Source: Candidatus Gastranaerophilales bacterium (lineage in GTDB: Bacteria; Cyanobacteriota; Vampirovibrionia; Gastranaerophilales; Gastranaerophilaceae). Taken from it: a DNA stretch of 64,000 nt. Location: contig CALVAY010000006.1 of NCBI GenBank assembly GCA_944325665.1, positions 1 through 64,000 on the forward strand, given 5' to 3'. The position numbers were made by a program, and so were the translations under genes. The notes beneath the pieces are model-generated. The model was given only the letters and a program-made list of their open reading frames with translations, did no database searches and had not been told where the DNA came from. This document shows positions 1-64,000 of this stretch, in pieces. How positions within the stretch are numbered: the first letter of the stretch is position 1; each line of letters opens with the position of its first letter.

Positions 1-231
1 CGAGCTTCACTTAGTCCAGTGTCGCATAAGCCCACCACCTCATCGGTGCTGTGCATATGCTCACATCCTTAAGGCTCACTCGCTCTCATTGGACGCATCG
101 CGTCGCAATTCGAGCTTCTCTCAGGTACGGTTTGTGCTCTGTGCCAAGCTCCTCGCTTGCCACATTCGCACTTCACACACCAAAGGCTCACTCGCTCTCA
201 AGCTGTGCAGTCGCACTAGCTTTCGAGCTTC
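1..231. repeat. Degenerate tandem repeat, period about 110-113 bp
   Basis: The octamer CGAGCTTC recurs at 1-8, 111-118 and 224-231. An exact 18-bp word, AAGGCTCACTCGCTCTCA, occurs at 71-88 and 183-200, at the same offset within each unit, and GTCGCA lies near the end of both units. So there are two diverged units and the start of a third, probably continuing left of the window. The block is clearly richer in G+C than its surroundings (33 of the first 60 bases). No function can be assigned. Confidence 0.6.
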
Positions 232-244
232 GTTCGCATAAAAA

Positions 245-270
245 AAATGTTTGCCGAATGACAAACATTT
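245..270 (-). terminator. Weak minus-strand terminator hairpin
   Basis: Perfect 9-bp inverted repeat AAATGTTTG / CAAACATTT with an 8-base loop. On the minus strand the stem runs into a run of T. Only two G:C pairs support the stem, so it is weak. It lies beyond the stronger yidC terminator and could end a short transcript from the 271-437 stretch. Confidence 0.4.
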
Positions 271-437
271 AAAACACGAGGATATTAAGAGAGAGTAATT
301 TTTTTCTTTAAGACGTATTTGCAAAGTCGCTTTAGTCTTGATTTTCTTCCTTTTAAGTTTAATTCCCTTACTCCTTAATAAAGTATTTTTCAATTTCTAA
401 ATTGCCATTTTAGAATTAAAATATTAAGAAATGTAAA

Positions 438-460
438 ACAGGGGCCAAAATGACCCCTGT
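438..460 (-). terminator. Terminator after yidC
   Basis: Inverted repeat ACAGGGG / CCCCTGT with a 9-base loop, followed on the minus strand by TTTTAC. It lies 25 bases past the yidC stop codon and is the natural end of that transcript. Confidence 0.7.
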
Positions 461-484
461 AACTTATTTTTTCTTTTATGCAAT

Positions 485-1573
485 TTATTTTACTTCTTTT
501 GCATCAATTTTCTTTGCATTATCCAAGTCAACATCAGCCGTTGATTTTTTGGCTTCGTCTTCTCTATCCAGCTGCTTATTAACAACAACGGTTTGGACAA
601 TTTGGAAAATATTACTTGTAACAAGGTACAAAAGAACGCCTGCCGGGATTGGAATAAATACAAAGGTTAAACCAATCATAAGCGGCATAACAGTACCCAT
701 TGATTTTTGAATTGCTTGCTGTGTCGGGTCTTGTTGCATATTTTTTTGCCCCGCCATCATAACTTTCTGTGAAATCCACATAGTAAGAGCAAACAACAAG
801 ACTAAGAATATTACATCATAGTGAACCGAGCTTTGAACATTTGCAGTAGGGACACTTGCAACTAAGATATTTCCCATAGGTGCAAAAGTAATCTTTTCAG
901 TTTCTTTTGTCTGGTTATCTATAACATTAATTTCGGCTTTTTTAATTTCCTTAAGCTCTGCAAAGCTTAAATTTAAACTATCCGGATACATTTTTAAATC
1001 AAAATTTTGATTTGGTTTAATGTCGCCCTGAACAGTAATAGCCTTTGTAGGACGGTCAATTTTAACATCGTTTAAAACTTTTCCGTTATTTAGGTAAACA
1101 ACAGCTGTTTTGCCTGATGAAAAAGAATCATATGGACCTGCAACAAATTTACCGTCAAAAGATTGACCTGCGGTACTTTTAATTGTTGCATCCAGCCTGT
1201 TTATAAATAAAAAGTTAGCATTACCCGCTTGTTGAATAAACTGAGGGCTCATAAGAGCTGTGTACAAAAGTATGAAAATCGGCAACTGTAATAAAAGCGG
1301 CAAGCAGCCAGCCATGGGATTAAATTTATGTTCTTTGTAGAACTCCATCATTTTTTGCTGCATTAACTGCGGATTACTTTTATACCTTTCCTGAATTGCT
1401 TTCATTTTAGGTTGAAGCATTTGCATAGAGCGCATAGAGCGTTGTTGAGAAACACTTGAAGGCCACATGCAAGCTCTAACTATTACTGTAAGTAGAATTA
1501 TTGCTAAACCCCAGTTTCCTGCAAAGTCAGCCAGCATTTTTAATATTGAAATAGTAAATGATACAAAATCCAT
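485..1573 (-). CDS. yidC: Membrane protein insertase YidC/Oxa1/Alb3
   Basis: Inserts and folds inner-membrane proteins, with or without SecYEG. The 362-residue product shows the YidC core: a first membrane segment ending in the groove arginine (GNWGLAIILL...R33), a basic cytoplasmic hairpin (about 45-85), the PMAGCLPLLLQLPIF segment (about 87-105), then three C-terminal segments. The large N-terminal periplasmic domain of proteobacterial YidC is absent. Instead a loop of about 140 residues separates the second and third core segments, longer than in minimal Oxa1 proteins. I chose the ATG at 1573 because AGGAG lies just upstream; an earlier in-frame ATG at 1594 has no such site. It is divergent from mnmE, a common partner of yidC in bacteria. 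Confidence 0.93.
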   Translation of the reverse strand: MDFVSFTISILKMLADFAGNWGLAIILLTVIVRACMWPSSVSQQRSMRSMQMLQPKMKAIQERYKSNPQLMQQKMMEFYKEHKFNPMAGCLPLLLQLPIFILLYTALMSPQFIQQAGNANFLFINRLDATIKSTAGQSFDGKFVAGPYDSFSSGKTAVVYLNNGKVLNDVKIDRPTKAITVQGDIKPNQNFDLKMYPDSLNLSFAELKEIKKAEINVIDNQTKETEKITFAPMGNILVASVPTANVQSSVHYDVIFLVLLFALTMWISQKVMMAGQKNMQQDPTQQAIQKSMGTVMPLMIGLTFVFIPIPAGVLLYLVTSNIFQIVQTVVVNKQLDREDEAKKSTADVDLDNAKKIDAKEVK

Positions 1574-1636
1574 ATTTTCTCCTCTTTGTGTCATGCCTCT
1601 TTGGCTTTATCAATTTCAATTTTACAATAAATATGA

Positions 1637-1642
1637 TATTAT
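1637..1642 (+). promoter_or_regulatory. Leaderless -10 box of mnmE
   Basis: TATTAT ends 6 bases before the mnmE ATG, placing the expected transcription start on the start codon. A weak -35 candidate TTTCAA lies 17 bases upstream (1614-1619). No Shine-Dalgarno site is present. Confidence 0.5.
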
Positions 1643-1648
1643 TCACAT

Positions 1649-2980
1649 ATGGATTACAGTTTTGATACAATTTGTGCAACAGCAACTCCGCTTAGTCTTG
1701 GAAGTATAGGCGTTATAAGAATTAGCGGAGAGTATGCCTTTAGGATAGTTGAGAAAATATTCAGTAAAAAAATCACCCCTAAAATGATAAATCACGGCTG
1801 GATTGTAGATGAAGGCAAAAAAATTGATGAAGTCATAGTACTTCCTTTTGTTGCGCCCCATAGCTATACGGGGGAAAATGTTGCAGAAATTCAAACGCAC
1901 GGCTCGCCTGTTGTTATGAATGAAATTTTAAATCTCGTTTTAAAAAATGGTGCAAGACTGGCACAAAGAGGCGAGTTTACCAAAAGAGCTTTTTTAAACC
2001 ACAAAATTGACCTCTCTCAAGCAGAGGCGGTCTTGGATTTAATTAACGCTAAAACTTCTAAATCTGCCCACGGAGCAGCAAATAACCTTTCAGGAAGCCT
2101 TAGGGAGAAAATAACAAAAATTAAAGACGATATAAGTGAAATTTTAGGTAAAATTATCGCATCTTTAGATTTTCCTGACGATGTCAAAGAGGTTGAATAT
2201 AGCGAAATAAAAGACAAAACAAGCGATATTATCCAAGAAATTGAAAATATTTTAAAAAACGCAAAAGGGCATAATATCCTAAGACAAGGTATAAAAATTG
2301 CGGTTATAGGAAAGCCCAATGCGGGCAAATCTTCGCTTTTTAATGCACTTTTAAGCTACAACAGAGCAATAGTTACTGAAATTGAAGGTACAACAAGGGA
2401 TACTATATCAGAAACCCTTGAAATAGAAGGGATTTGCGCAACTCTTATAGATACGGCGGGCATAAGAGATAAGGGGTGCGATAAGGTTGAAGACATTGGA
2501 ATAGAGCAGTCTAAGCTTGCCATAAATGACGCTGATATGGTACTTTGCCTATATGACGGCAAAGCAGGCATAACAGATGAAGATAAGGAAATATTTAAAC
2601 TCGCAAAAGATAAAAAACACTTGATAATAAAGACAAAAGAAGATATTTGCGAAGATAAAGTTCAAAAAGAAGGCGAAATTTCAATAAGCTCAAAGACATT
2701 ATTTGGTATAGAAGAGCTTAAAAAAAGAATTTATGAAGAAATTATCAGTATAAACCCTTGCGATGGCGAATTTTTAACAAATCAAAGACATCAAGAATGT
2801 TTAAATAAGGCACTTTTGGCACTTAAGCGAGCAAATAAAGCCGCAAGAGAAGAAGAATTGCAAGATTTAATAAGCATAGACCTAAAGGACGCTCTTTTGA
2901 GCCTTGGCGAAATATCAGGTGAGGTCATAACGGATGATATTTTAACGAATATATTTGAAAATTTCTGTATCGGCAAATAA
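1649..2980 (+). CDS. mnmE: tRNA modification GTPase MnmE
   Basis: With MnmG, installs the cmnm5 group on the wobble uridine of certain tRNAs; cytoplasmic, binds formyl-THF and GTP. The 443 residues show the N-terminal folate-binding domain (starts DTICATATPLSLGSIGVIR), a helical domain, and an inserted GTPase domain with G1 GKPNAGKSS (about 221-229), GTTRD (about 247-251) and DTAG (about 268). The C-terminus ends in the conserved C-x-G-K (CIGK, 440-443). Length is typical. A -10 box sits 6 bases upstream of the ATG, so translation is probably leaderless. A 140-base tail with a terminator follows. Confidence 0.97.
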   Translation: MDYSFDTICATATPLSLGSIGVIRISGEYAFRIVEKIFSKKITPKMINHGWIVDEGKKIDEVIVLPFVAPHSYTGENVAEIQTHGSPVVMNEILNLVLKNGARLAQRGEFTKRAFLNHKIDLSQAEAVLDLINAKTSKSAHGAANNLSGSLREKITKIKDDISEILGKIIASLDFPDDVKEVEYSEIKDKTSDIIQEIENILKNAKGHNILRQGIKIAVIGKPNAGKSSLFNALLSYNRAIVTEIEGTTRDTISETLEIEGICATLIDTAGIRDKGCDKVEDIGIEQSKLAINDADMVLCLYDGKAGITDEDKEIFKLAKDKKHLIIKTKEDICEDKVQKEGEISISSKTLFGIEELKKRIYEEIISINPCDGEFLTNQRHQECLNKALLALKRANKAAREEELQDLISIDLKDALLSLGEISGEVITDDILTNIFENFCIGK

Positions 2981-3025
2981 GCTTTTATTAAGTTTTGTAA
3001 ATACTTTTAAAAAATATGTTATGAA

Positions 3026-3150
3026 TTTTTTAGTTAGAGGAATAGTAATATTGTAAAGAAAAAAACTAATTAAGTTTCATAAAGTTTTCTCTCTAATTCC
3101 TCTCTCTAATATGTGGTAAATTTACTGGCTCTTTGGGTCAGTTTTTTTTA
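3026..3150 (+). ncRNA. Possible small RNA or structured 3' tail of mnmE
   Basis: Between mnmE and panD a structured stretch ends in a T-tract terminator. AGAGGAAT (3036-3043) can pair with ATTCCTCT (3096-3103); AAACT and AGTTT (3063-3077 region) can form a small inner hairpin; TCTCTCTAAT is repeated exactly at 3088-3097 and 3101-3110. A poor promoter (TTGTAA at 2995, TATGAA near 3020) could give an independent transcript. No known RNA family is recognised; it may simply be the mnmE 3' UTR. Confidence 0.25.
3124..3150 (+). terminator. Terminator downstream of mnmE
   Basis: ACTGGC pairs with GGTCAGT (one G:T pair and small offsets) around a short loop, followed by eight T residues. It ends mnmE or the candidate small RNA before the panD promoter. 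Confidence 0.65.
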
Positions 3151-3171
3151 TGTTGAATTTTATTTTTTTGC

Positions 3172-3177
3172 TACAAT
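3172..3177 (+). promoter_or_regulatory. Leaderless -10 box of panD
   Basis: TACAAT ends 6 bases before the panD ATG. No ribosome binding site fits in the spacer, so the mRNA probably begins at the start codon. No convincing -35 hexamer at 17 bases. Confidence 0.5.
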
Positions 3178-3183
3178 AAGAGT

Positions 3184-3531
3184 ATGTTAATGGAATTTTT
3201 ATACGCAAAAATACACAGAGCAACCGTAACAGACGCAAATCTTAACTACGTCGGCTCAATTACGATAGATAAAGCTCTGCTTAAGGCATCAAATATTAAA
3301 GTCGGACAAAAAGTAGAAATATTAGACATAAATAACGGCGAAAGATTCTCAACTTATGTCATAGAGGGCGAAGAAAACTCCGGTACAATTTGCCTTAACG
3401 GTGCTGCCGCAAGAAAAGTTCAAAAGGACGACAAAGTAATTATTGTGGCATACGCATTATTAAACGAGGAAGAACAAAAAACGTTCTCCCCCAAAATTGT
3501 CCATGTTGATGAAAATAACAAGATAGTCTAA
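3184..3531 (+). CDS. panD: Aspartate 1-decarboxylase
   Basis: Converts L-aspartate to beta-alanine for pantothenate and CoA synthesis. The 115-residue proenzyme has the self-cleavage site at Gly24-Ser25 (YVGSITID), the exact position in characterised PanD, which supports this start codon; the new N-terminal serine becomes the pyruvoyl cofactor. [11 protein letters not shown] near the N-terminus and NGAAAR near residue 80 are family signatures. No other pantothenate gene is nearby. Its stop codon overlaps that of the convergent ilvN by four bases. Confidence 0.96.
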
Positions 3532-4007
3532 TTTTTAGATATAGCAACTTTTCCGCTTCTTGCAAATTCCTTGTAACCGTAAGGCTTAATTAATTCAATT
3601 AAAGCCTGAATTTGCTTTTCATCGGATACAATCTGTATTGTATAAATTTTATCTGTAATATCTATAACTTTTGCACCGGTAACTTCTGCAATTCTTAAGA
3701 CTTTATCAACATCTTCATCTTTAACTTGCAGCTTAATTAAAACAACTTCCCTTTCAAGTGCTTCATTAACCGAAAGGTCGGAAACTTTTAGCACGGGGAT
3801 TAGCCTGTGTAATTGCTTGCAAACCTGCTCAATAGCTTCATTATTTGCAAAAGTTGTAATTGTTATTCTTGAATAATTTCTATCTATTGTGGGCGCAACA
3901 GTCAGTGTTTCAATGTTGTAGCCTCTGCCTGAAAACAAGTCCACTACGCGGGATAAAACTCCTGCTTCGTTTGTAACCAAAATAGATAATGTATGTATAG
4001 TACTCAT
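3528..4007 (-). CDS. ilvN: Acetolactate synthase small subunit
   Basis: Regulatory subunit of acetohydroxyacid synthase, the first common enzyme of valine, leucine and isoleucine synthesis; it activates the catalytic subunit and mediates valine feedback. The 159 residues fit the short IlvN/IlvH type: an N-terminal ACT domain ([23 protein letters not shown]) and a C-terminal ACT-like domain. A GGAG site precedes the ATG. It lies 11 bases after ilvB on the same strand, so the two subunits are co-transcribed. Confidence 0.95.
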
Positions 4008-4018
4008 ATTTACTCCAA

Positions 4019-5731
4019 TTATATTTCCTGACTGTTTGACAACAGAACTTTATTTAACGGTTGACCCGCAAGCACCCAAGGATAAACCATTTCAAAGTTT
4101 TCAACAACAAAGTCAATGAAAACGGAACAATTTGCTTCCATTGCTTCTTTAATAGCAGGGATAATATCTTCTTCTTTTTCAACCCTGATTCCTTTAGCGC
4201 CATATGCTTCAGCTAATTTAACAAAATCAGGCGAAGAGATTTTTGTTTCACTGTAATGCTTATGATATAGCTTTTCCTGCCATTGACGAACCATGCCTAA
4301 ATATCCGTTATTTATAACACAGTTAATTACTTTAAAACCATAATCCATACAAGTTGCAAGCTCTTGGATGTTCATTTGAATTGAACCGTCGCCCGCGATA
4401 TTAAGTACTAACGCGTTTTTATCAGCAACAGCCGCTCCCATTGCAGCGGGGAAACCAAAGCCCATAGTACCTAAGCCGCCCGATGTTATAAAATGTCTCG
4501 GCTCGTCCATTTTAAACATTTGCGCACACCACATTTGGTGCTGACCTACTTCGGTACATACAATAGGTTTAAAGGGTTTAGTGTATTCATATAGCGTTTC
4601 AATAACCTTTAGTGCACTCAATTTATCCGAAGGGCACTCGGGAATTGCACGTTTTTTACGCCATTCTTCAATTTGATTTAACCACTTGTCTTTAGCCTTA
4701 TGATCAACCAATAAAGCCTTTGTACAAAGCTCATCAATCATTGAGCTTAAAACATTTTTAGCATCGCCGACTATCGGAATATCTACTTTTACGTTTTTCG
4801 AGATAGAACAAGGGTCAATATCAATATGGATTACTTGCGAATCTCTTGCAAAGCGCTTTAAGCAACCTGTAATTCTATCGTTAAAGCGAGTGCCGACAGC
4901 AAAAATTACATCAGCATGAACTACTGCGTAATTTGCCCAATAATTTCCGTGCATACCAAGCATACCAAGGCTTAAAGGAGAGCTTTCAGGGAAAGTTCCC
5001 TTGCCCATTAAAGTATGAGCAACTGGTATCTCAAGCATTTCAGCTAACTTAGTTAACTCATGATGAGCTCCTGCCTGCAATACACCGCCACCCGAGATAA
5101 TTACGGGTCTTTGAGCTTCTTTTAACATCTTAAGCGCTTTTGAAATCTGAAGCGGGTGCCCCTTATAAGTCGGGTTGTAGCCAACTAATTTTACCTCAGA
5201 AGGGTAATTAAAAGTTGTCTTAGCAGTTAAAATATCTTTTGGCATATCAACAACAACGGGGCCGGGTTTGCCTGTTGTAGCAATATAAAATGCTTCTTTT
5301 ATTATTCTTGCTAAATCTTTAACATCTTTAACCAAATAGTTATGTTTGCAGCAAGAACGAGTAATACCGACAATATCAGCCTCTTGGAAAGCATCATTTC
5401 CGATTTGGTTTGTACCTACCTGACCTGTGAAAACAACAAGCGGATAGCCGTCATAGTACGCATTTGCAATACCTGTTATAGTGTTACAAGCACCTGGGCC
5501 GGATGTAACAAGGGCAACACCCGGACGACCCGAAACTCTTGCATAACCTTCGGCAGCATGCACTGCGGCTTGCTCGTGTCTTACAAGATAGTGTTTAATA
5601 GCTTTTTGGTTATATAAAGCTTCATAAATTGTCAAAATAACCCCACCGGGATATCCAAAAATTTCATCTACTCCTTCGGCTTCTAGCGATTTTAGGAAAA
5701 TCTCGGCACCTGTAAACAATTCTTTAGCCAT
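4019..5731 (-). CDS. ilvB: Acetolactate synthase large (catalytic) subunit
   Basis: Thiamine-diphosphate enzyme condensing pyruvate with pyruvate or 2-oxobutyrate. The 570 residues show the N-terminal TPP-binding domain with catalytic Glu53 in RHEQAAVHAAEG, the central domain, and the C-terminal TPP/Mg motif beginning GDGSIQMN (about 445). Length is standard. GGAGAG precedes the start codon. First gene of an ilvB-ilvN operon; a minus-strand TATAAT at 5765-5770 gives a leader of roughly 27 bases. I see no leader peptide, attenuator or T-box upstream, and no other branched-chain genes in the window. Confidence 0.96.
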   Translation of the reverse strand: MAKELFTGAEIFLKSLEAEGVDEIFGYPGGVILTIYEALYNQKAIKHYLVRHEQAAVHAAEGYARVSGRPGVALVTSGPGACNTITGIANAYYDGYPLVVFTGQVGTNQIGNDAFQEADIVGITRSCCKHNYLVKDVKDLARIIKEAFYIATTGKPGPVVVDMPKDILTAKTTFNYPSEVKLVGYNPTYKGHPLQISKALKMLKEAQRPVIISGGGVLQAGAHHELTKLAEMLEIPVAHTLMGKGTFPESSPLSLGMLGMHGNYWANYAVVHADVIFAVGTRFNDRITGCLKRFARDSQVIHIDIDPCSISKNVKVDIPIVGDAKNVLSSMIDELCTKALLVDHKAKDKWLNQIEEWRKKRAIPECPSDKLSALKVIETLYEYTKPFKPIVCTEVGQHQMWCAQMFKMDEPRHFITSGGLGTMGFGFPAAMGAAVADKNALVLNIAGDGSIQMNIQELATCMDYGFKVINCVINNGYLGMVRQWQEKLYHKHYSETKISSPDFVKLAEAYGAKGIRVEKEEDIIPAIKEAMEANCSVFIDFVVENFEMVYPWVLAGQPLNKVLLSNSQEI

Positions 5732-5755
5732 TATTTTCTCTCCAACAGTTTCTGA

Positions 5756-5770
5756 TATAATTGCATTATA
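5756..5770. promoter_or_regulatory. Back-to-back -10 boxes of sulP-type gene and ilvB
   Basis: TATAAT on the plus strand (5756-5761) and TATAAT on the minus strand (5765-5770, read as ATTATA) lie three bases apart. The start codon of the plus gene (5773) falls between the ilvB -10 and its weak -35 candidate (5787-5792), so the two transcription units are physically interleaved. Confidence 0.5.
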
Positions 5771-5772
5771 CT

Positions 5773-7359
5773 ATGAAAAAATTAAATGTAACAGGAGATT
5801 TATACGGAGGAATTTTAGGTGCTATAATTGCACTGCCTCAAGCATTAGCATTTGGTGTAGCTATTGGTGTGGGTGCACTTTCAGGACTTTGGGGTGCGGT
5901 AATTTTATGTTTTATGGTCGGCATTTTTGGTTTTAATCAACCTCTTTTATCAGGCCCGACAGGTCCTAGCGCAATTGTGGTTGCAAGCGCCTTAATCACA
6001 CTGAACGGGAATATTGAAGCACTTTTTGCAGTGATGTTTTTAAGCGGGATATTTCAAATAATCATTTCAAGAACAAAACTCACGGACTTTGTAAAATACG
6101 TCCCATATCCTGTTATATCGGGCTTTATGAACGCAGTCGGAATTATACTTATAATTCTTCAGATTAACCCGTTTTTGGGGAATAAGTCCCTTGCAAAGCC
6201 GATTTTAGCCCTAAAAGACCTTCCTAATTCAATATTAAGCGTCAATCAGGATGCATTTTTCATAGGTCTTTTAAGCTTAGTGATAATTTTTGCAACACCA
6301 AGAGCAATAAGTAAAATAATTCCCTCTCAAGTGCTTGCAATTATTGTGGCAACACTGTGCAGCTGGGCTTATAAACTTGATGTAGCAACGGTAAGCGGAG
6401 TTACTTCCGAACTGCCAAAAATAGTTTGGGCAGATTTTTCAAACATTTCATCCCTCATTATTCCTGCGCTAATTATAGCCATTGTCTGCTCATCAGAAAG
6501 CCTTTTGACGAATTTGGTTGTAGATTCGCTAACCAAAACAAATTGCGATACCAGAAGAATGATACTTTCTCAAGGGATAGGTAATTTAGCCTGCTCACTT
6601 TTTGGAGCAACGGTAGGCTCCGGTGCTACAATGCGCTCTGCTGCGGCAATTAAGGCAGGCGGAAGGACAAGATTTTGTGCAATAATCTGTTCTTTAATTT
6701 TACTTGTTATTATCCTATTCGGTTCGGATTTTGCAAATAAAATTCCCCTAAGTGCGCTTGCAGCAGTGCTTTTTAAAGTTGGGGCAGATATTGTTGACAC
6801 AAAACTTTTAAAAGTCATAAAATTTGCGCCAAGGGAAGACTTATTTGTAATGTTTTTGGTGTTTTTCCTTACGATTACAACGGATATAATCGTCGGAGTT
6901 GTAGCGGGAATTACACTGAGTGCAGTTATTTTCGCAAAACAGTTGGCAGATAAGGTTAACGTTAAAACAAAATTTGTCGTTGACAGCGAAACAATCACAC
7001 TTGAGAAAAATCTTGAAAGAGAAATGAACTATAAAATAAGGGTAGTGCATATTTTGGGAGAATTTTTCTTTGGAAGCGCAACACACATTATCTCGCACTT
7101 TGAAGAAATTTTAGGCACAAAGTGCATTATTATTTGCTATGATTCCGAAAAATTACTTGATATTAGCGCAATATTTGCCCTTGAAGACATTATAACAAGG
7201 CTAAAGGGGCAAAAGATTAATGTACATCTTGTTGTTAAAAATAACGAGATTAAAACACAGTTGGATAATTTAAAAATTTCCGAGCAAATCGGGCAAGATA
7301 ATATTTTTCAGGATGAAAAAGACGCAATTTTGCATGCCGAAAAAATATTAAAGAAATAA
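5773..7359 (+). CDS. SulP-family anion transporter with STAS domain
   Basis: Predicted inner-membrane anion carrier (sulfate, bicarbonate or dicarboxylate; substrate unresolved). The 528 residues hold about ten to twelve hydrophobic segments with SulP signatures: ALPQALAFGVAIGVG near the N-terminus, SGPTGPSAIV, and the VGSGATMRSAAAI region, followed by a cytoplasmic STAS domain from about residue 425 to the end. I take the ATG at 5773; an in-frame TTG at 5761 lies inside the -10 box and is unlikely. The leader would be only a few bases. No sulfate-assimilation genes adjoin it, so a bicarbonate role known for cyanobacterial members is possible but unproven. Confidence 0.88.
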   Translation: MKKLNVTGDLYGGILGAIIALPQALAFGVAIGVGALSGLWGAVILCFMVGIFGFNQPLLSGPTGPSAIVVASALITLNGNIEALFAVMFLSGIFQIIISRTKLTDFVKYVPYPVISGFMNAVGIILIILQINPFLGNKSLAKPILALKDLPNSILSVNQDAFFIGLLSLVIIFATPRAISKIIPSQVLAIIVATLCSWAYKLDVATVSGVTSELPKIVWADFSNISSLIIPALIIAIVCSSESLLTNLVVDSLTKTNCDTRRMILSQGIGNLACSLFGATVGSGATMRSAAAIKAGGRTRFCAIICSLILLVIILFGSDFANKIPLSALAAVLFKVGADIVDTKLLKVIKFAPREDLFVMFLVFFLTITTDIIVGVVAGITLSAVIFAKQLADKVNVKTKFVVDSETITLEKNLEREMNYKIRVVHILGEFFFGSATHIISHFEEILGTKCIIICYDSEKLLDISAIFALEDIITRLKGQKINVHLVVKNNEIKTQLDNLKISEQIGQDNIFQDEKDAILHAEKILKK

Positions 7360-7381
7360 ATAAAACTTAAGGGCAATGTTT

Positions 7382-7429
7382 TTTAAACCGCCAAAACTTA
7401 AAATTTAAGTATGGAAAGGATGGTTTAAA
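7382..7429 (+). promoter_or_regulatory. Nested inverted repeats in superoxide reductase leader
   Basis: TTTAAACC (7382-7389) is the exact inverse of GGTTTAAA (7422-7429), whose last base is the A of the start codon. Inside lies ACTTAA-AAT-TTAAGT (7396-7410). The Shine-Dalgarno sequence GGAAAGGA sits between the two stems. The structure could expose or hide the start codon, or the inner palindrome could be an operator. Stems are A:T-rich, so stability is modest. Confidence 0.35.
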
Positions 7430-7818
7430 TGACTAAAAAACTTGAAATTTATAAGTGTAATATCTGCGGAAATATTGTAGAGGTTATGCACGAAGGCGAA
7501 GGAGCTCTTGTTTGTTGCGGTGAAGAAATGAAGCTTATGAGTGAGCAAAAGGGCGATCCGCTAAGCGAAAGACACATGCCGATTTTAGAAGAAAACGGCA
7601 TGGAGAAGACAATTAGAGTCGGCTTTGAACCCCACCCGATGAGCGATGAGCACAGAGTGGAATTCATTGAAGTAATTTCAAAAGATAAAAAATGGGTAAA
7701 AAGAAAATATTTAGATGCGGGCGATGAGCCTGAAATGAAGTTCAAATGCGACTGCAAAGAAGGAATAGATGCAAGAGAATTATGCAATATTCACGGATTA
7801 TGGAAAAATGAATTTTAA
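7429..7818 (+). CDS. dfx: Desulfoferrodoxin (two-iron superoxide reductase)
   Basis: Reduces superoxide to hydrogen peroxide without releasing oxygen, typical of anaerobes and microaerophiles. The 129 residues carry both metal sites. Center I (rubredoxin-like) ligands are Cys10, Cys13, Cys29 and Cys30. Center II ligands are His49, His69, His75, Cys119 and His122, matching the known four-histidine, one-cysteine site. Glu47 is present; the usual catalytic lysine at 48 is arginine here. A strong Shine-Dalgarno site (GGAAAGGA) precedes the ATG. Neighbours nth and trxA suggest a redox and oxidative-damage neighbourhood. Stops overlap with nth by four bases. Confidence 0.96.
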   Translation: MTKKLEIYKCNICGNIVEVMHEGEGALVCCGEEMKLMSEQKGDPLSERHMPILEENGMEKTIRVGFEPHPMSDEHRVEFIEVISKDKKWVKRKYLDAGDEPEMKFKCDCKEGIDARELCNIHGLWKNEF

Positions 7819-8468
7819 AAAACTTTTTTGCAAAAATCCTTAATTGAGCACTCTTCGCACTTTGGTCTTTGCGGTTTACAGACATTTTGACCGTGAGTAA
7901 CAAGGAGCGTATTAAAATCAATCCAATATTTCTTTGGCAAAATTTCCCGAAGTTTAAACTCTGTTTCTTCGGGATTTTTTGTTTTTACATACCCTAAGCG
8001 GTTGCAAATTCGATGCACATGGACATCAACGCAAATTGCAGGAGTATTAAAACCTTTTGTTAAAACCAAATTTGCCGTCTTTCTGCCGACACCCTTGAAT
8101 TTTACCAATTCTTCAATGCTGTTTGGGGTTTTACCGTTATATTTTTCAACAATTTCTTTTGAAAGTTCAATAATTTGCTCAGCTTTATTTTGATAAAATC
8201 CGACAGGATAAATGGCTTCTTTTAGCTTTTCAACATCAACTCTCATCATATCATAGGGATTTTTTGCAAGCTCAAGCATACGCATTGCAGCACCGTAAGT
8301 CGTTTTATCATTAGTCCTTAGGCTTAAAATACAGCAAATTAAGACCAGATAAGGATCAGCGACTTTTTCCATAAACTTAACAAAATCAGTCTGCACAACC
8401 TTACCGTCTTTGTTATCTTGTTTAAGATTTTTAATAATATTATCTATATCCATATTGCTAACTTGCAT
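7815..8468 (-). CDS. nth: Endonuclease III (DNA glycosylase/AP lyase)
   Basis: Base-excision repair enzyme removing oxidised pyrimidines and nicking abasic sites. The 217 residues show the helix-hairpin-helix FKGVGRKTA with the catalytic lysine, the aspartate in CVDVHVHR, and a C-terminal 4Fe-4S cluster with spacing C197-x6-C204-x2-C207-x5-C213. An alternative start at 8453 (MDIDN) is possible. I prefer 8468 because a minus-strand TATAAT at 8484-8489 with TTGTTT 16 bases further upstream gives a leader of only about 8 bases. Neither start has a Shine-Dalgarno site. Confidence 0.96.
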   Translation of the reverse strand: MQVSNMDIDNIIKNLKQDNKDGKVVQTDFVKFMEKVADPYLVLICCILSLRTNDKTTYGAAMRMLELAKNPYDMMRVDVEKLKEAIYPVGFYQNKAEQIIELSKEIVEKYNGKTPNSIEELVKFKGVGRKTANLVLTKGFNTPAICVDVHVHRICNRLGYVKTKNPEETEFKLREILPKKYWIDFNTLLVTHGQNVCKPQRPKCEECSIKDFCKKVF

Positions 8469-8511
8469 ATAATAATAATTACGATTATAATACCAAAAAA
8501 GGAGAAAACAA
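8463..8511. promoter_or_regulatory. Overlapping divergent promoters of nth and trxA
   Basis: Plus strand: TTGCAT (8463-8468), 17 bases, TATAAT (8486-8491) for trxA. Minus strand: TTGTTT (8506-8511), 16 bases, TATAAT (8484-8489) for nth. The two -10 boxes overlap in the palindrome ATTATAAT. The trxA -35 is exactly the reverse complement of the first six bases of nth (ATGCAA). Confidence 0.6.
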
Positions 8512-8513
8512 AA

Positions 8514-8837
8514 ATGAGTAATGCTAAAGATATAAACGATGCTACATTTGAAGCAGAAGTTTTAAAAAACGAAACTCTTACACTTGTTGATTTCTGGGCA
8601 CCTTGGTGCGGACCTTGCAGAAAAATGGGCCCTGTGTTAGACGAAATCGCTTCCGAATTTGAAGGAAAACTTAAGGTTGTAAAAATTAACACGGATGAAA
8701 ACCTAAAAACTGCAAAAGACTACCAAATAAGCGGTTTGCCAAGTTTGCTTCTTTTTAAAGACGGCGAAGCAAAAGAAATCATGGTTGGTTTAATGCCAAA
8801 ATCTGCAATTGTTTCAAACATTGAAAAATTACTGTAA
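8514..8837 (+). CDS. trxA: Thioredoxin
   Basis: Cytoplasmic protein-disulfide reductase, electron donor to reductases and peroxidases. The 107 residues are the full family length, with active site W31-C32-G33-P34-C35, the buried Asp26, and the cis-proline in SGLPSLLLF. I chose the ATG at 8514 because AGGAG lies just upstream; the frame stays open further 5' but that part would cross the promoter and encode an isoleucine-rich stretch foreign to the family. A strong terminator follows. Confidence 0.96.
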   Translation: MSNAKDINDATFEAEVLKNETLTLVDFWAPWCGPCRKMGPVLDEIASEFEGKLKVVKINTDENLKTAKDYQISGLPSLLLFKDGEAKEIMVGLMPKSAIVSNIEKLL

Positions 8838-8855
8838 TTTAAAATTTAAAATTTT

Positions 8856-8880
8856 AAAGCCGCCTAATAGGCGGCTTTTT
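8856..8880. terminator. Bidirectional terminator between trxA and phosphohexomutase
   Basis: GCCGCCT / AGGCGGC stem with a 3-base loop, A residues before it and T residues after it, so it can work on both strands. It sits between two convergent genes. Confidence 0.85.
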
Positions 8881-8883
8881 TAA

Positions 8884-11112
8884 TTATTTCAAGAAAGTTT
8901 CTTTATAATTCGGAATTTTAAATTCTCTTTTATCTTCATCCTCTTTTGCAAAAACCTCGTAAACCTTTAGCGAAAGTTCTTTTGAAGCTTCAACATATTC
9001 TTTTGATAAGTACTTCAAGTAAACTTCGTTTAATTCACCGTTATAATTACCTAAAGTTTTTGCAAAATCAGATAATTCGGCCCTGTTTGCGCCGCCTGCG
9101 TATGCTTTTGTTTTAGCGTCAGTTCCAGAAGGTCTTATTTCGACAAATTTATCGCTAAAGTTCAAATAAGTTCCGTCGCCTACAAATTTAACATCGATTA
9201 AATTAGAAAAATCGAGATTTTTAAACGTTGAGGATAAAATTTCTTTAATATTATCCAAAGTTATTTTATTTTCATATTTTGCCATTGCAAGGGCAAGATA
9301 GAAAATGTCGTTTTTAGTTCTTAGCCCTTCACCCAAAACCTTTGCTTCTTTAAGCTTTTCAATATTAGGCTCAGACTCGTTATAATATGCAATATCTTCT
9401 CTTACATCAAATCTTGCTACGATATTATTTTGTTCATATACAAGGTTTAAATGTTCCCAAAGAGAAGTTTTAAGGCTTGCAACAAGAGCGGAAGCAACGA
9501 TAATAGCTTCGGTTGCGCTTTTTTCTCTCATAGCAAGAGCCAGTCTTCCCGATAAAGATTTAATCAACTCTTGAGCACCAATTATCATACCGCCTGATTC
9601 TTCGCCGCCAAAAAGCATACGAGGAGAAGAACCCAAGGAAACAACATTTCCAAAAATGTCTTTAATTTTTATATCTTTAACGCCTTTTTCAATTTGATAT
9701 TCGATTTTTTTCGTCGCACTTGCAATTTCTTTAAAGCCGACAGGCGTGTTTATTACTTCGACAGAATTGTGTTTTGCCCACTCATCCCAAGTTTTTGAGC
9801 TTGCAGTGGTTTTTATGATAAATCTTTTATTTTTATCAAATTCACCGCTCTCTTTAAGACCTTTTGCCCAAAAGTCCATAATCATCAAAAACGCCTGATT
9901 AGCACTAAATACACATAAAATCCGATTTTCATCAAGCTTTACAACGTCAACTCCTGCTTTTTTGACATCATCAGCCTTTTTAATATCCTCAACCTGCACA
10001 ACGCTCAAACGGTCATGGTCAGGGTCAGTAATCAAGCAGACTGTGCCAATCGGATAATTTTTAAGCTTTTCATCGTATTTTAATGACTCAACAACAGGGA
10101 AATACTCCTTACCTTCCTTGTTTTTGGCAACAACAGTGATGTCTAAAGACCAGTCATAAAATTTGCCGTCTTTAACGTCTTTTCCAATCGAGTGGAAAAA
10201 CGGGTCTTCTTGAGTGTTTAACCAGTCAAAAGTCTTATCAATGTTTAATTTGGCTAAAATTTTACTTAATGTATTGTAAGAAGCACCGCCTACCGAATCA
10301 ATTACGATTTTCTTATCGAAATTTTTGATAAGCTCAAGATTTTTATCATTCGCAACGCCTGATTTTAGATATTCAACATACAAATCAACGCCGTTATTAA
10401 GCTTTGCCATTGTTTTTTCGTCTATTAAATCATTTTCGGATGCTTCAAACTCAATTTTATACTCACCCTTATTTATTGCAGTATCAAGAATTTGCTCCAT
10501 TTTATTAACAAATTCCATACTCTCATCGGGCAAAAACTGCGACCCTTGGTTATTTAAGTCTTTTGTAGCATTTTTTACACTTATACCGTGAGATGATGTA
10601 ATATACTCTGCGCCAACTAAATCAAGCTTAAAGGCCAAGAAAGAAGCAAGCCAGATTGGCATTGTTTTCCTGTCAACCGGAGCAAGTGTTCTTATGTTAA
10701 GAGCGCTTTGAATTCTTGCAATAATATCTAAATATATTTTTGAATTGTAGCGAACTTCGCAGCCCACAAGCTTTACAAGTTCCGAATTAGGATATTTTTC
10801 TTTTAAAACCAAGGCTTTTGCAAGCGTCGCAAGAGTTATCCCTATTGTATTAATAGGAAATCTTGTATCGTGGGGATATAAAACGTTTTGGGGCCCTCTA
10901 ATCCCTGCTGTTGAAACCATAGCCTCTTTTTTATAGCCTTCAAACCACTTTTTAAGCTCAAGTTTCTCTACAATTTCTTTTGTAAGAGTAAAAGTAAACT
11001 TGTCTTTGTTGTTATAATCAAATATTTTATCCTGCTTAACACTGTCAGGAGTGTTTTTTTCAATGCCTTCAAGCAAAAGTTTTTCAAGTTCGTTTGTTGT
11101 ATTAATGCTCAT
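8884..11112 (-). CDS. Large alpha-D-phosphohexomutase (phosphoglucomutase/phosphomannomutase family)
   Basis: Interconverts hexose 1- and 6-phosphates through a phosphoserine. The family loops appear in order: the phosphoserine loop TSSHG (about 172-176; the usual form is TASHNP), the metal loop DPDHDR (about 366-371), the sugar loop GGEESGG (about 499-505) and the phosphate loop RPSGTD (about 662-667). At 742 residues it is well above the usual 450-600, mostly through a longer N-terminal region and insertions between loops. A GAGAGGAAC site precedes the ATG. Substrate (glucose, mannose or an amino sugar) cannot be decided. Single-gene unit ending at a shared terminator. Confidence 0.85.
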   Translation of the reverse strand: MSINTTNELEKLLLEGIEKNTPDSVKQDKIFDYNNKDKFTFTLTKEIVEKLELKKWFEGYKKEAMVSTAGIRGPQNVLYPHDTRFPINTIGITLATLAKALVLKEKYPNSELVKLVGCEVRYNSKIYLDIIARIQSALNIRTLAPVDRKTMPIWLASFLAFKLDLVGAEYITSSHGISVKNATKDLNNQGSQFLPDESMEFVNKMEQILDTAINKGEYKIEFEASENDLIDEKTMAKLNNGVDLYVEYLKSGVANDKNLELIKNFDKKIVIDSVGGASYNTLSKILAKLNIDKTFDWLNTQEDPFFHSIGKDVKDGKFYDWSLDITVVAKNKEGKEYFPVVESLKYDEKLKNYPIGTVCLITDPDHDRLSVVQVEDIKKADDVKKAGVDVVKLDENRILCVFSANQAFLMIMDFWAKGLKESGEFDKNKRFIIKTTASSKTWDEWAKHNSVEVINTPVGFKEIASATKKIEYQIEKGVKDIKIKDIFGNVVSLGSSPRMLFGGEESGGMIIGAQELIKSLSGRLALAMREKSATEAIIVASALVASLKTSLWEHLNLVYEQNNIVARFDVREDIAYYNESEPNIEKLKEAKVLGEGLRTKNDIFYLALAMAKYENKITLDNIKEILSSTFKNLDFSNLIDVKFVGDGTYLNFSDKFVEIRPSGTDAKTKAYAGGANRAELSDFAKTLGNYNGELNEVYLKYLSKEYVEASKELSLKVYEVFAKEDEDKREFKIPNYKETFLK

Positions 11113-11155
11113 TTAAGTTCCTCTCGTTATCCTTTGGAACTATTTTAGCACAAAA

Positions 11156-13543
11156 TTATTTTTGAGTTTCTTTTGGTTTTTCTTCAGCTTCTTGTGGCTT
11201 AGGTTGAGCTTTCTTTTGTGAATCTTGAGCTTTTTGCGAAATTGATTTTTTACCGGTTAATTTTGACATGAAGCGGAAATATTTACCCCAGAAGTCATCT
11301 CTGGTCAAGTTTTCTTGGTCATGTTTTTCTATTTGTTCTTTAGTCATCTTGTGCGTTGGAACACCGATTGACTTACGAATTGCGTTTTCATTTGTAAATT
11401 CGGTAGCACCGGCAACTAAACCTGCACCAATTAAGCTGCTGTGGTAAGGACCTTCAAATACTGAGTTGAACAAGTTCATAAACATTGAGTTAAAGAAGAA
11501 ATTAGACACCTTGTGCATAATTCTTTCTTTAGCAACGGCATTTGCACCTTCAACATCACGACCTTCAGAGGTAATTAATACTTCGTTTCTATAATCGTTT
11601 ACAAAGAAATAGCTTGCGATTAAAGTTACAAAAGGTCTTGAAATTGCAGCAAGAGAACTGTTTTTATATGTAGATTTACCTGTTTTATCTAACGCACCGA
11701 TTATTGTTTTTCTCTTAATGAATTTATCAAATTCGCGCACTGTCATTTTGCCTTCTTTTACCTCTTTTAAGGCTTTATCGAAGACTTTATACAGACCTAT
11801 AATATCTTCTTGTTTAACTTTTGAAGTGTCTTTAGGTATCTCACCTTCAAAAACACCTCTTAGCATTTTTATAGGAAATCTTATTGCGCCCCAAACAAAG
11901 TTAAACGGATATGTAATAGCTTTAACAGCAGGAGCGATTATCTTTTTGTCAACCCTGCCAAGAACCACATACTCAACTTCTTGACCGTTAACAACTTTCT
12001 TAACGGTTTTATATGAATCTGTTGCAAGAGCTTCTCTAAATTTGCCTGCGTACTCATGAAGACCATACTTTGTATCGATTCTGTCCAGCATTTTGTTAAC
12101 TTTTTCAAGAGGAACTTCAAAATCCTTCTTGGTTAACATATCCATAGCATCATCAAGTCCGCGTCTTGCATCTTTTAGCATAGAGTTGAATTTTTCACTT
12201 CTGCTTCTTGCAAAGCAAACGCTAAGACCTGCAAGTGTAAGTACTCCAGCTGCTTTAAGTATATTATTCAAGTTCAATAATGAATTTTCATCATCTTTCT
12301 TTGCCTCGCCCTTGAATTTAACTTCTTTTGTCTCAGGCTGTGCTTTTGCTTCATCATTTAGTTTGTCAGGATTAAATACGCTAAACACTTCGGGTTTATT
12401 TTCAAGAACCGAAGTCATTTGTCTATCATCAACGCTAACAGGTTTTTCCTGTTTTGCTTTATTTTTGCCAAGCTTAAAGCCATGCTGCTTATGGGCATAC
12501 GTTTTTGCTTCATCCGGAGTTAAAGGACGAAGAGGCATGCCGCTTAACAGTCTTGATAAAATTTCCGAAATTAGTGTTGTACCTGAAATTGTTGCAAGAG
12601 CAATGTATTTGTTTTTGTTTACATATTTTGAAAGCGCGCCCAATGTTAAAAATGTCATTGCCGCACTCATACAAATTCTTGAACTTTCTTGTTTGAAACG
12701 TTTATTTTGAGACTTTCTTGCCAAGCCATCATCATCATTTTGCATTCTTGAGATGTTGTAAAAGTCTATACCTGCCATAGTAGCACTTACAAAACCGGTT
12801 GTAAGCCTGTTAATTGTACGCTCATCCGCTGTTTTGTAGTTACCTTTTACGCTGCTTGTTGAATGCAGCATCTCACTTAGTACACTGCCTTTTAAGCTGT
12901 CTAGATTTTTCTGTAAATCAGCAGATGTTTTAGTTGCAGATGAAAGCAAATGTCTTGCAGCGTTTGGATTATTGACATCAGTCATAGCGCCTTGCAGGGT
13001 ACAGAAAATATCTTCCAAATACCTCTCCTCAGCCCTTGTTCTTAAAGGATTTGAGTCAAGAACCCTTGATGCAAAATTAGAAACTGAAGGAAGTTTTTTC
13101 AGTTTCTTTAGTGAACCAAACAAGCTGTTGCCGATGTCCAACCACATATCCCTAACCGGATACATAGCACTTTTAAGGAACTTCGGCAGAATACCGTCAT
13201 CTTTAAACGTAATAGAACCGTTGCCGTTATATCTTATTCTGCGTGCGAAAGTACTGTGAGACCAACCTGCTCTAAGCTCCTCGAGCATTGTAGAGAACTC
13301 TCCTCCTAAAAGTTGGTCAAGCAACAATTCTTTTGACTTATAATCGTCAAATACCGTCGAACTTTCCGTAAAAGTTTTACATACTTTATTAACAGCCGAA
13401 TTTAAATTTCCAAAAGATATATCTTGATTAGTAGCGTTCTGTAAAGATTTTTTTTGAGATGAAACTTGAGGGTTAACTTTATTTGTTAAACCCAATCTGG
13501 TGTAATTGGCATCAGTATTAACTTTTTGCACTTTGAGAATCAT
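11156..13543 (-). CDS. Lineage-type membrane-associated protein with N-terminal ISFG and internal KFKG motifs
   Basis: No known family recognised. The 795-residue product begins with a polar, Asn/Gln-rich stretch of about 40 residues leading to ISFG (42-45). Several hydrophobic segments follow (near 300, 325, 430 and 740). Around residues 370-415 a charged linker ends in a second motif, VKFKGE, directly before a hydrophobic segment. The C-terminal 30 residues are K/E/P/Q-rich. It resembles the 674-residue protein at 48414-50438 in plan: polar N-terminus, F-[KG]-G motif, membrane segments, charged linker with VxFKG, more membrane segments. AGGGA precedes the start. Function unknown; an envelope role is inference only. 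Confidence 0.7.
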   Translation of the reverse strand: MILKVQKVNTDANYTRLGLTNKVNPQVSSQKKSLQNATNQDISFGNLNSAVNKVCKTFTESSTVFDDYKSKELLLDQLLGGEFSTMLEELRAGWSHSTFARRIRYNGNGSITFKDDGILPKFLKSAMYPVRDMWLDIGNSLFGSLKKLKKLPSVSNFASRVLDSNPLRTRAEERYLEDIFCTLQGAMTDVNNPNAARHLLSSATKTSADLQKNLDSLKGSVLSEMLHSTSSVKGNYKTADERTINRLTTGFVSATMAGIDFYNISRMQNDDDGLARKSQNKRFKQESSRICMSAAMTFLTLGALSKYVNKNKYIALATISGTTLISEILSRLLSGMPLRPLTPDEAKTYAHKQHGFKLGKNKAKQEKPVSVDDRQMTSVLENKPEVFSVFNPDKLNDEAKAQPETKEVKFKGEAKKDDENSLLNLNNILKAAGVLTLAGLSVCFARSRSEKFNSMLKDARRGLDDAMDMLTKKDFEVPLEKVNKMLDRIDTKYGLHEYAGKFREALATDSYKTVKKVVNGQEVEYVVLGRVDKKIIAPAVKAITYPFNFVWGAIRFPIKMLRGVFEGEIPKDTSKVKQEDIIGLYKVFDKALKEVKEGKMTVREFDKFIKRKTIIGALDKTGKSTYKNSSLAAISRPFVTLIASYFFVNDYRNEVLITSEGRDVEGANAVAKERIMHKVSNFFFNSMFMNLFNSVFEGPYHSSLIGAGLVAGATEFTNENAIRKSIGVPTHKMTKEQIEKHDQENLTRDDFWGKYFRFMSKLTGKKSISQKAQDSQKKAQPKPQEAEEKPKETQK

Positions 13544-13586
13544 CTTTTCCCTTGTCTAAAGAGATTATTTCACACACACCATATGC

Positions 13587-13602
13587 TTACAATTAATTGT
13601 AA
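13587..13602. promoter_or_regulatory. 16-bp perfect palindrome between divergent genes
   Basis: TTACAATTAATTGTAA is fully symmetric. It lies 44 bases upstream of the 795-residue protein gene and 135 bases upstream of the histidine kinase gene. Size and symmetry fit a dimeric repressor operator; no regulator can be named. Confidence 0.35.
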
Positions 13603-13736
13603 AGAAAAATTTATAATTAATTCGCACACAGATACAATTACAAAACAAATGAAGGTCAATTTTTGCCCTAATGTAACAAAATTTATATTTTTGTTAAATA
13701 TTTGTCCAATATAAATAAATAAATTATCCTGTAAAT

Positions 13737-15293
13737 ATGGATAATTCGGGAAAAATAGTCTTAGTCGATGATGAAGCAATGGTTACAAAGACCCTGGCAA
13801 CCTTATTAAAGCTTGAAGGGCTAAAAAATACCGTATCCTTCAACAGTCCCTATGAAGCGCTTGAGTATTTGGAAAATAACGAGTGCGATCTTGTTATATC
13901 CGATTTTATTATGCCAAAAATGGACGGAATTGAATTTTTATCAAAGGCAAAAGACCTTCCCACACAACAAGATACCACTCAAATTCTTCTTACCGGCTAT
14001 GCCGACAAAGAAAATGCAATTAAAGCAATTAACGAGGTCGGAATATTTAAATATATCGAAAAGCCTTGGAATAACAATGATTTAATAATAAATATTAAAA
14101 ACGCTCTTGAGAGAACAAGCCTTAAAAGACAACTTAAAGAAACAATTGTGCGCCTTAAAATAGCCAACGAAGAGCTTGAAGAGTACTCAAGAAACTTAGA
14201 GGCACTTGTCGAAAAAAGAACAAAAGAACTTTATGAAAGCAGAGAGAAACTCAAGGCGATTTTTGAAAACTGTGCGGACGGAATAATTACATTTTCAAGA
14301 GATTATTCAATAACCTCGCTAAATAACGCGGCTTCAAATCTTTTTGGGTTAGATGAAAAAAATCTTATCGGCAAAAATTTCTTTGAAATTGTAATAAATG
14401 AAAAAAATCAAAAATTTCAAAACCCATTTAGTGTTGATAGTGCAATATTTTTAAGAGATTTTAGCCTTGTTAACTACAATACAAATGACAAAACACCGAT
14501 TGAAATAAGCCTTGCCAAGGTTGAAAATGAGAAAAACAGCTTTATAGTCGCAGTTTTAAGAGATGTATCTTATCAAAAAGAAAACGAAAGACTAAGGGAT
14601 GACTTTATAGCAACATTAACTCATGACTTAAGAACCCCTCTTTTAGCTGCAATCAGCGGCTTAGAGTTTATTTTAAACGGAACTTTGGGAGATATCTCGG
14701 ACAAACAAAAAGAGCTTATTTGGGCAATGAAAAAAAGTAACGAAGACATGCTCGGACTTACAAACGCCCTTCTTGAAGTTTACAGATATGAAGCAGGCAA
14801 AATATACCTTTGCAAGACAAAATTCTGCATAAATACACTTATTAAAGAATGTATTTCAGAATTGGAAACACTTTTTCAACAAAATAATTCGGATGTTAAA
14901 TTTGATTATGACAAGTGCGAAGAGCTGTTAATAAATGCCGATAAACAAGAAATTAAGAGAGTTTTGCTTAATTTATTGGGAAATGCAATAAAGCATGGCG
15001 GAGAAAACGTCAGCGTAAGAGTAACAACAAGACAAGAAAAGAAAGATTTAATTGTAAGTGTAGAAGATAACGGCTTTGGACTTGCACAGGAAGATATAGA
15101 AAAACTGTTTAAAAGATTCTCGCAGGGCACAACCAAGAAACGCTCATGTTCAACTGGTTTAGGGCTTTATTTATCAAGACAAATTATAGAAGCCCACAGG
15201 GGAAAAATTTGGGTCGAAAGCGAATTAAACAAAGGTTCAAAATTTATTTTTAAACTGGAAAATGCCATCAACGAAAGCAAGGTTTTATTATGA
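13737..15293 (+). CDS. Receiver-PAS-histidine kinase
   Basis: Cytoplasmic sensor kinase of 518 residues without membrane segments. An N-terminal receiver domain (about 5-120) has acidic pocket D11-D12, phospho-acceptor Asp56 and the KPW lysine. A coiled coil (about 125-175) leads to a PAS domain (about 175-275), then HisKA with His296 in THDLRTPL, and an ATPase domain with N box NLLGNAIKHGG, G1 DNGFGL and G2 TGLGLYLS. The receiver at the N-terminus means its activity is probably set by another kinase. Its end overlaps the next response-regulator gene by four bases, so they form one system. The input signal is unknown. Confidence 0.93.
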   Translation: MDNSGKIVLVDDEAMVTKTLATLLKLEGLKNTVSFNSPYEALEYLENNECDLVISDFIMPKMDGIEFLSKAKDLPTQQDTTQILLTGYADKENAIKAINEVGIFKYIEKPWNNNDLIINIKNALERTSLKRQLKETIVRLKIANEELEEYSRNLEALVEKRTKELYESREKLKAIFENCADGIITFSRDYSITSLNNAASNLFGLDEKNLIGKNFFEIVINEKNQKFQNPFSVDSAIFLRDFSLVNYNTNDKTPIEISLAKVENEKNSFIVAVLRDVSYQKENERLRDDFIATLTHDLRTPLLAAISGLEFILNGTLGDISDKQKELIWAMKKSNEDMLGLTNALLEVYRYEAGKIYLCKTKFCINTLIKECISELETLFQQNNSDVKFDYDKCEELLINADKQEIKRVLLNLLGNAIKHGGENVSVRVTTRQEKKDLIVSVEDNGFGLAQEDIEKLFKRFSQGTTKKRSCSTGLGLYLSRQIIEAHRGKIWVESELNKGSKFIFKLENAINESKVLL

Positions 15294-15961
15294 ACAACGA
15301 AAAAATTAAAGTCCTGATTGTTGAAGACCACATGGTTGCAAGAATGGGAATAGCAATAATAATAGAAAATAATCCGAGATTTGAACTTACGGGACAAGCT
15401 CAAGACGGTCAAGAAGGGGTCATGCTTGCTCAAAAATATAACCCTGACGTAATCTTAATGGATATAGGGCTTCCGAAAATCGACGGTATTGAAGCAACAA
15501 GAAAAATTAAAGAATTGGGACTTAATTCATCAGTTCTTATGTTCACTTCAAGAGATAACAATGAGGATGTTTTTGCAGCTCTGAAGGCCGGGGCAGACGG
15601 TTATATTATGAAAGGCTCAAACGAACAAACGCTAATTAATGCAATTGATGCCGTAAGCCAAAAAGCAGGATGGCTCGACCCGCAAATTGCAAGAATTGTT
15701 TTGAGCGGAATAAACGAACAAAAAGAAAACACTGAAGCTCAAGGCAAGCAAAAGGGTGAAAAAAATAAATACGGACTTACAAAAAAAGAACTTGAGGTCT
15801 TATCTTTAATAGTTGACGGGCTTTCAAACAATGAAATTGCTCAAAAACTTGTGGTATCGCTTTCTACGACAAAAGCTCACGTGCATAGCATTTTGCAAAA
15901 ACTTTATTTAACGGACAGAACAAAGGCTGCAATTACCGCTCTTAAAGAGGGTTTGGTTTAA
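15290..15961 (+). CDS. NarL/FixJ-family response regulator
   Basis: DNA-binding response regulator of 223 residues. The receiver domain has acidic residues E12-D13, phospho-acceptor Asp58 (ILMDIGLPKIDG) and the conserved threonine/serine and lysine region (MFTSRD, YIMKG). A Gln/Lys/Glu-rich linker leads to a LuxR-type helix-turn-helix (LTKKELEVLSLIVDGLSNNEIA). Probably phosphorylated by the upstream kinase, with which it overlaps by ATGA. It also overlaps the following secreted-protein gene by one base, so all three are one operon. Confidence 0.93.
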   Translation: MNNEKIKVLIVEDHMVARMGIAIIIENNPRFELTGQAQDGQEGVMLAQKYNPDVILMDIGLPKIDGIEATRKIKELGLNSSVLMFTSRDNNEDVFAALKAGADGYIMKGSNEQTLINAIDAVSQKAGWLDPQIARIVLSGINEQKENTEAQGKQKGEKNKYGLTKKELEVLSLIVDGLSNNEIAQKLVVSLSTTKAHVHSILQKLYLTDRTKAAITALKEGLV

Positions 15962-16908
15962 TGAAAAAAATTTTTCCGACCCTTCTTATAATTTGTTTGT
16001 GTATAAACGCAAGCGCATTTGCTTTTGAATTTAAAAACCCGTTTTCCAAAAAAAGCAAACAAACTGTTGAAAAAATGGTTGAAACAAAGCAGGAGTGGGA
16101 AGAAAAGGCAATCAATATTAACCTTGAAAACAGGTATGCTCCTCAGTATGAAGCGCCGCAGGATAAGGATTTTAAACCAAAACTCGCCCCTCAAAAAAGA
16201 TTTGTAAAATACAACATGCCGCCCGGCACACAAGAGGCAGACTTTACAAAGATAAAAAGAGAGAAAGATATAAAAAGTGCCGGTGTAACAGACTCGCATT
16301 TTAAATATCTTGCATACGCTCAATACTACTATTCTCCGGCTTACGATCAAATTTCAAGCGAACTGTACGTGCAAGAGTTGGGACGCGGGGCAACCAGAAT
16401 AAGAAAAGTTCTTAATACAACAACGCTTAATGCGCACAGAAGCCCTCTTATTTCAGTCGGAATGGAACAGCTTCAAAATCACATGTTTCAAACACTTACA
16501 ATTGTTGACTTTTCTCCTGATTCAAAAAAACTCCTCGTAAAAGAAAAAGTAGGCTCAAGCACAAAAGGAATCTTTAGAAACTACGTTTGGGTATGCTTTT
16601 TAGACGGAGAAAACAGCGGGGCGGTTAAATTTGGCAATTTAAACGAAGAAATTAAAAGGCGATACAAGGAAAAAACAGGACTTGCGCTTGATAATTATCG
16701 CTGGGATATAAAACCTCTGGGATTTTATAATGAAGACTCCGATATAGTGATAGTTGAGGCGTTTGTGTGGGACAACAATCAAAAACAAATTTTCTTGGGT
16801 GTATGGGGAATTAATTGCCTAAATTCGACACTTAAGCTGATTTCCGAGCAGCCAACCCCCTTAAACATAAGTGCAAGCGGACTTGTGGTCAAAGAATTTT
16901 TACCTTAA
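15961..16908 (+). CDS. Secreted protein of unknown function in the two-component operon
   Basis: 315 residues with a clear signal peptide (MKKIFPTLLIICLCINASAFA, cut near residue 21). The mature protein starts with a basic stretch (FKNPFSKKSKQTVEK), then Pro/Gln-rich and charged segments, and a longer globular C-terminal part rich in aromatic residues (about 110-315). No domain recognised. Its start codon overlaps the response-regulator stop by one base, so it is probably translationally coupled and may be an extracytoplasmic partner or output of the system. That role is inferred from position only. Confidence 0.75.
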   Translation: MKKIFPTLLIICLCINASAFAFEFKNPFSKKSKQTVEKMVETKQEWEEKAININLENRYAPQYEAPQDKDFKPKLAPQKRFVKYNMPPGTQEADFTKIKREKDIKSAGVTDSHFKYLAYAQYYYSPAYDQISSELYVQELGRGATRIRKVLNTTTLNAHRSPLISVGMEQLQNHMFQTLTIVDFSPDSKKLLVKEKVGSSTKGIFRNYVWVCFLDGENSGAVKFGNLNEEIKRRYKEKTGLALDNYRWDIKPLGFYNEDSDIVIVEAFVWDNNQKQIFLGVWGINCLNSTLKLISEQPTPLNISASGLVVKEFLP

Positions 16909-16974
16909 CACCTGTTGAAAAGTTAAAAAATATGCTATAATTATAGTAGGATTGAGGAAGGCTTCGGGTGTAAA

Positions 16975-17373
16975 ATGATTGAAGTTAGAAATTATCCTTT
17001 TTTAGGTCAAAAAAACCAAAAACAGGAAATGGAAAGACTAAAGCAAGAAAATTACAGCAGAATTTATTCCCATGAGGCAGCACACAAGGCAGCGGCAGGC
17101 TCTTTGGGCGGGCCAATTGTTATCGAATACAATCCTCAAGGCATACCTGTTTCAGGGCATGTAAGTATCAGAATTCCTACTCTTAATAAGGCAAATCCCG
17201 ACGAAACAATTTCTCAAGCGCAACAAGTAAAAAGAGCAGCACTTGCACCGTCGGATGAATTATCTTCTGCCGATTTAAATGTTGCAAAAACTGCACAAGG
17301 CATACTTAGTGAAGCTCAAGAATACAAAAAAGACCAATCCAAAAAGGGTAATAGACTTGATATAGTTGCCTAA
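16975..17373 (+). CDS. Small SprA-related putative metalloprotease-like protein
   Basis: 132 residues. An HExxH zinc-protease-like motif (HEAAH, about residues 34-38) is followed by a Gly-rich segment (AAGSLGGPI) and a short beta-rich part (VSGHVSIRIPT). The arrangement resembles SprA-related proteins, a poorly characterised family with a predicted metalloprotease site; I rely on memory of that family, not a search. No signal peptide. TATAAT at 16936-16941 with TTGAAA upstream gives it a possible own promoter, so it may not belong to the kinase operon. Its stop overlaps that of convergent tsaB by four bases. Confidence 0.6.
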   Translation: MIEVRNYPFLGQKNQKQEMERLKQENYSRIYSHEAAHKAAAGSLGGPIVIEYNPQGIPVSGHVSIRIPTLNKANPDETISQAQQVKRAALAPSDELSSADLNVAKTAQGILSEAQEYKKDQSKKGNRLDIVA

Positions 17374-18005
17374 TTATTTGAAAAAACGGGCGGTGTTTGA
17401 ATATAGTTTGCTTTTAATTTTGCTGAAGAAAATTCCTCTTTAGGATTTTTTGATGCTGATATTTTTTCTTGCGCTAAATCAAGCATAACTTGCCCAAGCG
17501 GATAATTCTGCTCCTCGTAAGCTACAAAATCATCATTTTTGCTGCCAAATTCTTTTTTTGAATTCAAATCCCCGACAACGGTTTTATTTTTTATCTTATC
17601 TAAAACCTCGTCTTTTAAAATTAAGGATATTTCACCGTTTTCATAAAAATAATACATTGAGCGTCGCGCATCAAGCAAAACGGCATCTTTTTTTGACGCT
17701 CTCTTTAAAATTTCACATGAATTTAAATTGACAACAGGTAAATCAAGCTCAAGCGACATAACTTTTGCAACACTAAGAGCTGCTCTAATACCCGTAAAAC
17801 TACCGGGGCCGCAGTTTGTGGCTAAAAAGTCAAGTTTATTATAGCTCAAATTTAACTTTGCAAAAATTTCTTTTGTTTTAGGAAGCAAATATGCACTGTG
17901 GTAATTATTTTCATCACTTTTAATCTCGCAGCTTTCAACTTTATCATTAGCTAAAAGCGCAATATAAGTTTTATCAAGTGCAGTATCAAAACAAAATATA
18001 TTCAT
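17370..18005 (-). CDS. tsaB: tRNA threonylcarbamoyladenosine synthesis protein TsaB
   Basis: Forms the TsaB-TsaD-TsaE complex that makes t6A37 on ANN-decoding tRNAs. The 211 residues begin with the ASKHA fold signature (FCFDTALDKTYIALL) and carry the family hallmark NCGPGSFTGIRAAL (about 64-77). Lengths of TsaB proteins vary around 210-230. It follows tsaE with a one-base overlap, as expected for an operon. TsaD is not in the window. Confidence 0.92.
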   Translation of the reverse strand: MNIFCFDTALDKTYIALLANDKVESCEIKSDENNYHSAYLLPKTKEIFAKLNLSYNKLDFLATNCGPGSFTGIRAALSVAKVMSLELDLPVVNLNSCEILKRASKKDAVLLDARRSMYYFYENGEISLILKDEVLDKIKNKTVVGDLNSKKEFGSKNDDFVAYEEQNYPLGQVMLDLAQEKISASKNPKEEFSSAKLKANYIQTPPVFSNN

Positions 18006-18502
18006 TAATTTGCCTCATAATCATTTATAATTTTTTGTGCAAAAATTTCATTCTCTGCCCCGTTTGGTATAAACTCAAATTCTCTTGGGTCGCCAAGCTC
18101 ACTGTATTCAAGCACCTCAGGATAAGAAATTTTTATGTTTAACCTGTCGTAAGACAGATTATTTTTACCAAAGTCAGCCCATTCAACAAAAGTTAAAATA
18201 CCGTTTTTTGAATACTCGTACAACTCTTGCTCAATAGTTCTGACACCTTCGTTTTCAAGCCTGTATAAATCAAAGTGATAAATCGGCATTTTATATCCGT
18301 GATACTCATTTAAAATTACAAAACTTGGGCTTGTAACTTTTTGTTTTACTCCAAGTTCAGATAATATGTATCTTACAAAAGCAGTTTTCCCAGCCCCAAT
18401 ATCACCATAAAGCGAAACAAAAGCGCCTCTTTCGGGCAAATTTTTTGCAAAAGCCCAAGCAAGTTTTTTTGTGTCAGATAAATTTTTACATTTAATTTTC
18501 AT
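18005..18502 (-). CDS. tsaE: tRNA threonylcarbamoyladenosine synthesis ATPase TsaE
   Basis: ATPase that drives turnover of the t6A synthase. The 165 residues show a P-loop GDIGAGKTAFVR (about 34-45), the TSPSF motif (about 57-61), and EWAD near the C-terminal half, all typical of TsaE. First gene of tsaE-tsaB. A minus-strand TAAAAT ends 6 bases before the ATG and there is no Shine-Dalgarno site, so translation is probably leaderless. Confidence 0.94.
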   Translation of the reverse strand: MKIKCKNLSDTKKLAWAFAKNLPERGAFVSLYGDIGAGKTAFVRYILSELGVKQKVTSPSFVILNEYHGYKMPIYHFDLYRLENEGVRTIEQELYEYSKNGILTFVEWADFGKNNLSYDRLNIKISYPEVLEYSELGDPREFEFIPNGAENEIFAQKIINDYEAN

Positions 18503-18508
18503 ACGTTA

Positions 18509-18514
18509 ATTTTA
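18509..18514 (-). promoter_or_regulatory. Leaderless -10 box of tsaE
   Basis: Minus-strand TAAAAT followed by a 6-base spacer and ATG. No good -35 hexamer is visible. Confidence 0.45.
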
Positions 18515-18583
18515 ACATAAATATACAATGGCTAAAGTTTATTTATAGTCATGACGATAAATAAATTACAAGGGTATTAGTGT

Positions 18584-18778
18584 ATGGCAGAAAGGCGAAT
18601 TATGGAAGATTTCTTAAACTACGGTGAATACGATCCGGATTTTTGCGAGTACAATCCAAGAAGTGTTAATCCTGAAAAAGAACTGAGAGACTTGGTAAAA
18701 AAAGTTAACTCAAAACCTAACTCGTTTTTCCAAAGCTTTATGAAAAGGCTTGTGTTAAGTTCATCTTGTCAAAACTAA
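18584..18778 (+). CDS. Small acidic N-terminus/basic C-terminus protein, unknown
   Basis: 64 residues if read from 18584. Two starts are possible: the ATG at 18584, or the ATG at 18602, which has a well-spaced AAAGG site and would give 58 residues. The first half is acidic and aromatic (DFLNYGEYDPDFCEY), the second basic (KKVNSKPNSFFQSFMKR). No family recognised and no membrane segment. A strong terminator starts 6 bases after the stop, which supports a real, independently ended transcript. Confidence 0.5.
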   Translation: MAERRIMEDFLNYGEYDPDFCEYNPRSVNPEKELRDLVKKVNSKPNSFFQSFMKRLVLSSSCQN

Positions 18779-18783
18779 AATTT

Positions 18784-18808
18784 AAAACCGCCTAAAAAGG
18801 CGGTTTTT
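18784..18808. terminator. Bidirectional terminator
   Basis: AAAACCGCCT / AGGCGGTTTT perfect 10-bp stem with an AAAA loop and further T residues. It lies between two convergent genes. The core CCGCCT/AGGCGG is the same as in the hairpin at 8856-8880. Confidence 0.85.
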
Positions 18809-19461
18809 TAAAAAGTAAACTTATTCTTTGGACCTTGATCATGGAACTCACCGCCTGCGCAAACAAGTTCAATTACTTTAAGTAAAAATTCCCTTGAAGC
18901 GTCAATCGGGCTTATTAAAAACTCCTGATTATCCTTGTGTCTTATTGTCATAATGCAACTTTGAGTTTTTTCGGCAGGAACATATAAAGAAGCAATTTCA
19001 TTATCCAAAAGAGCTTTCATTTGAGAATCGTAGTCTTCTTTACCTTCCATAATTGTATTATAGCTACCGTTTAGGGCAAATATTCTACCGCAAAACAAAG
19101 GTGCACGACCTTCTTGCGGCAAGGCTTTTGGTGAAATATTAAAACGAGAAGTAAACGTAATTTTGTGCCAAAGAATATTTACAAAGGCAAGCGTTTGAGT
19201 ATTATCCACCTCAAAGAAAACGTTTTGGGTGGGTATGTTTCTAATCTTAAAAGACTGCTTTAAATACTCGACAACAGAGCGCATATTATCAAGCATTTTT
19301 ATAAACATTTCCTGAGTAAGCTGGCTTGAGCGTTGGAAATCCAAAAATTGCTTGTACATATACACAGCAACAAGCCCTGCTCTCTCTTGAACTACGGAAG
19401 ATTTGCGAACTTGAATGTCTAAGTTATCCAAACTGTCGAAATTATTTTGCAATTTAGGCAC
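18808..19461 (-). CDS. Hypothetical cytoplasmic protein, 217 residues
   Basis: No family recognised. No signal peptide or membrane segment. The N-terminal half is helical (VYMYKQFLDFQRSSQLTQEMFIKML), the C-terminal half looks mixed alpha/beta. Start is GTG at 19461 (MPKLQNNF) with AAGG unusually close; a TTG three codons later has better spacing to that site. A duplicated 13-bp element lies upstream at 19472-19511. Ends at the shared terminator. Confidence 0.55.
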   Translation of the reverse strand: MPKLQNNFDSLDNLDIQVRKSSVVQERAGLVAVYMYKQFLDFQRSSQLTQEMFIKMLDNMRSVVEYLKQSFKIRNIPTQNVFFEVDNTQTLAFVNILWHKITFTSRFNISPKALPQEGRAPLFCGRIFALNGSYNTIMEGKEDYDSQMKALLDNEIASLYVPAEKTQSCIMTIRHKDNQEFLISPIDASREFLLKVIELVCAGGEFHDQGPKNKFTF

Positions 19462-19471
19462 GCCTTATCTA

Positions 19472-19511
19472 GGGATAATTTAATCATATAACAAAATGGG
19501 GATAATTTAAT
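19472..19511. repeat. Direct repeat pair upstream of two divergent genes
   Basis: GGGATAATTTAAT occurs exactly at 19472-19484 and 19499-19511, 27 bases apart start to start, just upstream of the minus-strand gene ending at 19461. It may be a two-site operator or duplicated promoter element. Confidence 0.4.
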
Positions 19512-19609
19512 ACAAGAATAATATTTTTCTTTACATTTTAGAATACTAAATTTGTATTATTTTTTTAAAAATGCGTGTATAATTAGAAAAGAGGTTAAAT
19601 TTATTTTTT

Positions 19610-20512
19610 ATGGGAGTTAACAATAGTTCAAAAAAATACTTGGAAGATTTTGAAATCTTCTTGAAAAGCGAAAAAAACTTTTCGCCCCATACCGTTCGAG
19701 CTTATGTGGCGGATGTTTATACGTTTTTAATTTGGGCTGATGAAATTGAAGTTGAAAAAATCGATACAAAAAAATTCAGCGAATACCTCTATTTTATACA
19801 AAAAATTAATTACACAAAAACTACCGTAGCAAGGAAAATAGCCTCTATTAGAGCTTTTTACAGATTTTTATATCAGGAAGAAATTATTGATAACAACCCG
19901 ACAGATGCGATTGTTACACCTAAACAGCCAAAAACTCTGCCAAATTTTATGAGCGAGGATGAAGTTGAAAACATTCTTCGAAACGTAAAAATTGAAACTC
20001 CGGCAGGATACAGAAACAGGGTTATTTTAGAACTTTTATGGGCAAGCGGTATGCGAATCAGCGAGCTTTCGGGGCTAAATTATGAAAATTTAAACCTTGA
20101 GCAGAACGAAATTAGGGTTTTCGGAAAAGGTGCAAAAGAAAGAATAGTTCTTATTCCAAACAAAACAAAGGAAAATTTAATTAACTATATTGAAAATGTT
20201 TCGGATTTAATTTGTAAGACCCCAAAAGACCCGTCATCCCCTCTTTTTATAAACTATAACGGGTACAGACTGCAAAACCAAAGTATAAGAAAAGCTCTTA
20301 AGGAAGTTGTAGAAAAAATTGAACTGCCCAAAAAAGTTACACCGCACGTATTTCGCCACAGTTTTGCAACAAAATTACTTGAGGGCGGTGCGGATTTAAG
20401 GATAGTTCAAGAGCTTCTCGGACACTCGAGCATTAAAAATACACAAATTTATACCCACGTTACAACCTCAAGACTAAAATCGGTATATGAGGCAACTCAC
20501 CCAAGGGCATAA
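19610..20512 (+). CDS. Tyrosine recombinase XerC/XerD
   Basis: Site-specific recombinase that resolves chromosome dimers at dif. The 300 residues have the N-terminal SAM-like core-binding domain (FLKSEKNFSPHTVRAY) and the catalytic set Arg149 (ASGMRISEL), the beta-hairpin lysine (GKGAKER), His246-x-x-Arg249, His272 (LGHSS) and Tyr281 (IYTHV). Length and sequence fit housekeeping Xer proteins, not phage integrases, and no attachment site or mobile cargo is nearby. Upstream is an extended -10 (TGTATAAT) about 26 bases before the ATG. Whether it is XerC or XerD is not resolved. Confidence 0.93.
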   Translation: MGVNNSSKKYLEDFEIFLKSEKNFSPHTVRAYVADVYTFLIWADEIEVEKIDTKKFSEYLYFIQKINYTKTTVARKIASIRAFYRFLYQEEIIDNNPTDAIVTPKQPKTLPNFMSEDEVENILRNVKIETPAGYRNRVILELLWASGMRISELSGLNYENLNLEQNEIRVFGKGAKERIVLIPNKTKENLINYIENVSDLICKTPKDPSSPLFINYNGYRLQNQSIRKALKEVVEKIELPKKVTPHVFRHSFATKLLEGGADLRIVQELLGHSSIKNTQIYTHVTTSRLKSVYEATHPRA

Positions 20513-20564
20513 AGCTAGCTTGGTCGGGTAATAAAATTTGTTTTAAAAACGTAATATTATTCAA

Positions 20565-21647
20565 ATGATGAAAAAAATTCTCATTTGTTTAATTATCACA
20601 AGCATAATTCCGCTTTTTTGCGCATGCTCAAAAAAAGAGGAAGAGGTTTTGCGCCCTGTTGAATATGTTCTGGCACAAAGCTCAAAAAGTATTAAAAATA
20701 AAGCTTTTTCAGGGTACTTAAAATCTGCAACGCTTACCAACTTAAGCTTTCAAATTGAAGGGTATTTAGAAAGAATCTACCCGAGCGAAGGGGCAAAAGT
20801 AAAAAGCGGGCAGCTTCTTGCAAAACTTGATTCTCCGCTTTATCAGATACAAGTACAAGAAGCTCAGTATAATTTGGCAGATATTCTTGTTCAATATCAA
20901 AACGCAAGGAATTATTATCAAAGAATTAAACAACTAAATGAAATGGGCGGAATTTCAGACAATGACACCGATAACGCCAAAACAAAAATGGAGTCCGTAA
21001 ATTACCAAATTCAGGTTGCAAGAGAAAAGCTAAACTATGCCAAAGAAAGGCTAAACTACTCAAACCTTTACGCTCCGCAAGACGGGATTGTCCTTACAAG
21101 GGTTGCTTCAGAAAAACAATACGTAAAACCGGGTGATACAATAATTGAATTTCAAGGTATTAAAGATATTGACGTCTATATCTCGGTTTCACAAAACTAT
21201 ATCAATGAAATTTATTTAAACCAAAACGCAAAAGTAAGAGTTGATGCAATAAAAGACAAGATTTTTGACGCCAAAGTTAAAGAAATAAGCGGGACAAGCT
21301 TGGGCGGAATTTCTTATCTTGTAAAATTAAGACCGATACTTCAAAGTGAAGAATTGAAAGACGGCATGAGCGCAAACGCCGTTTTTGAGATTAAAGAAGA
21401 AGAAAAATCATTTATAAAAATACCTATAAACTCTATTTTAAAAGAGGGGGATGACAATTTCGCATACACAATTGAAGAAAGGAAAGAAAACAAGGGGATA
21501 ATTAAGAAAAACAAAGTAACCCTTGGCGCTCTTCAAGGAGATTATATTGAAGTAATTTCAGGGATAGAAGAAGGGCAATATGTAGTAAGCAAAGGGGTAG
21601 AAGAAGTGCAAGAGGGTCAGAAGGTAGTGTTTAATGAAAATAACTGA
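20565..21647 (+). CDS. RND efflux periplasmic adaptor lipoprotein
   Basis: Membrane-fusion subunit linking an inner-membrane RND pump to an outer-membrane channel. A lipoprotein signal with lipobox F-C-A-C ends near residue 21. Then come the barrel-sandwich half (FQIEGYLERIYPSEGAKVKSG), an alpha-helical hairpin (about 90-160), the second lipoyl half (LNYSNLYAPQDGIVL) and beta-barrel and membrane-proximal domains. Two ATGs are adjacent (20565, 20568); the second lies 7 bases after a TATTAT -10 box and fits the leaderless spacing seen elsewhere. It overlaps the pump gene by 14 bases. Confidence 0.9.
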   Translation: MMKKILICLIITSIIPLFCACSKKEEEVLRPVEYVLAQSSKSIKNKAFSGYLKSATLTNLSFQIEGYLERIYPSEGAKVKSGQLLAKLDSPLYQIQVQEAQYNLADILVQYQNARNYYQRIKQLNEMGGISDNDTDNAKTKMESVNYQIQVAREKLNYAKERLNYSNLYAPQDGIVLTRVASEKQYVKPGDTIIEFQGIKDIDVYISVSQNYINEIYLNQNAKVRVDAIKDKIFDAKVKEISGTSLGGISYLVKLRPILQSEELKDGMSANAVFEIKEEEKSFIKIPINSILKEGDDNFAYTIEERKENKGIIKKNKVTLGALQGDYIEVISGIEEGQYVVSKGVEEVQEGQKVVFNENN

Positions 21648-24600
21648 TTTTTTCTTTAAAAACGAACTTTTACTGATAACCGTTATAATTATTATGCTAT
21701 TTGGCGGAATAGCCTATTATCTTACAACTCCAAGAAATGAAGACCCTGGTTTTAAAATAAGAACAGCAGTTGTAACGACGTCTTTTATCGGTGCAAATGC
21801 AAATCAGGTGGATAAATATGTAACCGATAAAATTGAAGAAGCAGTTGAGCAAATGGGTGAAGTTGAAGATGTTAAAAGCAGATCTTATGACAACAAAAGT
21901 GTTGTTTATGTTGACATTTGGGAATATTTTAAAGAACTTCAGCCTATTTGGGACAAGTTAAGAAGAAAAGTAGATAATGCAAAGCTTAAACTGCCTAAAA
22001 ATACTGTTGTAAACGTAAATGACGAGTTTGGAGATGTCTATGGTATAGTTTTGGCGCTAATTGGAGAGGATTTTGATTATTGGGAGCTAAAAGACTACTC
22101 GGATAAAGTAAAAGACGAACTTTTAAAGCTTGAAAATTCTGCAAAAGTTGAGGTAATGGGGGTTCAAAAAGAGGTTGTTTATCTTTATTATGACAACGCA
22201 AAACTTGCAAAGTACAGACTGACATCAGAGAATCTGCAAAAAATACTTTCTCAAAGTAACATAATAAGCCCGAGCGGGGAAATTTTGGTCGGGGATAAAT
22301 ATTTACTCTTACAAACGCAGGATAATTACAAAACGGTAGAAAACATTAAAAACACTGCTATTTCGCTGCCAGACAGAAAAGAGTCCCTAAAGCTCGGTGA
22401 AATACTGAACGTAGAAAAAACATACCTTGAGCCAAGCGAAGTAATAACGGGCTTTATGGGCAAAAAAGCGCTGATAATAGCTCTTTCAATGAAAGAAAAC
22501 GGCAATATTTTAAACTTCGGAAAAGAGGTTAAAAATAAAATTAAGGAATTAAAACAATATCTTCCAATCGGGATAAACCTTGAAATTGCAGCCTTTCAGC
22601 CTGATTACGTTAAATACCTTACGGATAAATTTACAAGCAGTTTAATACAGAGTATTTTAATTGTAATTGCAATGATTTTATTTATCCTTGGGGTTAAAAT
22701 GGGCTTTATTGTCGGTTTTATAATCCCTATAACAATTTTAGGTGCATTTTTAATTATGGGATATTTTAAAATAGGTTTGGATAAAATATCTCTAAGCGCC
22801 CTTATTATCGCACTTGGCATCTTGGTTGATAACTCAATTGTAATATCAGAGGGGATTTTAAGAGAGATAAAACTAAAAACGCAAAATCTAAAAGAAAGCA
22901 CAATAAGAATTTGTGAAAAATTTCAAACCCCGCTTTTAGTTTCAACACTTATGACCTCTTGCGCGTTTTTGCCCATATACCTTGCAGAATCAACGGTAAG
23001 CGAATACACATCAAGCCTTTTTAAAGTTGTGGCAACGGTTCTTTTGGTTTCTTGGATTTTATCGATAACTTTTTTGCCTTATCTTATTGTTAAATGCTTT
23101 AAAAACAATCAAAAAAGTAAAATTAAAGAAATTAACGTATCAAAATACCTGTCCCGCTTTACAAAAAAAGCCCTTAAAAGACCCAAGACAACAGTGTTTT
23201 TTGCAGGGGTTTTTGTTTTAAGCTCATTTTTTCTTTTCACTTTTGTTCCGAAAATTTTCTTCCCCGATTCAGACAGAGCAATGTTTGAAATTGAGGTAAA
23301 TATGCCTCAAGGTGCAGATATTATGGTAACAAAAAAAGAGATAGAAAAAATTGAAAACTTTTTAAACAATACAAAAGGTGTTACTACCTATTCAAGCTAT
23401 GTTGGTACATCAGCCCCAAGGTATGTTCTATCCGCAAGCCCCGAGCCTATTAAGAGTAATTACGGGATGATTTTGGTTAACACGGAAAATTATAAAGAGG
23501 TTTCAAGAATAATAAAAGAAGTTCAAAACTTCTGCACAAAGACCCTGTCCGATTCAAACACAATTGTAAGAAAAGTTCCTCTGGGGCCGCCTTATGACGC
23601 TCCTGTCGAGATAAGAATTTTAGGGGATGATGAGAAAAAAATTTTTAAAATTGTAAGAGATATTCAAGAAAAGCTTAAAAAAATTAAAGGCGTTATACTT
23701 GTAAAAGACGACTGGGGAGCGCAAACTCCAAAGGTAAAAATAAACGTTGATGAACAAGCAGCCTCAAGATACGGAATTACAAACAGTATAATAGCCTCAA
23801 GCTTAAATGCCGGCTTAAGCGGTTATCAGGTTTCAGATTATTTTAGGGGGATTACAAACGTACCAATTATTTACAGATTGGAAAAAACCTCGAGAGATAA
23901 TTTAAACAAGGTTGATTCAATTAATATCTTCTCCCCGATATACAACCTTGCAACACCATTATCTCAAATCGCAACACTTTCGCTTTCCTTTGAATATCCG
24001 CAAATATTCAGGCGAAACGGATATTTAACCGTAACAATACAAGGTTGGATTGATAAAGAAAAAACAACCGCAGACAAAGTAATTAAAACTATAAAACCCT
24101 ACCTTAACTCAATAGATTACCCCTTAGGATACTCTTGGGAAGAGGGCGGAAGTGTTGAGAGCTCAAAAAAAGGGAATAAATCAATCGCACAAAAACTGCC
24201 AATCGCCTTTGGAATAATTATTCTTCTTTTAATAGGTTATTTTAAATCGTATAAAATTCCCTTTATTATTCTCTTAAGCGCACTAATGGCGCTAAGCGGG
24301 GCAAACTTAGGCTTGCTTATTACAAGGAGCGAATTTGGTTTTATGACTTTTTTAGGCTACATCTGCCTTGTTGGGATTGCAACAAATAATGCAGTAGTTT
24401 TAATTGATACAATTGAAAAAGAAAAATTGTCATCAAAATTAAATTTAAAACTGTTGGTGCAAAAGTCCTCAAGGAGCAGAATTACACCCATAATTTTAAC
24501 CGCATTAACAACAATCGGGGGCATGCTCCCACTTTGGATAGGACGAGACCCGATGTTTTCTTCTTTAGCCGTTGCAATAATTTTTGGACTTATGTCCTCT

Positions 24601-24705
24601 GTTGCAATAACGCTTTTTGTTACCCCCTGTATTTATTTTATTTTATTTGAGAAAAAAGAAGGTCAAAAAGCTTCTCTAAATCAGTGGTTTCAATGGAAGC
24701 ATTAA
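21634..24705 (+). CDS. RND-family efflux pump (inner-membrane transporter)
   Basis: Proton-driven exporter of the HAE/AcrB-like group, 1023 residues: membrane segment 1 (about 10-30), a first periplasmic domain to about 330, a block of five or six segments (330-490), a second periplasmic domain, and the final membrane block to about 1005. In segment 4 the usual Asp-Asp proton pair reads D399-N (GILVDNSIVISEG), so one acid is retained. No outer-membrane channel gene follows; a TolC-like partner would have to be elsewhere. The last 68 bases overlap the convergent BioF-like gene. Confidence 0.93.
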   Translation: MKITDFFFKNELLLITVIIIMLFGGIAYYLTTPRNEDPGFKIRTAVVTTSFIGANANQVDKYVTDKIEEAVEQMGEVEDVKSRSYDNKSVVYVDIWEYFKELQPIWDKLRRKVDNAKLKLPKNTVVNVNDEFGDVYGIVLALIGEDFDYWELKDYSDKVKDELLKLENSAKVEVMGVQKEVVYLYYDNAKLAKYRLTSENLQKILSQSNIISPSGEILVGDKYLLLQTQDNYKTVENIKNTAISLPDRKESLKLGEILNVEKTYLEPSEVITGFMGKKALIIALSMKENGNILNFGKEVKNKIKELKQYLPIGINLEIAAFQPDYVKYLTDKFTSSLIQSILIVIAMILFILGVKMGFIVGFIIPITILGAFLIMGYFKIGLDKISLSALIIALGILVDNSIVISEGILREIKLKTQNLKESTIRICEKFQTPLLVSTLMTSCAFLPIYLAESTVSEYTSSLFKVVATVLLVSWILSITFLPYLIVKCFKNNQKSKIKEINVSKYLSRFTKKALKRPKTTVFFAGVFVLSSFFLFTFVPKIFFPDSDRAMFEIEVNMPQGADIMVTKKEIEKIENFLNNTKGVTTYSSYVGTSAPRYVLSASPEPIKSNYGMILVNTENYKEVSRIIKEVQNFCTKTLSDSNTIVRKVPLGPPYDAPVEIRILGDDEKKIFKIVRDIQEKLKKIKGVILVKDDWGAQTPKVKINVDEQAASRYGITNSIIASSLNAGLSGYQVSDYFRGITNVPIIYRLEKTSRDNLNKVDSINIFSPIYNLATPLSQIATLSLSFEYPQIFRRNGYLTVTIQGWIDKEKTTADKVIKTIKPYLNSIDYPLGYSWEEGGSVESSKKGNKSIAQKLPIAFGIIILLLIGYFKSYKIPFIILLSALMALSGANLGLLITRSEFGFMTFLGYICLVGIATNNAVVLIDTIEKEKLSSKLNLKLLVQKSSRSRITPIILTALTTIGGMLPLWIGRDPMFSSLAVAIIFGLMSSVAITLFVTPCIYFILFEKKEGQKASLNQWFQWKH

Positions 24706-25789
24706 GCGATAACCTCAGTCTTGCCTGATTTTTGGCAACGGTTGGATATCTGATTGCAAGGGAATAAAAACCGTTTTCAAGCAAAATTTTTGAACAGCGA
24801 ACCGCTTTTTCATTCTCTCCAAGAACAATTGGTAAAATGTAGCTTGAACCGAGTACATTTAATTCTTTTAGCATTTTGTGCGAATATTCTGTTAAACCTA
24901 AAAGCTTCTTGCTTAAAGAATTGTCGCCAAATATATAATTTTTTAAGACAAACAGTGAAAACTCGGCACTAATTTGAGGGAAAACTGTCGAAAAAATAAA
25001 CGAACGGGCAAAGTTAATAAGGTATTCAATTAGTACATCCGAACCGACACAAAAAGCACCGTATGAGCCAACAGCCTTGCCGAATGTAGCCATAATTAAA
25101 TCCACTTCATCAAGCATGCCAATTTCATTTGAATACCCGAGCCCTTTACCATAGACACCAAAAGAGTGAGCTTCATCTACAATTAAAATCGCATTATGAG
25201 TTTTTTTTAGCTCAACCAATTTTTTAATATCGGAGAAATCCCCGTCCATACTAAAAAGGGCTTCTGTTGCAATTATTGCGTTATTATATTTTCCCCTGTA
25301 CTTTTGAAGCTTATTTTCTAAATCTGTATAATCGCAATGCTTAAAGGGAATTAAATCCGCACCGCCCAGCCTAATACCGTCTATTATACTTGCATGGTTT
25401 AATTTATCGCAAAAAACCACATCACCTTTTTTTGCAAGAGAAGAATATATGCCCACATTTGCGTGATACCCGCTATTAAAAAGCAATGCTCTTTCTTTTT
25501 TAAAAACTTCCGTAAGGTAGTTTTCAAGCTCAAAATAAGAACTTGAATTGGCACACAAAAGCCTTGCTGAGGGAATTGAAATTTGCTTATCGTAGCTTTC
25601 GAGAAACTTTTTTCTTATCTCATCTTTTGTACTTATGCCTAAGTAATCATTTGAAGATAGATTTAATAGCTTCTTGCCCTCCAAAAAGACATATTTATCC
25701 TTTATTTCAAGCTCTCTTAAGGAGCGGAAATTAAAGCTTTCTTTTAATTGTGATAATTTTTCACTGTAAGGCTTAAGATAACTTTTCAT
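24638..25789 (-). CDS. BioF-like alpha-oxoamine synthase (8-amino-7-oxononanoate synthase family)
   Basis: PLP enzyme condensing an amino acid with an acyl-CoA; BioF uses alanine and pimeloyl thioester for biotin. Family marks are LLNLSSNDYLG (substrate entry), FNSGYHANVG, DEAHSFGVYG, and the PLP lysine in ATFGKAVGS (about residue 238). From the ATG at 25789 it has 383 residues, the usual length; an upstream in-frame ATG at 25816 would add nine residues. No other biotin gene adjoins, so a different acyl-CoA substrate is possible. It overlaps the symporter gene upstream and the RND gene downstream. Confidence 0.8.
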   Translation of the reverse strand: MKSYLKPYSEKLSQLKESFNFRSLRELEIKDKYVFLEGKKLLNLSSNDYLGISTKDEIRKKFLESYDKQISIPSARLLCANSSSYFELENYLTEVFKKERALLFNSGYHANVGIYSSLAKKGDVVFCDKLNHASIIDGIRLGGADLIPFKHCDYTDLENKLQKYRGKYNNAIIATEALFSMDGDFSDIKKLVELKKTHNAILIVDEAHSFGVYGKGLGYSNEIGMLDEVDLIMATFGKAVGSYGAFCVGSDVLIEYLINFARSFIFSTVFPQISAEFSLFVLKNYIFGDNSLSKKLLGLTEYSHKMLKELNVLGSSYILPIVLGENEKAVRCSKILLENGFYSLAIRYPTVAKNQARLRLSLNASIETTDLEKLFDLLFSQIK

Positions 25790-27317
25790 TTTTAAACCAA
25801 GATTTATTAAAAGCATTTATCATTTTGTAGCGTTTACAATAATCAATTAAATCTTGCTTGATTTCAGGCAACAAAATAAAAATTGCGATTAAGTTTGGCG
25901 CAGCCATTGCAAGCATTGTAGAGTCCGTAAAGTCAATAACGCTTTGAAGATTCATAGATGAACCAATAACGATAAAGACACAAAACATTATTTGATAAAC
26001 TTTTGTTCTTTTAAAGCCTTCACCAAACAAGTAACTCCAAGCTTTTTGACCGTAATAAGCCCAGCTTATTATAGTTGAAATTGCAAAAAGAATTATTACA
26101 ACCGCTAAAACATAAGGGAAGAATGGAAAAGTTCCCTCAAATGCAGCTGAAGTCAACTGCACGCCTGTAATTCCTTCGCGATAATTTAAATATTCCCCTG
26201 TAATAATTATCACAAAAGCAGTAACAGAGCATATTACAACCGTATCCAAAAAAGGCTCCATCAAAGAAACAAAGCCTTGTGATACAGGCTCTTTTGTCTT
26301 AACTGCCGCATAAGCAATCGGCGCAGAGCCTGAGCCAGCCTCATTAGACTGCACAGAGCGGCGAAAACCGATTATAATTGTACCAATAATGCCACCTGTA
26401 ACCGATTGAGGAGAAAAAGCCTCTCTAAATATTGTTGCTATTGCAGAAGGTATAGAGTTAAAATGTACTATGAATATTGCAATGGCAGCAACTAAATATA
26501 TTCCGCACATAATCGGAACTATTTTTGAAGTAACATTTGCTATCGATTTTATACCGCCGACAATTATAAGCCCGACTATTATAGCAACAATTAAGCCAAA
26601 AACCCAAGCATGATCGACAAAGAAGCTGTTTTGCCCCCCTGTGATATTTATAACTTGTTGTGTGGCTTGGTTAATTTGCAGCATATTACCGCCACCCAAT
26701 GCTCCGGGGACGCACATTAGTGCAAAAATTAATGCCAAAGGTTGACCCAACCATCTTAAACCTTTTCTTGTTAAGCCATGGGCAATATAGAACATAGGCC
26801 CGCCTGATACTGAGCCGTCAGGGTTAAATCTTCTGTATTTTACAGCAAGCGTGCATTCTAAAAATTTAGATGCCATACCGCAAATTGCGCCAAAAGCCAT
26901 CCAAAACATTGCACCGGGGCCGCCAATTGAAATAGCGATTGCAACACCTGCAATATTTCCAAGTCCGACAGTTCCTGAAAGGGCAGTTGCAAAAGCACCC
27001 ATAGAGCTTACTTCGCCATCTCTGTCGTTGTCGTGTTCTTTATGGTACTTGCCAAAAAGCTGTTTTAGAGAGTGCTTAAAGCCCCATATACCAATAAGCC
27101 TCAGATAAAAAGTGAAAAATATGCTGGATAAGATTAAGAATAAAATTATCACAGGCACGCTAATGTTGCCTATAACAATAGGTGTAAAAACAAGGTTTGA
27201 GAATGCATCCGAAAAAGGTGCAAAGTACTTATCTACACACTCGTTTACGCCTATTGCAAAAGCGTTTTGGGGAAGAAAAAATAACATTGTTAATGCTAAA
27301 AATAAATGTCTTATCAT
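25773..27317 (-). CDS. AGCS-family sodium:alanine/glycine symporter
   Basis: Inner-membrane sodium-coupled amino-acid uptake protein of 514 residues. About eleven hydrophobic segments are visible, with the family marks GTVGLGNIAGVAIAI, GGPGAMFWM, KFLECTLAVKYR and RSVQSNEAGSGSAPIAYA. The N-terminus looks like a signal peptide ending QNAFA, followed by a short extracellular stretch before the first membrane segment of the carrier. Start has GAGAGTGG upstream. The BioF-like gene overlaps its 3' end, so the two form a small operon; an alanine importer with an alanine-using enzyme would make sense, though this is inference. Confidence 0.93.
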   Translation of the reverse strand: MIRHLFLALTMLFFLPQNAFAIGVNECVDKYFAPFSDAFSNLVFTPIVIGNISVPVIILFLILSSIFFTFYLRLIGIWGFKHSLKQLFGKYHKEHDNDRDGEVSSMGAFATALSGTVGLGNIAGVAIAISIGGPGAMFWMAFGAICGMASKFLECTLAVKYRRFNPDGSVSGGPMFYIAHGLTRKGLRWLGQPLALIFALMCVPGALGGGNMLQINQATQQVINITGGQNSFFVDHAWVFGLIVAIIVGLIIVGGIKSIANVTSKIVPIMCGIYLVAAIAIFIVHFNSIPSAIATIFREAFSPQSVTGGIIGTIIIGFRRSVQSNEAGSGSAPIAYAAVKTKEPVSQGFVSLMEPFLDTVVICSVTAFVIIITGEYLNYREGITGVQLTSAAFEGTFPFFPYVLAVVIILFAISTIISWAYYGQKAWSYLFGEGFKRTKVYQIMFCVFIVIGSSMNLQSVIDFTDSTMLAMAAPNLIAIFILLPEIKQDLIDYCKRYKMINAFNKSWFKNEKLS

Positions 27318-27362
27318 TAAACCACTCTCTACTAAATAAAAAGACCTTGTCTATAATTACAT

Positions 27363-27398
27363 AAAAATGACCCGATGACAAACACTCGGGTCATTTTT
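27363..27398 (-). terminator. Terminator after LysM protein gene
   Basis: Perfect 13-bp stem AAAAATGACCCGA / TCGGGTCATTTTT with a 10-base loop. It lies 25 bases past the stop of the minus-strand LysM gene and before the AGCS gene on the same strand. Confidence 0.8.
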
Positions 27399-27422
27399 GT
27401 TACATAAATTTAAAAGTTTTTA

Positions 27423-27989
27423 CTATCTTGCACTGTCAACAGGGATTAAAATCACTTGTCCTATCTGCAATGAAGAAGGATTTGTAATATTATTCAACTG
27501 CTGAATAGCTTCAATTTTTTGAACATCATACTTACCGTAAAATCTGTAAACGATTTTATCTAAAGTATCACCGCTTTTAATTTCATATTTTTCTTCGCTC
27601 ACAACAGGGATACTGTCATTTGCAGCCGGAGCATCAGGTGCAATTACTGCAACATTAGCACTTTTTTGAGCTTGCGGTAAATTCATTTCTTCAACTTTAG
27701 GACTTCCGATTGTATTTGAAATACCTGCTATAAGAGAGATAAGTCCCATAAACAAAGCACCTGCAATAAAACCGATTAAAAGATAAACACCGGGGGCTTT
27801 TTGTTTTGAACTTCTTGTTTCAACCGTTGTCTTACCGACACTTCTCCAAAGCATATCAAGCTCGGGAGCTTTTTGGGGTTTTAAATAACGTGAATACTCA
27901 TTTCTATCCAAAGCCTGATATCTTGAGCTTTCAAGAGCTGACATATTTTCACGAGATAAGCCCGCTCTGTGTAAAGTTGAACTTTTCAT
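27423..27989 (-). CDS. Single-pass membrane protein with C-terminal LysM domain
   Basis: 188 residues: a polar, probably cytoplasmic N-terminal region (about 1-65), one membrane segment (VYLLIGFIAGALFMGLISLI, about 68-90), a Pro/Ala linker, and a C-terminal LysM domain (about 135-184; starts KYEIKSGDTLDKIVYRFYG and ends IGQVILIPV). LysM binds peptidoglycan N-acetylglucosamine, so the protein likely tethers the inner membrane to the wall. AGAGGT precedes the start. Monocistronic, with its own terminator. Confidence 0.85.
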   Translation of the reverse strand: MKSSTLHRAGLSRENMSALESSRYQALDRNEYSRYLKPQKAPELDMLWRSVGKTTVETRSSKQKAPGVYLLIGFIAGALFMGLISLIAGISNTIGSPKVEEMNLPQAQKSANVAVIAPDAPAANDSIPVVSEEKYEIKSGDTLDKIVYRFYGKYDVQKIEAIQQLNNITNPSSLQIGQVILIPVDSAR

Positions 27990-28084
27990 TAAGACCTCTT
28001 ACTTTTTTAACTTAAGTGTATGTTATTAAAAAAGTGTTCTTGAAGTCAAGATTGTTACATTGACAACATTAATAAATATTAACA

Positions 28085-28660
28085 TTACTTATCCAACTCG
28101 GCCAAATGCTTTTGCGCAGCATACATCATGGCATCAAACAGCCCCTTGTTTTTTTCGACATTAAAACCGCCTTCTTGTAAAAATTCTTTCAGCCTTGATT
28201 TATAAAGCTTAAACAAATCTTCGTTTGACATATCAAGAACTTTTGCAATGTTTTTCAACTCGCAATAATCAATCTGAAGGGGTTTTGCACCTCTTAGGAC
28301 ATCAACAAGATGTAAACGTTTTTTTCTTTCAAAAAGTCTTAAAAAATCTAATGTCGATAAATTTTTAGCTTTTATAAAATCCTTTAAGAACTCTAAATTT
28401 TCATTATAAACAGGCGGGTCTTGAGGTATTTGGTATTCAATGAAATCTTCGGGACAAATATCCATAACCGTGGCAATTCTCTCCAGCGTTGTTGTGCGAG
28501 AAGAAAATGGAATAGCTTCATCAATTAAATTGTAAACATAGGACAGGGTAACGCCAATCATTTGTGCAAAATCTTTTTTGTGAAGATTGTTTTTCTCAAG
28601 AAATCTGGCCACCTTGTAAGAACTCTTCTCGTTAATTATCGGTTTATTTTTCATTGACAT
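28085..28660 (-). CDS. Transcriptional regulator with tandem XRE-type helix-turn-helix domains
   Basis: 191 residues. The N-terminal domain (about 15-75) is a standard XRE fold (NLHKKDFAQMIGVTLSYVYNLI). A second, similar but weaker unit spans about 85-160 (KNLSTLDFLRLFERKK ... LKNIAKVLDMSNEDLF). No ligand or protease domain follows. GGAG at good spacing supports the start at 28660. Its targets are unknown; the intergenic region to pth holds a symmetric CCCCTTT/AAAGGGG pair that it could bind. Confidence 0.8.
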   Translation of the reverse strand: MSMKNKPIINEKSSYKVARFLEKNNLHKKDFAQMIGVTLSYVYNLIDEAIPFSSRTTTLERIATVMDICPEDFIEYQIPQDPPVYNENLEFLKDFIKAKNLSTLDFLRLFERKKRLHLVDVLRGAKPLQIDYCELKNIAKVLDMSNEDLFKLYKSRLKEFLQEGGFNVEKNKGLFDAMMYAAQKHLAELDK

Positions 28661-28696
28661 AATTCAACTCCGTCTAATATGATATTTTATAAATAA

Positions 28697-28744
28697 CCCC
28701 TTTATATTATTTTTTAATTAGCAAAAGGAGTAATCAAAAGGGGA
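28697..28744. promoter_or_regulatory. Inverted CCCCTTT / AAAGGGG pair between regulator and pth
   Basis: CCCCTTT (28697-28703) and AAAGGGG (28738-28744) are inverse copies 34 bases apart; a related AAAAGGAG lies at 28723-28730. They occupy the 104-base divergent region. They could be paired operator half-sites or act partly as ribosome binding signals for pth. Confidence 0.35.
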
Positions 28745-28764
28745 ATTATAAAGAAAGGTAAAAA

Positions 28765-29319
28765 ATGAAAGCCGTTATAGGTCTGGGCAATCCCGAGGTA
28801 AAGTATTTAAAAACAAGGCATAACGTTGGTTTTATGCTTTTAGATAAACTTCTTGAGAAGAATAATGTGGTCTTAAGTGAAAAGTTTCAGTCGTTCTTTG
28901 GGAAAAAAGATGACATATTATATCTTTTACCAAAAACGTATATGAACCTCTCGGGTCGTGCCGTTGTTGAGCTTATGAATTTTTACAAGCTTAATATAAA
29001 AGATATTATAGTAATTTGCGACGACACAACACTTGAGCTTGGCACATTAAGATTTAGAAAAGACGGTTCACACGGCGGACACAACGGACTAAAATCAATT
29101 ATAAATCTTACGGGCTCATCTGACTTTGACAGACTAAAAATAGGTGTTGGGCCAATACCAAATAATATTCCGATTGAAAATTTTGTTTTGGGAAATTTCA
29201 CAAAAGACGAAGAAGAAAAACTGAATAAAACACTTGAAGTTGCAAAAGATGCCGTTGAAGAGTATTTAAGGACAGATATTCAAACCGTTCAAAATAAATT
29301 TAATAAAAAGCATTTTTAA
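28765..29319 (+). CDS. pth: Peptidyl-tRNA hydrolase
   Basis: Releases peptides from tRNA that dropped off ribosomes; essential and cytoplasmic. The 184 residues show catalytic His19 in TRHNVGF, Asn9 in GLGNP, Asn67-region PKTYMNLSG, the DDTTLELG aspartate, and HGGHNGLKSI. Length is typical. AAAGG precedes the ATG. Confidence 0.97.
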   Translation: MKAVIGLGNPEVKYLKTRHNVGFMLLDKLLEKNNVVLSEKFQSFFGKKDDILYLLPKTYMNLSGRAVVELMNFYKLNIKDIIVICDDTTLELGTLRFRKDGSHGGHNGLKSIINLTGSSDFDRLKIGVGPIPNNIPIENFVLGNFTKDEEEKLNKTLEVAKDAVEEYLRTDIQTVQNKFNKKHF

Positions 29320-29322
29320 ATT

Positions 29323-29351
29323 TTGTACTTTTTAAAATAAAAAAGTATAAT
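29323..29351 (+). promoter_or_regulatory. Leaderless promoter of secreted protein at 29359
   Basis: TTGTAC (29323-29328), 17 bases, TATAAT (29346-29351), then 7 bases to ATG. A full -35/-10 pair with start-codon-proximal spacing and no Shine-Dalgarno site. Confidence 0.6.
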
Positions 29352-29358
29352 TTAATAT

Positions 29359-30084
29359 ATGAAAAAGTTTTTTGGAATTATCTTAGTTTTTATATTATTA
29401 CTCGGCACAATTTCTCCCTGTCTTGCAGATGAAGCAATTATCAAAAAAGACGGCAGCTTGAATATGCCGACAAAGAAAAGTTTTTTAGACTTTTTCAAAA
29501 AGAAGAAGGATAAGATTAAACAAACCGTTCAACCTGAACAAAACAAAGGTTACTATGGAATTTTACCCGACATCGAAAAAGATTTTGAGTACAAAAGAGA
29601 AACCATTCAAAGAATCGCCCCTAAGCAGTATAGCGAAAAGGAAATTAAAGACGGGTTTTTACTTAATGCACCGCTTGATGATCCGCTATTTTTGGATGTA
29701 ATTATTAAAAAAGACAAAACTTCCGATTATGTAAATGAGTTAATGAAAATCAAAAGAACTCTCGAAAAACTTCGTCAGTGCATAGTTGACAACTCCTCAA
29801 TACAATTTTTCAATGCAAATGTAAATGTATTGGATTTGCAGACCAAAAATCTTGAGAAAAAATTTGAACTTAGCGCATACTCGCAAACACCCAGCTACTT
29901 TGCGGTAAGGCACGTTAATTACAGTGCAAAACTTCTTGGCAACTTAAAGTACGACGCAAACTTTTATTCAAGATATATGCCAACTCAAGAGGGTGAGTAT
30001 TCAAAAGAAAACATTAACAATCGCTCTTTAGAGTTATTAAATGAAATTGAGCAGACAATTTTTGAAATAGGCAATGCCGAGTAA
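29359..30084 (+). CDS. Secreted protein of unknown function
   Basis: 241 residues with a signal peptide (hydrophobic core GIILVFILLLGTISP, likely cut after CLA near residue 23). The mature N-terminal part has a lysine-rich stretch (SFLDFFKKKKDKIKQTV); the rest is mostly helical with no recognised domain. The basic stretch ending KQTV recalls the other secreted protein at 15961, but overall relation is doubtful. Probably leaderless translation. Confidence 0.65.
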   Translation: MKKFFGIILVFILLLGTISPCLADEAIIKKDGSLNMPTKKSFLDFFKKKKDKIKQTVQPEQNKGYYGILPDIEKDFEYKRETIQRIAPKQYSEKEIKDGFLLNAPLDDPLFLDVIIKKDKTSDYVNELMKIKRTLEKLRQCIVDNSSIQFFNANVNVLDLQTKNLEKKFELSAYSQTPSYFAVRHVNYSAKLLGNLKYDANFYSRYMPTQEGEYSKENINNRSLELLNEIEQTIFEIGNAE

Positions 30085-30124
30085 GGTGATGTAAAAATTT
30101 AATAAAGCTTATACGCTTTATTCT

Positions 30125-31009
30125 ATGAAAAAAATATTGTTGAGTTTTGTGATTTTACTTTGTGCAAATATAACCCTTGCACAACCTTTGGTTGAAAACC
30201 TGCCGGACATACAATACAGAAATCCCGACGGGACGAATTTTACAAATGATTTTAGCTACCCGAAAATAACTCAAATTGAAAATTCAATTTTTCAAAGAAG
30301 TTATGAAAACGAACCTATTGAAATCAGATTAAAAAGGCTTGAGGAAAAATTTTTAGGCAAAGAAACGCCCGATATTTCACTATCACAGCGGGTAGAAAAT
30401 ATTGAGAATATAATTGACGAAAAAAGCGTTAATGAGCAAAGCCTTAAAACACTTTGTGAGCTTGAAAAGAAATTTTTTAAAAAAGAATATAAAAACGAAA
30501 ACCCGAGAATAAGAACTCAAAGGCTTGAAAGAATGCTTTTGGGGGCAAATCAACAGGGAGATTTAAACTCAAGAATTCAAACCGTAAAAATTGCCTCTAA
30601 CTCCTCAAACGGAAGCTACTATCAGCCAAATAACTACGGGTACAAAAACCCCAATATACAAACACCCCACTCAAATTACTACCAAAATGCTCAAAATAAC
30701 CAAGTAGGCTTTAAAAATACAATTAAAAACTTGTTTAATGTTTTCTCGGGCGGTGCTATGACAGGATACACGCCTTCGATAAATCAGGGTTATAATTATC
30801 CCTCGCTTTACAGCCGAGTACCAAATAACTACTCACAACCATATTGGGCAGGACAAAACCCGTATAACTATTCACAAGTAAGCTATCCTAACAATTACCA
30901 AAGGTTTTACGGTGAAGACAACGGGGATGAAATGTACTATTCTGACGGACAATACTATAAAAATTTTAAATCTACTGACGGTGGCTGCGGAGTAACAATA
31001 ATTAAATAA
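30125..31009 (+). CDS. Secreted protein with RLE-repeat segment and Tyr/Asn/Gln-rich tail
   Basis: 294 residues. Signal peptide ends near residue 19 (NITLAQP). Residues about 60-155 carry two to three imperfect helical repeats of the form R-L-x-R-L-E-x3-L/F-L-G followed by R-V/I-x2-I/V (RLKRLEEKFLG, RTQRLERMLLG). Similar repeats occur in exported proteins of cyanobacteria, from memory. The rest is low-complexity, rich in Tyr, Asn, Gln, Ser and Pro, and the end has two cysteines and a CGVTIIK tail. No function assigned. It follows the secreted protein at 29359 by 40 bases. Confidence 0.65.
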   Translation: MKKILLSFVILLCANITLAQPLVENLPDIQYRNPDGTNFTNDFSYPKITQIENSIFQRSYENEPIEIRLKRLEEKFLGKETPDISLSQRVENIENIIDEKSVNEQSLKTLCELEKKFFKKEYKNENPRIRTQRLERMLLGANQQGDLNSRIQTVKIASNSSNGSYYQPNNYGYKNPNIQTPHSNYYQNAQNNQVGFKNTIKNLFNVFSGGAMTGYTPSINQGYNYPSLYSRVPNNYSQPYWAGQNPYNYSQVSYPNNYQRFYGEDNGDEMYYSDGQYYKNFKSTDGGCGVTIIK

Positions 31010-31011
31010 TT

Positions 31012-31039
31012 TGTTAAATTATAAATAAAATTTTAAAAT
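31012..31039 (+). promoter_or_regulatory. Leaderless promoter candidate of comEC
   Basis: TTGTTA (31012-31017), 16 bases, TAAAAT (31034-31039), then 8 bases to the comEC ATG. The region is A+T-rich, so chance matches are possible. Confidence 0.4.
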
Positions 31040-31047
31040 ATTCTTTA

Positions 31048-33504
31048 ATGAATAATAAAACTTTATTTATAATTCTTATCTCAATATTTTACGTTTTTGG
31101 TATTTGCGCTTTCTTCTTTGAACTCAAAGTGCCATTTGCGCTCTTTTGTGCGACAATTTCAATAATTTTAATTTTCACAAACAAAATTTCAAGACTTTAT
31201 GCAACGCTTTTGTTTCTGGTATTTATTTTAGGTTTTATAAACACCGACAGAAACCTTAAACAACAAGACAGTCTTTCAAATATAAGAGCCTCTAATGTTG
31301 TTCTTTCAGGCAGAGTTGAAAGCATTCCGCAAATTATAAGCAGTAAAAATCAAGTCAAAATTTTTCTCAATGTAAATTCGGCAAAAATTTCAGATAAGAC
31401 TTTTAAGATAAAAGATACCAAAAGCCTTGTTGTTATTAACAATATTGCCAAAAATAATATTCAAATAGGCGATATTATTGAAACAAAAGGAAATTTAAGA
31501 CCGCCAAAGAAAGCAAGTAACCCTTCACAGTTTGATTATGCAAAATATTTACAGTACAAGGACACTTTTTCAATTTTATACAGTGAATATAAAGACTTAA
31601 AAGTGCTTCAAAAGTGCGAAAATTTTAGCAATGCAGAGGAATTTTGGTGGTTTATTCTGCAAAAATTTGACACAAAGAGAGATGAAATTATTGAAAAGCA
31701 CTCTAAAATTATTAAAAGCCCGAATTTAGAAATATTGGGCGGAATAGTTTTTGGTAACGAAGCAATAAATCCGCCCGATGAAATTAAACAGAATTTTATC
31801 TCCTCAGGACTTTTACACCTTCTTGCAGCAAGCGGCTTAAACGTTGCGTTAATTTTTGGTATTTGGTGGTTTTTAGCAACAAATCTTAGAGTTCCTTATG
31901 TTCTTGCAACATATTTAGGAATGTTTTTAATTGTTTTATATACCTTTATGACAGGCTTTCCGCCTTCAATTTTAAGGGCAGCCATAATGCTTTTGTTTGT
32001 TCTTTTGGGGCAGTTAATCGACAGACAAACAAAACCCGTGGCACTAATTTTCTTTGTGGGCTTCATAATGCTTCTTTTTGACCCCAAAATGTTCTTTGAC
32101 GTAGGTTTTCAGCTTTCTTTCGTTGTAACAATAGGCTTAATTTTAACGGTTGAGCCAATATGCTCAAAATTGGATAACGTAAATAAAAAATACATTGAAA
32201 AAATTAAAGACAAGGCAAGAATTATAAGAGTAATTTTACTGAGTATATGTCCAAAGGCACTTCTTGCAGCGTTTTTAGTACCACTTTGTGCTCAACTTTT
32301 TGTTGCACCGCTTCAAATGTATTACTTTAACACTTTTACCCCATGGAGCTTATTTGCAAACTTGTGTGTAGTTCCTTTTATAGGAATAATAAGCTTTTTG
32401 GGGTTTATAAGTTCAATAATTTGCGAGATTCCGTTTATAGGCAATTTTGCTCTTACAATGCTTGATACAATAATAAATCCGTTTTTAACCATTCTGATTA
32501 AAATATCCGAATTTTTCTCGAGCCTTGAGCGCTCTGTTCTTATTACACCTTCGCCTTTGATTTTTCAAATTTTAATTTATTGGGCGATTTTGTTGTTTTT
32601 AACTTTAAATATTGCAAAAAACTTTAAGAATAAACAATTTAAAGTAATTCTCTTGAGTTTAATTTTAGTACTTTTTGTATCTTGTATAAAATTTCAAAAC
32701 AAAAACCTTGAAATAATAACCTTTGATGTGGGTAACGCAGATGCAATTCTTGTAAAAACTCCAAACAGCAAGTATATATTAACAGATACGGCAATGTTAC
32801 CTTATAAAAGTGTATCGAGTGCAAAAAGTATAATTATTGAATACTTAAGAGATAAAAACATTAAAGAGTTGGAACTACTTGTTATCACCCACTTTGACGC
32901 TGACCACTGCGGCGGAGCATTAGATATTTTAAAAAATGTCAAAGTAAAAAACATAATTTTACAAAAAGATAACCCAAAAGAGTTGGCAGGCTTAGAAATT
33001 ATAAAATACTTAAAAGAAAACAATCTAAAATACACTCTTGCCGAGAATAACAAGGTTTTATACAAGGACAAAGATACTGAAATTAAAAGCTTTAGGGCAA
33101 ACTTAAAACTTAGCGAAAAAGACAGAGAAGATAACGAAAACTCTATTGTAATACAAATTAAAACAAAAGATGTAAACGCACTTTTGATGGGCGACTGCGG
33201 GGTTTTAGGGTATGAGGAGTTTAAAAATTATATAGGTAAAATTGATATTTTAAAAGTAGGACACCACGGCGCAAAAGAATCAGTAAATAAGGAAATGCTT
33301 GAAAGATTAAGCCCGAAATACTCTTTAATCTCAAGCGGCTACAATAAATACGGACATCCTTCTCACTTAACCTTAATGGAATTATCTAAAACAGATACCA
33401 AAATATTCTGTACAAAAAGCACAGGGGCAATAAAAATATCCGAGTGCAAAAACCACAACTGCAAAGTAGAAATATATAACAGGGGTTTTAAGAAATACCC
33501 TTAA
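31048..33504 (+). CDS. comEC: DNA uptake channel ComEC/Rec2
   Basis: Carries single-stranded DNA across the inner membrane during natural transformation. The 818 residues have an N-terminal membrane and OB-like region (about 1-190), the Competence membrane domain (about 225-540; LLAASGLNVALIF, GFPPSILRAAIML) and a C-terminal metallo-beta-lactamase-like domain with THFDADHCGG (about 614-623), GDCG and KVGHHGAKES. The full three-part architecture suggests a functional channel. No comEA, pilus or dprA gene is in the window. Its last codons lie inside a 12-bp inverted repeat. Confidence 0.93.
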   Translation: MNNKTLFIILISIFYVFGICAFFFELKVPFALFCATISIILIFTNKISRLYATLLFLVFILGFINTDRNLKQQDSLSNIRASNVVLSGRVESIPQIISSKNQVKIFLNVNSAKISDKTFKIKDTKSLVVINNIAKNNIQIGDIIETKGNLRPPKKASNPSQFDYAKYLQYKDTFSILYSEYKDLKVLQKCENFSNAEEFWWFILQKFDTKRDEIIEKHSKIIKSPNLEILGGIVFGNEAINPPDEIKQNFISSGLLHLLAASGLNVALIFGIWWFLATNLRVPYVLATYLGMFLIVLYTFMTGFPPSILRAAIMLLFVLLGQLIDRQTKPVALIFFVGFIMLLFDPKMFFDVGFQLSFVVTIGLILTVEPICSKLDNVNKKYIEKIKDKARIIRVILLSICPKALLAAFLVPLCAQLFVAPLQMYYFNTFTPWSLFANLCVVPFIGIISFLGFISSIICEIPFIGNFALTMLDTIINPFLTILIKISEFFSSLERSVLITPSPLIFQILIYWAILLFLTLNIAKNFKNKQFKVILLSLILVLFVSCIKFQNKNLEIITFDVGNADAILVKTPNSKYILTDTAMLPYKSVSSAKSIIIEYLRDKNIKELELLVITHFDADHCGGALDILKNVKVKNIILQKDNPKELAGLEIIKYLKENNLKYTLAENNKVLYKDKDTEIKSFRANLKLSEKDREDNENSIVIQIKTKDVNALLMGDCGVLGYEEFKNYIGKIDILKVGHHGAKESVNKEMLERLSPKYSLISSGYNKYGHPSHLTLMELSKTDTKIFCTKSTGAIKISECKNHNCKVEIYNRGFKKYP

Positions 33505-33511
33505 AACCCCT
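33481..33511. repeat. 12-bp inverted repeat at the comEC 3' end
   Basis: AGGGGTTTTAAG (33481-33492) and CTTAAAACCCCT (33500-33511) are exact inverse copies with a 7-base loop. The repeat covers the last comEC codons and stop. There is no T-tract on either side, so it is not a classic terminator; it may protect 3' ends or end both convergent transcripts. Confidence 0.55.
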
Positions 33512-33520
33512 AAAAATAAA

Positions 33521-34309
33521 CTAAATATCAACTTGAGCTATGATGTCATCATCCGCTTCAAAGTTAGAATAAACGTTTTGAACATCATCATGTTCTTCAA
33601 GCTTTTCTAATAACAGCATTATTTTTTTAGCAATTGAAACATCCGTTATTTCACAAGAGTTTGAAGGAATTCTTGTAAGTTCGGAGCTCTTTAGTTTATA
33701 GCCAAGTTTTTCAAGACCTTCAACGGTAGGCTGAAAACCTTCTACAGTAGTTGTAATTTTATATACACCTTCCTCTTCAACCACATCTTTCGGGTCAAAT
33801 TCCATACAATCTTCAAAAAGCTCGTCAAATGTGAACATTTTGACTTCTTCTTTAGATTTTTTATCGGGTTCTTTTGGTATATCAATTAAAATTTCGCCGA
33901 CAGGTTCAAATATCCAGCCTACACAACCTGTTTCACCAAGGTTACCGCCAAACTTTGTAAAGTAGCTTCTAACGTCCCCTGCTGTTCTGTTACGGTTATC
34001 TGTTGCAGCCTCGATAAACACGGCAACACCGCCTGCACCGTATCCTTCGTATGTAATTTCTTCGTAGTTTTCATTACTTCCGCCGCCTGCGCCTTTTTCG
34101 ATTGCCCTTTTAATTGTATCGTTGGGCAAACCGCCTGCTTTAGCCTTTTCAACCGCAGTTCTTAACCTGAAGTTACCGTTAATATCAGAGCCGCCGATTT
34201 TTGCGGCAATGATAATTTCTCTTGAAAATTTAGCAAAGCTGACACCTTTTGCAGCGTCTGTTTTTGCTTTTTTATGCTTAATATTAGCCCACTTAGAATG
34301 TCCTGACAT
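33521..34309 (-). CDS. YebC/PmpR family protein
   Basis: 262 residues with the family start SGHSKWANIKHKKAKTDAAK, then GGSDINGNFRLRTAVEKAK, and the three-domain length of YebC proteins. Members were long described as transcription regulators; some are reported to help ribosomes at proline stretches. The C-terminal part is a little longer than usual, with an acidic, Lys-rich insertion (about 160-175). AAGGA precedes the ATG. Monocistronic and divergent from the TPR-glutaredoxin pair. Confidence 0.92.
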   Translation of the reverse strand: MSGHSKWANIKHKKAKTDAAKGVSFAKFSREIIIAAKIGGSDINGNFRLRTAVEKAKAGGLPNDTIKRAIEKGAGGGSNENYEEITYEGYGAGGVAVFIEAATDNRNRTAGDVRSYFTKFGGNLGETGCVGWIFEPVGEILIDIPKEPDKKSKEEVKMFTFDELFEDCMEFDPKDVVEEEGVYKITTTVEGFQPTVEGLEKLGYKLKSSELTRIPSNSCEITDVSIAKKIMLLLEKLEEHDDVQNVYSNFEADDDIIAQVDI

Positions 34310-34337
34310 ACTATTTCCTTATTTTCTGTGTTTGCTA

Positions 34338-34343
34338 TATAAT
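34338..34343 (+). promoter_or_regulatory. Leaderless -10 box of TPR gene at 34352
   Basis: TATAAT followed by 8 bases and ATG, without a Shine-Dalgarno site. It lies within the 42-base gap to divergent yebC. Confidence 0.5.
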
Positions 34344-34351
34344 TAAACCAT

Positions 34352-34813
34352 ATGGAAAACGAACTTTCAAGAATAGATTACATAAGAGAATTAATAAATG
34401 ATTGCAGATATGATGATGCATTTGAGGCATTAGAGATTGCACAGGAAAAAGAGCCCGAAAATTGGGAACTTTTCTACGAATACGCACGTTTACAGTTTGA
34501 GCTGGGCGATTATTCAAGTGCGGTTGCAAATTATGAGGAACTTGTTGAGCATCATAAAAGTGCAATAATTTTCTACAACCTTGGCGAAGCCTATGAAGCC
34601 GACGGACAAACAGACAAGGCGATAGGGGCTTACCTAAAAGCCATAACAATTAATGAAAAATTTCCTTTTGCATACAAAAAGCTTGGCATGCTTTTTATGG
34701 CAAGAGGGGATATGGATGATGCAATAGAATATTTTGAAGACTATCTGAAATTAGACATAGCACAGGATGAAAAAGAGCTTGTTAGCAATGTTTTAAAAAG
34801 GATAGGAAAATGA
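34352..34813 (+). CDS. Tetratricopeptide repeat protein (153 residues)
   Basis: Cytoplasmic scaffold-type protein made of about four TPR units (for example YNLGEAYEADGQTDKAIGAY and KKLGMLFMARGDMDDAIEYF). No enzyme domain or signal peptide. It overlaps the glutaredoxin gene by four bases (ATGA), so the two are translationally coupled; a functional link is possible but cannot be shown. Confidence 0.85.
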   Translation: MENELSRIDYIRELINDCRYDDAFEALEIAQEKEPENWELFYEYARLQFELGDYSSAVANYEELVEHHKSAIIFYNLGEAYEADGQTDKAIGAYLKAITINEKFPFAYKKLGMLFMARGDMDDAIEYFEDYLKLDIAQDEKELVSNVLKRIGK

Positions 34814-35064
34814 ATGTAGAAATTTACACTGTTGACTACTGCCCTTGGTGCAAAAAGGCTTTGGCTTTTTTAGACGAAAAGGGGGTTAAATATAATCAAC
34901 ATAAAATTGACTCCGATGAGGATTATTGGAGAAAAAAACTATCTGAAATGTACGACATTAAAGGAGATGTAACTGTTCCTCAAATAATAATTGACGGCAA
35001 AAGAGTGGGCGGTTATACCGATTTAATGGAAAAATATCAAAACGGCTCTATAAGTTTTATGTAA
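34810..35064 (+). CDS. Glutaredoxin
   Basis: 84 residues, the size of GrxC-type proteins, with dithiol active site C11-P-W-C14, the cis-proline TVPQIIIDG and the C-terminal GGYTDLMEKY substrate-binding stretch. The usual tyrosine after the first active-site proline is tryptophan, as in some cyanobacterial and bacterial glutaredoxins. Reduces protein disulfides or glutathione mixed disulfides. Second gene of a two-gene unit. Confidence 0.93.
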   Translation: MNVEIYTVDYCPWCKKALAFLDEKGVKYNQHKIDSDEDYWRKKLSEMYDIKGDVTVPQIIIDGKRVGGYTDLMEKYQNGSISFM

Positions 35065-35147
35065 AACTTTGTAACAAAAAGCCTGTAAGGGATAAAGTAA
35101 AAGAGATATTTGTCGATATTTTAAGCATAGGAACAAGGAATATTTTT

Positions 35148-35303
35148 ATGCTTAAAAAACTTGCAAAATCAAGCAGTAACTCTCTTGAATGTGTCGATAT
35201 GATGCTCAAAGGTGCACTTAAAAGACGCAGACTTGCAAGTAGTGTTATAAACGGTAATAACTCTCAAACAGGGCTTAAACCTAACATTATGGTTGTAAAA
35301 TAG
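35148..35303 (+). CDS. Small basic protein, 51 residues
   Basis: An ATG at 35148 is preceded by AAGGA at good spacing. The 51-residue product starts MLKKLAKSSSNSLECVDMM, has a basic patch (LKRRR) and ends IMVVK. No family recognised, no membrane segment. A perfect 8-bp hairpin overlaps the stop codon and the convergent FtsB-like gene begins its stop at the next base, as expected if this is a real gene with its own terminator. Short genes of this kind are easily missed. Confidence 0.45.
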   Translation: MLKKLAKSSSNSLECVDMMLKGALKRRRLASSVINGNNSQTGLKPNIMVVK

Positions 35304-35320
35304 CTAAATTTTGCTATTTT
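35297..35320. terminator. Bidirectional terminator overlapping two stop codons
   Basis: AAAATAGC (35297-35304) / GCTATTTT (35313-35320) with an 8-base A+T loop. It contains the stop codon of the small plus-strand gene and the stop and last codons of the minus-strand FtsB-like gene. Confidence 0.6.
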
Positions 35321-35762
35321 CGTTCATATTAAACTTGCTTGCAATGTTATTTGTAAAGTAGTAAACCACTTTATCTTTAAAGGTCTTAGGCTCGCTTGGA
35401 GTATCTTGAGGTTCGCTTATAATTACAAGCACCTCATTTTTTGCAGCCATTTTTAAGTTGTTTCTTGCAATAGATTCAACTTTTTCCATTGAGTTAAAAT
35501 TCTCAACCTCTTTTTTAAGCGTTGCATTTCTTGTCTTGGCTTCTGTTAAAAGTTGTCTCGATTTAACAATTTTTGTGCGATAAACAACAATTTTTGAAAT
35601 ATTTAAAAGCGCACTGTAACTTATCTGAAATACGCAAAGTATAAGTACGATAGTCAAAAAAGAGTGGTAAAAACGAATTTTAGTGTTCTTTTTCTTTTGG
35701 TTTTTACGCACTTTTTGCTTTAGATTATCTTTTGATAAAGTTTTAACATTCTCAAGTTGCAT
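35304..35762 (-). CDS. FtsB/DivIC-like septum formation initiator protein
   Basis: 152 residues: a short, very basic cytoplasmic N-terminus (about 1-32), one membrane segment (FLTIVLILCVFQISYSALL, about 35-54), a coiled coil (about 60-105) and the typical end ESIARNNLKMAAKNEVLVI. This plan and the ARNNLKM motif match FtsB/DivIC, which link FtsL and FtsQ in the divisome. A 25-residue tail past that motif is longer than usual. A TAAAAT box sits 6 bases before the ATG. Confidence 0.78.
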   Translation of the reverse strand: MQLENVKTLSKDNLKQKVRKNQKKKNTKIRFYHSFLTIVLILCVFQISYSALLNISKIVVYRTKIVKSRQLLTEAKTRNATLKKEVENFNSMEKVESIARNNLKMAAKNEVLVIISEPQDTPSEPKTFKDKVVYYFTNNIASKFNMNENSKI

Positions 35763-35768
35763 AGACCA

Positions 35769-35774
35769 ATTTTA
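35769..35774 (-). promoter_or_regulatory. Leaderless -10 box of FtsB-like gene
   Basis: Minus-strand TAAAAT, 6-base spacer, ATG. TGGAAA lies 17 bases further upstream (35792-35797) as a partial -35. Confidence 0.5.
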
Positions 35775-35804
35775 CACCGCAGTGAATATTTTTTCCACAC
35801 AATG

Positions 35805-36749
35805 TTACAAAAAAGAAAAATTGCAATAATATTTTCCGACAATGTCATTAAACCCGTTTACAAGGTCATATGAAGCAGGGTTATTATCAATCCAGCTAAG
35901 TTCATCCAATACCTTAAGTACAACAAGACGCCTTGCAAAATTGTTATTTTGAGACATTTTTATTATGAAAATCTTATCTTCATTAAAATTATAAACAAGC
36001 AAAAATCCGCCCGCACCTACTTTCGCAAACAGATTTCCCTTACCCAAGGTAATTACTTCGCTATCCAGACGGTCATTTCCCCCAAATTCGTAAGGGAATT
36101 TAATAACAGAATTAAACAAATTTTTATACTTTTCACAGTGGAAAAAATCAAAAAACATATTGGCTATTTCAGCCGCTTTCATAGCAAAAACCGGCGTAGA
36201 GCAACCGTCTTTTGAAACAGGGATATTATCATTGTGCGTATATTTTAAATGCTTTTTATAAATTAGCTGCTGCAAGGGGTGTGAAATATTACAGTAGTTT
36301 TCAATATCCCAACCCATTTGCTTGCAGATAGCAAGCATAAGAGCATGTTTTGCGCTACAATTATTGCATAGAGCGGTTTTCTCTCCGTCAAAATCAATTA
36401 AATCTAAAGGGGCAGTCTTTGGGCATTTTAGTTCGTCTTTAGTTAATCCTGCTTTTTTTAAAATATCTTCCACTAAAGCACAATGAAGCTTTGTTCCACT
36501 GTGAGAACCGCAAGTTATAGCCTTTTGTTCATCAGAAAAATTATAATAGCCAAAAGTACCCAAATCAACTCCCAGGGAAGCTTGAATGGGCTTAGATAAT
36601 GACCTTAAGAAGAAGGGTGAATTAAAATCTTCACCAAACTTTGATAATAATTTATTTTTATCAAACAGATAAACAAAGCCGAAAAATTCTTCGTCAACTA
36701 CGTCTTCTCTTGCAGAATAAAGGAGTTTATAGGGTTTTAGCGAATTCAT
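35805..36749 (-). CDS. L-asparaginase II family (Rhizobium-type) amidohydrolase
   Basis: Hydrolyses asparagine to aspartate and ammonia; this group is unrelated to E. coli AnsA/AnsB and uses a serine-lysine site. The 314 residues carry the family marks RSLSKPIQA (about 49-57), CGSHSGTKLH (about 80-89), CNNCSAKHALML (about 127-138) and SKDGCSTPVFAMK. No signal peptide, so cytoplasmic. It begins one base after the preceding gene's stop and is likely translated by coupling with it. Confidence 0.88.
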   Translation of the reverse strand: MNSLKPYKLLYSAREDVVDEEFFGFVYLFDKNKLLSKFGEDFNSPFFLRSLSKPIQASLGVDLGTFGYYNFSDEQKAITCGSHSGTKLHCALVEDILKKAGLTKDELKCPKTAPLDLIDFDGEKTALCNNCSAKHALMLAICKQMGWDIENYCNISHPLQQLIYKKHLKYTHNDNIPVSKDGCSTPVFAMKAAEIANMFFDFFHCEKYKNLFNSVIKFPYEFGGNDRLDSEVITLGKGNLFAKVGAGGFLLVYNFNEDKIFIIKMSQNNNFARRLVVLKVLDELSWIDNNPASYDLVNGFNDIVGKYYCNFSFL

Positions 36750-36750
36750 A

Positions 36751-37503
36751 TTATTCTTTTATATTTAATAATTTTCTTAATCTTGATTTTAAAATTCTAT
36801 TTTCCTGCTCAAGCCTTTTTAACTCTCGTTGTAAGTTCTGATACACCTGAGCAACGGTTGCTTGATTTTCCATTTTTAAAGAAGCCAAGCCAAGACCCAT
36901 AACAAAGCGTTTTTTAGACTCTTCTTTAAACATAAGCAAGATTTTAACGTCTTTTTCGGTGATGTAACCAAGGTTAATCATAACATCCGCAATTTTTGCA
37001 TTTGAACCTTGTTCGTTCATCTTTTTTTGTTCGCGAATAGCGCTTTCAAGCTGAATTACATCAATCTTACCAAGACGCTTCATAAGTTCGCCCGTTCTTA
37101 TTTTTCCCGCCAAAAACTGTATAATAATATAGTTTCTCTCGAGCCTTGGTATTTCAATAAATTCTTTTTCAACGGCTCTTACAAAAATTGAAGAGGTTTC
37201 AGCCAAAGTCCAAAAGTTTCTAAGTGTTATTTCAAAAATATCATACTTATCGCGGCAGTTTTCTAAAAATATATAAAACTGCTCGCTCATATTGCCCGAG
37301 CGTTCCTCTAATTCGCGCTTGCCCTTATATGTTAAGGCAGGTACAAGAAATTGCAATGGTTCTTTTGTGTTTAAAATATCTAAAAAATTGTCCAGCTCTT
37401 CATTAAGCTTTTCTTCAGTTTTAAGATAAACAACCTGCCTGACCCACAGGGGCAGCGCATAAACATTGTTTAAAAATAATTCTGAATTTTTCTGTGTTTC
37501 CAC
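36751..37503 (-). CDS. Hypothetical protein with T2SE/MshE N-terminal-like segment and C-terminal coiled coil
   Basis: 250 residues from a GTG start at 37503 (AGG at suitable spacing). The first 140 residues are helical with no recognised domain. Around 145-195 a segment (KIADVMINLGYITEKDVKILL) resembles the small helical domain at the N-terminus of type II secretion and type IV pilus ATPases, which in MshE binds cyclic di-GMP; the similarity is by eye. A coiled coil (about 215-248) ends the protein. It precedes the asparaginase gene on the same strand. Confidence 0.5.
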   Translation of the reverse strand: METQKNSELFLNNVYALPLWVRQVVYLKTEEKLNEELDNFLDILNTKEPLQFLVPALTYKGKRELEERSGNMSEQFYIFLENCRDKYDIFEITLRNFWTLAETSSIFVRAVEKEFIEIPRLERNYIIIQFLAGKIRTGELMKRLGKIDVIQLESAIREQKKMNEQGSNAKIADVMINLGYITEKDVKILLMFKEESKKRFVMGLGLASLKMENQATVAQVYQNLQRELKRLEQENRILKSRLRKLLNIKE

Positions 37504-37622
37504 TTAAAACCTGCCATAATTTACCATTACAATTATAATGTTTTATTAAAAAAATGAAATACATCATTTATATTATTGAGAAAATGTGCGATAATATAGC
37601 TGATAAGACACGAAGGTATTTT

Positions 37623-38048
37623 ATGGGACTTGATGGTATCTCGGTAAACCAACTCAGATTAAAACAAGAAAATACTTCAAAGGAGCTTGCAATAAACACT
37701 CAAATGGTTGCAAACAGAGACTCTTCCTCAAGAAGTGTAAACTCGCTGGACAAAAAAGGTGCAATTGACACGGATGACAAAGAAAATACTTCTTATTTTG
37801 GTGCAGGAAGCACTGGCGAAGAGGGTGAAGAAGAAAAAGAAGAAACAAAAGAATCGGAAGAATTTGTCAAAATAGACCTTACCGACAAAGAAAAATATGA
37901 AATAAAAATTGACGAAAACTCAAGCTCGCTAACAATTTACAATAAAAAGTCTCAATCCGTAGTGCAAAATATTTCAGCTAACGAATTATCAACATTGGTT
38001 GACAACTTAAAGAACCCTTCGGGAATTTTGGTTAACAAAAGGATATAA
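37623..38048 (+). CDS. FlaG-like protein upstream of fliS (tentative)
   Basis: 141 residues from the ATG at 37623, which has AAGG seven bases upstream; the frame is open further 5' but that part lacks a start site. The N-terminal two thirds are polar and low in complexity, with a Glu/Lys-rich block. The last 50 residues (about 85-141) resemble the FlaG end: a short beta hairpin IKIDENSSSLTIYNKKSQ followed by ISANELSTLVDNL, comparable to the usual ETGEVIRQIPPEEVL form. FlaG genes often sit by fliD/fliS. It is three bases from fliS. Confidence 0.5.
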   Translation: MGLDGISVNQLRLKQENTSKELAINTQMVANRDSSSRSVNSLDKKGAIDTDDKENTSYFGAGSTGEEGEEEKEETKESEEFVKIDLTDKEKYEIKIDENSSSLTIYNKKSQSVVQNISANELSTLVDNLKNPSGILVNKRI

Positions 38049-38050
38049 AA

Positions 38051-38533
38051 ATGAATCAATATGTAAAACAATATCAAAAAACAACAGTTGAAACAGCATC
38101 TAATGAAAAAATCCTTATAATGCTCTATGACGGCGCTATACAGTTTTTGAACAAAGCAAAAATTGCCCTTGCGGAAAAAAATTACGAGCAATCGCACAAC
38201 AATTTAATGGGCGCTCAAAGAATTTTGGAAGAATTTATAAATACAATAGATAAAGAGCCGAATCCCGAGCTTGCTAATAACTTAATAAGCCTGTATGAAT
38301 ATTTCATTTCAAGACTTGTACATGCAAATATAAAACACGTTATAGAGCCCGTTGACGAGGTTTTAAAATTCTTAAAAGAACTAAAAGAAACCTGGGAAAA
38401 AGCAATTGTAATAGCGCAAAAAGAAAGACGAGAACTCATCCAAAAAAGTAAATCCTTAACTCAAGACGAGGATGAAGAAGACGGTGATGAGGACGAAGAC
38501 AGTTACGAAAATGATGAGGATGAGGATGAATAA
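38051..38533 (+). CDS. fliS: Flagellin export chaperone FliS with acidic tail
   Basis: Binds flagellin in the cytoplasm and delivers it to the flagellar export machine. The core (about 1-135) has the family start YVKQYQKTTVETASNEKILIML-type helix, LYDGAIQFLNKAK and ISLYEYFISRLVHAN. Unlike ordinary FliS of about 120-135 residues, it continues to 160 with a tail that is nearly all Asp and Glu (about 139-160). The tail is written in repeated GAN codons whose +1 frame supplies ATG codons for the next gene. No flagellin gene is in the window. Confidence 0.9.
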   Translation: MNQYVKQYQKTTVETASNEKILIMLYDGAIQFLNKAKIALAEKNYEQSHNNLMGAQRILEEFINTIDKEPNPELANNLISLYEYFISRLVHANIKHVIEPVDEVLKFLKELKETWEKAIVIAQKERRELIQKSKSLTQDEDEEDGDEDEDSYENDEDEDE

Positions 38534-38894
38534 CAATTTCAATCATCTTATGCTTTTGTACGACAGAGCTTATAAGCTTTGCTTGCAAATAAAAGAGCTT
38601 ATAGAAAACAATAAAATAGAAGACCTTGCCGAAGCAATAAACATAAAGGGTGAAGTTTTTAAAAATATTCTGAGTTTTGAGAAAACCTTCAGCGGGACTC
38701 AAGACGAGGAAGAAAAAAGGCTGGAGTTTAGAGGTAAAATAGAAGCCCTTGAGAAGGCAAATATAGAACTTCTTACAAGAAAAAAAGAAGATTTAAGGCT
38801 TGAACTAAATAAGGTTTCAAAAGGCAAAAAGCTTGTTCAAGCATATATGGCAGATATTCCCGAGACATACAGCTCGGTAGATATAAGAGAATAA
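38526..38894 (+). CDS. FliT-like flagellar chaperone candidate
   Basis: 122 residues from the ATG at 38526, which overlaps the fliS stop by eight bases; other ATGs (38520, 38514) occur in the same Asp/Glu-coding repeat. All-helical, with two amphipathic helices (FNHLMLLYDRAYKLCLQIKEL, KIEALEKANIELLTRKKEDL). Size, helix content and place right after fliS match FliT/FlgN-type chaperones, but sequence identity to them is not evident by eye. It overlaps the cation exporter gene by one base. Confidence 0.45.
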   Translation: MNNNFNHLMLLYDRAYKLCLQIKELIENNKIEDLAEAINIKGEVFKNILSFEKTFSGTQDEEEKRLEFRGKIEALEKANIELLTRKKEDLRLELNKVSKGKKLVQAYMADIPETYSSVDIRE

Positions 38895-39793
38895 TGGGAC
38901 AGCTTACACAAAATCAAGAGAAGAAGTTCAGCGCAGGGCTTTCGATAGTTTCTAATTTTATTTTAATCGTAATTAAAACTGTCGCAGGGGTGCTTTCAGG
39001 CAGTATAAGCGTTATATCTGAAGCTCTTCATTCGCTTGCGGACTTAAGCGCCTCTTGCATTGCTTTCTTCTCTGTTTCAAAATCTTCTCAACCCGCCGAT
39101 GAAGATCATCAATTCGGACATGGAAAATACGAGGATTTGGCAGGTTTTATTGAAGCCATAATAATAATTTTAACGGCACTTTATATTTTCTACATTGCAA
39201 TTCAGAAAATTATTACCCACAATACGGAAATTGAAATTCATACCACAATAGGTATAAGCATAATGTGTCTTTCAATTTTGGTTAACTGGCTCATAAGCAG
39301 CTATCTTTTTAGAGTTGCAAAAAGAACTGACTCAATTGCCCTTGAAACGGATGCACAGCATCTGAGAGCCGATATATATTCATCTTTAGGCATAATTTTA
39401 GGATTATTTGCAGTAAAAATAACAGGAATAACCCTACTGGACCCGATTATCGCCATAATCGTTGCCGCAGTTATTATAAAAACAGGGGTAAAACTCACAA
39501 AAGAAAGCTCAAATAACCTTCTTGACGGGTCTTTACCCAAGGAAGATAAGACAAAAATAGATAAAATTATCGAAGGTTTTTCGCACATTGGAGTAGTAGG
39601 AACAAAAAAAATCAGAACATCTAAATCGGGCGCAAAAAGACTGGTGCAGATGACAATTTTCCTGCCCGCAGGTATGACTTTAATTGAGGCACACACAATT
39701 TGCGATAAAATTGAAGAAGAAATAAAGAAAAATATTAAAAATTCTGATATAATAATACATGCAGAACCCTATTGCAAATCTTCAAAAGATTAA
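38894..39793 (+). CDS. Cation diffusion facilitator (CDF) family transporter
   Basis: Inner-membrane exporter of divalent metals by proton antiport. The 299 residues have six hydrophobic segments and a C-terminal cytoplasmic domain. Metal-site regions are visible: SEALHSLADLSAS (HxxxD) in segment 2, FGHGKYEDLAGF after segment 2, and DAQHLRADIYSS (HxxxD) in segment 5. The metal cannot be named. It lies between the FliT-like gene (one-base overlap) and fliD, an odd place for a metal exporter. Confidence 0.93.
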   Translation: MGQLTQNQEKKFSAGLSIVSNFILIVIKTVAGVLSGSISVISEALHSLADLSASCIAFFSVSKSSQPADEDHQFGHGKYEDLAGFIEAIIIILTALYIFYIAIQKIITHNTEIEIHTTIGISIMCLSILVNWLISSYLFRVAKRTDSIALETDAQHLRADIYSSLGIILGLFAVKITGITLLDPIIAIIVAAVIIKTGVKLTKESSNNLLDGSLPKEDKTKIDKIIEGFSHIGVVGTKKIRTSKSGAKRLVQMTIFLPAGMTLIEAHTICDKIEEEIKKNIKNSDIIIHAEPYCKSSKD

Positions 39794-39898
39794 AAAACGT
39801 AACATTTAATTTTTTTATACGATTAAAAAAATTAAACCGTGGAATATACTAGATAATAAAAGGATTTATTTATTTTTTATCGATAAGGAATCAATATT

Positions 39899-41650
39899 AT
39901 GAGTATACAGTTTACAGGCTTAGGTTCGGGTCTAGATTACGCTTCTTGGGTTGAACAGCTGGTTGCAGCCAAGAAGGCAAGCTTAGTTACGCCTCTTGAA
40001 AGCAAAAAAACAGATTTAGAAAACCAAAGCAGCGCGCTTGATACCATTAAAAATTCTTACACAGAGCTTCAAAAAGCCCTTAAGAATTTTACAAGCGTAA
40101 TTTCAAATACATCAAATGACATTTGGTCAAAAACAAATGTAACATCAAGCAATGACGCTTTTGTTACTGCTACAAGCTCAAACGGGCTTGCAGTAGGCTC
40201 AATAAACATCTCTGTTCAACAGCTCGCAACAAGCACAGTTGCAAAAAGTGCACAAAACCCGGCTAAGTTAATTTCAGACGACACAAAATTTTCTGAAATT
40301 GGCAACAATCAAGCAAAAGGCGGCACTTTTTCATTCTACGTTGACAATAAAAGATATGAAATAGAAATTGATGCAAATAATGATACCCTTGCAGATATTT
40401 CACAAAAGATTTCAGATGCATCAAATGGTGAAGCAACGGCAAAAGTTAACCCTGACGGAACATTTGAGATAAACGCTACTTCAGGCGGTAATATTTCAAT
40501 CGGAGCGTTGTCAGATACTTCAAACTTTGCAAATATTATGAAGCTTACGGGTTCAAGCGGCTCAAGCGTTAAGAGTGCTTATACGCTAACTTCATTTTTA
40601 ACAAACAAGCCATTAACAGATGCTAATAACGGTCTTAACAGCGCAATAAGCGAAGGTACAATAAAAATTAACGGCGTTGAGTTTGAAATAAACAACAAAA
40701 CAACTCTTCAGGGCTTAATTAACGAAATTAACGCAACCGAAGAAGCTAAAGTCAGCGCAAAATATGATACATTAACAAACCAACTTGTTTTGACTTCAAA
40801 GGAAACAGGCGAGTTTAACATTAGCCTTGAACAAGAAGGTACAAACTTCTTTGACGTTTTCGGTCTGACTAAAGACGGCGCTTTGGCTGACGGTTCTCAG
40901 ACATTAGGGCAAAATGCCGAATTAACAATAAACGGCAATAAAATTATTTCAACCTCAAACACTATAACAGGTGAAACATCCGGTATAAACGGCCTTACAA
41001 TAAATGCAAAAAAAGTTACCGACGGCACGGACAAAGATAGTACAAATGAGGTAACACTTAATGTTGAAAGCGATTTAACGGACGTTAAAAAAGCAATTAA
41101 CGAATTTGTAACCGCATACAACAAGGTAACTGATCAAATATCCGAAGCAACCTCTGCTGACGGCTATCTTAAAATGGATATAACTCTAAGAGGTATGCAA
41201 ACAGAGTTGAGAAATATGCTAAGCTCAAGAGTAGAAGATAACGGCGCGTTTAACGCATTATCTCAAATCGGCATATCAACAGGTAAAGCCGGATTAGACG
41301 TGTCAAATACTGCAACCACTTTGGTATTTGATGAAGAAGCGTTTGACAAAGCTTGGGCTCAAGATTCAGAATCTGTTAAAAACCTTATATCAGGCGGCTC
41401 AACAGGTGATAAAAACGGTATTTTTGACCAAATGGTTACAAAGGTAAACCAAGCGCTTGATACAGTGAGCGGTACATTTAAATCAAAAAGCGATTCATTG
41501 TCCAGAATGATAAGCACTCAAGAGGACAGGATTACAAGAGCTTATGAAAGCCTTGATTCTTATGAATCACAACTTACCAAGCAATTCCAATACATGGATC
41601 AGATGATTGCAAAACTGCAACAACAATATTCAGGCTTTTTATCAGGCTAG
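39899..41650 (+). CDS. fliD: Flagellar filament cap protein FliD
   Basis: Caps the growing filament and folds exported flagellin. 583 residues. The N-terminal FliD_N domain starts TGLGSGLDYASWVEQLVAAKK, and the C-terminal FliD_C domain ends in a coiled coil (RITRAYESLDSYESQLTKQF, LQQQYSGFLSG). The middle is a Thr/Ser/Asn-rich variable region. No signal peptide, as expected for type III export. AAGGA precedes the ATG by nine bases; a -10 such as TATACT (39846) may serve it. A strong terminator follows. Confidence 0.94.
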   Translation: MSIQFTGLGSGLDYASWVEQLVAAKKASLVTPLESKKTDLENQSSALDTIKNSYTELQKALKNFTSVISNTSNDIWSKTNVTSSNDAFVTATSSNGLAVGSINISVQQLATSTVAKSAQNPAKLISDDTKFSEIGNNQAKGGTFSFYVDNKRYEIEIDANNDTLADISQKISDASNGEATAKVNPDGTFEINATSGGNISIGALSDTSNFANIMKLTGSSGSSVKSAYTLTSFLTNKPLTDANNGLNSAISEGTIKINGVEFEINNKTTLQGLINEINATEEAKVSAKYDTLTNQLVLTSKETGEFNISLEQEGTNFFDVFGLTKDGALADGSQTLGQNAELTINGNKIISTSNTITGETSGINGLTINAKKVTDGTDKDSTNEVTLNVESDLTDVKKAINEFVTAYNKVTDQISEATSADGYLKMDITLRGMQTELRNMLSSRVEDNGAFNALSQIGISTGKAGLDVSNTATTLVFDEEAFDKAWAQDSESVKNLISGGSTGDKNGIFDQMVTKVNQALDTVSGTFKSKSDSLSRMISTQEDRITRAYESLDSYESQLTKQFQYMDQMIAKLQQQYSGFLSG

Positions 41651-41671
41651 CGCAACCCAAAAATATAAATT

Positions 41672-41700
41672 AAAGTACGAGCCAAACGCTCGTACTTTTT
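41672..41700. terminator. Bidirectional terminator between fliD and rlmN
   Basis: Perfect 11-bp stem AAAGTACGAGC / GCTCGTACTTT with a CAAAC loop, flanked by A and T residues; serves both convergent genes. Confidence 0.88.
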
Positions 41701-41704
41701 AGTT

Positions 41705-42721
41705 TTAAGCCTTACCCGCCAACTGACCGCAAGCGGCGTCAATATCCGCACCTCTTTCCAGTCTTATTGTAACTTTTTTACCTTGTGATTCAAGAAGATA
41801 CTTAAACAACATAGTATCTTTTTTTGTTGGCTTTTTATATTTAGAGCAATCTATCGGGTTATAAGGGATTAAATTTATATTACACTTTAAATCGCTAATA
41901 TATTCGCACAATTTTTGCGCCATTTCTTTGGTGTCTGTTAACCCGCCTATTAAAATATACTCAAGAGTAACTCTTTTACCTGTCTTGTCGCAATAGTATT
42001 TTAAGGCTTCTTTAAGCTCCGAGAGGTTGTATTTTTTCTCAACAGGCATAATCTGCTTTCTTATTTCGCTATCTGCGCAGTGAAGAGAAATTGCAAGCGT
42101 CGGAACAAGCTCACAGCTGCACAATTCTTTAATTTTCTGCGCAATTCCACAGGTTGAAAGCGTAATTCTTCTTATTCCGATTTGTAAATCTTCATTAATT
42201 CTTTTTATAGCCTCTGAAACATTGTCAAAATTATTCAAAGGTTCACCCTGCCCCATAAAAACAACATTTGTAACCTTAAGACCGGTATCTTGTTGAATGG
42301 TTAAAATTTGACTTAAAATCTCATAAGCTTCAAGATTTCTTTGAAAACCTGATTTAGCAGTAGCGCAAAAATCACACCCCATAAGACAACCAACTTGCGA
42401 ACTTACACAAGCAGAGAGATTTGCACGATTATCAAAGCGCATTAAAACACACTCGGCACACTTTCCGTCTTGAAATTCAATTAAATATTTAATCGTTCCG
42501 TCTTTTGAAACCTGTTTCTTTTTAATTTTTGTATCAAGTACAACTGCACTTTGTTTTAGCTTTTCTCTAAAGTCTTTTTTTATATCCGTCATCTTGTCAA
42601 AATTGTCGGCAGATTTAGTATAAATCCAGCTGTAAAGCTGCTTTGCGCGAAATTTCTTTTCCCCCAAAGCTTCTACAAATTCTTCAAGTTGCGATAAATT
42701 TAATTTAGCAAGTGTTTCCAT
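41705..42721 (-). CDS. rlmN: 23S rRNA/tRNA adenine C2-methyltransferase RlmN
   Basis: Radical-SAM enzyme methylating A2503 of 23S rRNA and A37 of some tRNAs. The 338 residues contain the cluster motif C-LMG-C-DF-C (about 114-121), the GEPLNN motif (VVFMGQGEPLNN) and the catalytic cysteine near the C-terminus (DAACGQLAG). Length is slightly under the E. coli form. A minus-strand TAGAAT lies 6 bases before the ATG, with no Shine-Dalgarno site. Confidence 0.96.
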   Translation of the reverse strand: METLAKLNLSQLEEFVEALGEKKFRAKQLYSWIYTKSADNFDKMTDIKKDFREKLKQSAVVLDTKIKKKQVSKDGTIKYLIEFQDGKCAECVLMRFDNRANLSACVSSQVGCLMGCDFCATAKSGFQRNLEAYEILSQILTIQQDTGLKVTNVVFMGQGEPLNNFDNVSEAIKRINEDLQIGIRRITLSTCGIAQKIKELCSCELVPTLAISLHCADSEIRKQIMPVEKKYNLSELKEALKYYCDKTGKRVTLEYILIGGLTDTKEMAQKLCEYISDLKCNINLIPYNPIDCSKYKKPTKKDTMLFKYLLESQGKKVTIRLERGADIDAACGQLAGKA

Positions 42722-42727
42722 AGTAAA

Positions 42728-42733
42728 ATTCTA
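42728..42733 (-). promoter_or_regulatory. Leaderless -10 box of rlmN
   Basis: Minus-strand TAGAAT, 6-base spacer, ATG. It faces the divergent HD-GYP gene across 68 bases. Confidence 0.5.
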
Positions 42734-42777
42734 ACATAATCATACAAATAGCGTGTGGCTTTTTTTAAAAAGAAGGT

Positions 42778-42783
42778 TATAAT
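42778..42783 (+). promoter_or_regulatory. Leaderless -10 box of HD-GYP gene
   Basis: TATAAT, 6-base spacer, ATG at 42790. No Shine-Dalgarno site in the spacer; no convincing -35. Confidence 0.5.
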
Positions 42784-42789
42784 TTTAGA

Positions 42790-43773
42790 ATGATAGAAGT
42801 ATCAAGTGAAGAAATAATTTCCCAAAAAACTCTGCCTTATGATATTTATGACGAGGCAGGGATTAAAATACTTGAAGCAGGAGAAATACTTACCCCGGGT
42901 AAAATTCTGCTTGTAAGAAACTATGAAGTTCTTTTTCGCAAAGAGTTAAAAGAGGAAGAAGAACAAGAAGTTAATGAAATTAAAGAAAAAGTAATCGAAA
43001 CACCGGAGCAAGAACAAGAAACAATTGAGGACTTCGGGCCTATAAATAAAAAATCAAAACTTGATTTTCAAAGTCAGTATGAACTAAAGTGTGATTACAA
43101 CAATGCCATGGACTTTTTTAACAGGAATGATGTAATTCGTGCAAAGTCTATGATTCTAGAAACACGCGACAAAATCATAAAAAATTCACAACTTATAAGA
43201 AAAAATGCAAAATTTTTCTCTGAACTAAAACTGCTTGGTGAATATAAAAATATTCACCCCTTAAACACAGCGATATATAGCGTATTTTTGGCAAACAAAC
43301 TTGAATACAACGAAGCACAAATTATGGAAATAGCACTTAGCGCGCTATTGCACGATATAGGCAAATGCAAGCTTGAAGGCGAAATTGCAGTTCTTTCAAA
43401 AATGACAAAAGAAGAAGAAATAGCATACAAAAACCACCCGATAGTCGGACACAAGCTTATAAAAACAGAATTAAAACTAAATGAAAATATAGCAAGAGTA
43501 GCACTCCAGCACCATGAAAGAATGGACGGAACAGGCTGGCCTTACGGTATATCCTCTACAATGATAAGCGAATATGCTCAAATAATTGCCGTATGTAATT
43601 ATTTTGACAATATGACATCAACTAACGCAAATCTTGAGATATCAAACTTTAGAGAAGCACTAAGAGCTTTGCTTAAAGTTGGCAGTAAAGCCTTTTCGCC
43701 AAAACCTCTGTACGCTTTTGTACACATGCTTAACTATGGCGACAGTGCAACTTTTGAGGAGCTGAAACTTTGA
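42790..43773 (+). CDS. HD-GYP-type putative cyclic di-GMP phosphodiesterase
   Basis: 327 residues. An N-terminal region (about 1-95) with a Glu-rich linker precedes the HD-GYP domain (about 140-310). The metal site is present: LLHDIGKCK, the NHPIVGHKLI histidines, and QHHERMDGTGWPYG, so the GYP signature reads GWP here. These enzymes degrade cyclic di-GMP; the substitution may tune but probably not abolish activity. No GGDEF or receiver domain. The TTGA overlap couples it to trmFO. Closeness to flagellar genes suggests motility control, by inference. Confidence 0.87.
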   Translation: MIEVSSEEIISQKTLPYDIYDEAGIKILEAGEILTPGKILLVRNYEVLFRKELKEEEEQEVNEIKEKVIETPEQEQETIEDFGPINKKSKLDFQSQYELKCDYNNAMDFFNRNDVIRAKSMILETRDKIIKNSQLIRKNAKFFSELKLLGEYKNIHPLNTAIYSVFLANKLEYNEAQIMEIALSALLHDIGKCKLEGEIAVLSKMTKEEEIAYKNHPIVGHKLIKTELKLNENIARVALQHHERMDGTGWPYGISSTMISEYAQIIAVCNYFDNMTSTNANLEISNFREALRALLKVGSKAFSPKPLYAFVHMLNYGDSATFEELKL

Positions 43774-45098
43774 AAGTAACAGTTGCAGGCGGCGGCTTAG
43801 CAGGTTCTGAAGCAGCAATTTTTTTGGCAAATAACGACATTGAAGTTGATTTATACGAAATGCGCCCCATTAAAACCACAGGCGCGCACACGAGCGAAGA
43901 TTTTGCCGAATTTGTATGTTCAAACAGTCTTGGTTCAACTGCAAGCTCAAGCGCGTCAGGATTATTAAAACAGGAAGCACTACTTTTGGGCTCAACTCTT
44001 ATGAAAACAGCATTTGAGCTAAAAGTACCTTCGGGAAATTCTCTCTCAATTGACAGAAAAGGCTTTAGCCAAAAAATTACAGAGATTATCAATAATCATC
44101 CAAAAATCAATATCATAAGAGAAGAGCTTACGCAAATACCAAAAACGCCGACTATTATAGCCACAGGCCCATTAAGCTCGGATAAAATGTGTGAAAAATT
44201 AAAAGAATTTACGGGTCAGGAAGGCTTTCACTTTTTTGACGCAATAGCTCCGATAGTTAAAAAAAGCTCGATAAATTTTGAAAAAGCTTTCTACGCTTCA
44301 CGTTGGGACAAGGGTGAAGCAGATTTTATAAATTGCCCTTTAAATAAAGAAGAATATGAAAATTTCTATGAGATTTTAACAACGGCAGAAAAAATTCCGC
44401 TAAAATCTTTTGAAGCAAAATATTTTGAAGGCTGTATGCCTGTTGAAGTTATAGCCTCAAGAGGCAAGGATACTCTTCGTTTTGGTCCAATGAAGCCTGT
44501 TGGAATATTTGACAAAAGAACAAGGCAAGAAGAGCATAAAAATTATCAGTTTTGGGCGGTAGTGCAGCTAAGACAGGACGATAAGGAAGCAGAACTTTAT
44601 AACCTTGTAGGTTTTCAGACAAACTTAAAATGGGGTGAGCAAAAAAGGTTGCTAAATTCAATCCCCGGGCTTGAAAACTGCGAAATTGTCCGCTACGGCG
44701 TAATGCACGCAAATACTTTTATTAACAGCCCGAAAATATTAAACAAAACCTTGCAGACAAAAAACAATCCCGACCTGTTTTTTGCAGGACAAATTACGGG
44801 TGTTGAGGGTTATTGTGAAAGTATTACAACAGGATTATTTGCGGCGATAAATATGCTAAGGCACTTAAGAGGGCAAAAACTAATTGAATTAAGCCCAAAA
44901 AGTATGCTTGGCGCACTTCTTGAGTACATTACATTTGAAGGGCATAAATCCTTTCAACCCATAAATTCAAACTGGGGAATTATTGAGAAGGAAAATTTTG
45001 ACAAGAAAAAACGTCTTAGTAAAGAAGAAAAAGGAATTATTTTATCAAACAAAGCATTAGATTACATAAAGGAGATAAAAAATGGAATTTTCTGCTAA
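43770..45098 (+). CDS. trmFO: Methylenetetrahydrofolate--tRNA-(uracil-5-)-methyltransferase TrmFO
   Basis: FAD enzyme that methylates U54 in the T-loop of tRNA with methylene-THF. The 442 residues begin with the FAD motif VAGGGLAGSEAA, then LYEMRP, the family hallmark EFVCSNSLGS (about 47-56) and GVEGYCESITTGLFAA near the end. The start is TTG at 43770 with GAGGAG ideally spaced, overlapping the previous stop by four bases. It overlaps pepA downstream by 17 bases. Common in Firmicutes and Cyanobacteria, where it replaces TrmA. Confidence 0.96.
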   Translation: MKVTVAGGGLAGSEAAIFLANNDIEVDLYEMRPIKTTGAHTSEDFAEFVCSNSLGSTASSSASGLLKQEALLLGSTLMKTAFELKVPSGNSLSIDRKGFSQKITEIINNHPKINIIREELTQIPKTPTIIATGPLSSDKMCEKLKEFTGQEGFHFFDAIAPIVKKSSINFEKAFYASRWDKGEADFINCPLNKEEYENFYEILTTAEKIPLKSFEAKYFEGCMPVEVIASRGKDTLRFGPMKPVGIFDKRTRQEEHKNYQFWAVVQLRQDDKEAELYNLVGFQTNLKWGEQKRLLNSIPGLENCEIVRYGVMHANTFINSPKILNKTLQTKNNPDLFFAGQITGVEGYCESITTGLFAAINMLRHLRGQKLIELSPKSMLGALLEYITFEGHKSFQPINSNWGIIEKENFDKKKRLSKEEKGIILSNKALDYIKEIKNGIFC

Positions 45099-46572
45099 AA
45101 ATCAAGAAATGGCAAATGTTTTTGCAAGCATTTTGACCATTGGTATTTTTGAAGACGACAAGGCGCTTACACCCGCGCAAGAAAACCTTGATATTGCACT
45201 TAACAATCTTATTAGCGATTATTTAATTAAAAAAGAAGGTTTTAAGGGAAAATTTACAGATACCGTCTGCATTCCGACCTTTTTAAAAATTCCCGCAGAC
45301 AAAATTATGCTTGTAGGGTTAGGCAAAAAGAAAGATTTTAGCTTGGCAAAAGTTACTGAAATCTGCTCAAAACTTGCAAAGCAGTACGAAAAAATCTTAA
45401 ACACAAAAAACGTTGCCTGCGAATTACTTGGTTTAAATTCTAAAAAATTTGATGCGAAGGCTTGCACTAAGGCTATGACCGAAGGGTTTATGATTGGCGC
45501 GTACGACTACGACAAATATAAGACCAAAAAAAATACAAGCGAAATAAAGAAAATTAAGCTAATTGCAGGGACAAACCAAGAAGAAAAAGAGGCAAAAGAG
45601 GGTATTGTAGAGGCGCAAATTATTGGCGAGGCAATGAATTTTACAAAAGATTTAATTAACGAGCCTGCGCAAAACGCTACTCCTGAAGCAATTTCAAACA
45701 TCGCAAAAGAAATGTGCGAACAACTGGGTGTAACTTGCAAGGTTTACAACAAAAAACAACTTCAAGAAATGAATTTTAATGCATTTTTGGCAGTGGGACA
45801 AGGCAGTGTCCACGAACCAAAATTCATACACCTTACTTACAAATCACACAACCCTAAGAAAAAAATTGTACTTATCGGCAAAGGTATTACTTTTGACTCC
45901 GGCGGCTTAGATATTAAACCTGCAAACTCAATGTTAACAATGAAAACAGATATGTCAGGCTGTGCGACGGTTCTTGGCGTTATGAAAGCGATAGCACAGC
46001 TTAAACCAAATATCGAACTGCATGTTTTAAGTGCGCTATGTGAAAATATGCCAAGCGGAAGCTCATACAAACAAGGTGATGTGCTTACTGCTAAAAACGG
46101 TAAAACAATTGAAGTTGATAACACTGACGCCGAAGGCCGCCTAACTCTTGCGGATGTACTAACTTACGCAGATGAATTAAATGCGGATGAAGTTATCGAC
46201 ATCGCAACTCTTACAGGGGCAGTTGTTGTAGCACTTGGACAAAACATTACGGGCATTATGGGCAACAATAAAACCATGATAAATAAATTAATTCAAACGG
46301 GAGAAAAAATTGGTGAAGCACTTTGGGAGCTGCCTATTGTCGATGATATGCAAGAGGCACTAAAAAGCGATATTGCAGATATGAGAAATACAGGTTCAAG
46401 ATTTGCAGGCTCAAGCGTTGCAGGCAGATTTCTTCAAAACTTTACTCAGTCTAAAAACTGGGCTCACATTGATATTGCAGGCACAGCATTTATCGATAAA
46501 CCTTATCGAGAATTAAACAAAGGTGCAACAGCAGCAATGCTAAGAACGCTTACAAGCTATATCTTAAGTTAA
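45082..46572 (+). CDS. pepA: Leucyl aminopeptidase (M17 family)
   Basis: Cytoplasmic two-metal aminopeptidase. 496 residues, with a variable N-terminal domain and a C-terminal catalytic domain carrying the metal and active-site motifs GKGITFDSGGLDIKP and TDMSGCATVLG, and the signature NTDAEGRLTLADVL. The ATG at 45082 lies inside the trmFO 3' end with GGAG upstream. Third gene of an HD-GYP-trmFO-pepA operon, closed by a terminator. Confidence 0.96.
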   Translation: MEFSAKNQEMANVFASILTIGIFEDDKALTPAQENLDIALNNLISDYLIKKEGFKGKFTDTVCIPTFLKIPADKIMLVGLGKKKDFSLAKVTEICSKLAKQYEKILNTKNVACELLGLNSKKFDAKACTKAMTEGFMIGAYDYDKYKTKKNTSEIKKIKLIAGTNQEEKEAKEGIVEAQIIGEAMNFTKDLINEPAQNATPEAISNIAKEMCEQLGVTCKVYNKKQLQEMNFNAFLAVGQGSVHEPKFIHLTYKSHNPKKKIVLIGKGITFDSGGLDIKPANSMLTMKTDMSGCATVLGVMKAIAQLKPNIELHVLSALCENMPSGSSYKQGDVLTAKNGKTIEVDNTDAEGRLTLADVLTYADELNADEVIDIATLTGAVVVALGQNITGIMGNNKTMINKLIQTGEKIGEALWELPIVDDMQEALKSDIADMRNTGSRFAGSSVAGRFLQNFTQSKNWAHIDIAGTAFIDKPYRELNKGATAAMLRTLTSYILS

Positions 46573-46574
46573 CA

Positions 46575-46600
46575 AAAAGCGGGTTAAAACCCGCTTTTAA
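46575..46600. terminator. Bidirectional terminator between pepA and mscS
   Basis: AAAAGCGGGTT / AACCCGCTTTT stem with a minimal loop, T residues on both strands. It starts three bases after the pepA stop and overlaps the last codons of the convergent mscS. Confidence 0.8.
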
Positions 46601-47430
46601 TTTTTATTTTCGGTAATTACAAGTTGATTAAACGGAATTTCAATTCCAAGCTCGTCAAATTTCTCTTTAATTCTTAAATTAAACGCACGTTTAACTTCCC
46701 ACTGGACCCTTGGAAGAGTCTTAAAGCGAATTAAAATAGATATTGAGCTGTCATTGAATTTATCTAAACCCAAAACCTCAATTGGACCGATTATTTTGTC
46801 TTTATACTCATCCTCGCAAGAAAAATCTTGTCCGATTTTTTCCAAAACCCTCATAACCTCAGCAATATTTTCCTTGTATGCAACGGTAATTTCAACAAGA
46901 GAGTAAGAAAACCCTCTTGTAAAGTTTGTTACCATATCTATCATACCGTTTCTTATAAAATGTGCAGAACCGTCGATACTTCGCAAGACAATTATTGTTA
47001 AAGTGATTTTCTCAACCGTACCTGTTACGCCTTGAATTTCAACAACATCCCCTACGCGAATTTGTCCTTCAAATAGAATTGTAAGACCCGAAATCAAATC
47101 TTCTACAAATCTTTTTGAACCAAAACCTATTGCTACACCTAATACACCAGCTGCTGTAATTAAGGGGCGAACATCAACTCCCAAGTGGTTTAAAATGTTG
47201 ATTATTGCAAATACAAAGAGAACAAAGTTTGCTGCATTAATTGAAATTAATTTTAAAGTATCAAAGTTCTTTGCGGATTCAATATCTTTTGCCCTTCTTT
47301 TGATACCTTCAAAGGCATGGGTAAGAGTAATTTTTATAAATTTAAGAGCAAAGAGAAAAAATATTATCGTAAACAAAATATTTAAGATATTAGTCCACTT
47401 TAAGGATTTTAACATCTCTAAAATATCCAT
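46597..47430 (-). CDS. Small-conductance mechanosensitive channel (MscS family)
   Basis: Opens on membrane tension to release solutes in osmotic downshock. 277 residues with three N-terminal membrane segments, the pore-lining third segment AAGVLGVAIGFGSKRFVEDLISG with its Gly/Ala pattern, and the beta domain (RVGDVVEIQGVTGTVEKITL, FIRNGMIDMVTNF). A very strong AAGGAGGG site precedes the ATG, in contrast to the leaderless genes around it. Confidence 0.93.
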   Translation of the reverse strand: MDILEMLKSLKWTNILNILFTIIFFLFALKFIKITLTHAFEGIKRRAKDIESAKNFDTLKLISINAANFVLFVFAIINILNHLGVDVRPLITAAGVLGVAIGFGSKRFVEDLISGLTILFEGQIRVGDVVEIQGVTGTVEKITLTIIVLRSIDGSAHFIRNGMIDMVTNFTRGFSYSLVEITVAYKENIAEVMRVLEKIGQDFSCEDEYKDKIIGPIEVLGLDKFNDSSISILIRFKTLPRVQWEVKRAFNLRIKEKFDELGIEIPFNQLVITENKN

Positions 47431-47563
47431 TTTTACCCTCCTTGTTTTTCAAAATTATACCAAAAAATAAATCTAAAGATAATTAGAAAATCAACCTAGA
47501 GATTAATCTAATTTTTTAAAAATAACCGTAAACTTATCATGTAAATTAGGGATAAGTTCAGCT

Positions 47564-48328
47564 ATGGGCATTAAATTTACTAATAAAGAGGAAGATTTTG
47601 AGAAATTTTTGCAACCTGTAAATGAAACAGAGTGCGAGCATTTTAAATTGGCAAGAAAATTTATGCTCAAGAAGAATTACAGGCAAGCAATTAAAGAGTA
47701 TTTAACCTCTATGATATTTTCAGGTAAAAACACTCAGTCTTACAAAGAAATATCAAAAGCTTACAAGAAAAATAAAGAATACGACAAAGCCATTAGCCAC
47801 CTTAAAAAGGCAAAAGCGCTAAGCAGCTTTGATTCGGAAATATATTACGAACTTGGTTTAAATCATCTGCTAAATGCGGATTCAGCCGAAGCAAGAAAAA
47901 ACTTCATTCGCTCACTAAAGTTAAACCCGACAAACATTAACGCACAAGTACAGTTGGCTATATCTCACGAATTAATGAACGAAGAAGAGATGGCGCTCAG
48001 TATTTATCAAAAAATAATTGAGGAAAACCCAAGATACATACCCGCATACAATCATAAAGCGGGCTTGCTGATTTCAAGAGAACAATTTAAGGAAGCATCA
48101 TACTTATTTTACAAAATTCTAAGCATAAACCCCGCGTATTATAGGGCTAATTTAGGCCTTGGTATTTGTTTTGATAAAATGAAAAAATATTCAAGAGCCA
48201 TAAGGTATTATAAAAAATACATCGCACGAAAGCCAAATTCCGATACTACAAAATCACTTGTAGGAAGAATTTGCGAAATATACTCCAAGAAAAAAGATAA
48301 TCAAAAAGGGCTTAGAGTTATTAAATAG
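47564..48328 (+). CDS. Tetratricopeptide repeat protein (254 residues)
   Basis: Cytoplasmic protein of about five to six TPR units (KEISKAYKKNKEYDKAISHL, YYELGLNHLLNADSAEARKN, YRANLGLGICFDKMKKYSRA). Basic C-terminus. No enzyme domain. The promoter is unclear: TATCAT lies 23 bases upstream and GATAAG 7 bases upstream of the ATG; there is no well-placed Shine-Dalgarno site. Monocistronic with its own terminator. Partner unknown. Confidence 0.8.
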   Translation: MGIKFTNKEEDFEKFLQPVNETECEHFKLARKFMLKKNYRQAIKEYLTSMIFSGKNTQSYKEISKAYKKNKEYDKAISHLKKAKALSSFDSEIYYELGLNHLLNADSAEARKNFIRSLKLNPTNINAQVQLAISHELMNEEEMALSIYQKIIEENPRYIPAYNHKAGLLISREQFKEASYLFYKILSINPAYYRANLGLGICFDKMKKYSRAIRYYKKYIARKPNSDTTKSLVGRICEIYSKKKDNQKGLRVIK

Positions 48329-48353
48329 ATATATTTAAACTTTAAATAATAAA

Positions 48354-48387
48354 AAACAGGGGCAAAGTAAAGTGTCCCTGTTTTTAT
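48354..48387 (+). terminator. Terminator after TPR gene
   Basis: AAACAGGG (48354-48361) / CCCTGTTT (48376-48383) stem with a 14-base loop and a T-rich tail. Confidence 0.7.
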
Positions 48388-48413
48388 TTAACACGTAATC
48401 TTGCGAATCGGGG

Positions 48414-50438
48414 TTATTTCATATTTCCTAAGAAATATTGAAAAGCTTGTTTTTCCATTGGTTTAAGATTGTGCAACAAATTATATGCGGGGATTTGCAC
48501 ATTTGGATCTTGGTATTTTGCTTGAAGGGTGTTATTATCCTTCAAATATTTTCTTTTTATAATTAGCTCGTTAATTTTCGGTAAGCCAAAGCCTAGGAAG
48601 CCTGTAACAAGAGCCAAGGAAACCGTTTCAAAAATTGCATTTATTTTGTTGGCAAAACCAAGCAATGGGTTATTCTTGGTATCATTTAAAATAGCAAGAA
48701 AATCTTTTAATTCTTGACTATCCGCCTTAGCTTTAAGTACATCATTCAATTCTTGAGCGCTTACACCTTCTTTTTTGACCAGCTCTTCGCCAAAAAGCTT
48801 TTTAGCAGCGTTAAATAATACAGGGGTTTTATCGCCCTTGGCATTTGCGTCTATGTTAAGTATTTTGTGCAAGTTGCCTTTTTGAGCTTCAGTGCTTGTG
48901 AAAAATCTTGCCAACTCATCACCGTTTGCAAATGATGACATTTGAGCAGTGTTTTGTTTTTTGGATAACACCTTAACTCCACCTTCCGAGTTAAAGAATT
49001 CAACAAATTTCTTAAACGGATTTGTCTTATCGTCCAAGACTTTGTTTGTTAAAACAATACCGCTTCTTTTTGAAGCATTATGAGCCATAATTGAGCCTAG
49101 GCCCTTCATAGCAAATAATATTGTAATAATTGTTGTAACATCGCGTCTTAAGTTGTTTAAAGTCTCATCCCACTGAACAGGGCCGCCATTTTTCTTTGAA
49201 CTTTCAATATCCCTTTTTGCAGACTGAATTACACGGGGGATTAAAGTACAGGTTGTAATTAAACCCAAGAAAATTGGTCTTGCAACGTTTATCCAATCGC
49301 TTTCAACATTGGGCGCAATTGTTTTTGATAATTTTGTATCTAAACCGGGTTGAACCTTTTGACCCAAATCGGAAACAAATCTGCTTATAGAACCACCCTT
49401 AAAATTAACTTCGCCTTGAGCGGGTTTATCCTGCTGAGTTGCGCCACCCTTTAATTCGCTTGCTTTCTTTCTTACAGGGTCAGTCTCAGGGTTTGTTTTG
49501 CCGATTGTATAAATTCTTGGAATTGCCCACATTGCAGCTGCGGTAAATACACCCATTGCAATGTTTGTAAGGAATCTGCCACCCATTCTTTTGTGAGCAA
49601 AGTTATCAATAAATTCTTGACTGATAGAATCTTTTGATGTTTTTACAAAAGTAGAGTAAAAGTCATCTGAAAATTTACCCATTCTGCCAATTAAGTCTTC
49701 AAACGGGATTTCTGATGAATTTTTAGCAATTTTACCTGTCAAAAAGTCAGGGTAGCCGACAGTATTAGCCTTTTTGTCTTTCACGAAACGGCTTACAATA
49801 CCCTGCATGATTTCTTCTTTACTGTCAGGGTTTGATTTGCCCATAATACTGTTCATTAAGCCCTTTTTAGGAGCTTTTTCCATCTTGATAATCTCATCTA
49901 CGTAAGTGTCTAAATCAAGATTATTTTGGCTATCAAAATTTGAAAAAGTACTTTGTAAAACTTCTCTGTATAAGGATTTTTTAAAGCCATCTATTGAGCT
50001 TATATCTAAAGCTTGCGCATTTTGACCTACTATATCAGACAAGTCTTTAATAGATTCAACAGGAACACCGTTTGCTTTACCCGCATACTTCATTGTTCCG
50101 TACAAAACAGCAGCAGGAACAGCAAACATACTTGGGCCTGTTAAAAATTCTCTTAAGCCGTTTTCAAGAACGGCAGTCCAGTTATTTTTACCTGTATATT
50201 CTTTACCAACATCTTTTGCAGCCCAAGTTCTCGGGATATTTGTTCCAAGCATATCCTGAACGGTAAAGCTTGCAGCAAGACCGCCTCTATCTACGCCTTC
50301 CCAAAATTTTATCATTAAATCCGTAGCACCCTTGAAATTTGGGGAGTTGTTGGGGTTCGAATTTTTATTTAAATTCTTTTTGTTGTTAGTTTTTTCAGCG
50401 CTTCGATTTGCCGAATTAGAAATATTTAATACTTTCAT
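48414..50438 (-). CDS. Lineage-type membrane-associated protein with N-terminal NFKG and internal NFKG motifs
   Basis: No known family recognised. The 674-residue product begins with an Asn/Lys/Ser-rich tract (1-33) ending in NFKG (34-37), followed by ATDLMIKFWEGVDRGGLAASF. Hydrophobic segments lie near 98-115, 295-310, 385-405, 435-450 and 605-625. A charged Gly/Gln linker around 330-347 ends in a second motif, VNFKGG. The layout parallels the 795-residue protein at 11156-13543. It has its own promoter (TTGCTT-17-TATAAT at 50606-50578) and a long leader of about 130 bases. Function unknown. Confidence 0.7.
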   Translation of the reverse strand: MKVLNISNSANRSAEKTNNKKNLNKNSNPNNSPNFKGATDLMIKFWEGVDRGGLAASFTVQDMLGTNIPRTWAAKDVGKEYTGKNNWTAVLENGLREFLTGPSMFAVPAAVLYGTMKYAGKANGVPVESIKDLSDIVGQNAQALDISSIDGFKKSLYREVLQSTFSNFDSQNNLDLDTYVDEIIKMEKAPKKGLMNSIMGKSNPDSKEEIMQGIVSRFVKDKKANTVGYPDFLTGKIAKNSSEIPFEDLIGRMGKFSDDFYSTFVKTSKDSISQEFIDNFAHKRMGGRFLTNIAMGVFTAAAMWAIPRIYTIGKTNPETDPVRKKASELKGGATQQDKPAQGEVNFKGGSISRFVSDLGQKVQPGLDTKLSKTIAPNVESDWINVARPIFLGLITTCTLIPRVIQSAKRDIESSKKNGGPVQWDETLNNLRRDVTTIITILFAMKGLGSIMAHNASKRSGIVLTNKVLDDKTNPFKKFVEFFNSEGGVKVLSKKQNTAQMSSFANGDELARFFTSTEAQKGNLHKILNIDANAKGDKTPVLFNAAKKLFGEELVKKEGVSAQELNDVLKAKADSQELKDFLAILNDTKNNPLLGFANKINAIFETVSLALVTGFLGFGLPKINELIIKRKYLKDNNTLQAKYQDPNVQIPAYNLLHNLKPMEKQAFQYFLGNMK

Positions 50439-50577
50439 TTAACCTCTATCTGAAACACACAGATACTTTTTGAAAAAACAATAAACAATAAAAATTGCTA
50501 TTTTTAAGTTGCTTTGTGTAGTTTTTTAACAAATAACAGTGTGATAGGCATTCACTCAACCATGTCGAGCGGGTGTC

Positions 50578-50606
50578 ATTATAACACTCATAATTAAACA
50601 AAGCAA
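50578..50606 (-). promoter_or_regulatory. Sigma-70-type promoter of the 674-residue F-K-G protein
   Basis: Minus strand: TTGCTT (50606-50601), 17 bases, TATAAT (50583-50578) with a TG-like extension (GTGT before the box). The start site would be near 50571, giving a leader of about 130 bases, the longest seen for any gene here. Confidence 0.65.
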
Positions 50607-50638
50607 GAAATATTAATAAAATTTAACATTTAAACATA

Positions 50639-50668
50639 GCCCGTTTGGGCGGTTTATTTATTTTTTTT
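50639..50668 (+). terminator. Short hairpin with T-rich tail
   Basis: GCCC-GTTT-GGGC stem followed by GGTTTATTTATTTTTTTT. The stem is only four pairs. No plus-strand gene clearly ends here; it might end an antisense transcript. Confidence 0.35.
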
Positions 50669-50712
50669 AAATAATATTTTATGTATATGACATCACACAG
50701 TAAGGAAAAAAT

Positions 50713-50796
50713 ATGAGTATATCTAAATTCTGCGGAGCATACATTTTTTACTGCTACTTAGTAATCTTTATTTTGACAAATATAATCCTAAGATAA
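50713..50796 (+). CDS. Candidate 27-residue membrane peptide
   Basis: ATG at 50713 with AAGGA at proper spacing. The 27-residue product starts MSISKFCGAYIFYCY and continues as an uninterrupted hydrophobic stretch to ILR, long enough for one membrane helix. Its last nine bases overlap the 3' end of convergent ribF. Size and composition resemble small stress or type I toxin peptides, but there is no further evidence. No clear promoter; a weak TATGTA lies upstream. Confidence 0.3.
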   Translation: MSISKFCGAYIFYCYLVIFILTNIILR

Positions 50797-51699
50797 ATAA
50801 GTACGTTTTTTTACATAATCAACATCTTTTTGAATTTGCTTTTTCAACTCTTCGATATTCGGAAATTCAAATTCGTCCCTAATTTTTTCAACAAAGGCAA
50901 CATTTATAATTTTTCCGTAAATTTGAGAATTAAAATTCAGAATATGCGCTTCAAGCAGCTCATGGTTAGAGTTATCAAAAGTCGGTTTTACCCCCCAATT
51001 TATGACAGCGGGGAAAATCTTATCCATATATACATAGCCAAAATATACACCATAGGGCAATTTTACAATATCCTCCGCCCAAAGGAGATTGGCTGTCGGG
51101 AAACCTAGTTTTGAGGCTATTTGCTTGCCTTCAATTACATTATTTGTAACGTTAAATTTATGCCCTAATAATGAATTTGCCTTATCAACCTTACCTTGAG
51201 ACAACAGCTCTCTTATTTTTGTACTGCTTATCGTAATATCTTTTTTTCTCTGCTCGGGAAATTCAATGAATTCATAATTAAAATGTTTTGCATAATTTGC
51301 TAACAGTTTTGAAGATCCGGATTTTTTAGCGCCAAAATGATGATTAAAACCGCTTACTATGCAGTTGGGCTTAAAGTTTTTAATGATGACATCTTCAAGA
51401 TATTCAAGAGCATCCATATTCCTAAACTGCTCAAAATCAAGCATATAGACATAATTAACACCCAATGCTTCAAATTTTTCAAGCTTCTCGCTATTTGAGG
51501 TAATATTTAAAGTCTTTTTATCGTTAAAACAATTCGCAGGATTTTTTTCAAAAGTAATCACGGCAGATTTAGTATTTGTATTTTTTGCATACTCAACAGC
51601 GGTTGAAATTAATTTTTGATGCGCAAGATGAACCCCGTCAAAGTACCCAAGTGCCAAGGAGAGGTTTGGATTAGAATTTAAACTTTTAAAAACCTGCAT
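50788..51699 (-). CDS. ribF: Bifunctional riboflavin kinase/FAD synthetase
   Basis: Makes FMN and then FAD from riboflavin. The 303 residues show the nucleotidyltransferase domain (LGYFDGVHLAHQKLI, about 17-31; ISSTKIRELLSQG, about 153-165) and the C-terminal flavokinase domain (GFPTANL, YGVYFGYV, EAHILNF). Standard length. It begins directly after the rel stop codon, so the two form an operon. No FMN riboswitch upstream. Confidence 0.95.
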   Translation of the reverse strand: MQVFKSLNSNPNLSLALGYFDGVHLAHQKLISTAVEYAKNTNTKSAVITFEKNPANCFNDKKTLNITSNSEKLEKFEALGVNYVYMLDFEQFRNMDALEYLEDVIIKNFKPNCIVSGFNHHFGAKKSGSSKLLANYAKHFNYEFIEFPEQRKKDITISSTKIRELLSQGKVDKANSLLGHKFNVTNNVIEGKQIASKLGFPTANLLWAEDIVKLPYGVYFGYVYMDKIFPAVINWGVKPTFDNSNHELLEAHILNFNSQIYGKIINVAFVEKIRDEFEFPNIEELKKQIQKDVDYVKKRTYLS

Positions 51700-53925
51700 T
51701 TATTTTTTGTCCTGATGATGATGTTGCATCTTGTGTTTATTTTGTTTCTTGGGTCTTGAACCAAAGTTTTGATCTTTTTGCTGAAGCCTGCGGACAGAAT
51801 AAACATCCGGAATAGATTGAATACTTGTAATTACTTTCTTTAAAGTTTCGATATTATCAAGCTCTATACCTAAATCTATTATACCAAATTTTTTATTTTT
51901 AGAATAACTGTTAGCATAAGATAAGTTGGTATCTGCAATTTTTAATAATACATCCTTTAAAAGTCCGGGTCTGTCTTGTGTTTCAATTCTGATATGTGCA
52001 ACATAAGTACCTTTTGAAACCTTATCAGCCCATTTAATATCCATCATTCTCTCAGGCTGAACATCAAACAAGCACTTGCAATCAAGCCTATGTACGCTAA
52101 CACCTTTTGAGCGTGTAACGACACCTACAATAGGCTCACCGGGGATTGGCGTACAACACTTTGCAAGACTCCAGAGCATATCCTCAAGTCCGACAATATC
52201 ATATTTTCTTGAGTCTTTTTTCTTTCTGTTTGTTTCTTGTTGCGGCTTTTGCGTAACATCTGCTTGTATTTCTTCTTGCGGGCGTTTTAATTTATTTGAA
52301 ACCTTATGAAGAGTTGTTTCGCCATAACCGATTGCAGCAAATAAATCGTCCTGAGATTTATAATTCATCTCATGAGCAGTTCGCTCAATTTCACCCGATT
52401 TTAAAAGCTCGTCAAAAACCTGTTTTGTAATATAAAGTTCAAGATTTGCTCTTCCAATTTCAATATTTTCTTCACGGTTGTACTTTTTAAACCAAAGTCT
52501 GATTTTTGAAATAGCACTTTTTGTAACAACAAAGTTAAGCCAGTCTATTTTTGGCATAAACTGCTTTGAAGTTAAAATCTCAACTATATCACCGTTTTTA
52601 AGCTTTGTATCAAGTTGTGCTATCCTACCATTGATTAATGCCCCGACAGTCCTGTGTCCTACTTCGGTGTGAATACGATATGCAAAATCAACAGGGGTTG
52701 AATTTGCGGGTAAATCTATAACGTCGCCCGCAGGAGTAAACGCAAAAACTTGATCCGAGAACAGGTCTATTTTAACACTTTCTACAAATTCCTTGGCATC
52801 AGTTGAGTCTTTATCAAGCTCCATCACCTTTCTCATCCAAGAGAATTGCATATCATATTTTGTATCAGATTTAACGGAACCTGACTCCTTGTAGCGCCAA
52901 TGAGCGGCAAGACCGTATTCTGCAACCTCATGCATTTCTTTTGTTCTTATTTGTATTTCAACAGGCTTGTTTTTCGAACCTATAACGGAAGTGTGCAAAG
53001 AACGATACATGTTGCCTTTTGGCATTGCAATATAGTCCTTAAATCTACCCGGTATCGGCTTAAATTGAGAATGAATAATACCTAAGACGTTGTAGCATGT
53101 TTTCTCGTCATCAACAATAACTCTAATTGCACTGACGTCATAAAGCTGATCAAAGGTAACGTTTAAGCGTTCCATTTTTTTGTAAATACTGTAATAATGC
53201 TTTGCTCTACCGTAGATTTTAGCCTGAATGCCGTTATCCAAAAGGCTTCTTCGAATATTTTCTATTAAAATAGATATAGCCTTATCTCTGTCATTTTTTG
53301 TTTGAGCAACAAGTTTTGCAATTTCATAATATTTTTCGGGATTAATATATCTTAAAGACAAGTCTTCAAGCTCTGCTTTGATTTTCCCGATACCAAGACG
53401 GTTGGCAAGGGGGGCAAAAATATCCAAAGTTTCTTGAGCAATTCTTTTTTGTTTATTTGCTGCCATATAGCCTAGGGTACGCATATTATGAAGTCTGTCC
53501 GCTAATTTAAGGAAAATTATTCGAACATCTTTTGCCATGGCTATAAACATTCTTCTAAAGTTCTCTGCCTGACGCTCTTCTTTAGATTTAAACTGATATT
53601 TACCAAGCTTTGTAACACCTTGAACAAGCTTTAAGACATCTGCACCAAAATTCTTTTCTATCTCATCAGGCTGAGTATCGGTATCTTCAAGAATATCATG
53701 CAAAAAAGCCGCAATGATGCTGTCTTTATCCGCTTTTAATTCAACCAAAATTTTTGCCACTTCAACAGGGTGGACAATATAAGGTTCTTCAGAAATCCTG
53801 TATTGACCTTCGTGTAACCTTCTTGCGAACTCAAAAGCGCGTTCAATATCGGCAATATCTTCCTTTGGACGATTTTGCTTTTGCAGTAACTCTTTTAATT
53901 CTTCAAAAATTACAAGATAGGACAT
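51700..53925 (-). CDS. rel: Bifunctional (p)ppGpp synthetase/hydrolase (Rel/SpoT)
   Basis: Controls the stringent response. 741 residues in the order HD hydrolase (AAFLHDILEDTD, about 68-79), synthetase (YDVSAIRVIVDD; EIQIRTKEMHEVAEYGLAAHW), TGS (VFAFTPAGDVIDLP, about 390), helical region and C-terminal ACT domain. The loop RFKDYIAMPK carries the RxKD form typical of bifunctional enzymes rather than the acidic form of synthetase-only RelA. A His/Gln/Lys-rich tail ends the protein. A minus-strand TAGAAT ends 7 bases before the ATG; no Shine-Dalgarno site. Confidence 0.96.
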   Translation of the reverse strand: MSYLVIFEELKELLQKQNRPKEDIADIERAFEFARRLHEGQYRISEEPYIVHPVEVAKILVELKADKDSIIAAFLHDILEDTDTQPDEIEKNFGADVLKLVQGVTKLGKYQFKSKEERQAENFRRMFIAMAKDVRIIFLKLADRLHNMRTLGYMAANKQKRIAQETLDIFAPLANRLGIGKIKAELEDLSLRYINPEKYYEIAKLVAQTKNDRDKAISILIENIRRSLLDNGIQAKIYGRAKHYYSIYKKMERLNVTFDQLYDVSAIRVIVDDEKTCYNVLGIIHSQFKPIPGRFKDYIAMPKGNMYRSLHTSVIGSKNKPVEIQIRTKEMHEVAEYGLAAHWRYKESGSVKSDTKYDMQFSWMRKVMELDKDSTDAKEFVESVKIDLFSDQVFAFTPAGDVIDLPANSTPVDFAYRIHTEVGHRTVGALINGRIAQLDTKLKNGDIVEILTSKQFMPKIDWLNFVVTKSAISKIRLWFKKYNREENIEIGRANLELYITKQVFDELLKSGEIERTAHEMNYKSQDDLFAAIGYGETTLHKVSNKLKRPQEEIQADVTQKPQQETNRKKKDSRKYDIVGLEDMLWSLAKCCTPIPGEPIVGVVTRSKGVSVHRLDCKCLFDVQPERMMDIKWADKVSKGTYVAHIRIETQDRPGLLKDVLLKIADTNLSYANSYSKNKKFGIIDLGIELDNIETLKKVITSIQSIPDVYSVRRLQQKDQNFGSRPKKQNKHKMQHHHQDKK

Positions 53926-53932
53926 AAAAAAA

Positions 53933-53938
53933 ATTCTA
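53933..53938 (-). promoter_or_regulatory. Leaderless -10 box of rel
   Basis: Minus-strand TAGAAT followed by seven T residues and ATG. No ribosome binding site can fit. Confidence 0.5.
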
Positions 53939-53987
53939 ATATATAATTATCATTAGAATTTTACAACTTTGAGGACAATTTTTCTAT

Positions 53988-54305
53988 ATGCCAAATGATG
54001 TAAATAAAACTAAAACATTTTTCCCAAAAAGCGTTGAAGAAATAAGCACTTTGCTTAATACAAAAGAAAAAGAAATAAAAATACAAATCAAAGTAGGTGC
54101 AAACTCAAAGAAAAATTCAATTGAATTTAGTGAGGACTATATTAAAGTAAAAATCTCAAAACCTGCCGTTGAAGGCAAGGCGAATAAGGAAATAATAAGT
54201 TATTTCAGCGATATTTTAAATTTACCTAAAAATAATATTAAAATTCTTAACGGAGAAAAATCATCCGTAAAAACGTTACTTTTGCGCTCCAAATCTTTAC
54301 AATAG
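53988..54305 (+). CDS. YggU/DUF167 family protein
   Basis: 105 residues. After a polar N-terminal extension of about 30 residues comes the small YggU fold: IQIKVGANSKKNSI, YIKVKISKPAVEGKANKEI (the VxGKANxx signature, about 62-70), and a closing strand GEKSSVKTLLL. Function of the family is unknown. GAGGA lies 11 bases before the ATG, longer than ideal. Divergent from rel. Confidence 0.85.
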   Translation: MPNDVNKTKTFFPKSVEEISTLLNTKEKEIKIQIKVGANSKKNSIEFSEDYIKVKISKPAVEGKANKEIISYFSDILNLPKNNIKILNGEKSSVKTLLLRSKSLQ

Positions 54306-54421
54306 TAAATATTACACTTCATATTTAATTAATATTATGTTATAATTCGTTACAAAAAAGGCAATTATTATTTTGCTCATGATTTATTAAGTGCAAGTGA
54401 AGAATTATTCGGAAGGTTGAC

Positions 54422-56284
54422 GTGAATTTTTACAAGAATCCCCACAATGCATCAAATCAATCGGGAGAAACACACTCCAAAAGCGAAGATTCAAAGTTGA
54501 GTGTATTGTTCTCTAACCCGATATCCGCACAAAAAGCAATGGTGCAAAATAACAGGACAAGTGCCAATAGGCTTTACGGTGGCTATTCTTCAAACCTAAA
54601 CACGAAAAATCTTAACATTAACTATAAGCAAACATTAAAAATAATTAATGAAGCATTGGGGCAAAAAACGGATTTAGGACAGTTTTTCTACATGCTTCAC
54701 AACATTTTATCTGCTAATATGCAGGCTAACTTTAGTGCAATCGGCTTATTAAACGCACAGTCAAACTGTATTAATGTAAAATTAATAGATAAAATCGGCT
54801 CAATTTATAATACAAAAATTATGTTAAATGACGACACTAACCCTCTAATTAAGTGTTATTTAACAAAAACAATACAAAATTGCCAAGATAACAAATTCCT
54901 AAGAGCAAACTATCTTAACAGCTCTCCTTGTATTATCTTACCTCTTGTAGCTTTTGGCGAATGCTTAGGTGTATTTATAATCGGCGACAGCCAAGCAAAC
55001 AGCTGTATTGAGCTTTATCAATTCTTATCAAATTATATGGCAATTTTTGTTCAAAACAGAAATCTTGCCGAACTTGTGGATAAAAATACCGATATTGACT
55101 CCTTAACGGGTCTTGCTAACCACAAGTGCTTCCAAGAAGAACTTATAAGACAAATTGACGGTTGCAGCAAAACAAATTCTCCTGTGTCCGTTTGTATATT
55201 TGACGTATTGAACATTTCTCAAATTAACAGAGAATTCGGACATGCAAAAGGTGATGAAATCATCAAAACTGTTGCCAAAAAGATAAAACAAAACATCAGA
55301 AATACAGACTTTGCGGGTCGTTACGGCGGCGATGAAATAAGTATAATTATGCCCAACACCGGAGTAGATGAGGCTAAATACATCGCCGAATACTTATCTT
55401 ACGCATTATCTTGCGTACTTATAGACGATGTTGGCCCCGTTAAGTTAAGCTGCGGTATTGCAACATACCCTCAAACATCAAAAGACCACGAAAAACTTGT
55501 ACTTTTAGCAGAACAAGCAATGTATATCTCAAAGAGCAAATGCTACGAAACAGGCAGCTGTGTAATTGTAACATCTGAAGATTACAATTTCTGGGATGAC
55601 GAGGCCCTAAAATGCTTTGCGGAAGTATTAACCAAAAAGCATGCTCAAATCGGTGTTGATTTTGAAGAAGAATTAATCCATAAATTCCACAATGAACAAA
55701 TTTTATCAAGTAAACACATGCTTGAAGTTGTTACCTCTCTTGCAGGTACAATCGATGCTAAAGACCCATACACAAAAGGTCATTCAAGCCTTGTATCAAG
55801 ATACTCTGAGGCTCTTGCAAGAGCAATTCATCTTCCCGAAGCTGAAGTTGAACGCATAAAATTAGGCGCATTGCTTCATGACATCGGCAAAATCGGTATT
55901 CCGGAAAACGTATTAAGAAAACCTGCTATGCTTGATGATGATGAGTGGGAAATTATGAAGCAGCACCCTGTAATAGGCGCAGATAAAGTATTAGCACCTA
56001 ACGAATCTCTAAGAGATTTAATTCCGATGGTTAAATATCACCACGAACATTGGGACGGAACAGGTTATCCTTGCGGCTTAAAAGGTGAAGAAATACCGCT
56101 TAATGCAAGAATAGTATCAATTGCAGATGCTTACCACGCACTTGTTTCAGACAGACCCTACAGAAAAGGTTTAAGCGTTGAAAAAGCTTGCGAAATCCTA
56201 AAACTTGGTGCAGGCGTACAGTGGGATAAAGAACTTGTAAGACAATTTATAGTAATTGCTCCAAGCCTTTCAACTACTGTTTAA
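54422..56284 (+). CDS. GAF-GGDEF-HD-GYP cyclic di-GMP turnover protein
   Basis: 620 residues, no membrane segment. A GAF-like domain (about 80-215) precedes a GGDEF domain (about 225-385) with the intact core RYGGDEI and an inhibitory I-site RNTD five residues before it. A linker (about 385-435) leads to an HD-GYP domain (about 440-610) with LLHDIGKIGIPENVL, KQHPVIGA and HHEHWDGTGYPCGL, all canonical. Both synthesis and degradation look possible. Start is GTG at 54422 with GGAAGG well placed. Its stop overlaps that of the convergent glycosyltransferase by four bases. Confidence 0.93.
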   Translation: MNFYKNPHNASNQSGETHSKSEDSKLSVLFSNPISAQKAMVQNNRTSANRLYGGYSSNLNTKNLNINYKQTLKIINEALGQKTDLGQFFYMLHNILSANMQANFSAIGLLNAQSNCINVKLIDKIGSIYNTKIMLNDDTNPLIKCYLTKTIQNCQDNKFLRANYLNSSPCIILPLVAFGECLGVFIIGDSQANSCIELYQFLSNYMAIFVQNRNLAELVDKNTDIDSLTGLANHKCFQEELIRQIDGCSKTNSPVSVCIFDVLNISQINREFGHAKGDEIIKTVAKKIKQNIRNTDFAGRYGGDEISIIMPNTGVDEAKYIAEYLSYALSCVLIDDVGPVKLSCGIATYPQTSKDHEKLVLLAEQAMYISKSKCYETGSCVIVTSEDYNFWDDEALKCFAEVLTKKHAQIGVDFEEELIHKFHNEQILSSKHMLEVVTSLAGTIDAKDPYTKGHSSLVSRYSEALARAIHLPEAEVERIKLGALLHDIGKIGIPENVLRKPAMLDDDEWEIMKQHPVIGADKVLAPNESLRDLIPMVKYHHEHWDGTGYPCGLKGEEIPLNARIVSIADAYHALVSDRPYRKGLSVEKACEILKLGAGVQWDKELVRQFIVIAPSLSTTV

Positions 56285-57069
56285 TCCTTCAGATAATTAA
56301 GTTTTGTGTTTAAATCAAGGTGTTTTGCATTCTTTTTGAAAATGCTGCTTTTGTATATGCCAAGTTTTGCAAAAAAGTAGTCAATGCTGACTTTTAACAC
56401 TTGAAAACCGTATTTTAGCGACCTTTTAAAGTTAATAGAGCTGGCATCGGGGAAATATTTGGTAGGACAAGAAATTTCGCCAATTTTGTAGCCATAATAA
56501 AAGATTAACGCCAAAATTTCATTATCAAAAATAAAATCGTTATCGCACTGTGCCAAAGGCAAATTCCTGAGAACTTCTGCACTAAAAGCACGAAAACCGC
56601 TATGATATTCGGATAATTTGTTTGAAGTTAAAATATTTTGAAAAGTTGTTAAAAATTTATTTGCCAAGAACTTATACAGTGGCATTCCGCCTCTAAGAGC
56701 AGAGTTAGTAAGCATTCTTGAAGCAATAACAGCGTCATACTCACCAAACGCAATCATTGAAGCCATTGCGGGAATTAACTTTGGCGTGTATTGATAATCA
56801 GGATGAAGCATAACTACAATATCCGCTCCTTCCTGCAAGGCTGCAATATAGCAAGATTTCTGATTAGCACCGTATCCAAGGTTGCACTCGTGCAATACTG
56901 TTGTTATACCAAGACTTTTTGCTATATTTATAGTGTCATCGCAAGAGCAATCATCAACTAAAATAACCTTATCAACAATACCTTGATAAATTTCGCCAAA
57001 AGTTTTCTCAAGGGTCTTTTGAGCGTTATATGCAGGCATTATTACAACAACTTTTTTCGAGTTAATCAT
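56281..57069 (-). CDS. Family 2 glycosyltransferase
   Basis: 262 residues of the GT-A fold: VVIMPAYNAQKTLEKT at the start, a nucleotide-sugar site VDDCSCDDT (about 38-46), GYGANQKSCYIAAL, VMLHPDYQYTPKLI and the acceptor loop SGFRAFSAEVL. It resembles the dolichol/polyprenol-phosphate sugar transferases but lacks C-terminal membrane segments. Donor and acceptor unknown. Probably leaderless, sharing the promoter core with the divergent TPR gene. Confidence 0.87.
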   Translation of the reverse strand: MINSKKVVVIMPAYNAQKTLEKTFGEIYQGIVDKVILVDDCSCDDTINIAKSLGITTVLHECNLGYGANQKSCYIAALQEGADIVVMLHPDYQYTPKLIPAMASMIAFGEYDAVIASRMLTNSALRGGMPLYKFLANKFLTTFQNILTSNKLSEYHSGFRAFSAEVLRNLPLAQCDNDFIFDNEILALIFYYGYKIGEISCPTKYFPDASSINFKRSLKYGFQVLKVSIDYFFAKLGIYKSSIFKKNAKHLDLNTKLNYLKD

Positions 57070-57075
57070 ATATTT

Positions 57076-57127
57076 ATTTTAAAGAGAAATCAAATAAGTT
57101 GCAAATGTCAAAATATAAAACTATAAT
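57076..57127. promoter_or_regulatory. Symmetric divergent promoter with one shared -35
   Basis: Minus -10 TAAAAT (57081-57076), 17 bases, palindromic TTGCAA (57099-57104), 17 bases, plus -10 TATAAT (57122-57127). Each -10 is exactly 6 bases from its ATG (57069 minus, 57134 plus). The single TTGCAA can serve as -35 for either direction. Confidence 0.7.
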
Positions 57128-57133
57128 AATGTT

Positions 57134-58816
57134 ATGGATTCACAGGAAGAAAACTCTTTAGATTACATAAAAAAGTCTTTTGAGCTTAAAAATTCAAAAT
57201 TATACAAAGAAGCTATTGAGATGCTCTATAAAGCTCTGGAGTTTGAAGAAGGAAGGGCAAACGCTGAGATAATTTCTCAAATAGGCGATTTATACACTCT
57301 TTTAAAGAACTATGATAGAGCCTTAGAAGAGTACGAAAAAGCTCTTGATATAGACAAAAATCATCTTCATTCGCTTGAGCAAATAAGTGAGTTGAACTTT
57401 GCTTTGGGCAATTACGCAAAGGCTCTTGAAGCGTCCAAAAAAATCATTGAAGCAACAAATGATGTAAAATATTTCATTTCTCACTTTGAGATACTCTTTA
57501 AGCTTGGATATTTTGACAAATTAAAAGAAATGTATGAAGGCTTTGATGATAATTTAAAAAATAATCCTCAAATTCTTTATATTTTATCCAAAACAGGAAT
57601 TTATCCAAAAAAAGAACTTTTAAAAAGAGCTGTTGAGGCTGATTTTAACTTTACAAAGGCAGTCTTTGACCTCGCTGTTGAATACTTTAACGACGAAGAG
57701 TACGCAAGTGCAAAAGAACTCTTCAAACACGTCGTTAAGCAAGAAGAAAATTCTTTAGCTTATTACTACATCGGTGCAATAGAGCATATCGAAGGGCACT
57801 TCTTTGAAGCAATTGACGCCTACTTAGACTGCATTAAGCTTGATAAAACAAACGACAAGTGCTGCTTTGAGCTTGCAAAGGCGTATATTGACATCAACTG
57901 GCTTGAAGAAGCACAAATCGCAATAAAAAGCTCAATAGGAATTTTAAAACTAAAAGATGAAAAGTCCTTAAAGCTTGATGAACACCACTTTTTACTGGCT
58001 TGGATATTGTCAAAAGAGGGAGATGATAAAAATGCCCTCCTGTATTTGGATTTAATCGAAAAAGATTCAAAAATGTATCCCAACGCGCAAATTCTAAAGA
58101 ATACGCTTAGTTTGACATCTGATAATTACATAAAAGCAAAAGAAATTCTTGAAAAATATTATACTCAAAATGAGGAAGACGCTAAGAACCCGATTTTAAT
58201 AGAATCTTTAGGTAAAATATATAAAAATTTAAAGCTTTACAAAGATGCAATAAATTTGTATGAAAAAGCCCTTGAATTCTTCCCGAACTCGGTTTTCTAT
58301 GCTCTTGAACTTGTTGATATATTAATTGATGACAAGCAATATGATAAGGCTTTAGCATTAGCGAAAGATTTAGAAGTAAGAGCACCAAAATGCCCAAGCA
58401 CCTATAACTCTTTTGCAAGAATATATTACAGACTTAAAAACTATGATGCGGCAATTGAAAACTTAAAAATATTAAACCAAATGGACATAAATAATGCCGA
58501 GGGCTTCTATTTCTTAGGACTTATTCAAAATGACATCTGCCAAGCACAAGCCGCACTTGAAAACTTTAAAATCGCACTAACCCTAAACCCCATGCCTGCA
58601 AAATACTACGCACAGGCATCAAGAGCCTATGAGACAATGGGTGATTTAGAAAATGCGATGTTATACATTAAAGAAGCTATTGAAATTGCACCTGAAGAGA
58701 TTAACTACAAAAGACAGGCAAAAAATATCGCTCAAAAAATGGGTGATGAAGAAAAAACAAGCTTCTATCAATCTCAAATTACAAGAATGGAGCAGCTTTT
58801 AAGGCAAAGAGGTTAG
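57134..58816 (+). CDS. Large tetratricopeptide repeat protein (560 residues)
   Basis: Cytoplasmic all-helical protein with about a dozen TPR-type repeats along its length (ISQIGDLYTLLKNYDRALEE, YFLGLIQNDICQAQAALENF, YYAQASRAYETMGDLENAML). No signal peptide or enzyme domain. Probably a scaffold. It shares a divergent promoter core with the glycosyltransferase gene and its stop overlaps the convergent U32 peptidase gene by four bases. Leaderless translation likely. Confidence 0.85.
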   Translation: MDSQEENSLDYIKKSFELKNSKLYKEAIEMLYKALEFEEGRANAEIISQIGDLYTLLKNYDRALEEYEKALDIDKNHLHSLEQISELNFALGNYAKALEASKKIIEATNDVKYFISHFEILFKLGYFDKLKEMYEGFDDNLKNNPQILYILSKTGIYPKKELLKRAVEADFNFTKAVFDLAVEYFNDEEYASAKELFKHVVKQEENSLAYYYIGAIEHIEGHFFEAIDAYLDCIKLDKTNDKCCFELAKAYIDINWLEEAQIAIKSSIGILKLKDEKSLKLDEHHFLLAWILSKEGDDKNALLYLDLIEKDSKMYPNAQILKNTLSLTSDNYIKAKEILEKYYTQNEEDAKNPILIESLGKIYKNLKLYKDAINLYEKALEFFPNSVFYALELVDILIDDKQYDKALALAKDLEVRAPKCPSTYNSFARIYYRLKNYDAAIENLKILNQMDINNAEGFYFLGLIQNDICQAQAALENFKIALTLNPMPAKYYAQASRAYETMGDLENAMLYIKEAIEIAPEEINYKRQAKNIAQKMGDEEKTSFYQSQITRMEQLLRQRG

Positions 58817-60627
58817 GCCTTTTTAACTACCATTTCACAATTTTTACAATCAAAAAACAGCTCCAGTCTGTCATTATTTTCGTTAATCAAAAAAAGTTTC
58901 TCGCTTGTGTTTGTTTTTTTATCCTTCAAACACATATTTAAAGCACGCCTTATGCAGTGTTTTGTCCTCATAAGCTCGGCTTTGTCGATATTTTTTAAGC
59001 TCTCAAAAGACATTTGCTCAGGCACAAGAGAACATTTCTTGTAAAATTCCTTAGCACAGTTGTTGTGAACATTTAGTCGATAGTCATTATTTGAGCAAGG
59101 ATAAGGCGAAGGGCTGATTTTTCTTTTTGGTCTATTCAGGCGCTTTTTGTTATACTCATCAAGTCTTTTTTGCATTAACTTTTCAAATAATTCACGCCTT
59201 AGTGAGTTAATTTCCGAAATTTTTAAGAAAGGAATTTTATCCTCTTGAAATATAATTTCGTCAAAGTAAAAATCGCTCTGTCTCGTTTTTTTCATCTGGT
59301 TAATAAATATCTCTTTTGATTTTTGAGGATTGTTTGCAAATTCTACCTTACCAAAAGGCATTTTTAGCTCAATTAAATCCTCGTCAACAATTTTAACCTC
59401 ATTTGAATTCACAAAAAGTGTGGCTCTAATTTGCCTTTTTGTTTTTGATTTCTTTAATTTTGAATCAAATTCGCTGTCAAAATTTCTAAAAATATTTTTA
59501 CCCAATATATTTTTTAACTCTTTATTCGGATAAATTCTTACAAAGTCTTTATTTTTTTCAACCCTGTTAACCAAAAAACCGAGGACACTTTTATCAAAGT
59601 AACATAAGCCGTCTTGAGGATTAATTTCAAGGTTTGTTTTAACATCAATATATTTATTTGCTACATTAACTACCTTGCCAAGTTTTTCTCCTATATGTCC
59701 GCTTGATTTAAAGTTAAATATATCTTTATTTTTATCATCCAAGAAATATGTACAAAAACCGCGATTAAAGGTTTTATTTACATCCGGTATAAAATCATAG
59801 TTAACCTTACCTGATGAAATTCTTTTTCTGTCCTTAAGTGCTAAATTAAAAGCGCTTACAACATTTTTTATGTAATTTTCATCCTTTAATCTTCCCTCAA
59901 TTTTAAAAGACACAACCCCCGCGTCAACTAAATCATCAAGATAAGGTAGAGCGCAGAAGTCTTTAAGGCTTAACAGGTGCATATCTTTTGCGTAAACTTT
60001 TCCAAGATTATTTACAAGAGTATATTTTTTTCTGCAAGGTTGAGCACACTCACCCCTGTTTGCAGAGCGAGAACCTAACTTTGCACTTAAATAACACTGT
60101 CCGCTGTAACTAACACAAAGCGCACCAAAAACAAAAGTCTCAACTTCTATATTCGAACAGGAGGTAATTTCTCTAATTTGCTCTAAAGACAACTCTCTTG
60201 CCAAAATTACTCTATCAAGACCCAAATTCTCAAAAAATTTAACCTTGTTTTTATCCCTTATATCGCACTGTGTACTTGCTGAAATTAAAAACGGGGGTAA
60301 ATCCATGTTAAAGATTGCAAAATCCTGAACTATAATACCGTCAACACCCGCGTCCCAAAGCCCATACAGGAGCTTTTGCACATCCCCTAATTCTTCATCT
60401 TTTAAAATTGTATTTATCGTTACATAAACTCTTGCAAAAAATTTATGGGCATAATTTACAACCTCTTTAATATCATCAAGAGAATTTGCCGCTCCTTTTC
60501 TTGCCCCAAAATTACCCGCACCAATGTATATGGCATCAGCACCATATTCTATTGCGCACATTGCACAGTTTTTATCTTTAGCGGGCGCAAGCAGTTCCAG
60601 TTTATTATCTTTAAAAGCATTTACCAT
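58813..60627 (-). CDS. U32 family peptidase/RNA hydroxylase-like protein
   Basis: 604 residues from the ATG at 60627 (a TTG three codons upstream is less likely). The family core is clear: ELLAPAKDKNCAMCAIEYGADAIYIG, a glutamate-rich region, and the cluster-binding cysteine set around CYLSAKLGSRSANRGECAQPC. Characterised relatives (RlhA, TrhP) hydroxylate cytidine or uridine in rRNA or tRNA; true protease activity is doubtful. The C-terminus has extra cysteine pairs (near SLVPEQ and LFFDCKNCEM). TATAAT lies 11 bases before the ATG. Confidence 0.88.
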   Translation of the reverse strand: MVNAFKDNKLELLAPAKDKNCAMCAIEYGADAIYIGAGNFGARKGAANSLDDIKEVVNYAHKFFARVYVTINTILKDEELGDVQKLLYGLWDAGVDGIIVQDFAIFNMDLPPFLISASTQCDIRDKNKVKFFENLGLDRVILARELSLEQIREITSCSNIEVETFVFGALCVSYSGQCYLSAKLGSRSANRGECAQPCRKKYTLVNNLGKVYAKDMHLLSLKDFCALPYLDDLVDAGVVSFKIEGRLKDENYIKNVVSAFNLALKDRKRISSGKVNYDFIPDVNKTFNRGFCTYFLDDKNKDIFNFKSSGHIGEKLGKVVNVANKYIDVKTNLEINPQDGLCYFDKSVLGFLVNRVEKNKDFVRIYPNKELKNILGKNIFRNFDSEFDSKLKKSKTKRQIRATLFVNSNEVKIVDEDLIELKMPFGKVEFANNPQKSKEIFINQMKKTRQSDFYFDEIIFQEDKIPFLKISEINSLRRELFEKLMQKRLDEYNKKRLNRPKRKISPSPYPCSNNDYRLNVHNNCAKEFYKKCSLVPEQMSFESLKNIDKAELMRTKHCIRRALNMCLKDKKTNTSEKLFLINENNDRLELFFDCKNCEMVVKKA

Positions 60628-60739
60628 ATAAAACAAATATTATACACAAAATATCGTCCGAGTGAATTATTTAACAAAACACACCTTTTTTGATAATATA
60701 TAGATTATATTTACATATAAAGAAAGTTGATAAGAAAAA

Positions 60740-61378
60740 TTGGATAATTTACTGAACCCATTATATATTAATACGGGTATTTTGTTTCTTGTACTGTATA
60801 TTTTTCTTAAAATATTTTACAAAAATAATGCAATCTGTGAAATTGAAAAAAATCTCGATACGCAAGAATATTTAATTTGCGACATAACACCGATAATTTA
60901 TTTAGACTTTGTTTTTGCCTTTTTATTCGGTTATGCTTTTTCGCAAATTGTAAGCATAAATAACTTAAATTCTATTCATAATTTTTTCTCAAACTATGAC
61001 AATATAAGCTTTTTTACTAAGGCAATTTTTACTGTTTTTGAAATGACAATCTTAAACCTGCTTGCATCGAACAATATTTTTATAACAAACAGGAGAATAA
61101 TTTTTGAAAGCTGTTTTTTAAATGGTTTTGCAAATAATCAAAATGAAATTTTAAATGCACATTTTAATGATATAAAAAAATGTCGAGAACAAGATTCTAT
61201 CCTTGGTAAAAAGTTTGTCATCAGGTTCAAAAGTACTGAAAACAAATATATACTTTATAAAATAAATACACCCTGCTATACTCTTGCCTCAAAAGCAATC
61301 AGAGGAATACGCAGAGAAAACATATCAGATAAACTGAGCAAAAGAAGATTGAAAAACAAGGCTCAAATAGCAATATAA
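60740..61378 (+). CDS. Membrane protein with PH-like (YdbT-type) domain
   Basis: 212 residues from a TTG at 60740; no ATG is available in frame near there, so the start is uncertain. Hydrophobic segments lie at about 10-28 and 50-70, with a weaker one near 95-112. The part after 115 (NIFITNRRIIFESCFLNG ... EILNAHFNDIKKCREQDSILG) resembles bacterial PH domains, where ITxxRII begins the fold. Basic C-terminus. Function unknown. The tRNA-Thr gene on the other strand begins two bases after its stop. Confidence 0.6.
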   Translation: MDNLLNPLYINTGILFLVLYIFLKIFYKNNAICEIEKNLDTQEYLICDITPIIYLDFVFAFLFGYAFSQIVSINNLNSIHNFFSNYDNISFFTKAIFTVFEMTILNLLASNNIFITNRRIIFESCFLNGFANNQNEILNAHFNDIKKCREQDSILGKKFVIRFKSTENKYILYKINTPCYTLASKAIRGIRRENISDKLSKRRLKNKAQIAI

Positions 61379-61380
61379 AT

Positions 61381-61453
61381 TGCCGATGAGGGGACTCGAA
61401 CCCCTGACCTGTCGATTACGAATCGACTGCTCTACCAACTGAGCCACATCGGC
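61381..61453 (-). tRNA. tRNA-Thr (anticodon CGT)
   Basis: Reading the minus strand gives a 7-bp acceptor stem GCCGATG / CATCGGC, D-arm GCTCAGTTGGTAGAGC, anticodon arm with loop TTCGTAA, and T-arm with GGTTCGAGTCC. Discriminator A. The 3' CCA is not encoded. Confidence 0.97.
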
Positions 61454-61460
61454 ATATTAT

Positions 61461-61485
61461 AAAAGAGCCATAAACCGGCTCTTTT
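61461..61485 (-). terminator. Hairpin between tRNA-Arg and tRNA-Thr
   Basis: AAAAGAGCC / GGCTCTTTT perfect 9-bp stem with a 7-base loop and T residues on the minus strand. It directly follows the tRNA-Arg CCA. It could end tRNA-Arg transcription or be a processing stem, since no separate tRNA-Thr promoter is clear. Confidence 0.55.
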
Positions 61486-61486
61486 A

Positions 61487-61563
61487 TGGCGCGCCCAGAG
61501 AGATTCGAACTCCCGACCTTTTGGTTCGTAGCCAAACACTCTATCCAGCTGAGCTATGGGCGC
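61487..61563 (-). tRNA. tRNA-Arg (anticodon ACG), CCA encoded
   Basis: Minus-strand cloverleaf: acceptor GCGCCCA / TGGGCGC, D-arm GCTCAGCTGGATAGAGT, anticodon arm TTTGG-CTACGAA-CCAAA with ACG, T-arm GGGAGTTCGAATCTC. Discriminator G at 61490 is followed by C-C-A (61489-61487), so the tail is encoded, unlike the neighbouring tRNA-Thr. Confidence 0.97.
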
Positions 61564-61689
61564 ATATGTTATTTAATTGTTTGTCAATTCCGACAAATTA
61601 AATCATAACACAAACCAAAGAAAAATTACAAAACATTTTTTTAAAACAAAATACTATATAAAAATGATTATATAAATAAAAAGATAAAT

Positions 61690-61695
61690 TATAAT
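61690..61695 (+). promoter_or_regulatory. Leaderless -10 box of capA-like gene
   Basis: TATAAT, 6-base spacer, ATG at 61702. No Shine-Dalgarno site and no clear -35 hexamer. Confidence 0.5.
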
Positions 61696-61701
61696 TCAGA
61701 A

Positions 61702-62763
61702 ATGGGTAATAATGTAAAAATTGGTTTATACGGCGATTTTACACTTGGAGAAAATTATCAGGCAAAGTACGACTTTCAAAATAAAGTCAGTTTACTAAGG
61801 CAAAAGGGTTATAATTTTCTTTTTGAAAAGGTCAAAAATTTTTTATACAGCTTTGATTTAAACATAGTAAACCTTGAAACTCAAATTACTGATTGCATGC
61901 ACTCTGAGCTTGAGGGCAAAAAAGCTGTACTACACTGGAATGACCCAAAGGTAGCGCCCTCTATGCTCTTAAAATATCAAATCGGAGCAGTTTCTCTGGG
62001 AAATAACCACGGTTACGACTACAGGGAAAAAGGGCTCATTCAAACAATAGAAAAACTAAACGAAGCACAAATAAGCTACTTTGGTGCAGGAATGTCCGAA
62101 CAGGAAGCAGCAAAGCCTTTTAAAAAAACTTTTAAGATTAACGAAAAAGATTTAAATTTATATATCTTTGGAGGCTACAAGTACCGCGAGGACTACGATA
62201 AAGAGTTCAACTTTTATGCCAAAGGGAAAAAATCGGGCATATTTTTATTCACACCTGAAAATGTTGCACATAAGGTGAAGGAAATTAAAGAAAACGACCC
62301 AAATTCATTTTTGATTGCTTTCCCGCATTTTGGTTTCGACCTGCAAAAAACAGTGCCCATGCAAAAAGATATGGCAAGAAGATTTATCGATATGGGCTTT
62401 GATACGGTAGTTGGACATGGGCCTCATATGATAAATCAGATTGAATACTATAAATCAAAACCAATAATATACAGTCTTGGAAACTTTATATTCCCTGCTG
62501 ATTTTAAAGGAAAATGTTTACCGTATAACCTTATTTGCTCAATTGAATTTAGTGAAAAAGAGGGTAAAATTACGCCAAAATACAAATTATACGGCATTTA
62601 TATGGATAACTCCTCAATGACACCGCAAACAAGGCTAATAACAAACCAAGAAGCCAAAGAGGTTTTAAATTTACTTTGTGAAGCAGATATAAGCCTTAGA
62701 GAAAAAATTAAAACAGATGAAAACGACCCGCTTGGAATAAGTTACGAGTTAATTAGAGAATGA
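61702..62763 (+). CDS. CapA-family metallophosphatase-like protein
   Basis: 353 residues of the CapA/PgsA family, linked to poly-gamma-glutamate or other capsule polymers. Motifs: IGLYGDFTLGE at the N-terminus, NIVNLETQITD, the metal-site SLGNNHGYDY (about 94-103), FPHFGFDL and GHGPHMINQIEYYKSKPIIYSLGNF. There is no signal peptide or membrane anchor, unlike typical capsule CapA, so it is probably cytoplasmic. It overlaps the next gene, which looks like a Mur ligase, by four bases. Confidence 0.87.
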   Translation: MGNNVKIGLYGDFTLGENYQAKYDFQNKVSLLRQKGYNFLFEKVKNFLYSFDLNIVNLETQITDCMHSELEGKKAVLHWNDPKVAPSMLLKYQIGAVSLGNNHGYDYREKGLIQTIEKLNEAQISYFGAGMSEQEAAKPFKKTFKINEKDLNLYIFGGYKYREDYDKEFNFYAKGKKSGIFLFTPENVAHKVKEIKENDPNSFLIAFPHFGFDLQKTVPMQKDMARRFIDMGFDTVVGHGPHMINQIEYYKSKPIIYSLGNFIFPADFKGKCLPYNLICSIEFSEKEGKITPKYKLYGIYMDNSSMTPQTRLITNQEAKEVLNLLCEADISLREKIKTDENDPLGISYELIRE

Positions 62764-64000
62764 AAATAAAAGAAATTTTAGATAAGACATACGCTTTTGC
62801 GCTGATTTTAGACGATGAAAACAAAGTCTATAAGTTTTGCTCAACACTAAATTATGCAAACTACATTGGCAAAGACTACATTTACCTTCCGATTTTAGAA
62901 AATTCGGAAAATATTTTTGAACAAATAAAGCTTCATCTTAACAATACAAACTGCAAAGGTTTTTTTATTGACAAGAAAATTCTTGATGAACCTGAAAACC
63001 AATATCAATATCATAAAATCATGAAGGAATTTTCTTCAAAAATTGAAGTTATTGCACTTGTTAAAAATGTTTTTAACTCGGCACTTAAGATTTGCGAAGA
63101 AAATATGCAAATATATTCGCCCAAATGTGTAACAATAGCGGGCAGTGAAGAAAAAAGCGTTATTATCAGTCTTGTGTCATATATGTTATCTCAAAAAGGT
63201 ACTACATATAGCTCAATCAGCACCTGCGGCCCTTGGCAGAAGTTTTTCGAACCAGTTTTAGCACTGGATGAAACAACAAAATACTGCGTAATTGAAATTG
63301 ACCCGAGAAGAAAAAGTATTGCCGAAAATGCGGGAAGAATATGTAAAAATAACACGGTAATTTTTACAAAAACATCTGTCAATTACACAAATTTATACGA
63401 AAATGCACAAAATTACCTGTTTGAAATAACAAGTGTACTTGATTACAAGGAAAATATAGAAAATATTTTCACATACGAGGAAAACGACCTTGTAAATACA
63501 TATATCGGGCAAAATGAAAACTTAAATATAATAAGCGAATCACAAATTAAAACACAAATAAAACATGACATTTTATCCAACAAAAATTTCCTTGAAACGC
63601 AATATCAAGGATTAAAATTTGAAATACAAAGCACCAACTACTATATGCCAAGGTGCGCAACAATAAGTGCAATGTGCGCTAAAAAACTCGGAGTTGACGA
63701 GAAAACAATCAAAAAATGTTTAAAAGAATACAAAGATATTTCGGGAATATACATCGAAAACAAGCTGCCAAATAATAATTACAGCATCTTAAGCACGCAA
63801 GAGCACACCCATTTTTCAATTACAAATGCCATACGTGAATTTTTACAAAAATATAAAGATTACGGAAAAATTTTAATTCTCTCAAAAATAACAGGTCTTA
63901 AAGAATTTGAGAATGAATTACATAAAGACATTATAAAAAAAGTTGCCAAAGAAAATTTTGAAACAATTGTACTTATAGATATGGCACAGTGGTCAAGCTA
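62760..64000 (+). CDS. Mur-ligase-like protein with degenerate P-loop (truncated by window end)
   Basis: Starts at the ATG at 62760, overlapping the CapA stop (ATGA), and stays open to the window end (413 codons). After an N-terminal domain (about 1-120) comes VTIAGSEEKSVIISLVSYML (about 125-144), the place of the Mur ATP loop G-x-x-G-K-T; the second glycine is Glu here while Lys-Ser remain. Later, a MurF-like helix region reads MPRCATISAMCAKKLGVDEKTIKKC (in two parts). The fold suggests MurF or the related CapB/PgsB ligase. With CapA alongside, a polymer ligase partner is plausible. Activity is uncertain given the altered loop. Confidence 0.6.
   Translation, partial: MKIKEILDKTYAFALILDDENKVYKFCSTLNYANYIGKDYIYLPILENSENIFEQIKLHLNNTNCKGFFIDKKILDEPENQYQYHKIMKEFSSKIEVIALVKNVFNSALKICEENMQIYSPKCVTIAGSEEKSVIISLVSYMLSQKGTTYSSISTCGPWQKFFEPVLALDETTKYCVIEIDPRRKSIAENAGRICKNNTVIFTKTSVNYTNLYENAQNYLFEITSVLDYKENIENIFTYEENDLVNTYIGQNENLNIISESQIKTQIKHDILSNKNFLETQYQGLKFEIQSTNYYMPRCATISAMCAKKLGVDEKTIKKCLKEYKDISGIYIENKLPNNNYSILSTQEHTHFSITNAIREFLQKYKDYGKILILSKITGLKEFENELHKDIIKKVAKENFETIVLIDMAQWSS

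Follow-up and report, generated by a model that had tools for sequence, protein, structure and literature searches.

Promoter boxes exactly six bases upstream of ATG suggest leaderless expression beside Shine-Dalgarno genes in a gut relative of the cyanobacteria

Introduction

The leaderless arrangement, in which an mRNA begins directly with its start codon, is known from other bacteria. In the sections of Zheng et al. 2011 (PMC3160421) on which we draw, a TA-like signal, TANNNT, placed some 12 bases ahead of the start, is read as a -10 box; the same sections describe many cyanobacteria as using neither this mode nor Shine-Dalgarno initiation, and Table 2 of that work has no cyanobacterial row. 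The GeneMarkS-2 grouping (PMC9581028), in the part cited here, reserves one of its groups for bacteria with leaderless transcription, while figure S7 of a 2025 study of Deinococcus-Thermus (PMC12340547), going by the portion of that study used here, covers the common phyla and may include the Gastranaerophilales lineage.

We followed up a prediction, made from the letters of a 64,000-nucleotide stretch of Gastranaerophilales DNA, that leaderless genes are widespread, with a -10 hexamer ending 6-8 bases before ATG and no Shine-Dalgarno site. The promoters have a definite anatomy that is conserved among relatives; the exact transcription start and the step taken by the ribosome are what we infer from how sigma-70 promoters are known to be laid out.

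Materials and Methods

The source is Candidatus Gastranaerophilales bacterium, a gut relative of cyanobacteria (GCA_944325665.1). The window is the whole stretch analysed, CALVAY010000006.1 positions 1 to 64,000; together with 400 kb of held-out DNA from the same genome it makes up a sample of 464 kb. Genes were called as longest ORFs (405 ORF-genes in the sample), so some gene starts will be wrong. A gene was taken as first in its unit where its neighbour was divergent or the gap was at least 40 bases; genes lacking a neighbour at the end of a stretch, and those with fewer than 80 upstream bases (60 in one count), were excluded. This left 168 ATG first-in-unit genes with room for a promoter of their own, 34 in the window and 134 in the held-out DNA. 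Distances are the number of bases between the end of a box and ATG. The ortholog comparison excluded sequences below 45% identity, any hit that started past residue 6, starts other than ATG, GTG or TTG, and identical upstream sequences; at least three orthologs were found for 41 of the 45 ATG genes of the window.

Results

A peak at a single distance

TANNAT ended exactly six bases before ATG in 30 of the 168 genes, against a background of 4.57 (Poisson P 2.8e-15, window and sample together). Dinucleotide shuffles of the same 168 upstream regions gave a mean of 2.75 +/- 1.67, and no more than 8 in any of 200 trials: the enrichment over shuffled sequence that had been proposed beforehand as a check is present. 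The window alone contributes 9 of 34, where distances 15-44 average 1.00, and the held-out 400 kb, counted with the window left out, contributes 21 of 134 over a background of 3.57. At distances 3 to 10 the counts across the 168 genes are 1, 2, 3, 30, 8, 3, 4 and 1, and distances 5, 7, 8 and 9 pooled (18 versus 11.3 in shuffles) stay within the shuffle maximum of 23. Only distance 6 is thus clearly above chance, and the predicted range of 6-8 reduces to 6; individual genes may use 7.

Looser definitions raise the background and weaken the peak, which nonetheless stays significant: 34 versus 7.6 when an ATG anywhere within the first 60 codons may count, and 39 versus 18.5 when TANNNT is accepted as well. 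A TANNNT peak at distance 11 was considered as a second spacing and rejected; we read it as an echo of the TGn extension (TAtgNT overlapping the box).

About 3 to 4.6 of the 30 boxes would be chance matches. The excess, some 25 of the 405 genes called, suggests that a leaderless-type promoter serves about 15% (one in seven) of ATG first-in-unit genes, or about 6% of all genes called. The pattern is real, but "widespread" overstated it.

Promoter anatomy and gene context

The extended TGn element stands at the correct offset in 12 of the 30 boxes (other offsets scanned gave 0-5), and TTG occurs at -35 in 6 and at -36 in a further 3 (9/30 together). Boxes are concentrated in genes that head a unit: among operon-internal genes 4 of 105 carry one (P 5e-4), a count still above that class's own background of 0.87. 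They also favour ATG, being found before only 2 of 57 GTG or TTG starts (P 0.007).

Shine-Dalgarno matches of at least 4 bases are depleted in boxed genes (6/30, as against 84/138 of unboxed genes; P 7.6e-5), so that six boxed genes carry a Shine-Dalgarno-like match too. Such matches precede 59.6% of 292 ATG genes and 20.0% of shuffled sequences, in agreement with the prediction that other genes have Shine-Dalgarno sites. A search for the 16S rRNA 3' end, where the anti-Shine-Dalgarno tail would be read, gave no match in the window's assembly or in 15 same-genus genomes (its own included), a search that hit only 9 of 14 controls. Loss of bS21 was rejected as a cause, the protein being found in 97/98 genomes searched in the class and 59/59 searched in the phylum (the sets overlap).

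Individual sites

All 13 hexamers named in the original prediction read back from the sequence at the distances given (Table 1). Retention at the same distance among orthologs averages 0.84 for 8 distance-6 sites and 0.32 for 30 sites at 13-50.

Table 1. Candidate promoter elements and contrast site in the window, with retention in orthologs
Feature	Motif	Bases to ATG	Coordinates	Strand	Retention, domains and remarks
mnmE (ATG 1649)	-10 box TATTAT	6	1637..1642	+	distance 6 in 3/4 genus orthologs, fourth at 7
panD (ATG 3184)	TACAAT	6	3172..3177	+	weak case; kept in 1/4 orthologs, other three at 9
histidine kinase/response regulator gene (ATG 13737)	TATCCT	6	13725..13730	+	
tsaE	-10 box TAAAAT	6	18509..18514	-	5/5 orthologs; TsaE domain
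-35-like element of gene 29359	TTGTAC		29323..29328	+	17 bases upstream of the box; read from sequence
secreted-protein gene (ATG 29359)	-10 box TATAAT	7	29346..29351	+	
comEC (31048)	TAAAAT	8	31034..31039	+	0/6 orthologs
TPR gene (ATG 34352)	-10 box TATAAT	8	34338..34343	+	distance 8 in 7/7 orthologs; TPR domains
FtsB/DivIC-like gene	-10 box TAAAAT	6	35769..35774	-	9/9 orthologs; DivIC domain
rlmN	-10 box TAGAAT with TGn	6	42728..42733	-	distance 6 in 13/13 orthologs
HD-domain gene (HD-GYP, ATG 42790)	-10 box TATAAT	6	42778..42783	+	14/14 orthologs; HD_5 domain
mscS (contrast gene)	Shine-Dalgarno AGGAGG		47437..47442	-	
rel	TAGAAT	7	53933..53938	-	0/11 genus orthologs
glycosyltransferase (GT) gene	-10 box TAAAAT	6	57076..57081	-	9/9 orthologs; Glycos_transf_2
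-35 position of both GT and TPR 57134	TTGCAA (single palindrome)		57099..57104		17-base spacer
TPR gene (ATG 57134)	-10 box TATAAT	6	57122..57127	+	
CapA-like gene	candidate -10 box TATAAT	6	61690..61695	+	read from sequence; PGA_cap domain

The TGn of rlmN is visible in the 12 loci listed; the HD-domain gene lies divergent from it. The box of TPR 57134 keeps distance 6 in 9 of 12 orthologs and lies within one base of it in 12/12, and that of gene 29359 keeps distance 7 in 3 of 4 and lies within one base in 4/4; the product of 29359 had no Pfam match, "secreted" being a label of the original prediction. For TPR 34352, its constant distance of 8 would make a leader of 1-2 bases more likely than none. 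In the 5 orthologs listed for gene 13737, labelled kinase/regulator from its domains, the corresponding position is occupied by TATCCT or TATTCT; the window's own hexamer does not match TANNAT and was absent from the predicted set. For mscS, the window and 12 orthologs carry TANAAT at varying distances, 20-31 bases ahead of the start (with one further match at 12).

Some of the predicted examples fail. The hexamers of comEC and rel are retained by none of their same-genus orthologs; the former is probably not a leaderless promoter, and the latter is probably not a conserved one; in 6 of 20 more distant relatives TATAAT stands at distance 6 before rel. The panD hexamer is where it was said to be, but most orthologs do not keep it there.

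The shared TTGCAA between the GT and TPR 57134 genes is readable in the orthologs listed for both. Pairing of leaderless genes in divergent orientation was rejected as a general design: both boxes occur in 3 of 70 divergent pairs, with 1.9 expected from the marginals.

Relatives

In six other genera of the family, sampled at about 40 first-in-unit genes each (too few for ranking genera), distance-6 boxes number 23 of 246 over a background of 7.2, a weaker peak than in this genome. TGn accompanies 10 of the 23 and TTG at -35 accompanies 5; Shine-Dalgarno matches are found in 4/23 boxed and 153/223 unboxed genes (P 2.3e-6). In the outgroups sampled the peak at distance 6 was not significant. The flanks of rel, pooled across three groups of relatives, gave 29/94, 11/123 and 32/270 at distance 6 versus 1.97, 3.97 and 6.13, the last group being high also at distances 4 (15) and 9 (14); these pools were kept out of the P values, since they contain some orthologs repeatedly. 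The D. radiodurans group is known for leaderless genes. Plasmid MP1 of D. radiodurans, taken as a positive control but a small one with 36 annotated genes (36 of 42 annotated features, six omitted), has two boxes at each of the distances 6, 7, 9, 11 and 28.

Discussion

Our data point, with high confidence, to sigma-70-type promoters from which about 15% of ATG first-in-unit genes would be transcribed without a leader, beside a Shine-Dalgarno majority. Although individual examples fell away, leaderless sigma-70 transcription as originally proposed is still the best reading, because the spacing is exactly six bases, TGn and -35 elements accompany the box, the genes head transcripts, Shine-Dalgarno sites are depleted, and orthologs conserve the arrangement. 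The promoters look ordinary: a -10 TANNAT, often with TGn, is preceded in some cases by a -35 of TTG type at a spacing of about 17 bases. The box ends exactly six bases before ATG, so that transcription is expected to begin with the A of that codon; ribosomes would then initiate on an mRNA with neither leader nor Shine-Dalgarno site.

A critical issue is whether the hexamer is a promoter at all. DNA of 35% GC makes TANNAT common – about 4.6 in 168 at any given distance – and a reader picking boxes from A/T-rich intergenic DNA will collect chance matches, of which comEC and rel have the look. As a general explanation chance is refuted by the shuffles, by replication in held-out DNA and by conservation in orthologs, and we give it practically no weight beyond such single genes, where it is likely. 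Alternatively, the box may act in translation, as an S1-binding sequence or as an unstructured, A/T-rich setting for the start codon, in an mRNA that begins further upstream; such a role has been proposed in some phyla. Binding by S1 has been offered for the A/T or U bias upstream of non-Shine-Dalgarno genes (Nakagawa 2017, PMC5397173, in the passages cited here), the sequence upstream of genes in this genome is A/T-rich overall, and operon-internal boxes exceed their background. The signal, however, is a hexamer whose distance from ATG is fixed, accompanied by TGn and by a -35 element. Genes inside operons, which undergo translation but need no promoter of their own, carry it far less often; we regard a translation element as very improbable.

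More serious, though still unlikely, is the possibility that the -10 boxes are genuine and that transcription usually starts 1-3 bases upstream of ATG, or at multiple sites, leaving mRNAs with a tiny leader. The small excess at distance 7 (8 versus 4.57) speaks for it, as do the 8-base spacing held throughout the orthologs of TPR 34352 and the variation between 6 and 7 in TPR 57134 and gene 29359. Against it, boxes at exactly 6 outnumber those at 7 several-fold, no enrichment is seen at 5, and the pooled neighbouring distances stay within the shuffle range.

Granting leaderless expression, it may be – a tentative suggestion, and one we consider somewhat doubtful – that the family tightened and expanded it to the exact six-base spacing as a derived trait, photosynthetic members of the phylum being atypical users according to the consulted parts of two published sources; that individual genes, rel among them, alternate between the leaderless and the leadered form among close relatives; and that one divergent pair runs two leaderless genes from a shared palindromic -35. 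In that event, the gain and loss of leaderless expression could be followed directly by comparing very close relatives. Where close relatives seem to express one gene in different modes, they provide a natural test of how genes pass from one mode to the other, and for gene-start calling in the lineage TGnTANNAT-N6-ATG is a practical hint.

This type of expression is already known; what is added is a low-GC gut lineage, beside the cyanobacteria, that appears to mix leaderless and Shine-Dalgarno genes. As far as the cited sections of Zheng et al. 2011 (PMC3160421) go, the likeness extends to the position of the box, to the TG peak (there a feature of low-GC genomes) and to Shine-Dalgarno genes in the same genomes; unlike the cyanobacteria described there, this non-photosynthetic member of the phylum appears to use both modes. 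The GeneMarkS-2 scheme (PMC9581028), in the part cited, gives Cyanobacteria as an example of genomes with weak, unknown start signals. A parallel in promoter placement is found in Deinococcus-Thermus (PMC12340547), where, in the portion of that study used here, a -10 box directly before the ORF is the promoter for leaderless mRNA. The average share of such ORFs in that group is about 30%; in the present genome the share is roughly 6% of genes called, many boxes have TGn, and Shine-Dalgarno initiation is dominant.

Results

A -10 box at one distance from the start codon

In 30 of 168 genes that head a transcription unit, a TANNAT hexamer, the sigma-70-type -10 box, ends exactly six bases before the ATG, as compared to a mean of 4.57 at distances of 15–44 bases. 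Genes were taken as longest open reading frames of at least 100 amino acids; the window and 20 further 20-kb stretches of its genome, 464 kb in all, yielded 405 (the genome comprises 1.65 Mb in 30 contigs, and GC in the window is ~32–38%). The 168 are those that start with ATG and either diverge from their upstream neighbour or follow a gap of at least 40 bases. The original prediction – that a -10 motif close to ATG would stand out from shuffled upstream sequence – was borne out: dinucleotide shuffles of the 168 upstream regions gave a mean of 2.75 (s.d. 1.67, maximum 8 in 200 trials). The excess is present in the window alone (9/34 versus 1.00) and when the window is removed (21/134 versus 3.57). 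All 13 hexamers first reported were found at their proposed distances; of the proposed spacing of 6–8 bases, however, only six is clearly enriched, distances 5, 7, 8 and 9 together giving 18 versus 11.3, inside the shuffle range (maximum 23, 100 shuffles).

That the box is a promoter is indicated by its accompanying elements, by its rarity within operons and by depletion of Shine-Dalgarno sites. An extended -10 TG is correctly positioned in 12 of the 30 genes (other scanned offsets, 0 to 5), and TTG is most frequent at -35 (6), followed by -36 and -26 (3 each). Operon-internal genes carry the box less often (4/105; Fisher P = 5e-4), a figure nonetheless above their own background of 0.87; some of these four may have promoters of their own. 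Shine-Dalgarno matches of at least four bases precede 6/30 boxed genes versus 84/138 of the remainder (P = 7.6e-5). GTG and TTG starts have the box in 2/57 cases (P = 0.007), a comparison weakened by wrong starts among them.

Longest reading frames probably overshoot in places. Translation of yidC and trxA is likely to begin at an ATG inside the frame, with AGAGGAG upstream of it in yidC and a Shine-Dalgarno-like site in trxA. For the HlyD-like gene the second ATG is the probable start, because relatives have GTG, GTA, ATA or TTG before it; a box lies ~7 bases upstream of this ATG.

Features of the window and retention of boxes in same-genus orthologs
Feature	Window position	Observation
yidC	485-1594	probable start at an internal ATG
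trxA	8418-8837	probable start at an internal ATG
HlyD-like gene	20565-21647	starts ATGATGAAA
GT–TPR 57134 intergenic region	57070-57133	64 bases
Palindromic TTGCAA	57099-57104	-35 of both promoters
rlmN		at exactly 6 in 13/13
HD-GYP (HD-domain gene 42790)		at exactly 6 in 14/14
FtsB-like		at exactly 6 in 9/9
GT (glycosyltransferase)		at exactly 6 in 9/9
tsaE		at exactly 6 in 5/5
mnmE		at exactly 6 in 3/4; fourth at 7
TPR 57134		at exactly 6 in 9/12; other three at 7
TPR 34352		distance 8 kept in 7/7
Gene 29359		distance 7 kept in 3/4; 4/4 within one base

Conservation and turnover

Boxes were compared among orthologs of the same genus, at most 14 per gene, that differed from one another in their upstream DNA. 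Retention at an unchanged distance averaged 0.84 for eight distance-6 sites, 0.48 for five sites at 7–8 and 0.32 for 30 TANNAT sites at 13–50. The kinase/regulator gene 13737 is an additional case: in the window and in five relatives inspected, TATCCT or TATTCT ends six bases before its start. In mscS, a contrast gene with AGGAGG, the TANAAT position varies between 20 and 31 bases upstream (window and 12 orthologs; one extra match at 12). The panD box is kept in just 1/4 orthologs. Two proposed leaderless examples did not survive: the box is kept in 0/6 comEC orthologs and 0/11 same-genus rel orthologs. The leaderless account is sound as an observation and mostly correct as a reading.

In 20 relatives with Rel ~72–75% identical (L045–L058, L060, L065, L098, L099, L102, L103), the rel TATAAT lies at 6 in six, at 22–26 in 13 and at 10 in one. 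These six are closely related, and a single change, not several, may explain their distance-6 boxes.

The divergent GT and TPR 57134 genes have a single TTGCAA exactly at the -35 of both promoters, and so these two genes, predicted from sequence to be leaderless, seem to have one -35 element in common. TTGCAA is also readable in the same-genus orthologs inspected.

Distribution among relatives

The nearest named relatives, with Rel ~90% identical, are Candidatus Gastranaerophilales assemblies, including Candidatus Galligastranaerophilus intestinavium; they live in the gut and belong to a class of non-photosynthetic bacteria allied to the cyanobacteria. A 16S rRNA search gave no match in 15/15 same-genus assemblies, and missed 5/14 control genomes.

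Six other genera of the family, sampled at 100 kb each, have distance-6 boxes in 7/39, 5/46, 1/37, 3/40, 5/43 and 2/41 genes (pooled 23/246 versus a background of 7.2, P = 2e-6). The 23 boxes show TGn in 10 and TTG at -35 in five; Shine-Dalgarno sites precede 4/23 boxed versus 153/223 unboxed genes, and 2/126 operon-internal genes have the box. Small samples gave no significant excess in two other families of the order (4/88 versus 2.2), other families of the class (5/241 versus 2.5), phylum members (2/130 versus 1.7) or Firmicutes flanks (0/53 versus 0.7). Rates are unequal among the nine sampled groups (P = 0.013, background included).

Four low-GC families of the class (f10–f13; L163–L167, L198–L207, L211–L212) have no sharp peak at six (4/112), and a -10-like box at 5–9 in 16/112 genes (shuffles 8.0 ± 2.7, maximum 17 in 100). 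Boxes at these distances count against the trait being new to the window's family; the class may have an older form of it that is less strict.

Discussion

Our data show sigma-70-type promoter anatomy that ends six bases before ATG, is conserved, and is concentrated in genes heading transcripts. Sigma-70 polymerase usually starts ~7 bases past the -10 box, from which we infer that transcription would begin at the A of ATG; ribosomes would then translate mRNA that has no leader. Loss of ribosomal protein bS21 is rejected as the cause, since a search of 98 class genomes detected it in 97.

No paper joining 'leaderless' to Melainabacteria, Gastranaerophilales or Vampirovibrio was found in a search of largely open-access literature. 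Leaderless genes with such a -10 signature are already established (Zheng 2011, PMC3160421; PMC12340547; PMC9581028). Published accounts are at odds over cyanobacteria. Table 2 of Zheng 2011 has no cyanobacterial row, and PMC9581028 names cyanobacteria among genomes whose start signals are weak and unknown. What is new is accordingly the lineage, the kind of expression being known; the observation is ordinary in kind and useful in detail.

Follow-up and report, generated by a model that had tools for sequence, protein, structure and literature searches.

Two predicted leaderless promoters sharing one palindromic −35 hexamer in a 64-base divergent gap of a Gastranaerophilales genome

The window analyzed here is a 64,000-nt stretch from the genome of a Candidatus Gastranaerophilales bacterium, a relative of cyanobacteria that lives in the gut (contig CALVAY010000006.1, GenBank assembly GCA_944325665.1). 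At 57070-57133, 64 bases separate the minus-strand CAT of a glycosyltransferase gene (57067-57069) from the ATG of a TPR-protein gene at 57134. Read directly, this gap consists of 6 nt, ATTTTA, 17, TTGCAA, 17, TATAAT, and 6 nt, exactly as an earlier note had laid it out between the two ATGs (6/TAAAAT/17/TTGCAA/17/TATAAT/6). We put at roughly 80% the probability, judged from sequence comparisons, that real leaderless promoters of the sigma70 type stand here as a back-to-back pair with one shared −35 (Table 1). The palindromic TTGCAA is spaced for both −10s and is conserved, and the note's proposal of leaderless promoters on a shared palindromic −35 in a minimal gap is backed by 14 genus gaps, by spacing controls and enrichment in the family, by a class of leaderless promoters in this genome, and by recurrence elsewhere.

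Table 1. Genes and predicted promoter elements at and around the divergent gap (positions in the window).
Feature	Position	Strand	Remarks
Family 2 glycosyltransferase gene, 262 aa, related to polyprenyl-phosphate sugar transferases	56281..57069	−	predicted leaderless
Predicted glycosyltransferase transcription start, A of ATG	57069	−	inferred from 6-nt −10-to-ATG distance
Glycosyltransferase-side 6 nt	57070-57075		between CAT and ATTTTA
Putative −10 TAAAAT of glycosyltransferase gene (ATTTTA on plus)	57076-57081	−	invariant in 14 distinct genus gaps
Minus-promoter spacer, 17 bp	57082-57098	−	length fixed, sequence varies in genus
Putative shared palindromic −35 TTGCAA	57099-57104	either	invariant in 14 genus gaps; 17/17 enriched vs spacing controls
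Plus-promoter spacer, 17 bp	57105-57121	+	length fixed, sequence varies in genus
Putative −10 TATAAT of TPR gene	57122-57127	+	invariant in genus; leaderless TATAAT promoter also in other genera
TPR-side 6 nt	57128-57133		between TATAAT and ATG
Predicted TPR-gene transcription start, A of ATG	57134	+	inferred
TPR-repeat protein gene, 560 aa	57134..58816	+	predicted leaderless

Both genes are single-gene units closed by convergent neighbors, a GGDEF/HD-GYP gene (54422-56284, +) at the end of the glycosyltransferase gene and a U32-peptidase-family gene (58813-60636, −) at the end of the TPR gene. The gap is thus the natural site for both promoters, and both must lie there unless one is hidden within the opposite coding sequence. 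The two ATGs are the earliest possible starts of their reading frames, and both proteins align with their orthologues from residue 1. A Shine-Dalgarno (SD)-like sequence is absent at both starts, as expected of leaderless genes; throughout the window's genus the glycosyltransferase gene likewise lacks one, as does, by reading, the TPR gene. On each side the −10 ends 6 nt before the start codon, the distance typical of leaderless genes, and the 17-bp spacer falls within the 16-18 bp of sigma70-type promoters, with consensus matches of 10/12 and 9/12. The departures are in TTGCAA, which agrees with TTGACA at only 4/6 positions, and in the minus-strand −10, which is TAAAAT. A minus-strand TTGACA at 57106-57111 was considered as the true −35 and rejected: it is 24 bp from TAAAAT, which is too far, and is not conserved among relatives. 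Also rejected was a riboswitch or other non-coding RNA, an Rfam search of the region having given no matches at E≤1.

Promoters of this kind are not confined to the one gap. Counted by distance from ATG in this genome, TATAAT has its maximum at exactly 6 nt upstream (11 occurrences, the average position having 1.0), which is the TANNNT geometry reported for bacterial leaderless genes (PMC3160421). Across the window's genus and related ones in the family, ~3-6% of the candidate ATGs look leaderless, ~40% have SD-like sequences ahead of them, and TTGC is found 16-18 bp from 10.7% of leaderless −10s against a background of 1.4% (window's locus excluded). These figures, like the counts that follow, are rough, as candidate starts and orthologues enter them repeatedly. 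Leaderless promoters seldom have exact TTGCAA (5/206, with the window's locus again excluded). TTGACA occurs in none of 108 leaderless-type promoters in the window's genus vs. 9 of 98 in other genera of the family; in the window's genus the −35 of such promoters seems to favor TTGC over TTGA.

Where both sides of a divergent gap have a leaderless-type −10, the gap is 60-68 bp long in 9 of 14 cases from ~2 Mb of sequence sampled, although these represent only about four loci. Stretches of ~2 Mb from many genomes served for such comparisons. The window has a second divergent leaderless-type pair, rlmN (−) and an HD-GYP-like gene (+), with a 68-bp gap (42722-42789) in which TAGAAT and TATAAT are each 6 nt from an ATG. 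It has no shared TTGCAA, and a conserved ACACRC-like stretch lies near its middle; the same pair has gaps of 67-68 bp in genus members L059, L066, and L069. Possible 30-bp divergent gaps in L065 and L068 have one −10 per direction and almost nothing between, with starts that are perhaps misassigned.

The 64-base arrangement is not due to chance. The core pattern has a single match in the window and none in 100 dinucleotide shuffles of that sequence. The search that the earlier note had called for, for TTGCAA centered between two −10s at 17 bp, was run over 146 genomes of the family as ATWWTA-17-TTGCAA-17-TAWWAT and found 35 places in 29 genomes, a count that includes orthologues and reduces to about a dozen independent loci; a few of these matches are probably noise or coding. 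With the same hexamers, control spacings of 13/13 and 21/21 gave 5 and 1 places. Unequal arms of 17 and 18 bp, both orders together, occur in 38 places and 18/18 arms in 12, against ~10 predicted from the 35 and 38 if arms are independent. Each arm therefore favors the 17 bp that polymerase itself favors, with no added preference for mirror symmetry; special selection for exact symmetry was rejected on this series.

Within the genus, every close orthologue in the 15 genomes (14 of 15) retains the gene pair, and TAAAAT-17-TTGCAA-17-TATAAT is present in all 14 distinct gaps. The gap is 64 bp in 11 of them and 65 bp in three, in which the TPR start is one base further from TATAAT (a 7-nt arm). 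Among the 11 gaps of 64 bp, all 18 hexamer columns are invariant vs. 22 of the other 46 (Fisher p=3e-5); the three longer gaps carry the same hexamers and 17/17 spacing. By comparison, third codon positions of the glycosyltransferase gene are 54% identical in the genus. Half of the spacer columns (17/34) are also invariant, so extra signals, for example an operator, are possible, and the flanks of TTGCAA are conserved, every genus member having GTTGCAAAT.

The shared −35 arrangement appears, from its sequence distribution, to have arisen separately elsewhere. Besides the window's locus, the 17/17 family matches that could be placed are spread over roughly a dozen independent gaps between unrelated divergent genes, many with at least one ATG 5-9 nt past a −10 and two with both. 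When the complete mirror pattern, both ATGs at 6 nt included, was sought in 84,980 GTDB genomes, 16 stretches matched: ten glycosyltransferase/TPR orthologues (a genus match in Candidatus Galligastranaerophilus intestinavium among them), one not linked to genes, and five unrelated pairs of divergent ORFs whose ATGs are exactly those predicted. The five are a dicarboxylate symporter with an unknown gene and a racemase with a pentapeptide protein, both in Treponema; a ZIP transporter with Fur in Saccharibacteria; a hydrolase with a GDSL lipase in Clostridiales; and one pair in a further bacterium.

The plus-strand half of the arrangement extends beyond the genus. In the upstream regions examined (L250-L269), the TPR gene has a leaderless TATAAT-type promoter in six genera (g1, g37, g3, g27, g22, and g39), with protein identity of ~40-48% outside the window's genus. 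The promoter is mostly TTGCAN-17-TATAAT with the ATG 6-10 nt further on; its −35 is TTGCAA in g1, g37, most of g27, and g39, TTGCAT in g3, TTGCAC in one g27 genome, and TTGAAT in g22. Its neighbors differ. In g39 a GDP-L-fucose-synthase-like gene takes the place of the glycosyltransferase gene, with a single TTGCAA common to both sides at 17/17, so that in two genera the palindromic −35 of the TPR gene is used by different partners. The sister genus g37 keeps the glycosyltransferase/TPR pair in an 88-bp gap, with TTGCAA for the TPR gene and, for the glycosyltransferase gene, an apparently separate −35, TTGCCA; several g27 genomes have a longer gap holding two TTGCAA copies; and in g3 the TPR gene directly follows HD-GYP, with no divergent neighbor.

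Most of the glycosyltransferase orthologues sampled outside g1, g37, and g17 are SD-led, so the start type of this gene differs where it sits in a compact gap. Since no close orthologue was found in g3 genomes, its loss there is as likely as its insertion between HD-GYP and TPR elsewhere. The g17 gene (L023, L033) is also leaderless-type with a divergent neighbor; with so short a distance between the two −10s, the promoters would interlock and not share a −35. Two g22 orthologues (G057:C9:26083-26838 and G107:C11:47641-48378) have in-frame stop codons within the match, which suggests decay.

If the arrangement does not reflect two promoters on one −35, TTGCAA could conceivably be the operator of a dimeric regulator, lying between two −35-independent promoters (extended −10 or activator-dependent), with its 17-bp position incidental. 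Operators are often common to divergent genes, and a perfect palindrome with flanks conserved in all genus members (GTTGCAAAT) would suit one; this is nonetheless distinctly unlikely, because the family counts track polymerase spacing (17 over 18, and far over 13 or 21), TTGC is enriched 16-18 bp from ordinary leaderless −10s, the g3 TPR promoter keeps TTGCA-17-TATAAT though its hexamer TTGCAT is non-palindromic, and the pattern recurs with unrelated genes and in other phyla. Coincidental hexamers in AT-rich sequence, with transcription from elsewhere, are extremely improbable. AT-rich gaps are full of such hexamers, and the surrounding 2 kb has 14 promoter-like sites vs. 6.7 in shuffles, but the empty shuffles (0/100), genus invariance, spacing controls, and recurrence all argue against this.

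A further possibility accepts the two promoters but has their symmetry selected as a polymerase-orientation switch, making expression of the two genes mutually exclusive or balanced in ratio. Steric exclusion is expected at a 65-bp start-to-start distance, the 17-bp arms are invariant in the genus, and competition does occur in bidirectional promoters once one direction is activated (Warman 2026, PMC12825309). Such selection is nevertheless unlikely: mirror arms are not favored beyond independent arms (35:38:12), the genus gap may be either 64 or 65 bp, g37 separates both promoters, the TPR partner changes between genera, and E. coli basal bidirectional promoters work without competition (PMC12825309). 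The special status that the earlier note gave to exact mirror symmetry finds no support in these comparisons, given that 17/18 arms are enriched, 18/18 arms occur at about the independent-arm rate, three genus gaps are 65 bp long, and g37 has separate −35s.

For two leaderless promoters on a shared −35, each would give a leaderless mRNA beginning at the A of its ATG. TTGCAA reads the same on both strands, so a polymerase could place its sigma region 4 on it in either orientation, with a −10 17 bp off each way. The 65 bp between the predicted starts fall short of the footprint of the polymerase holoenzyme (about −55 to +20), so from steric geometry one polymerase at a time would be expected to occupy the gap. 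Bidirectional promoters of E. coli lacked the basal strength to compete and did so only with one direction activated (PMC12825309), so the suggestion of mutually exclusive or balanced expression is a guess. The main benefit is probably compactness, as this would be the shortest gap holding two complete promoters; the preponderance of 60-68 bp among doubly leaderless divergent gaps makes it the simplest one. The plus half may be an old leaderless TPR promoter, whose palindromic −35 neighboring genes came to use.

Ordinary back-to-back divergent promoters are two promoters facing apart in one intergenic gap; here, by contrast, both −35s would coincide fully in a single palindrome, which keeps the gap to its minimum. 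Known bacterial bidirectional promoters have a shared symmetric −10 and divergent starts 7-25 bp apart, with preferred separations of 10, 18, and 23 (PMC10268837, PMC12825309). The present arrangement resembles these Warman/Grainger promoters in that a symmetric core element, often between divergent genes, serves two polymerase orientations; that class blocks simultaneous binding, and the same steric principle would apply at 57070-57133. It differs in that the shared element is the −35, each direction having its own −10, and the predicted starts are 65 bp apart. As the −10s (57076-57081 and 57122-57127) do not overlap and the starts are outside the 7-25 bp range, the gap is not a member of that class, and its authors place separate divergent promoters outside it (PMC12825309, PMC10268837). 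Both genes resemble the TANNNT leaderless genes of Zheng et al. (2011, PMC3160421), in which the −10, ~12 bp before the start codon, sets the transcription start at that codon, with no SD and a similar share of genes. That survey was of single genes, unlike the two here that would share a promoter core, and it filed Cyanobacteria under atypical signals, not leaderless genes. The open literature yielded no clear precedent for divergent promoters with a shared −35, a weak negative, as subscription papers were mostly outside the search and the wording is hard to search.

It is possible, if doubtful, that promoters with a shared palindromic −35 are a distinct, recurrently evolved class, in which orientation at one sigma-4 site couples two genes and the palindrome is a ready-made half for new neighbors. 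Earlier work on bidirectional promoters has centered on symmetric −10s; a recurring −35-sharing class would allow a clean test of orientation choice, because docking at a single site could lead to melting at either of two independent ones, with no confusing leaders. For a gene landing beside a palindromic −35, it would mean cheap gain of a promoter, and 64 bp would be the shortest intergenic gap able to serve two genes, which may bear on promoter annotation in streamlined, AT-rich genomes of uncultured bacteria.
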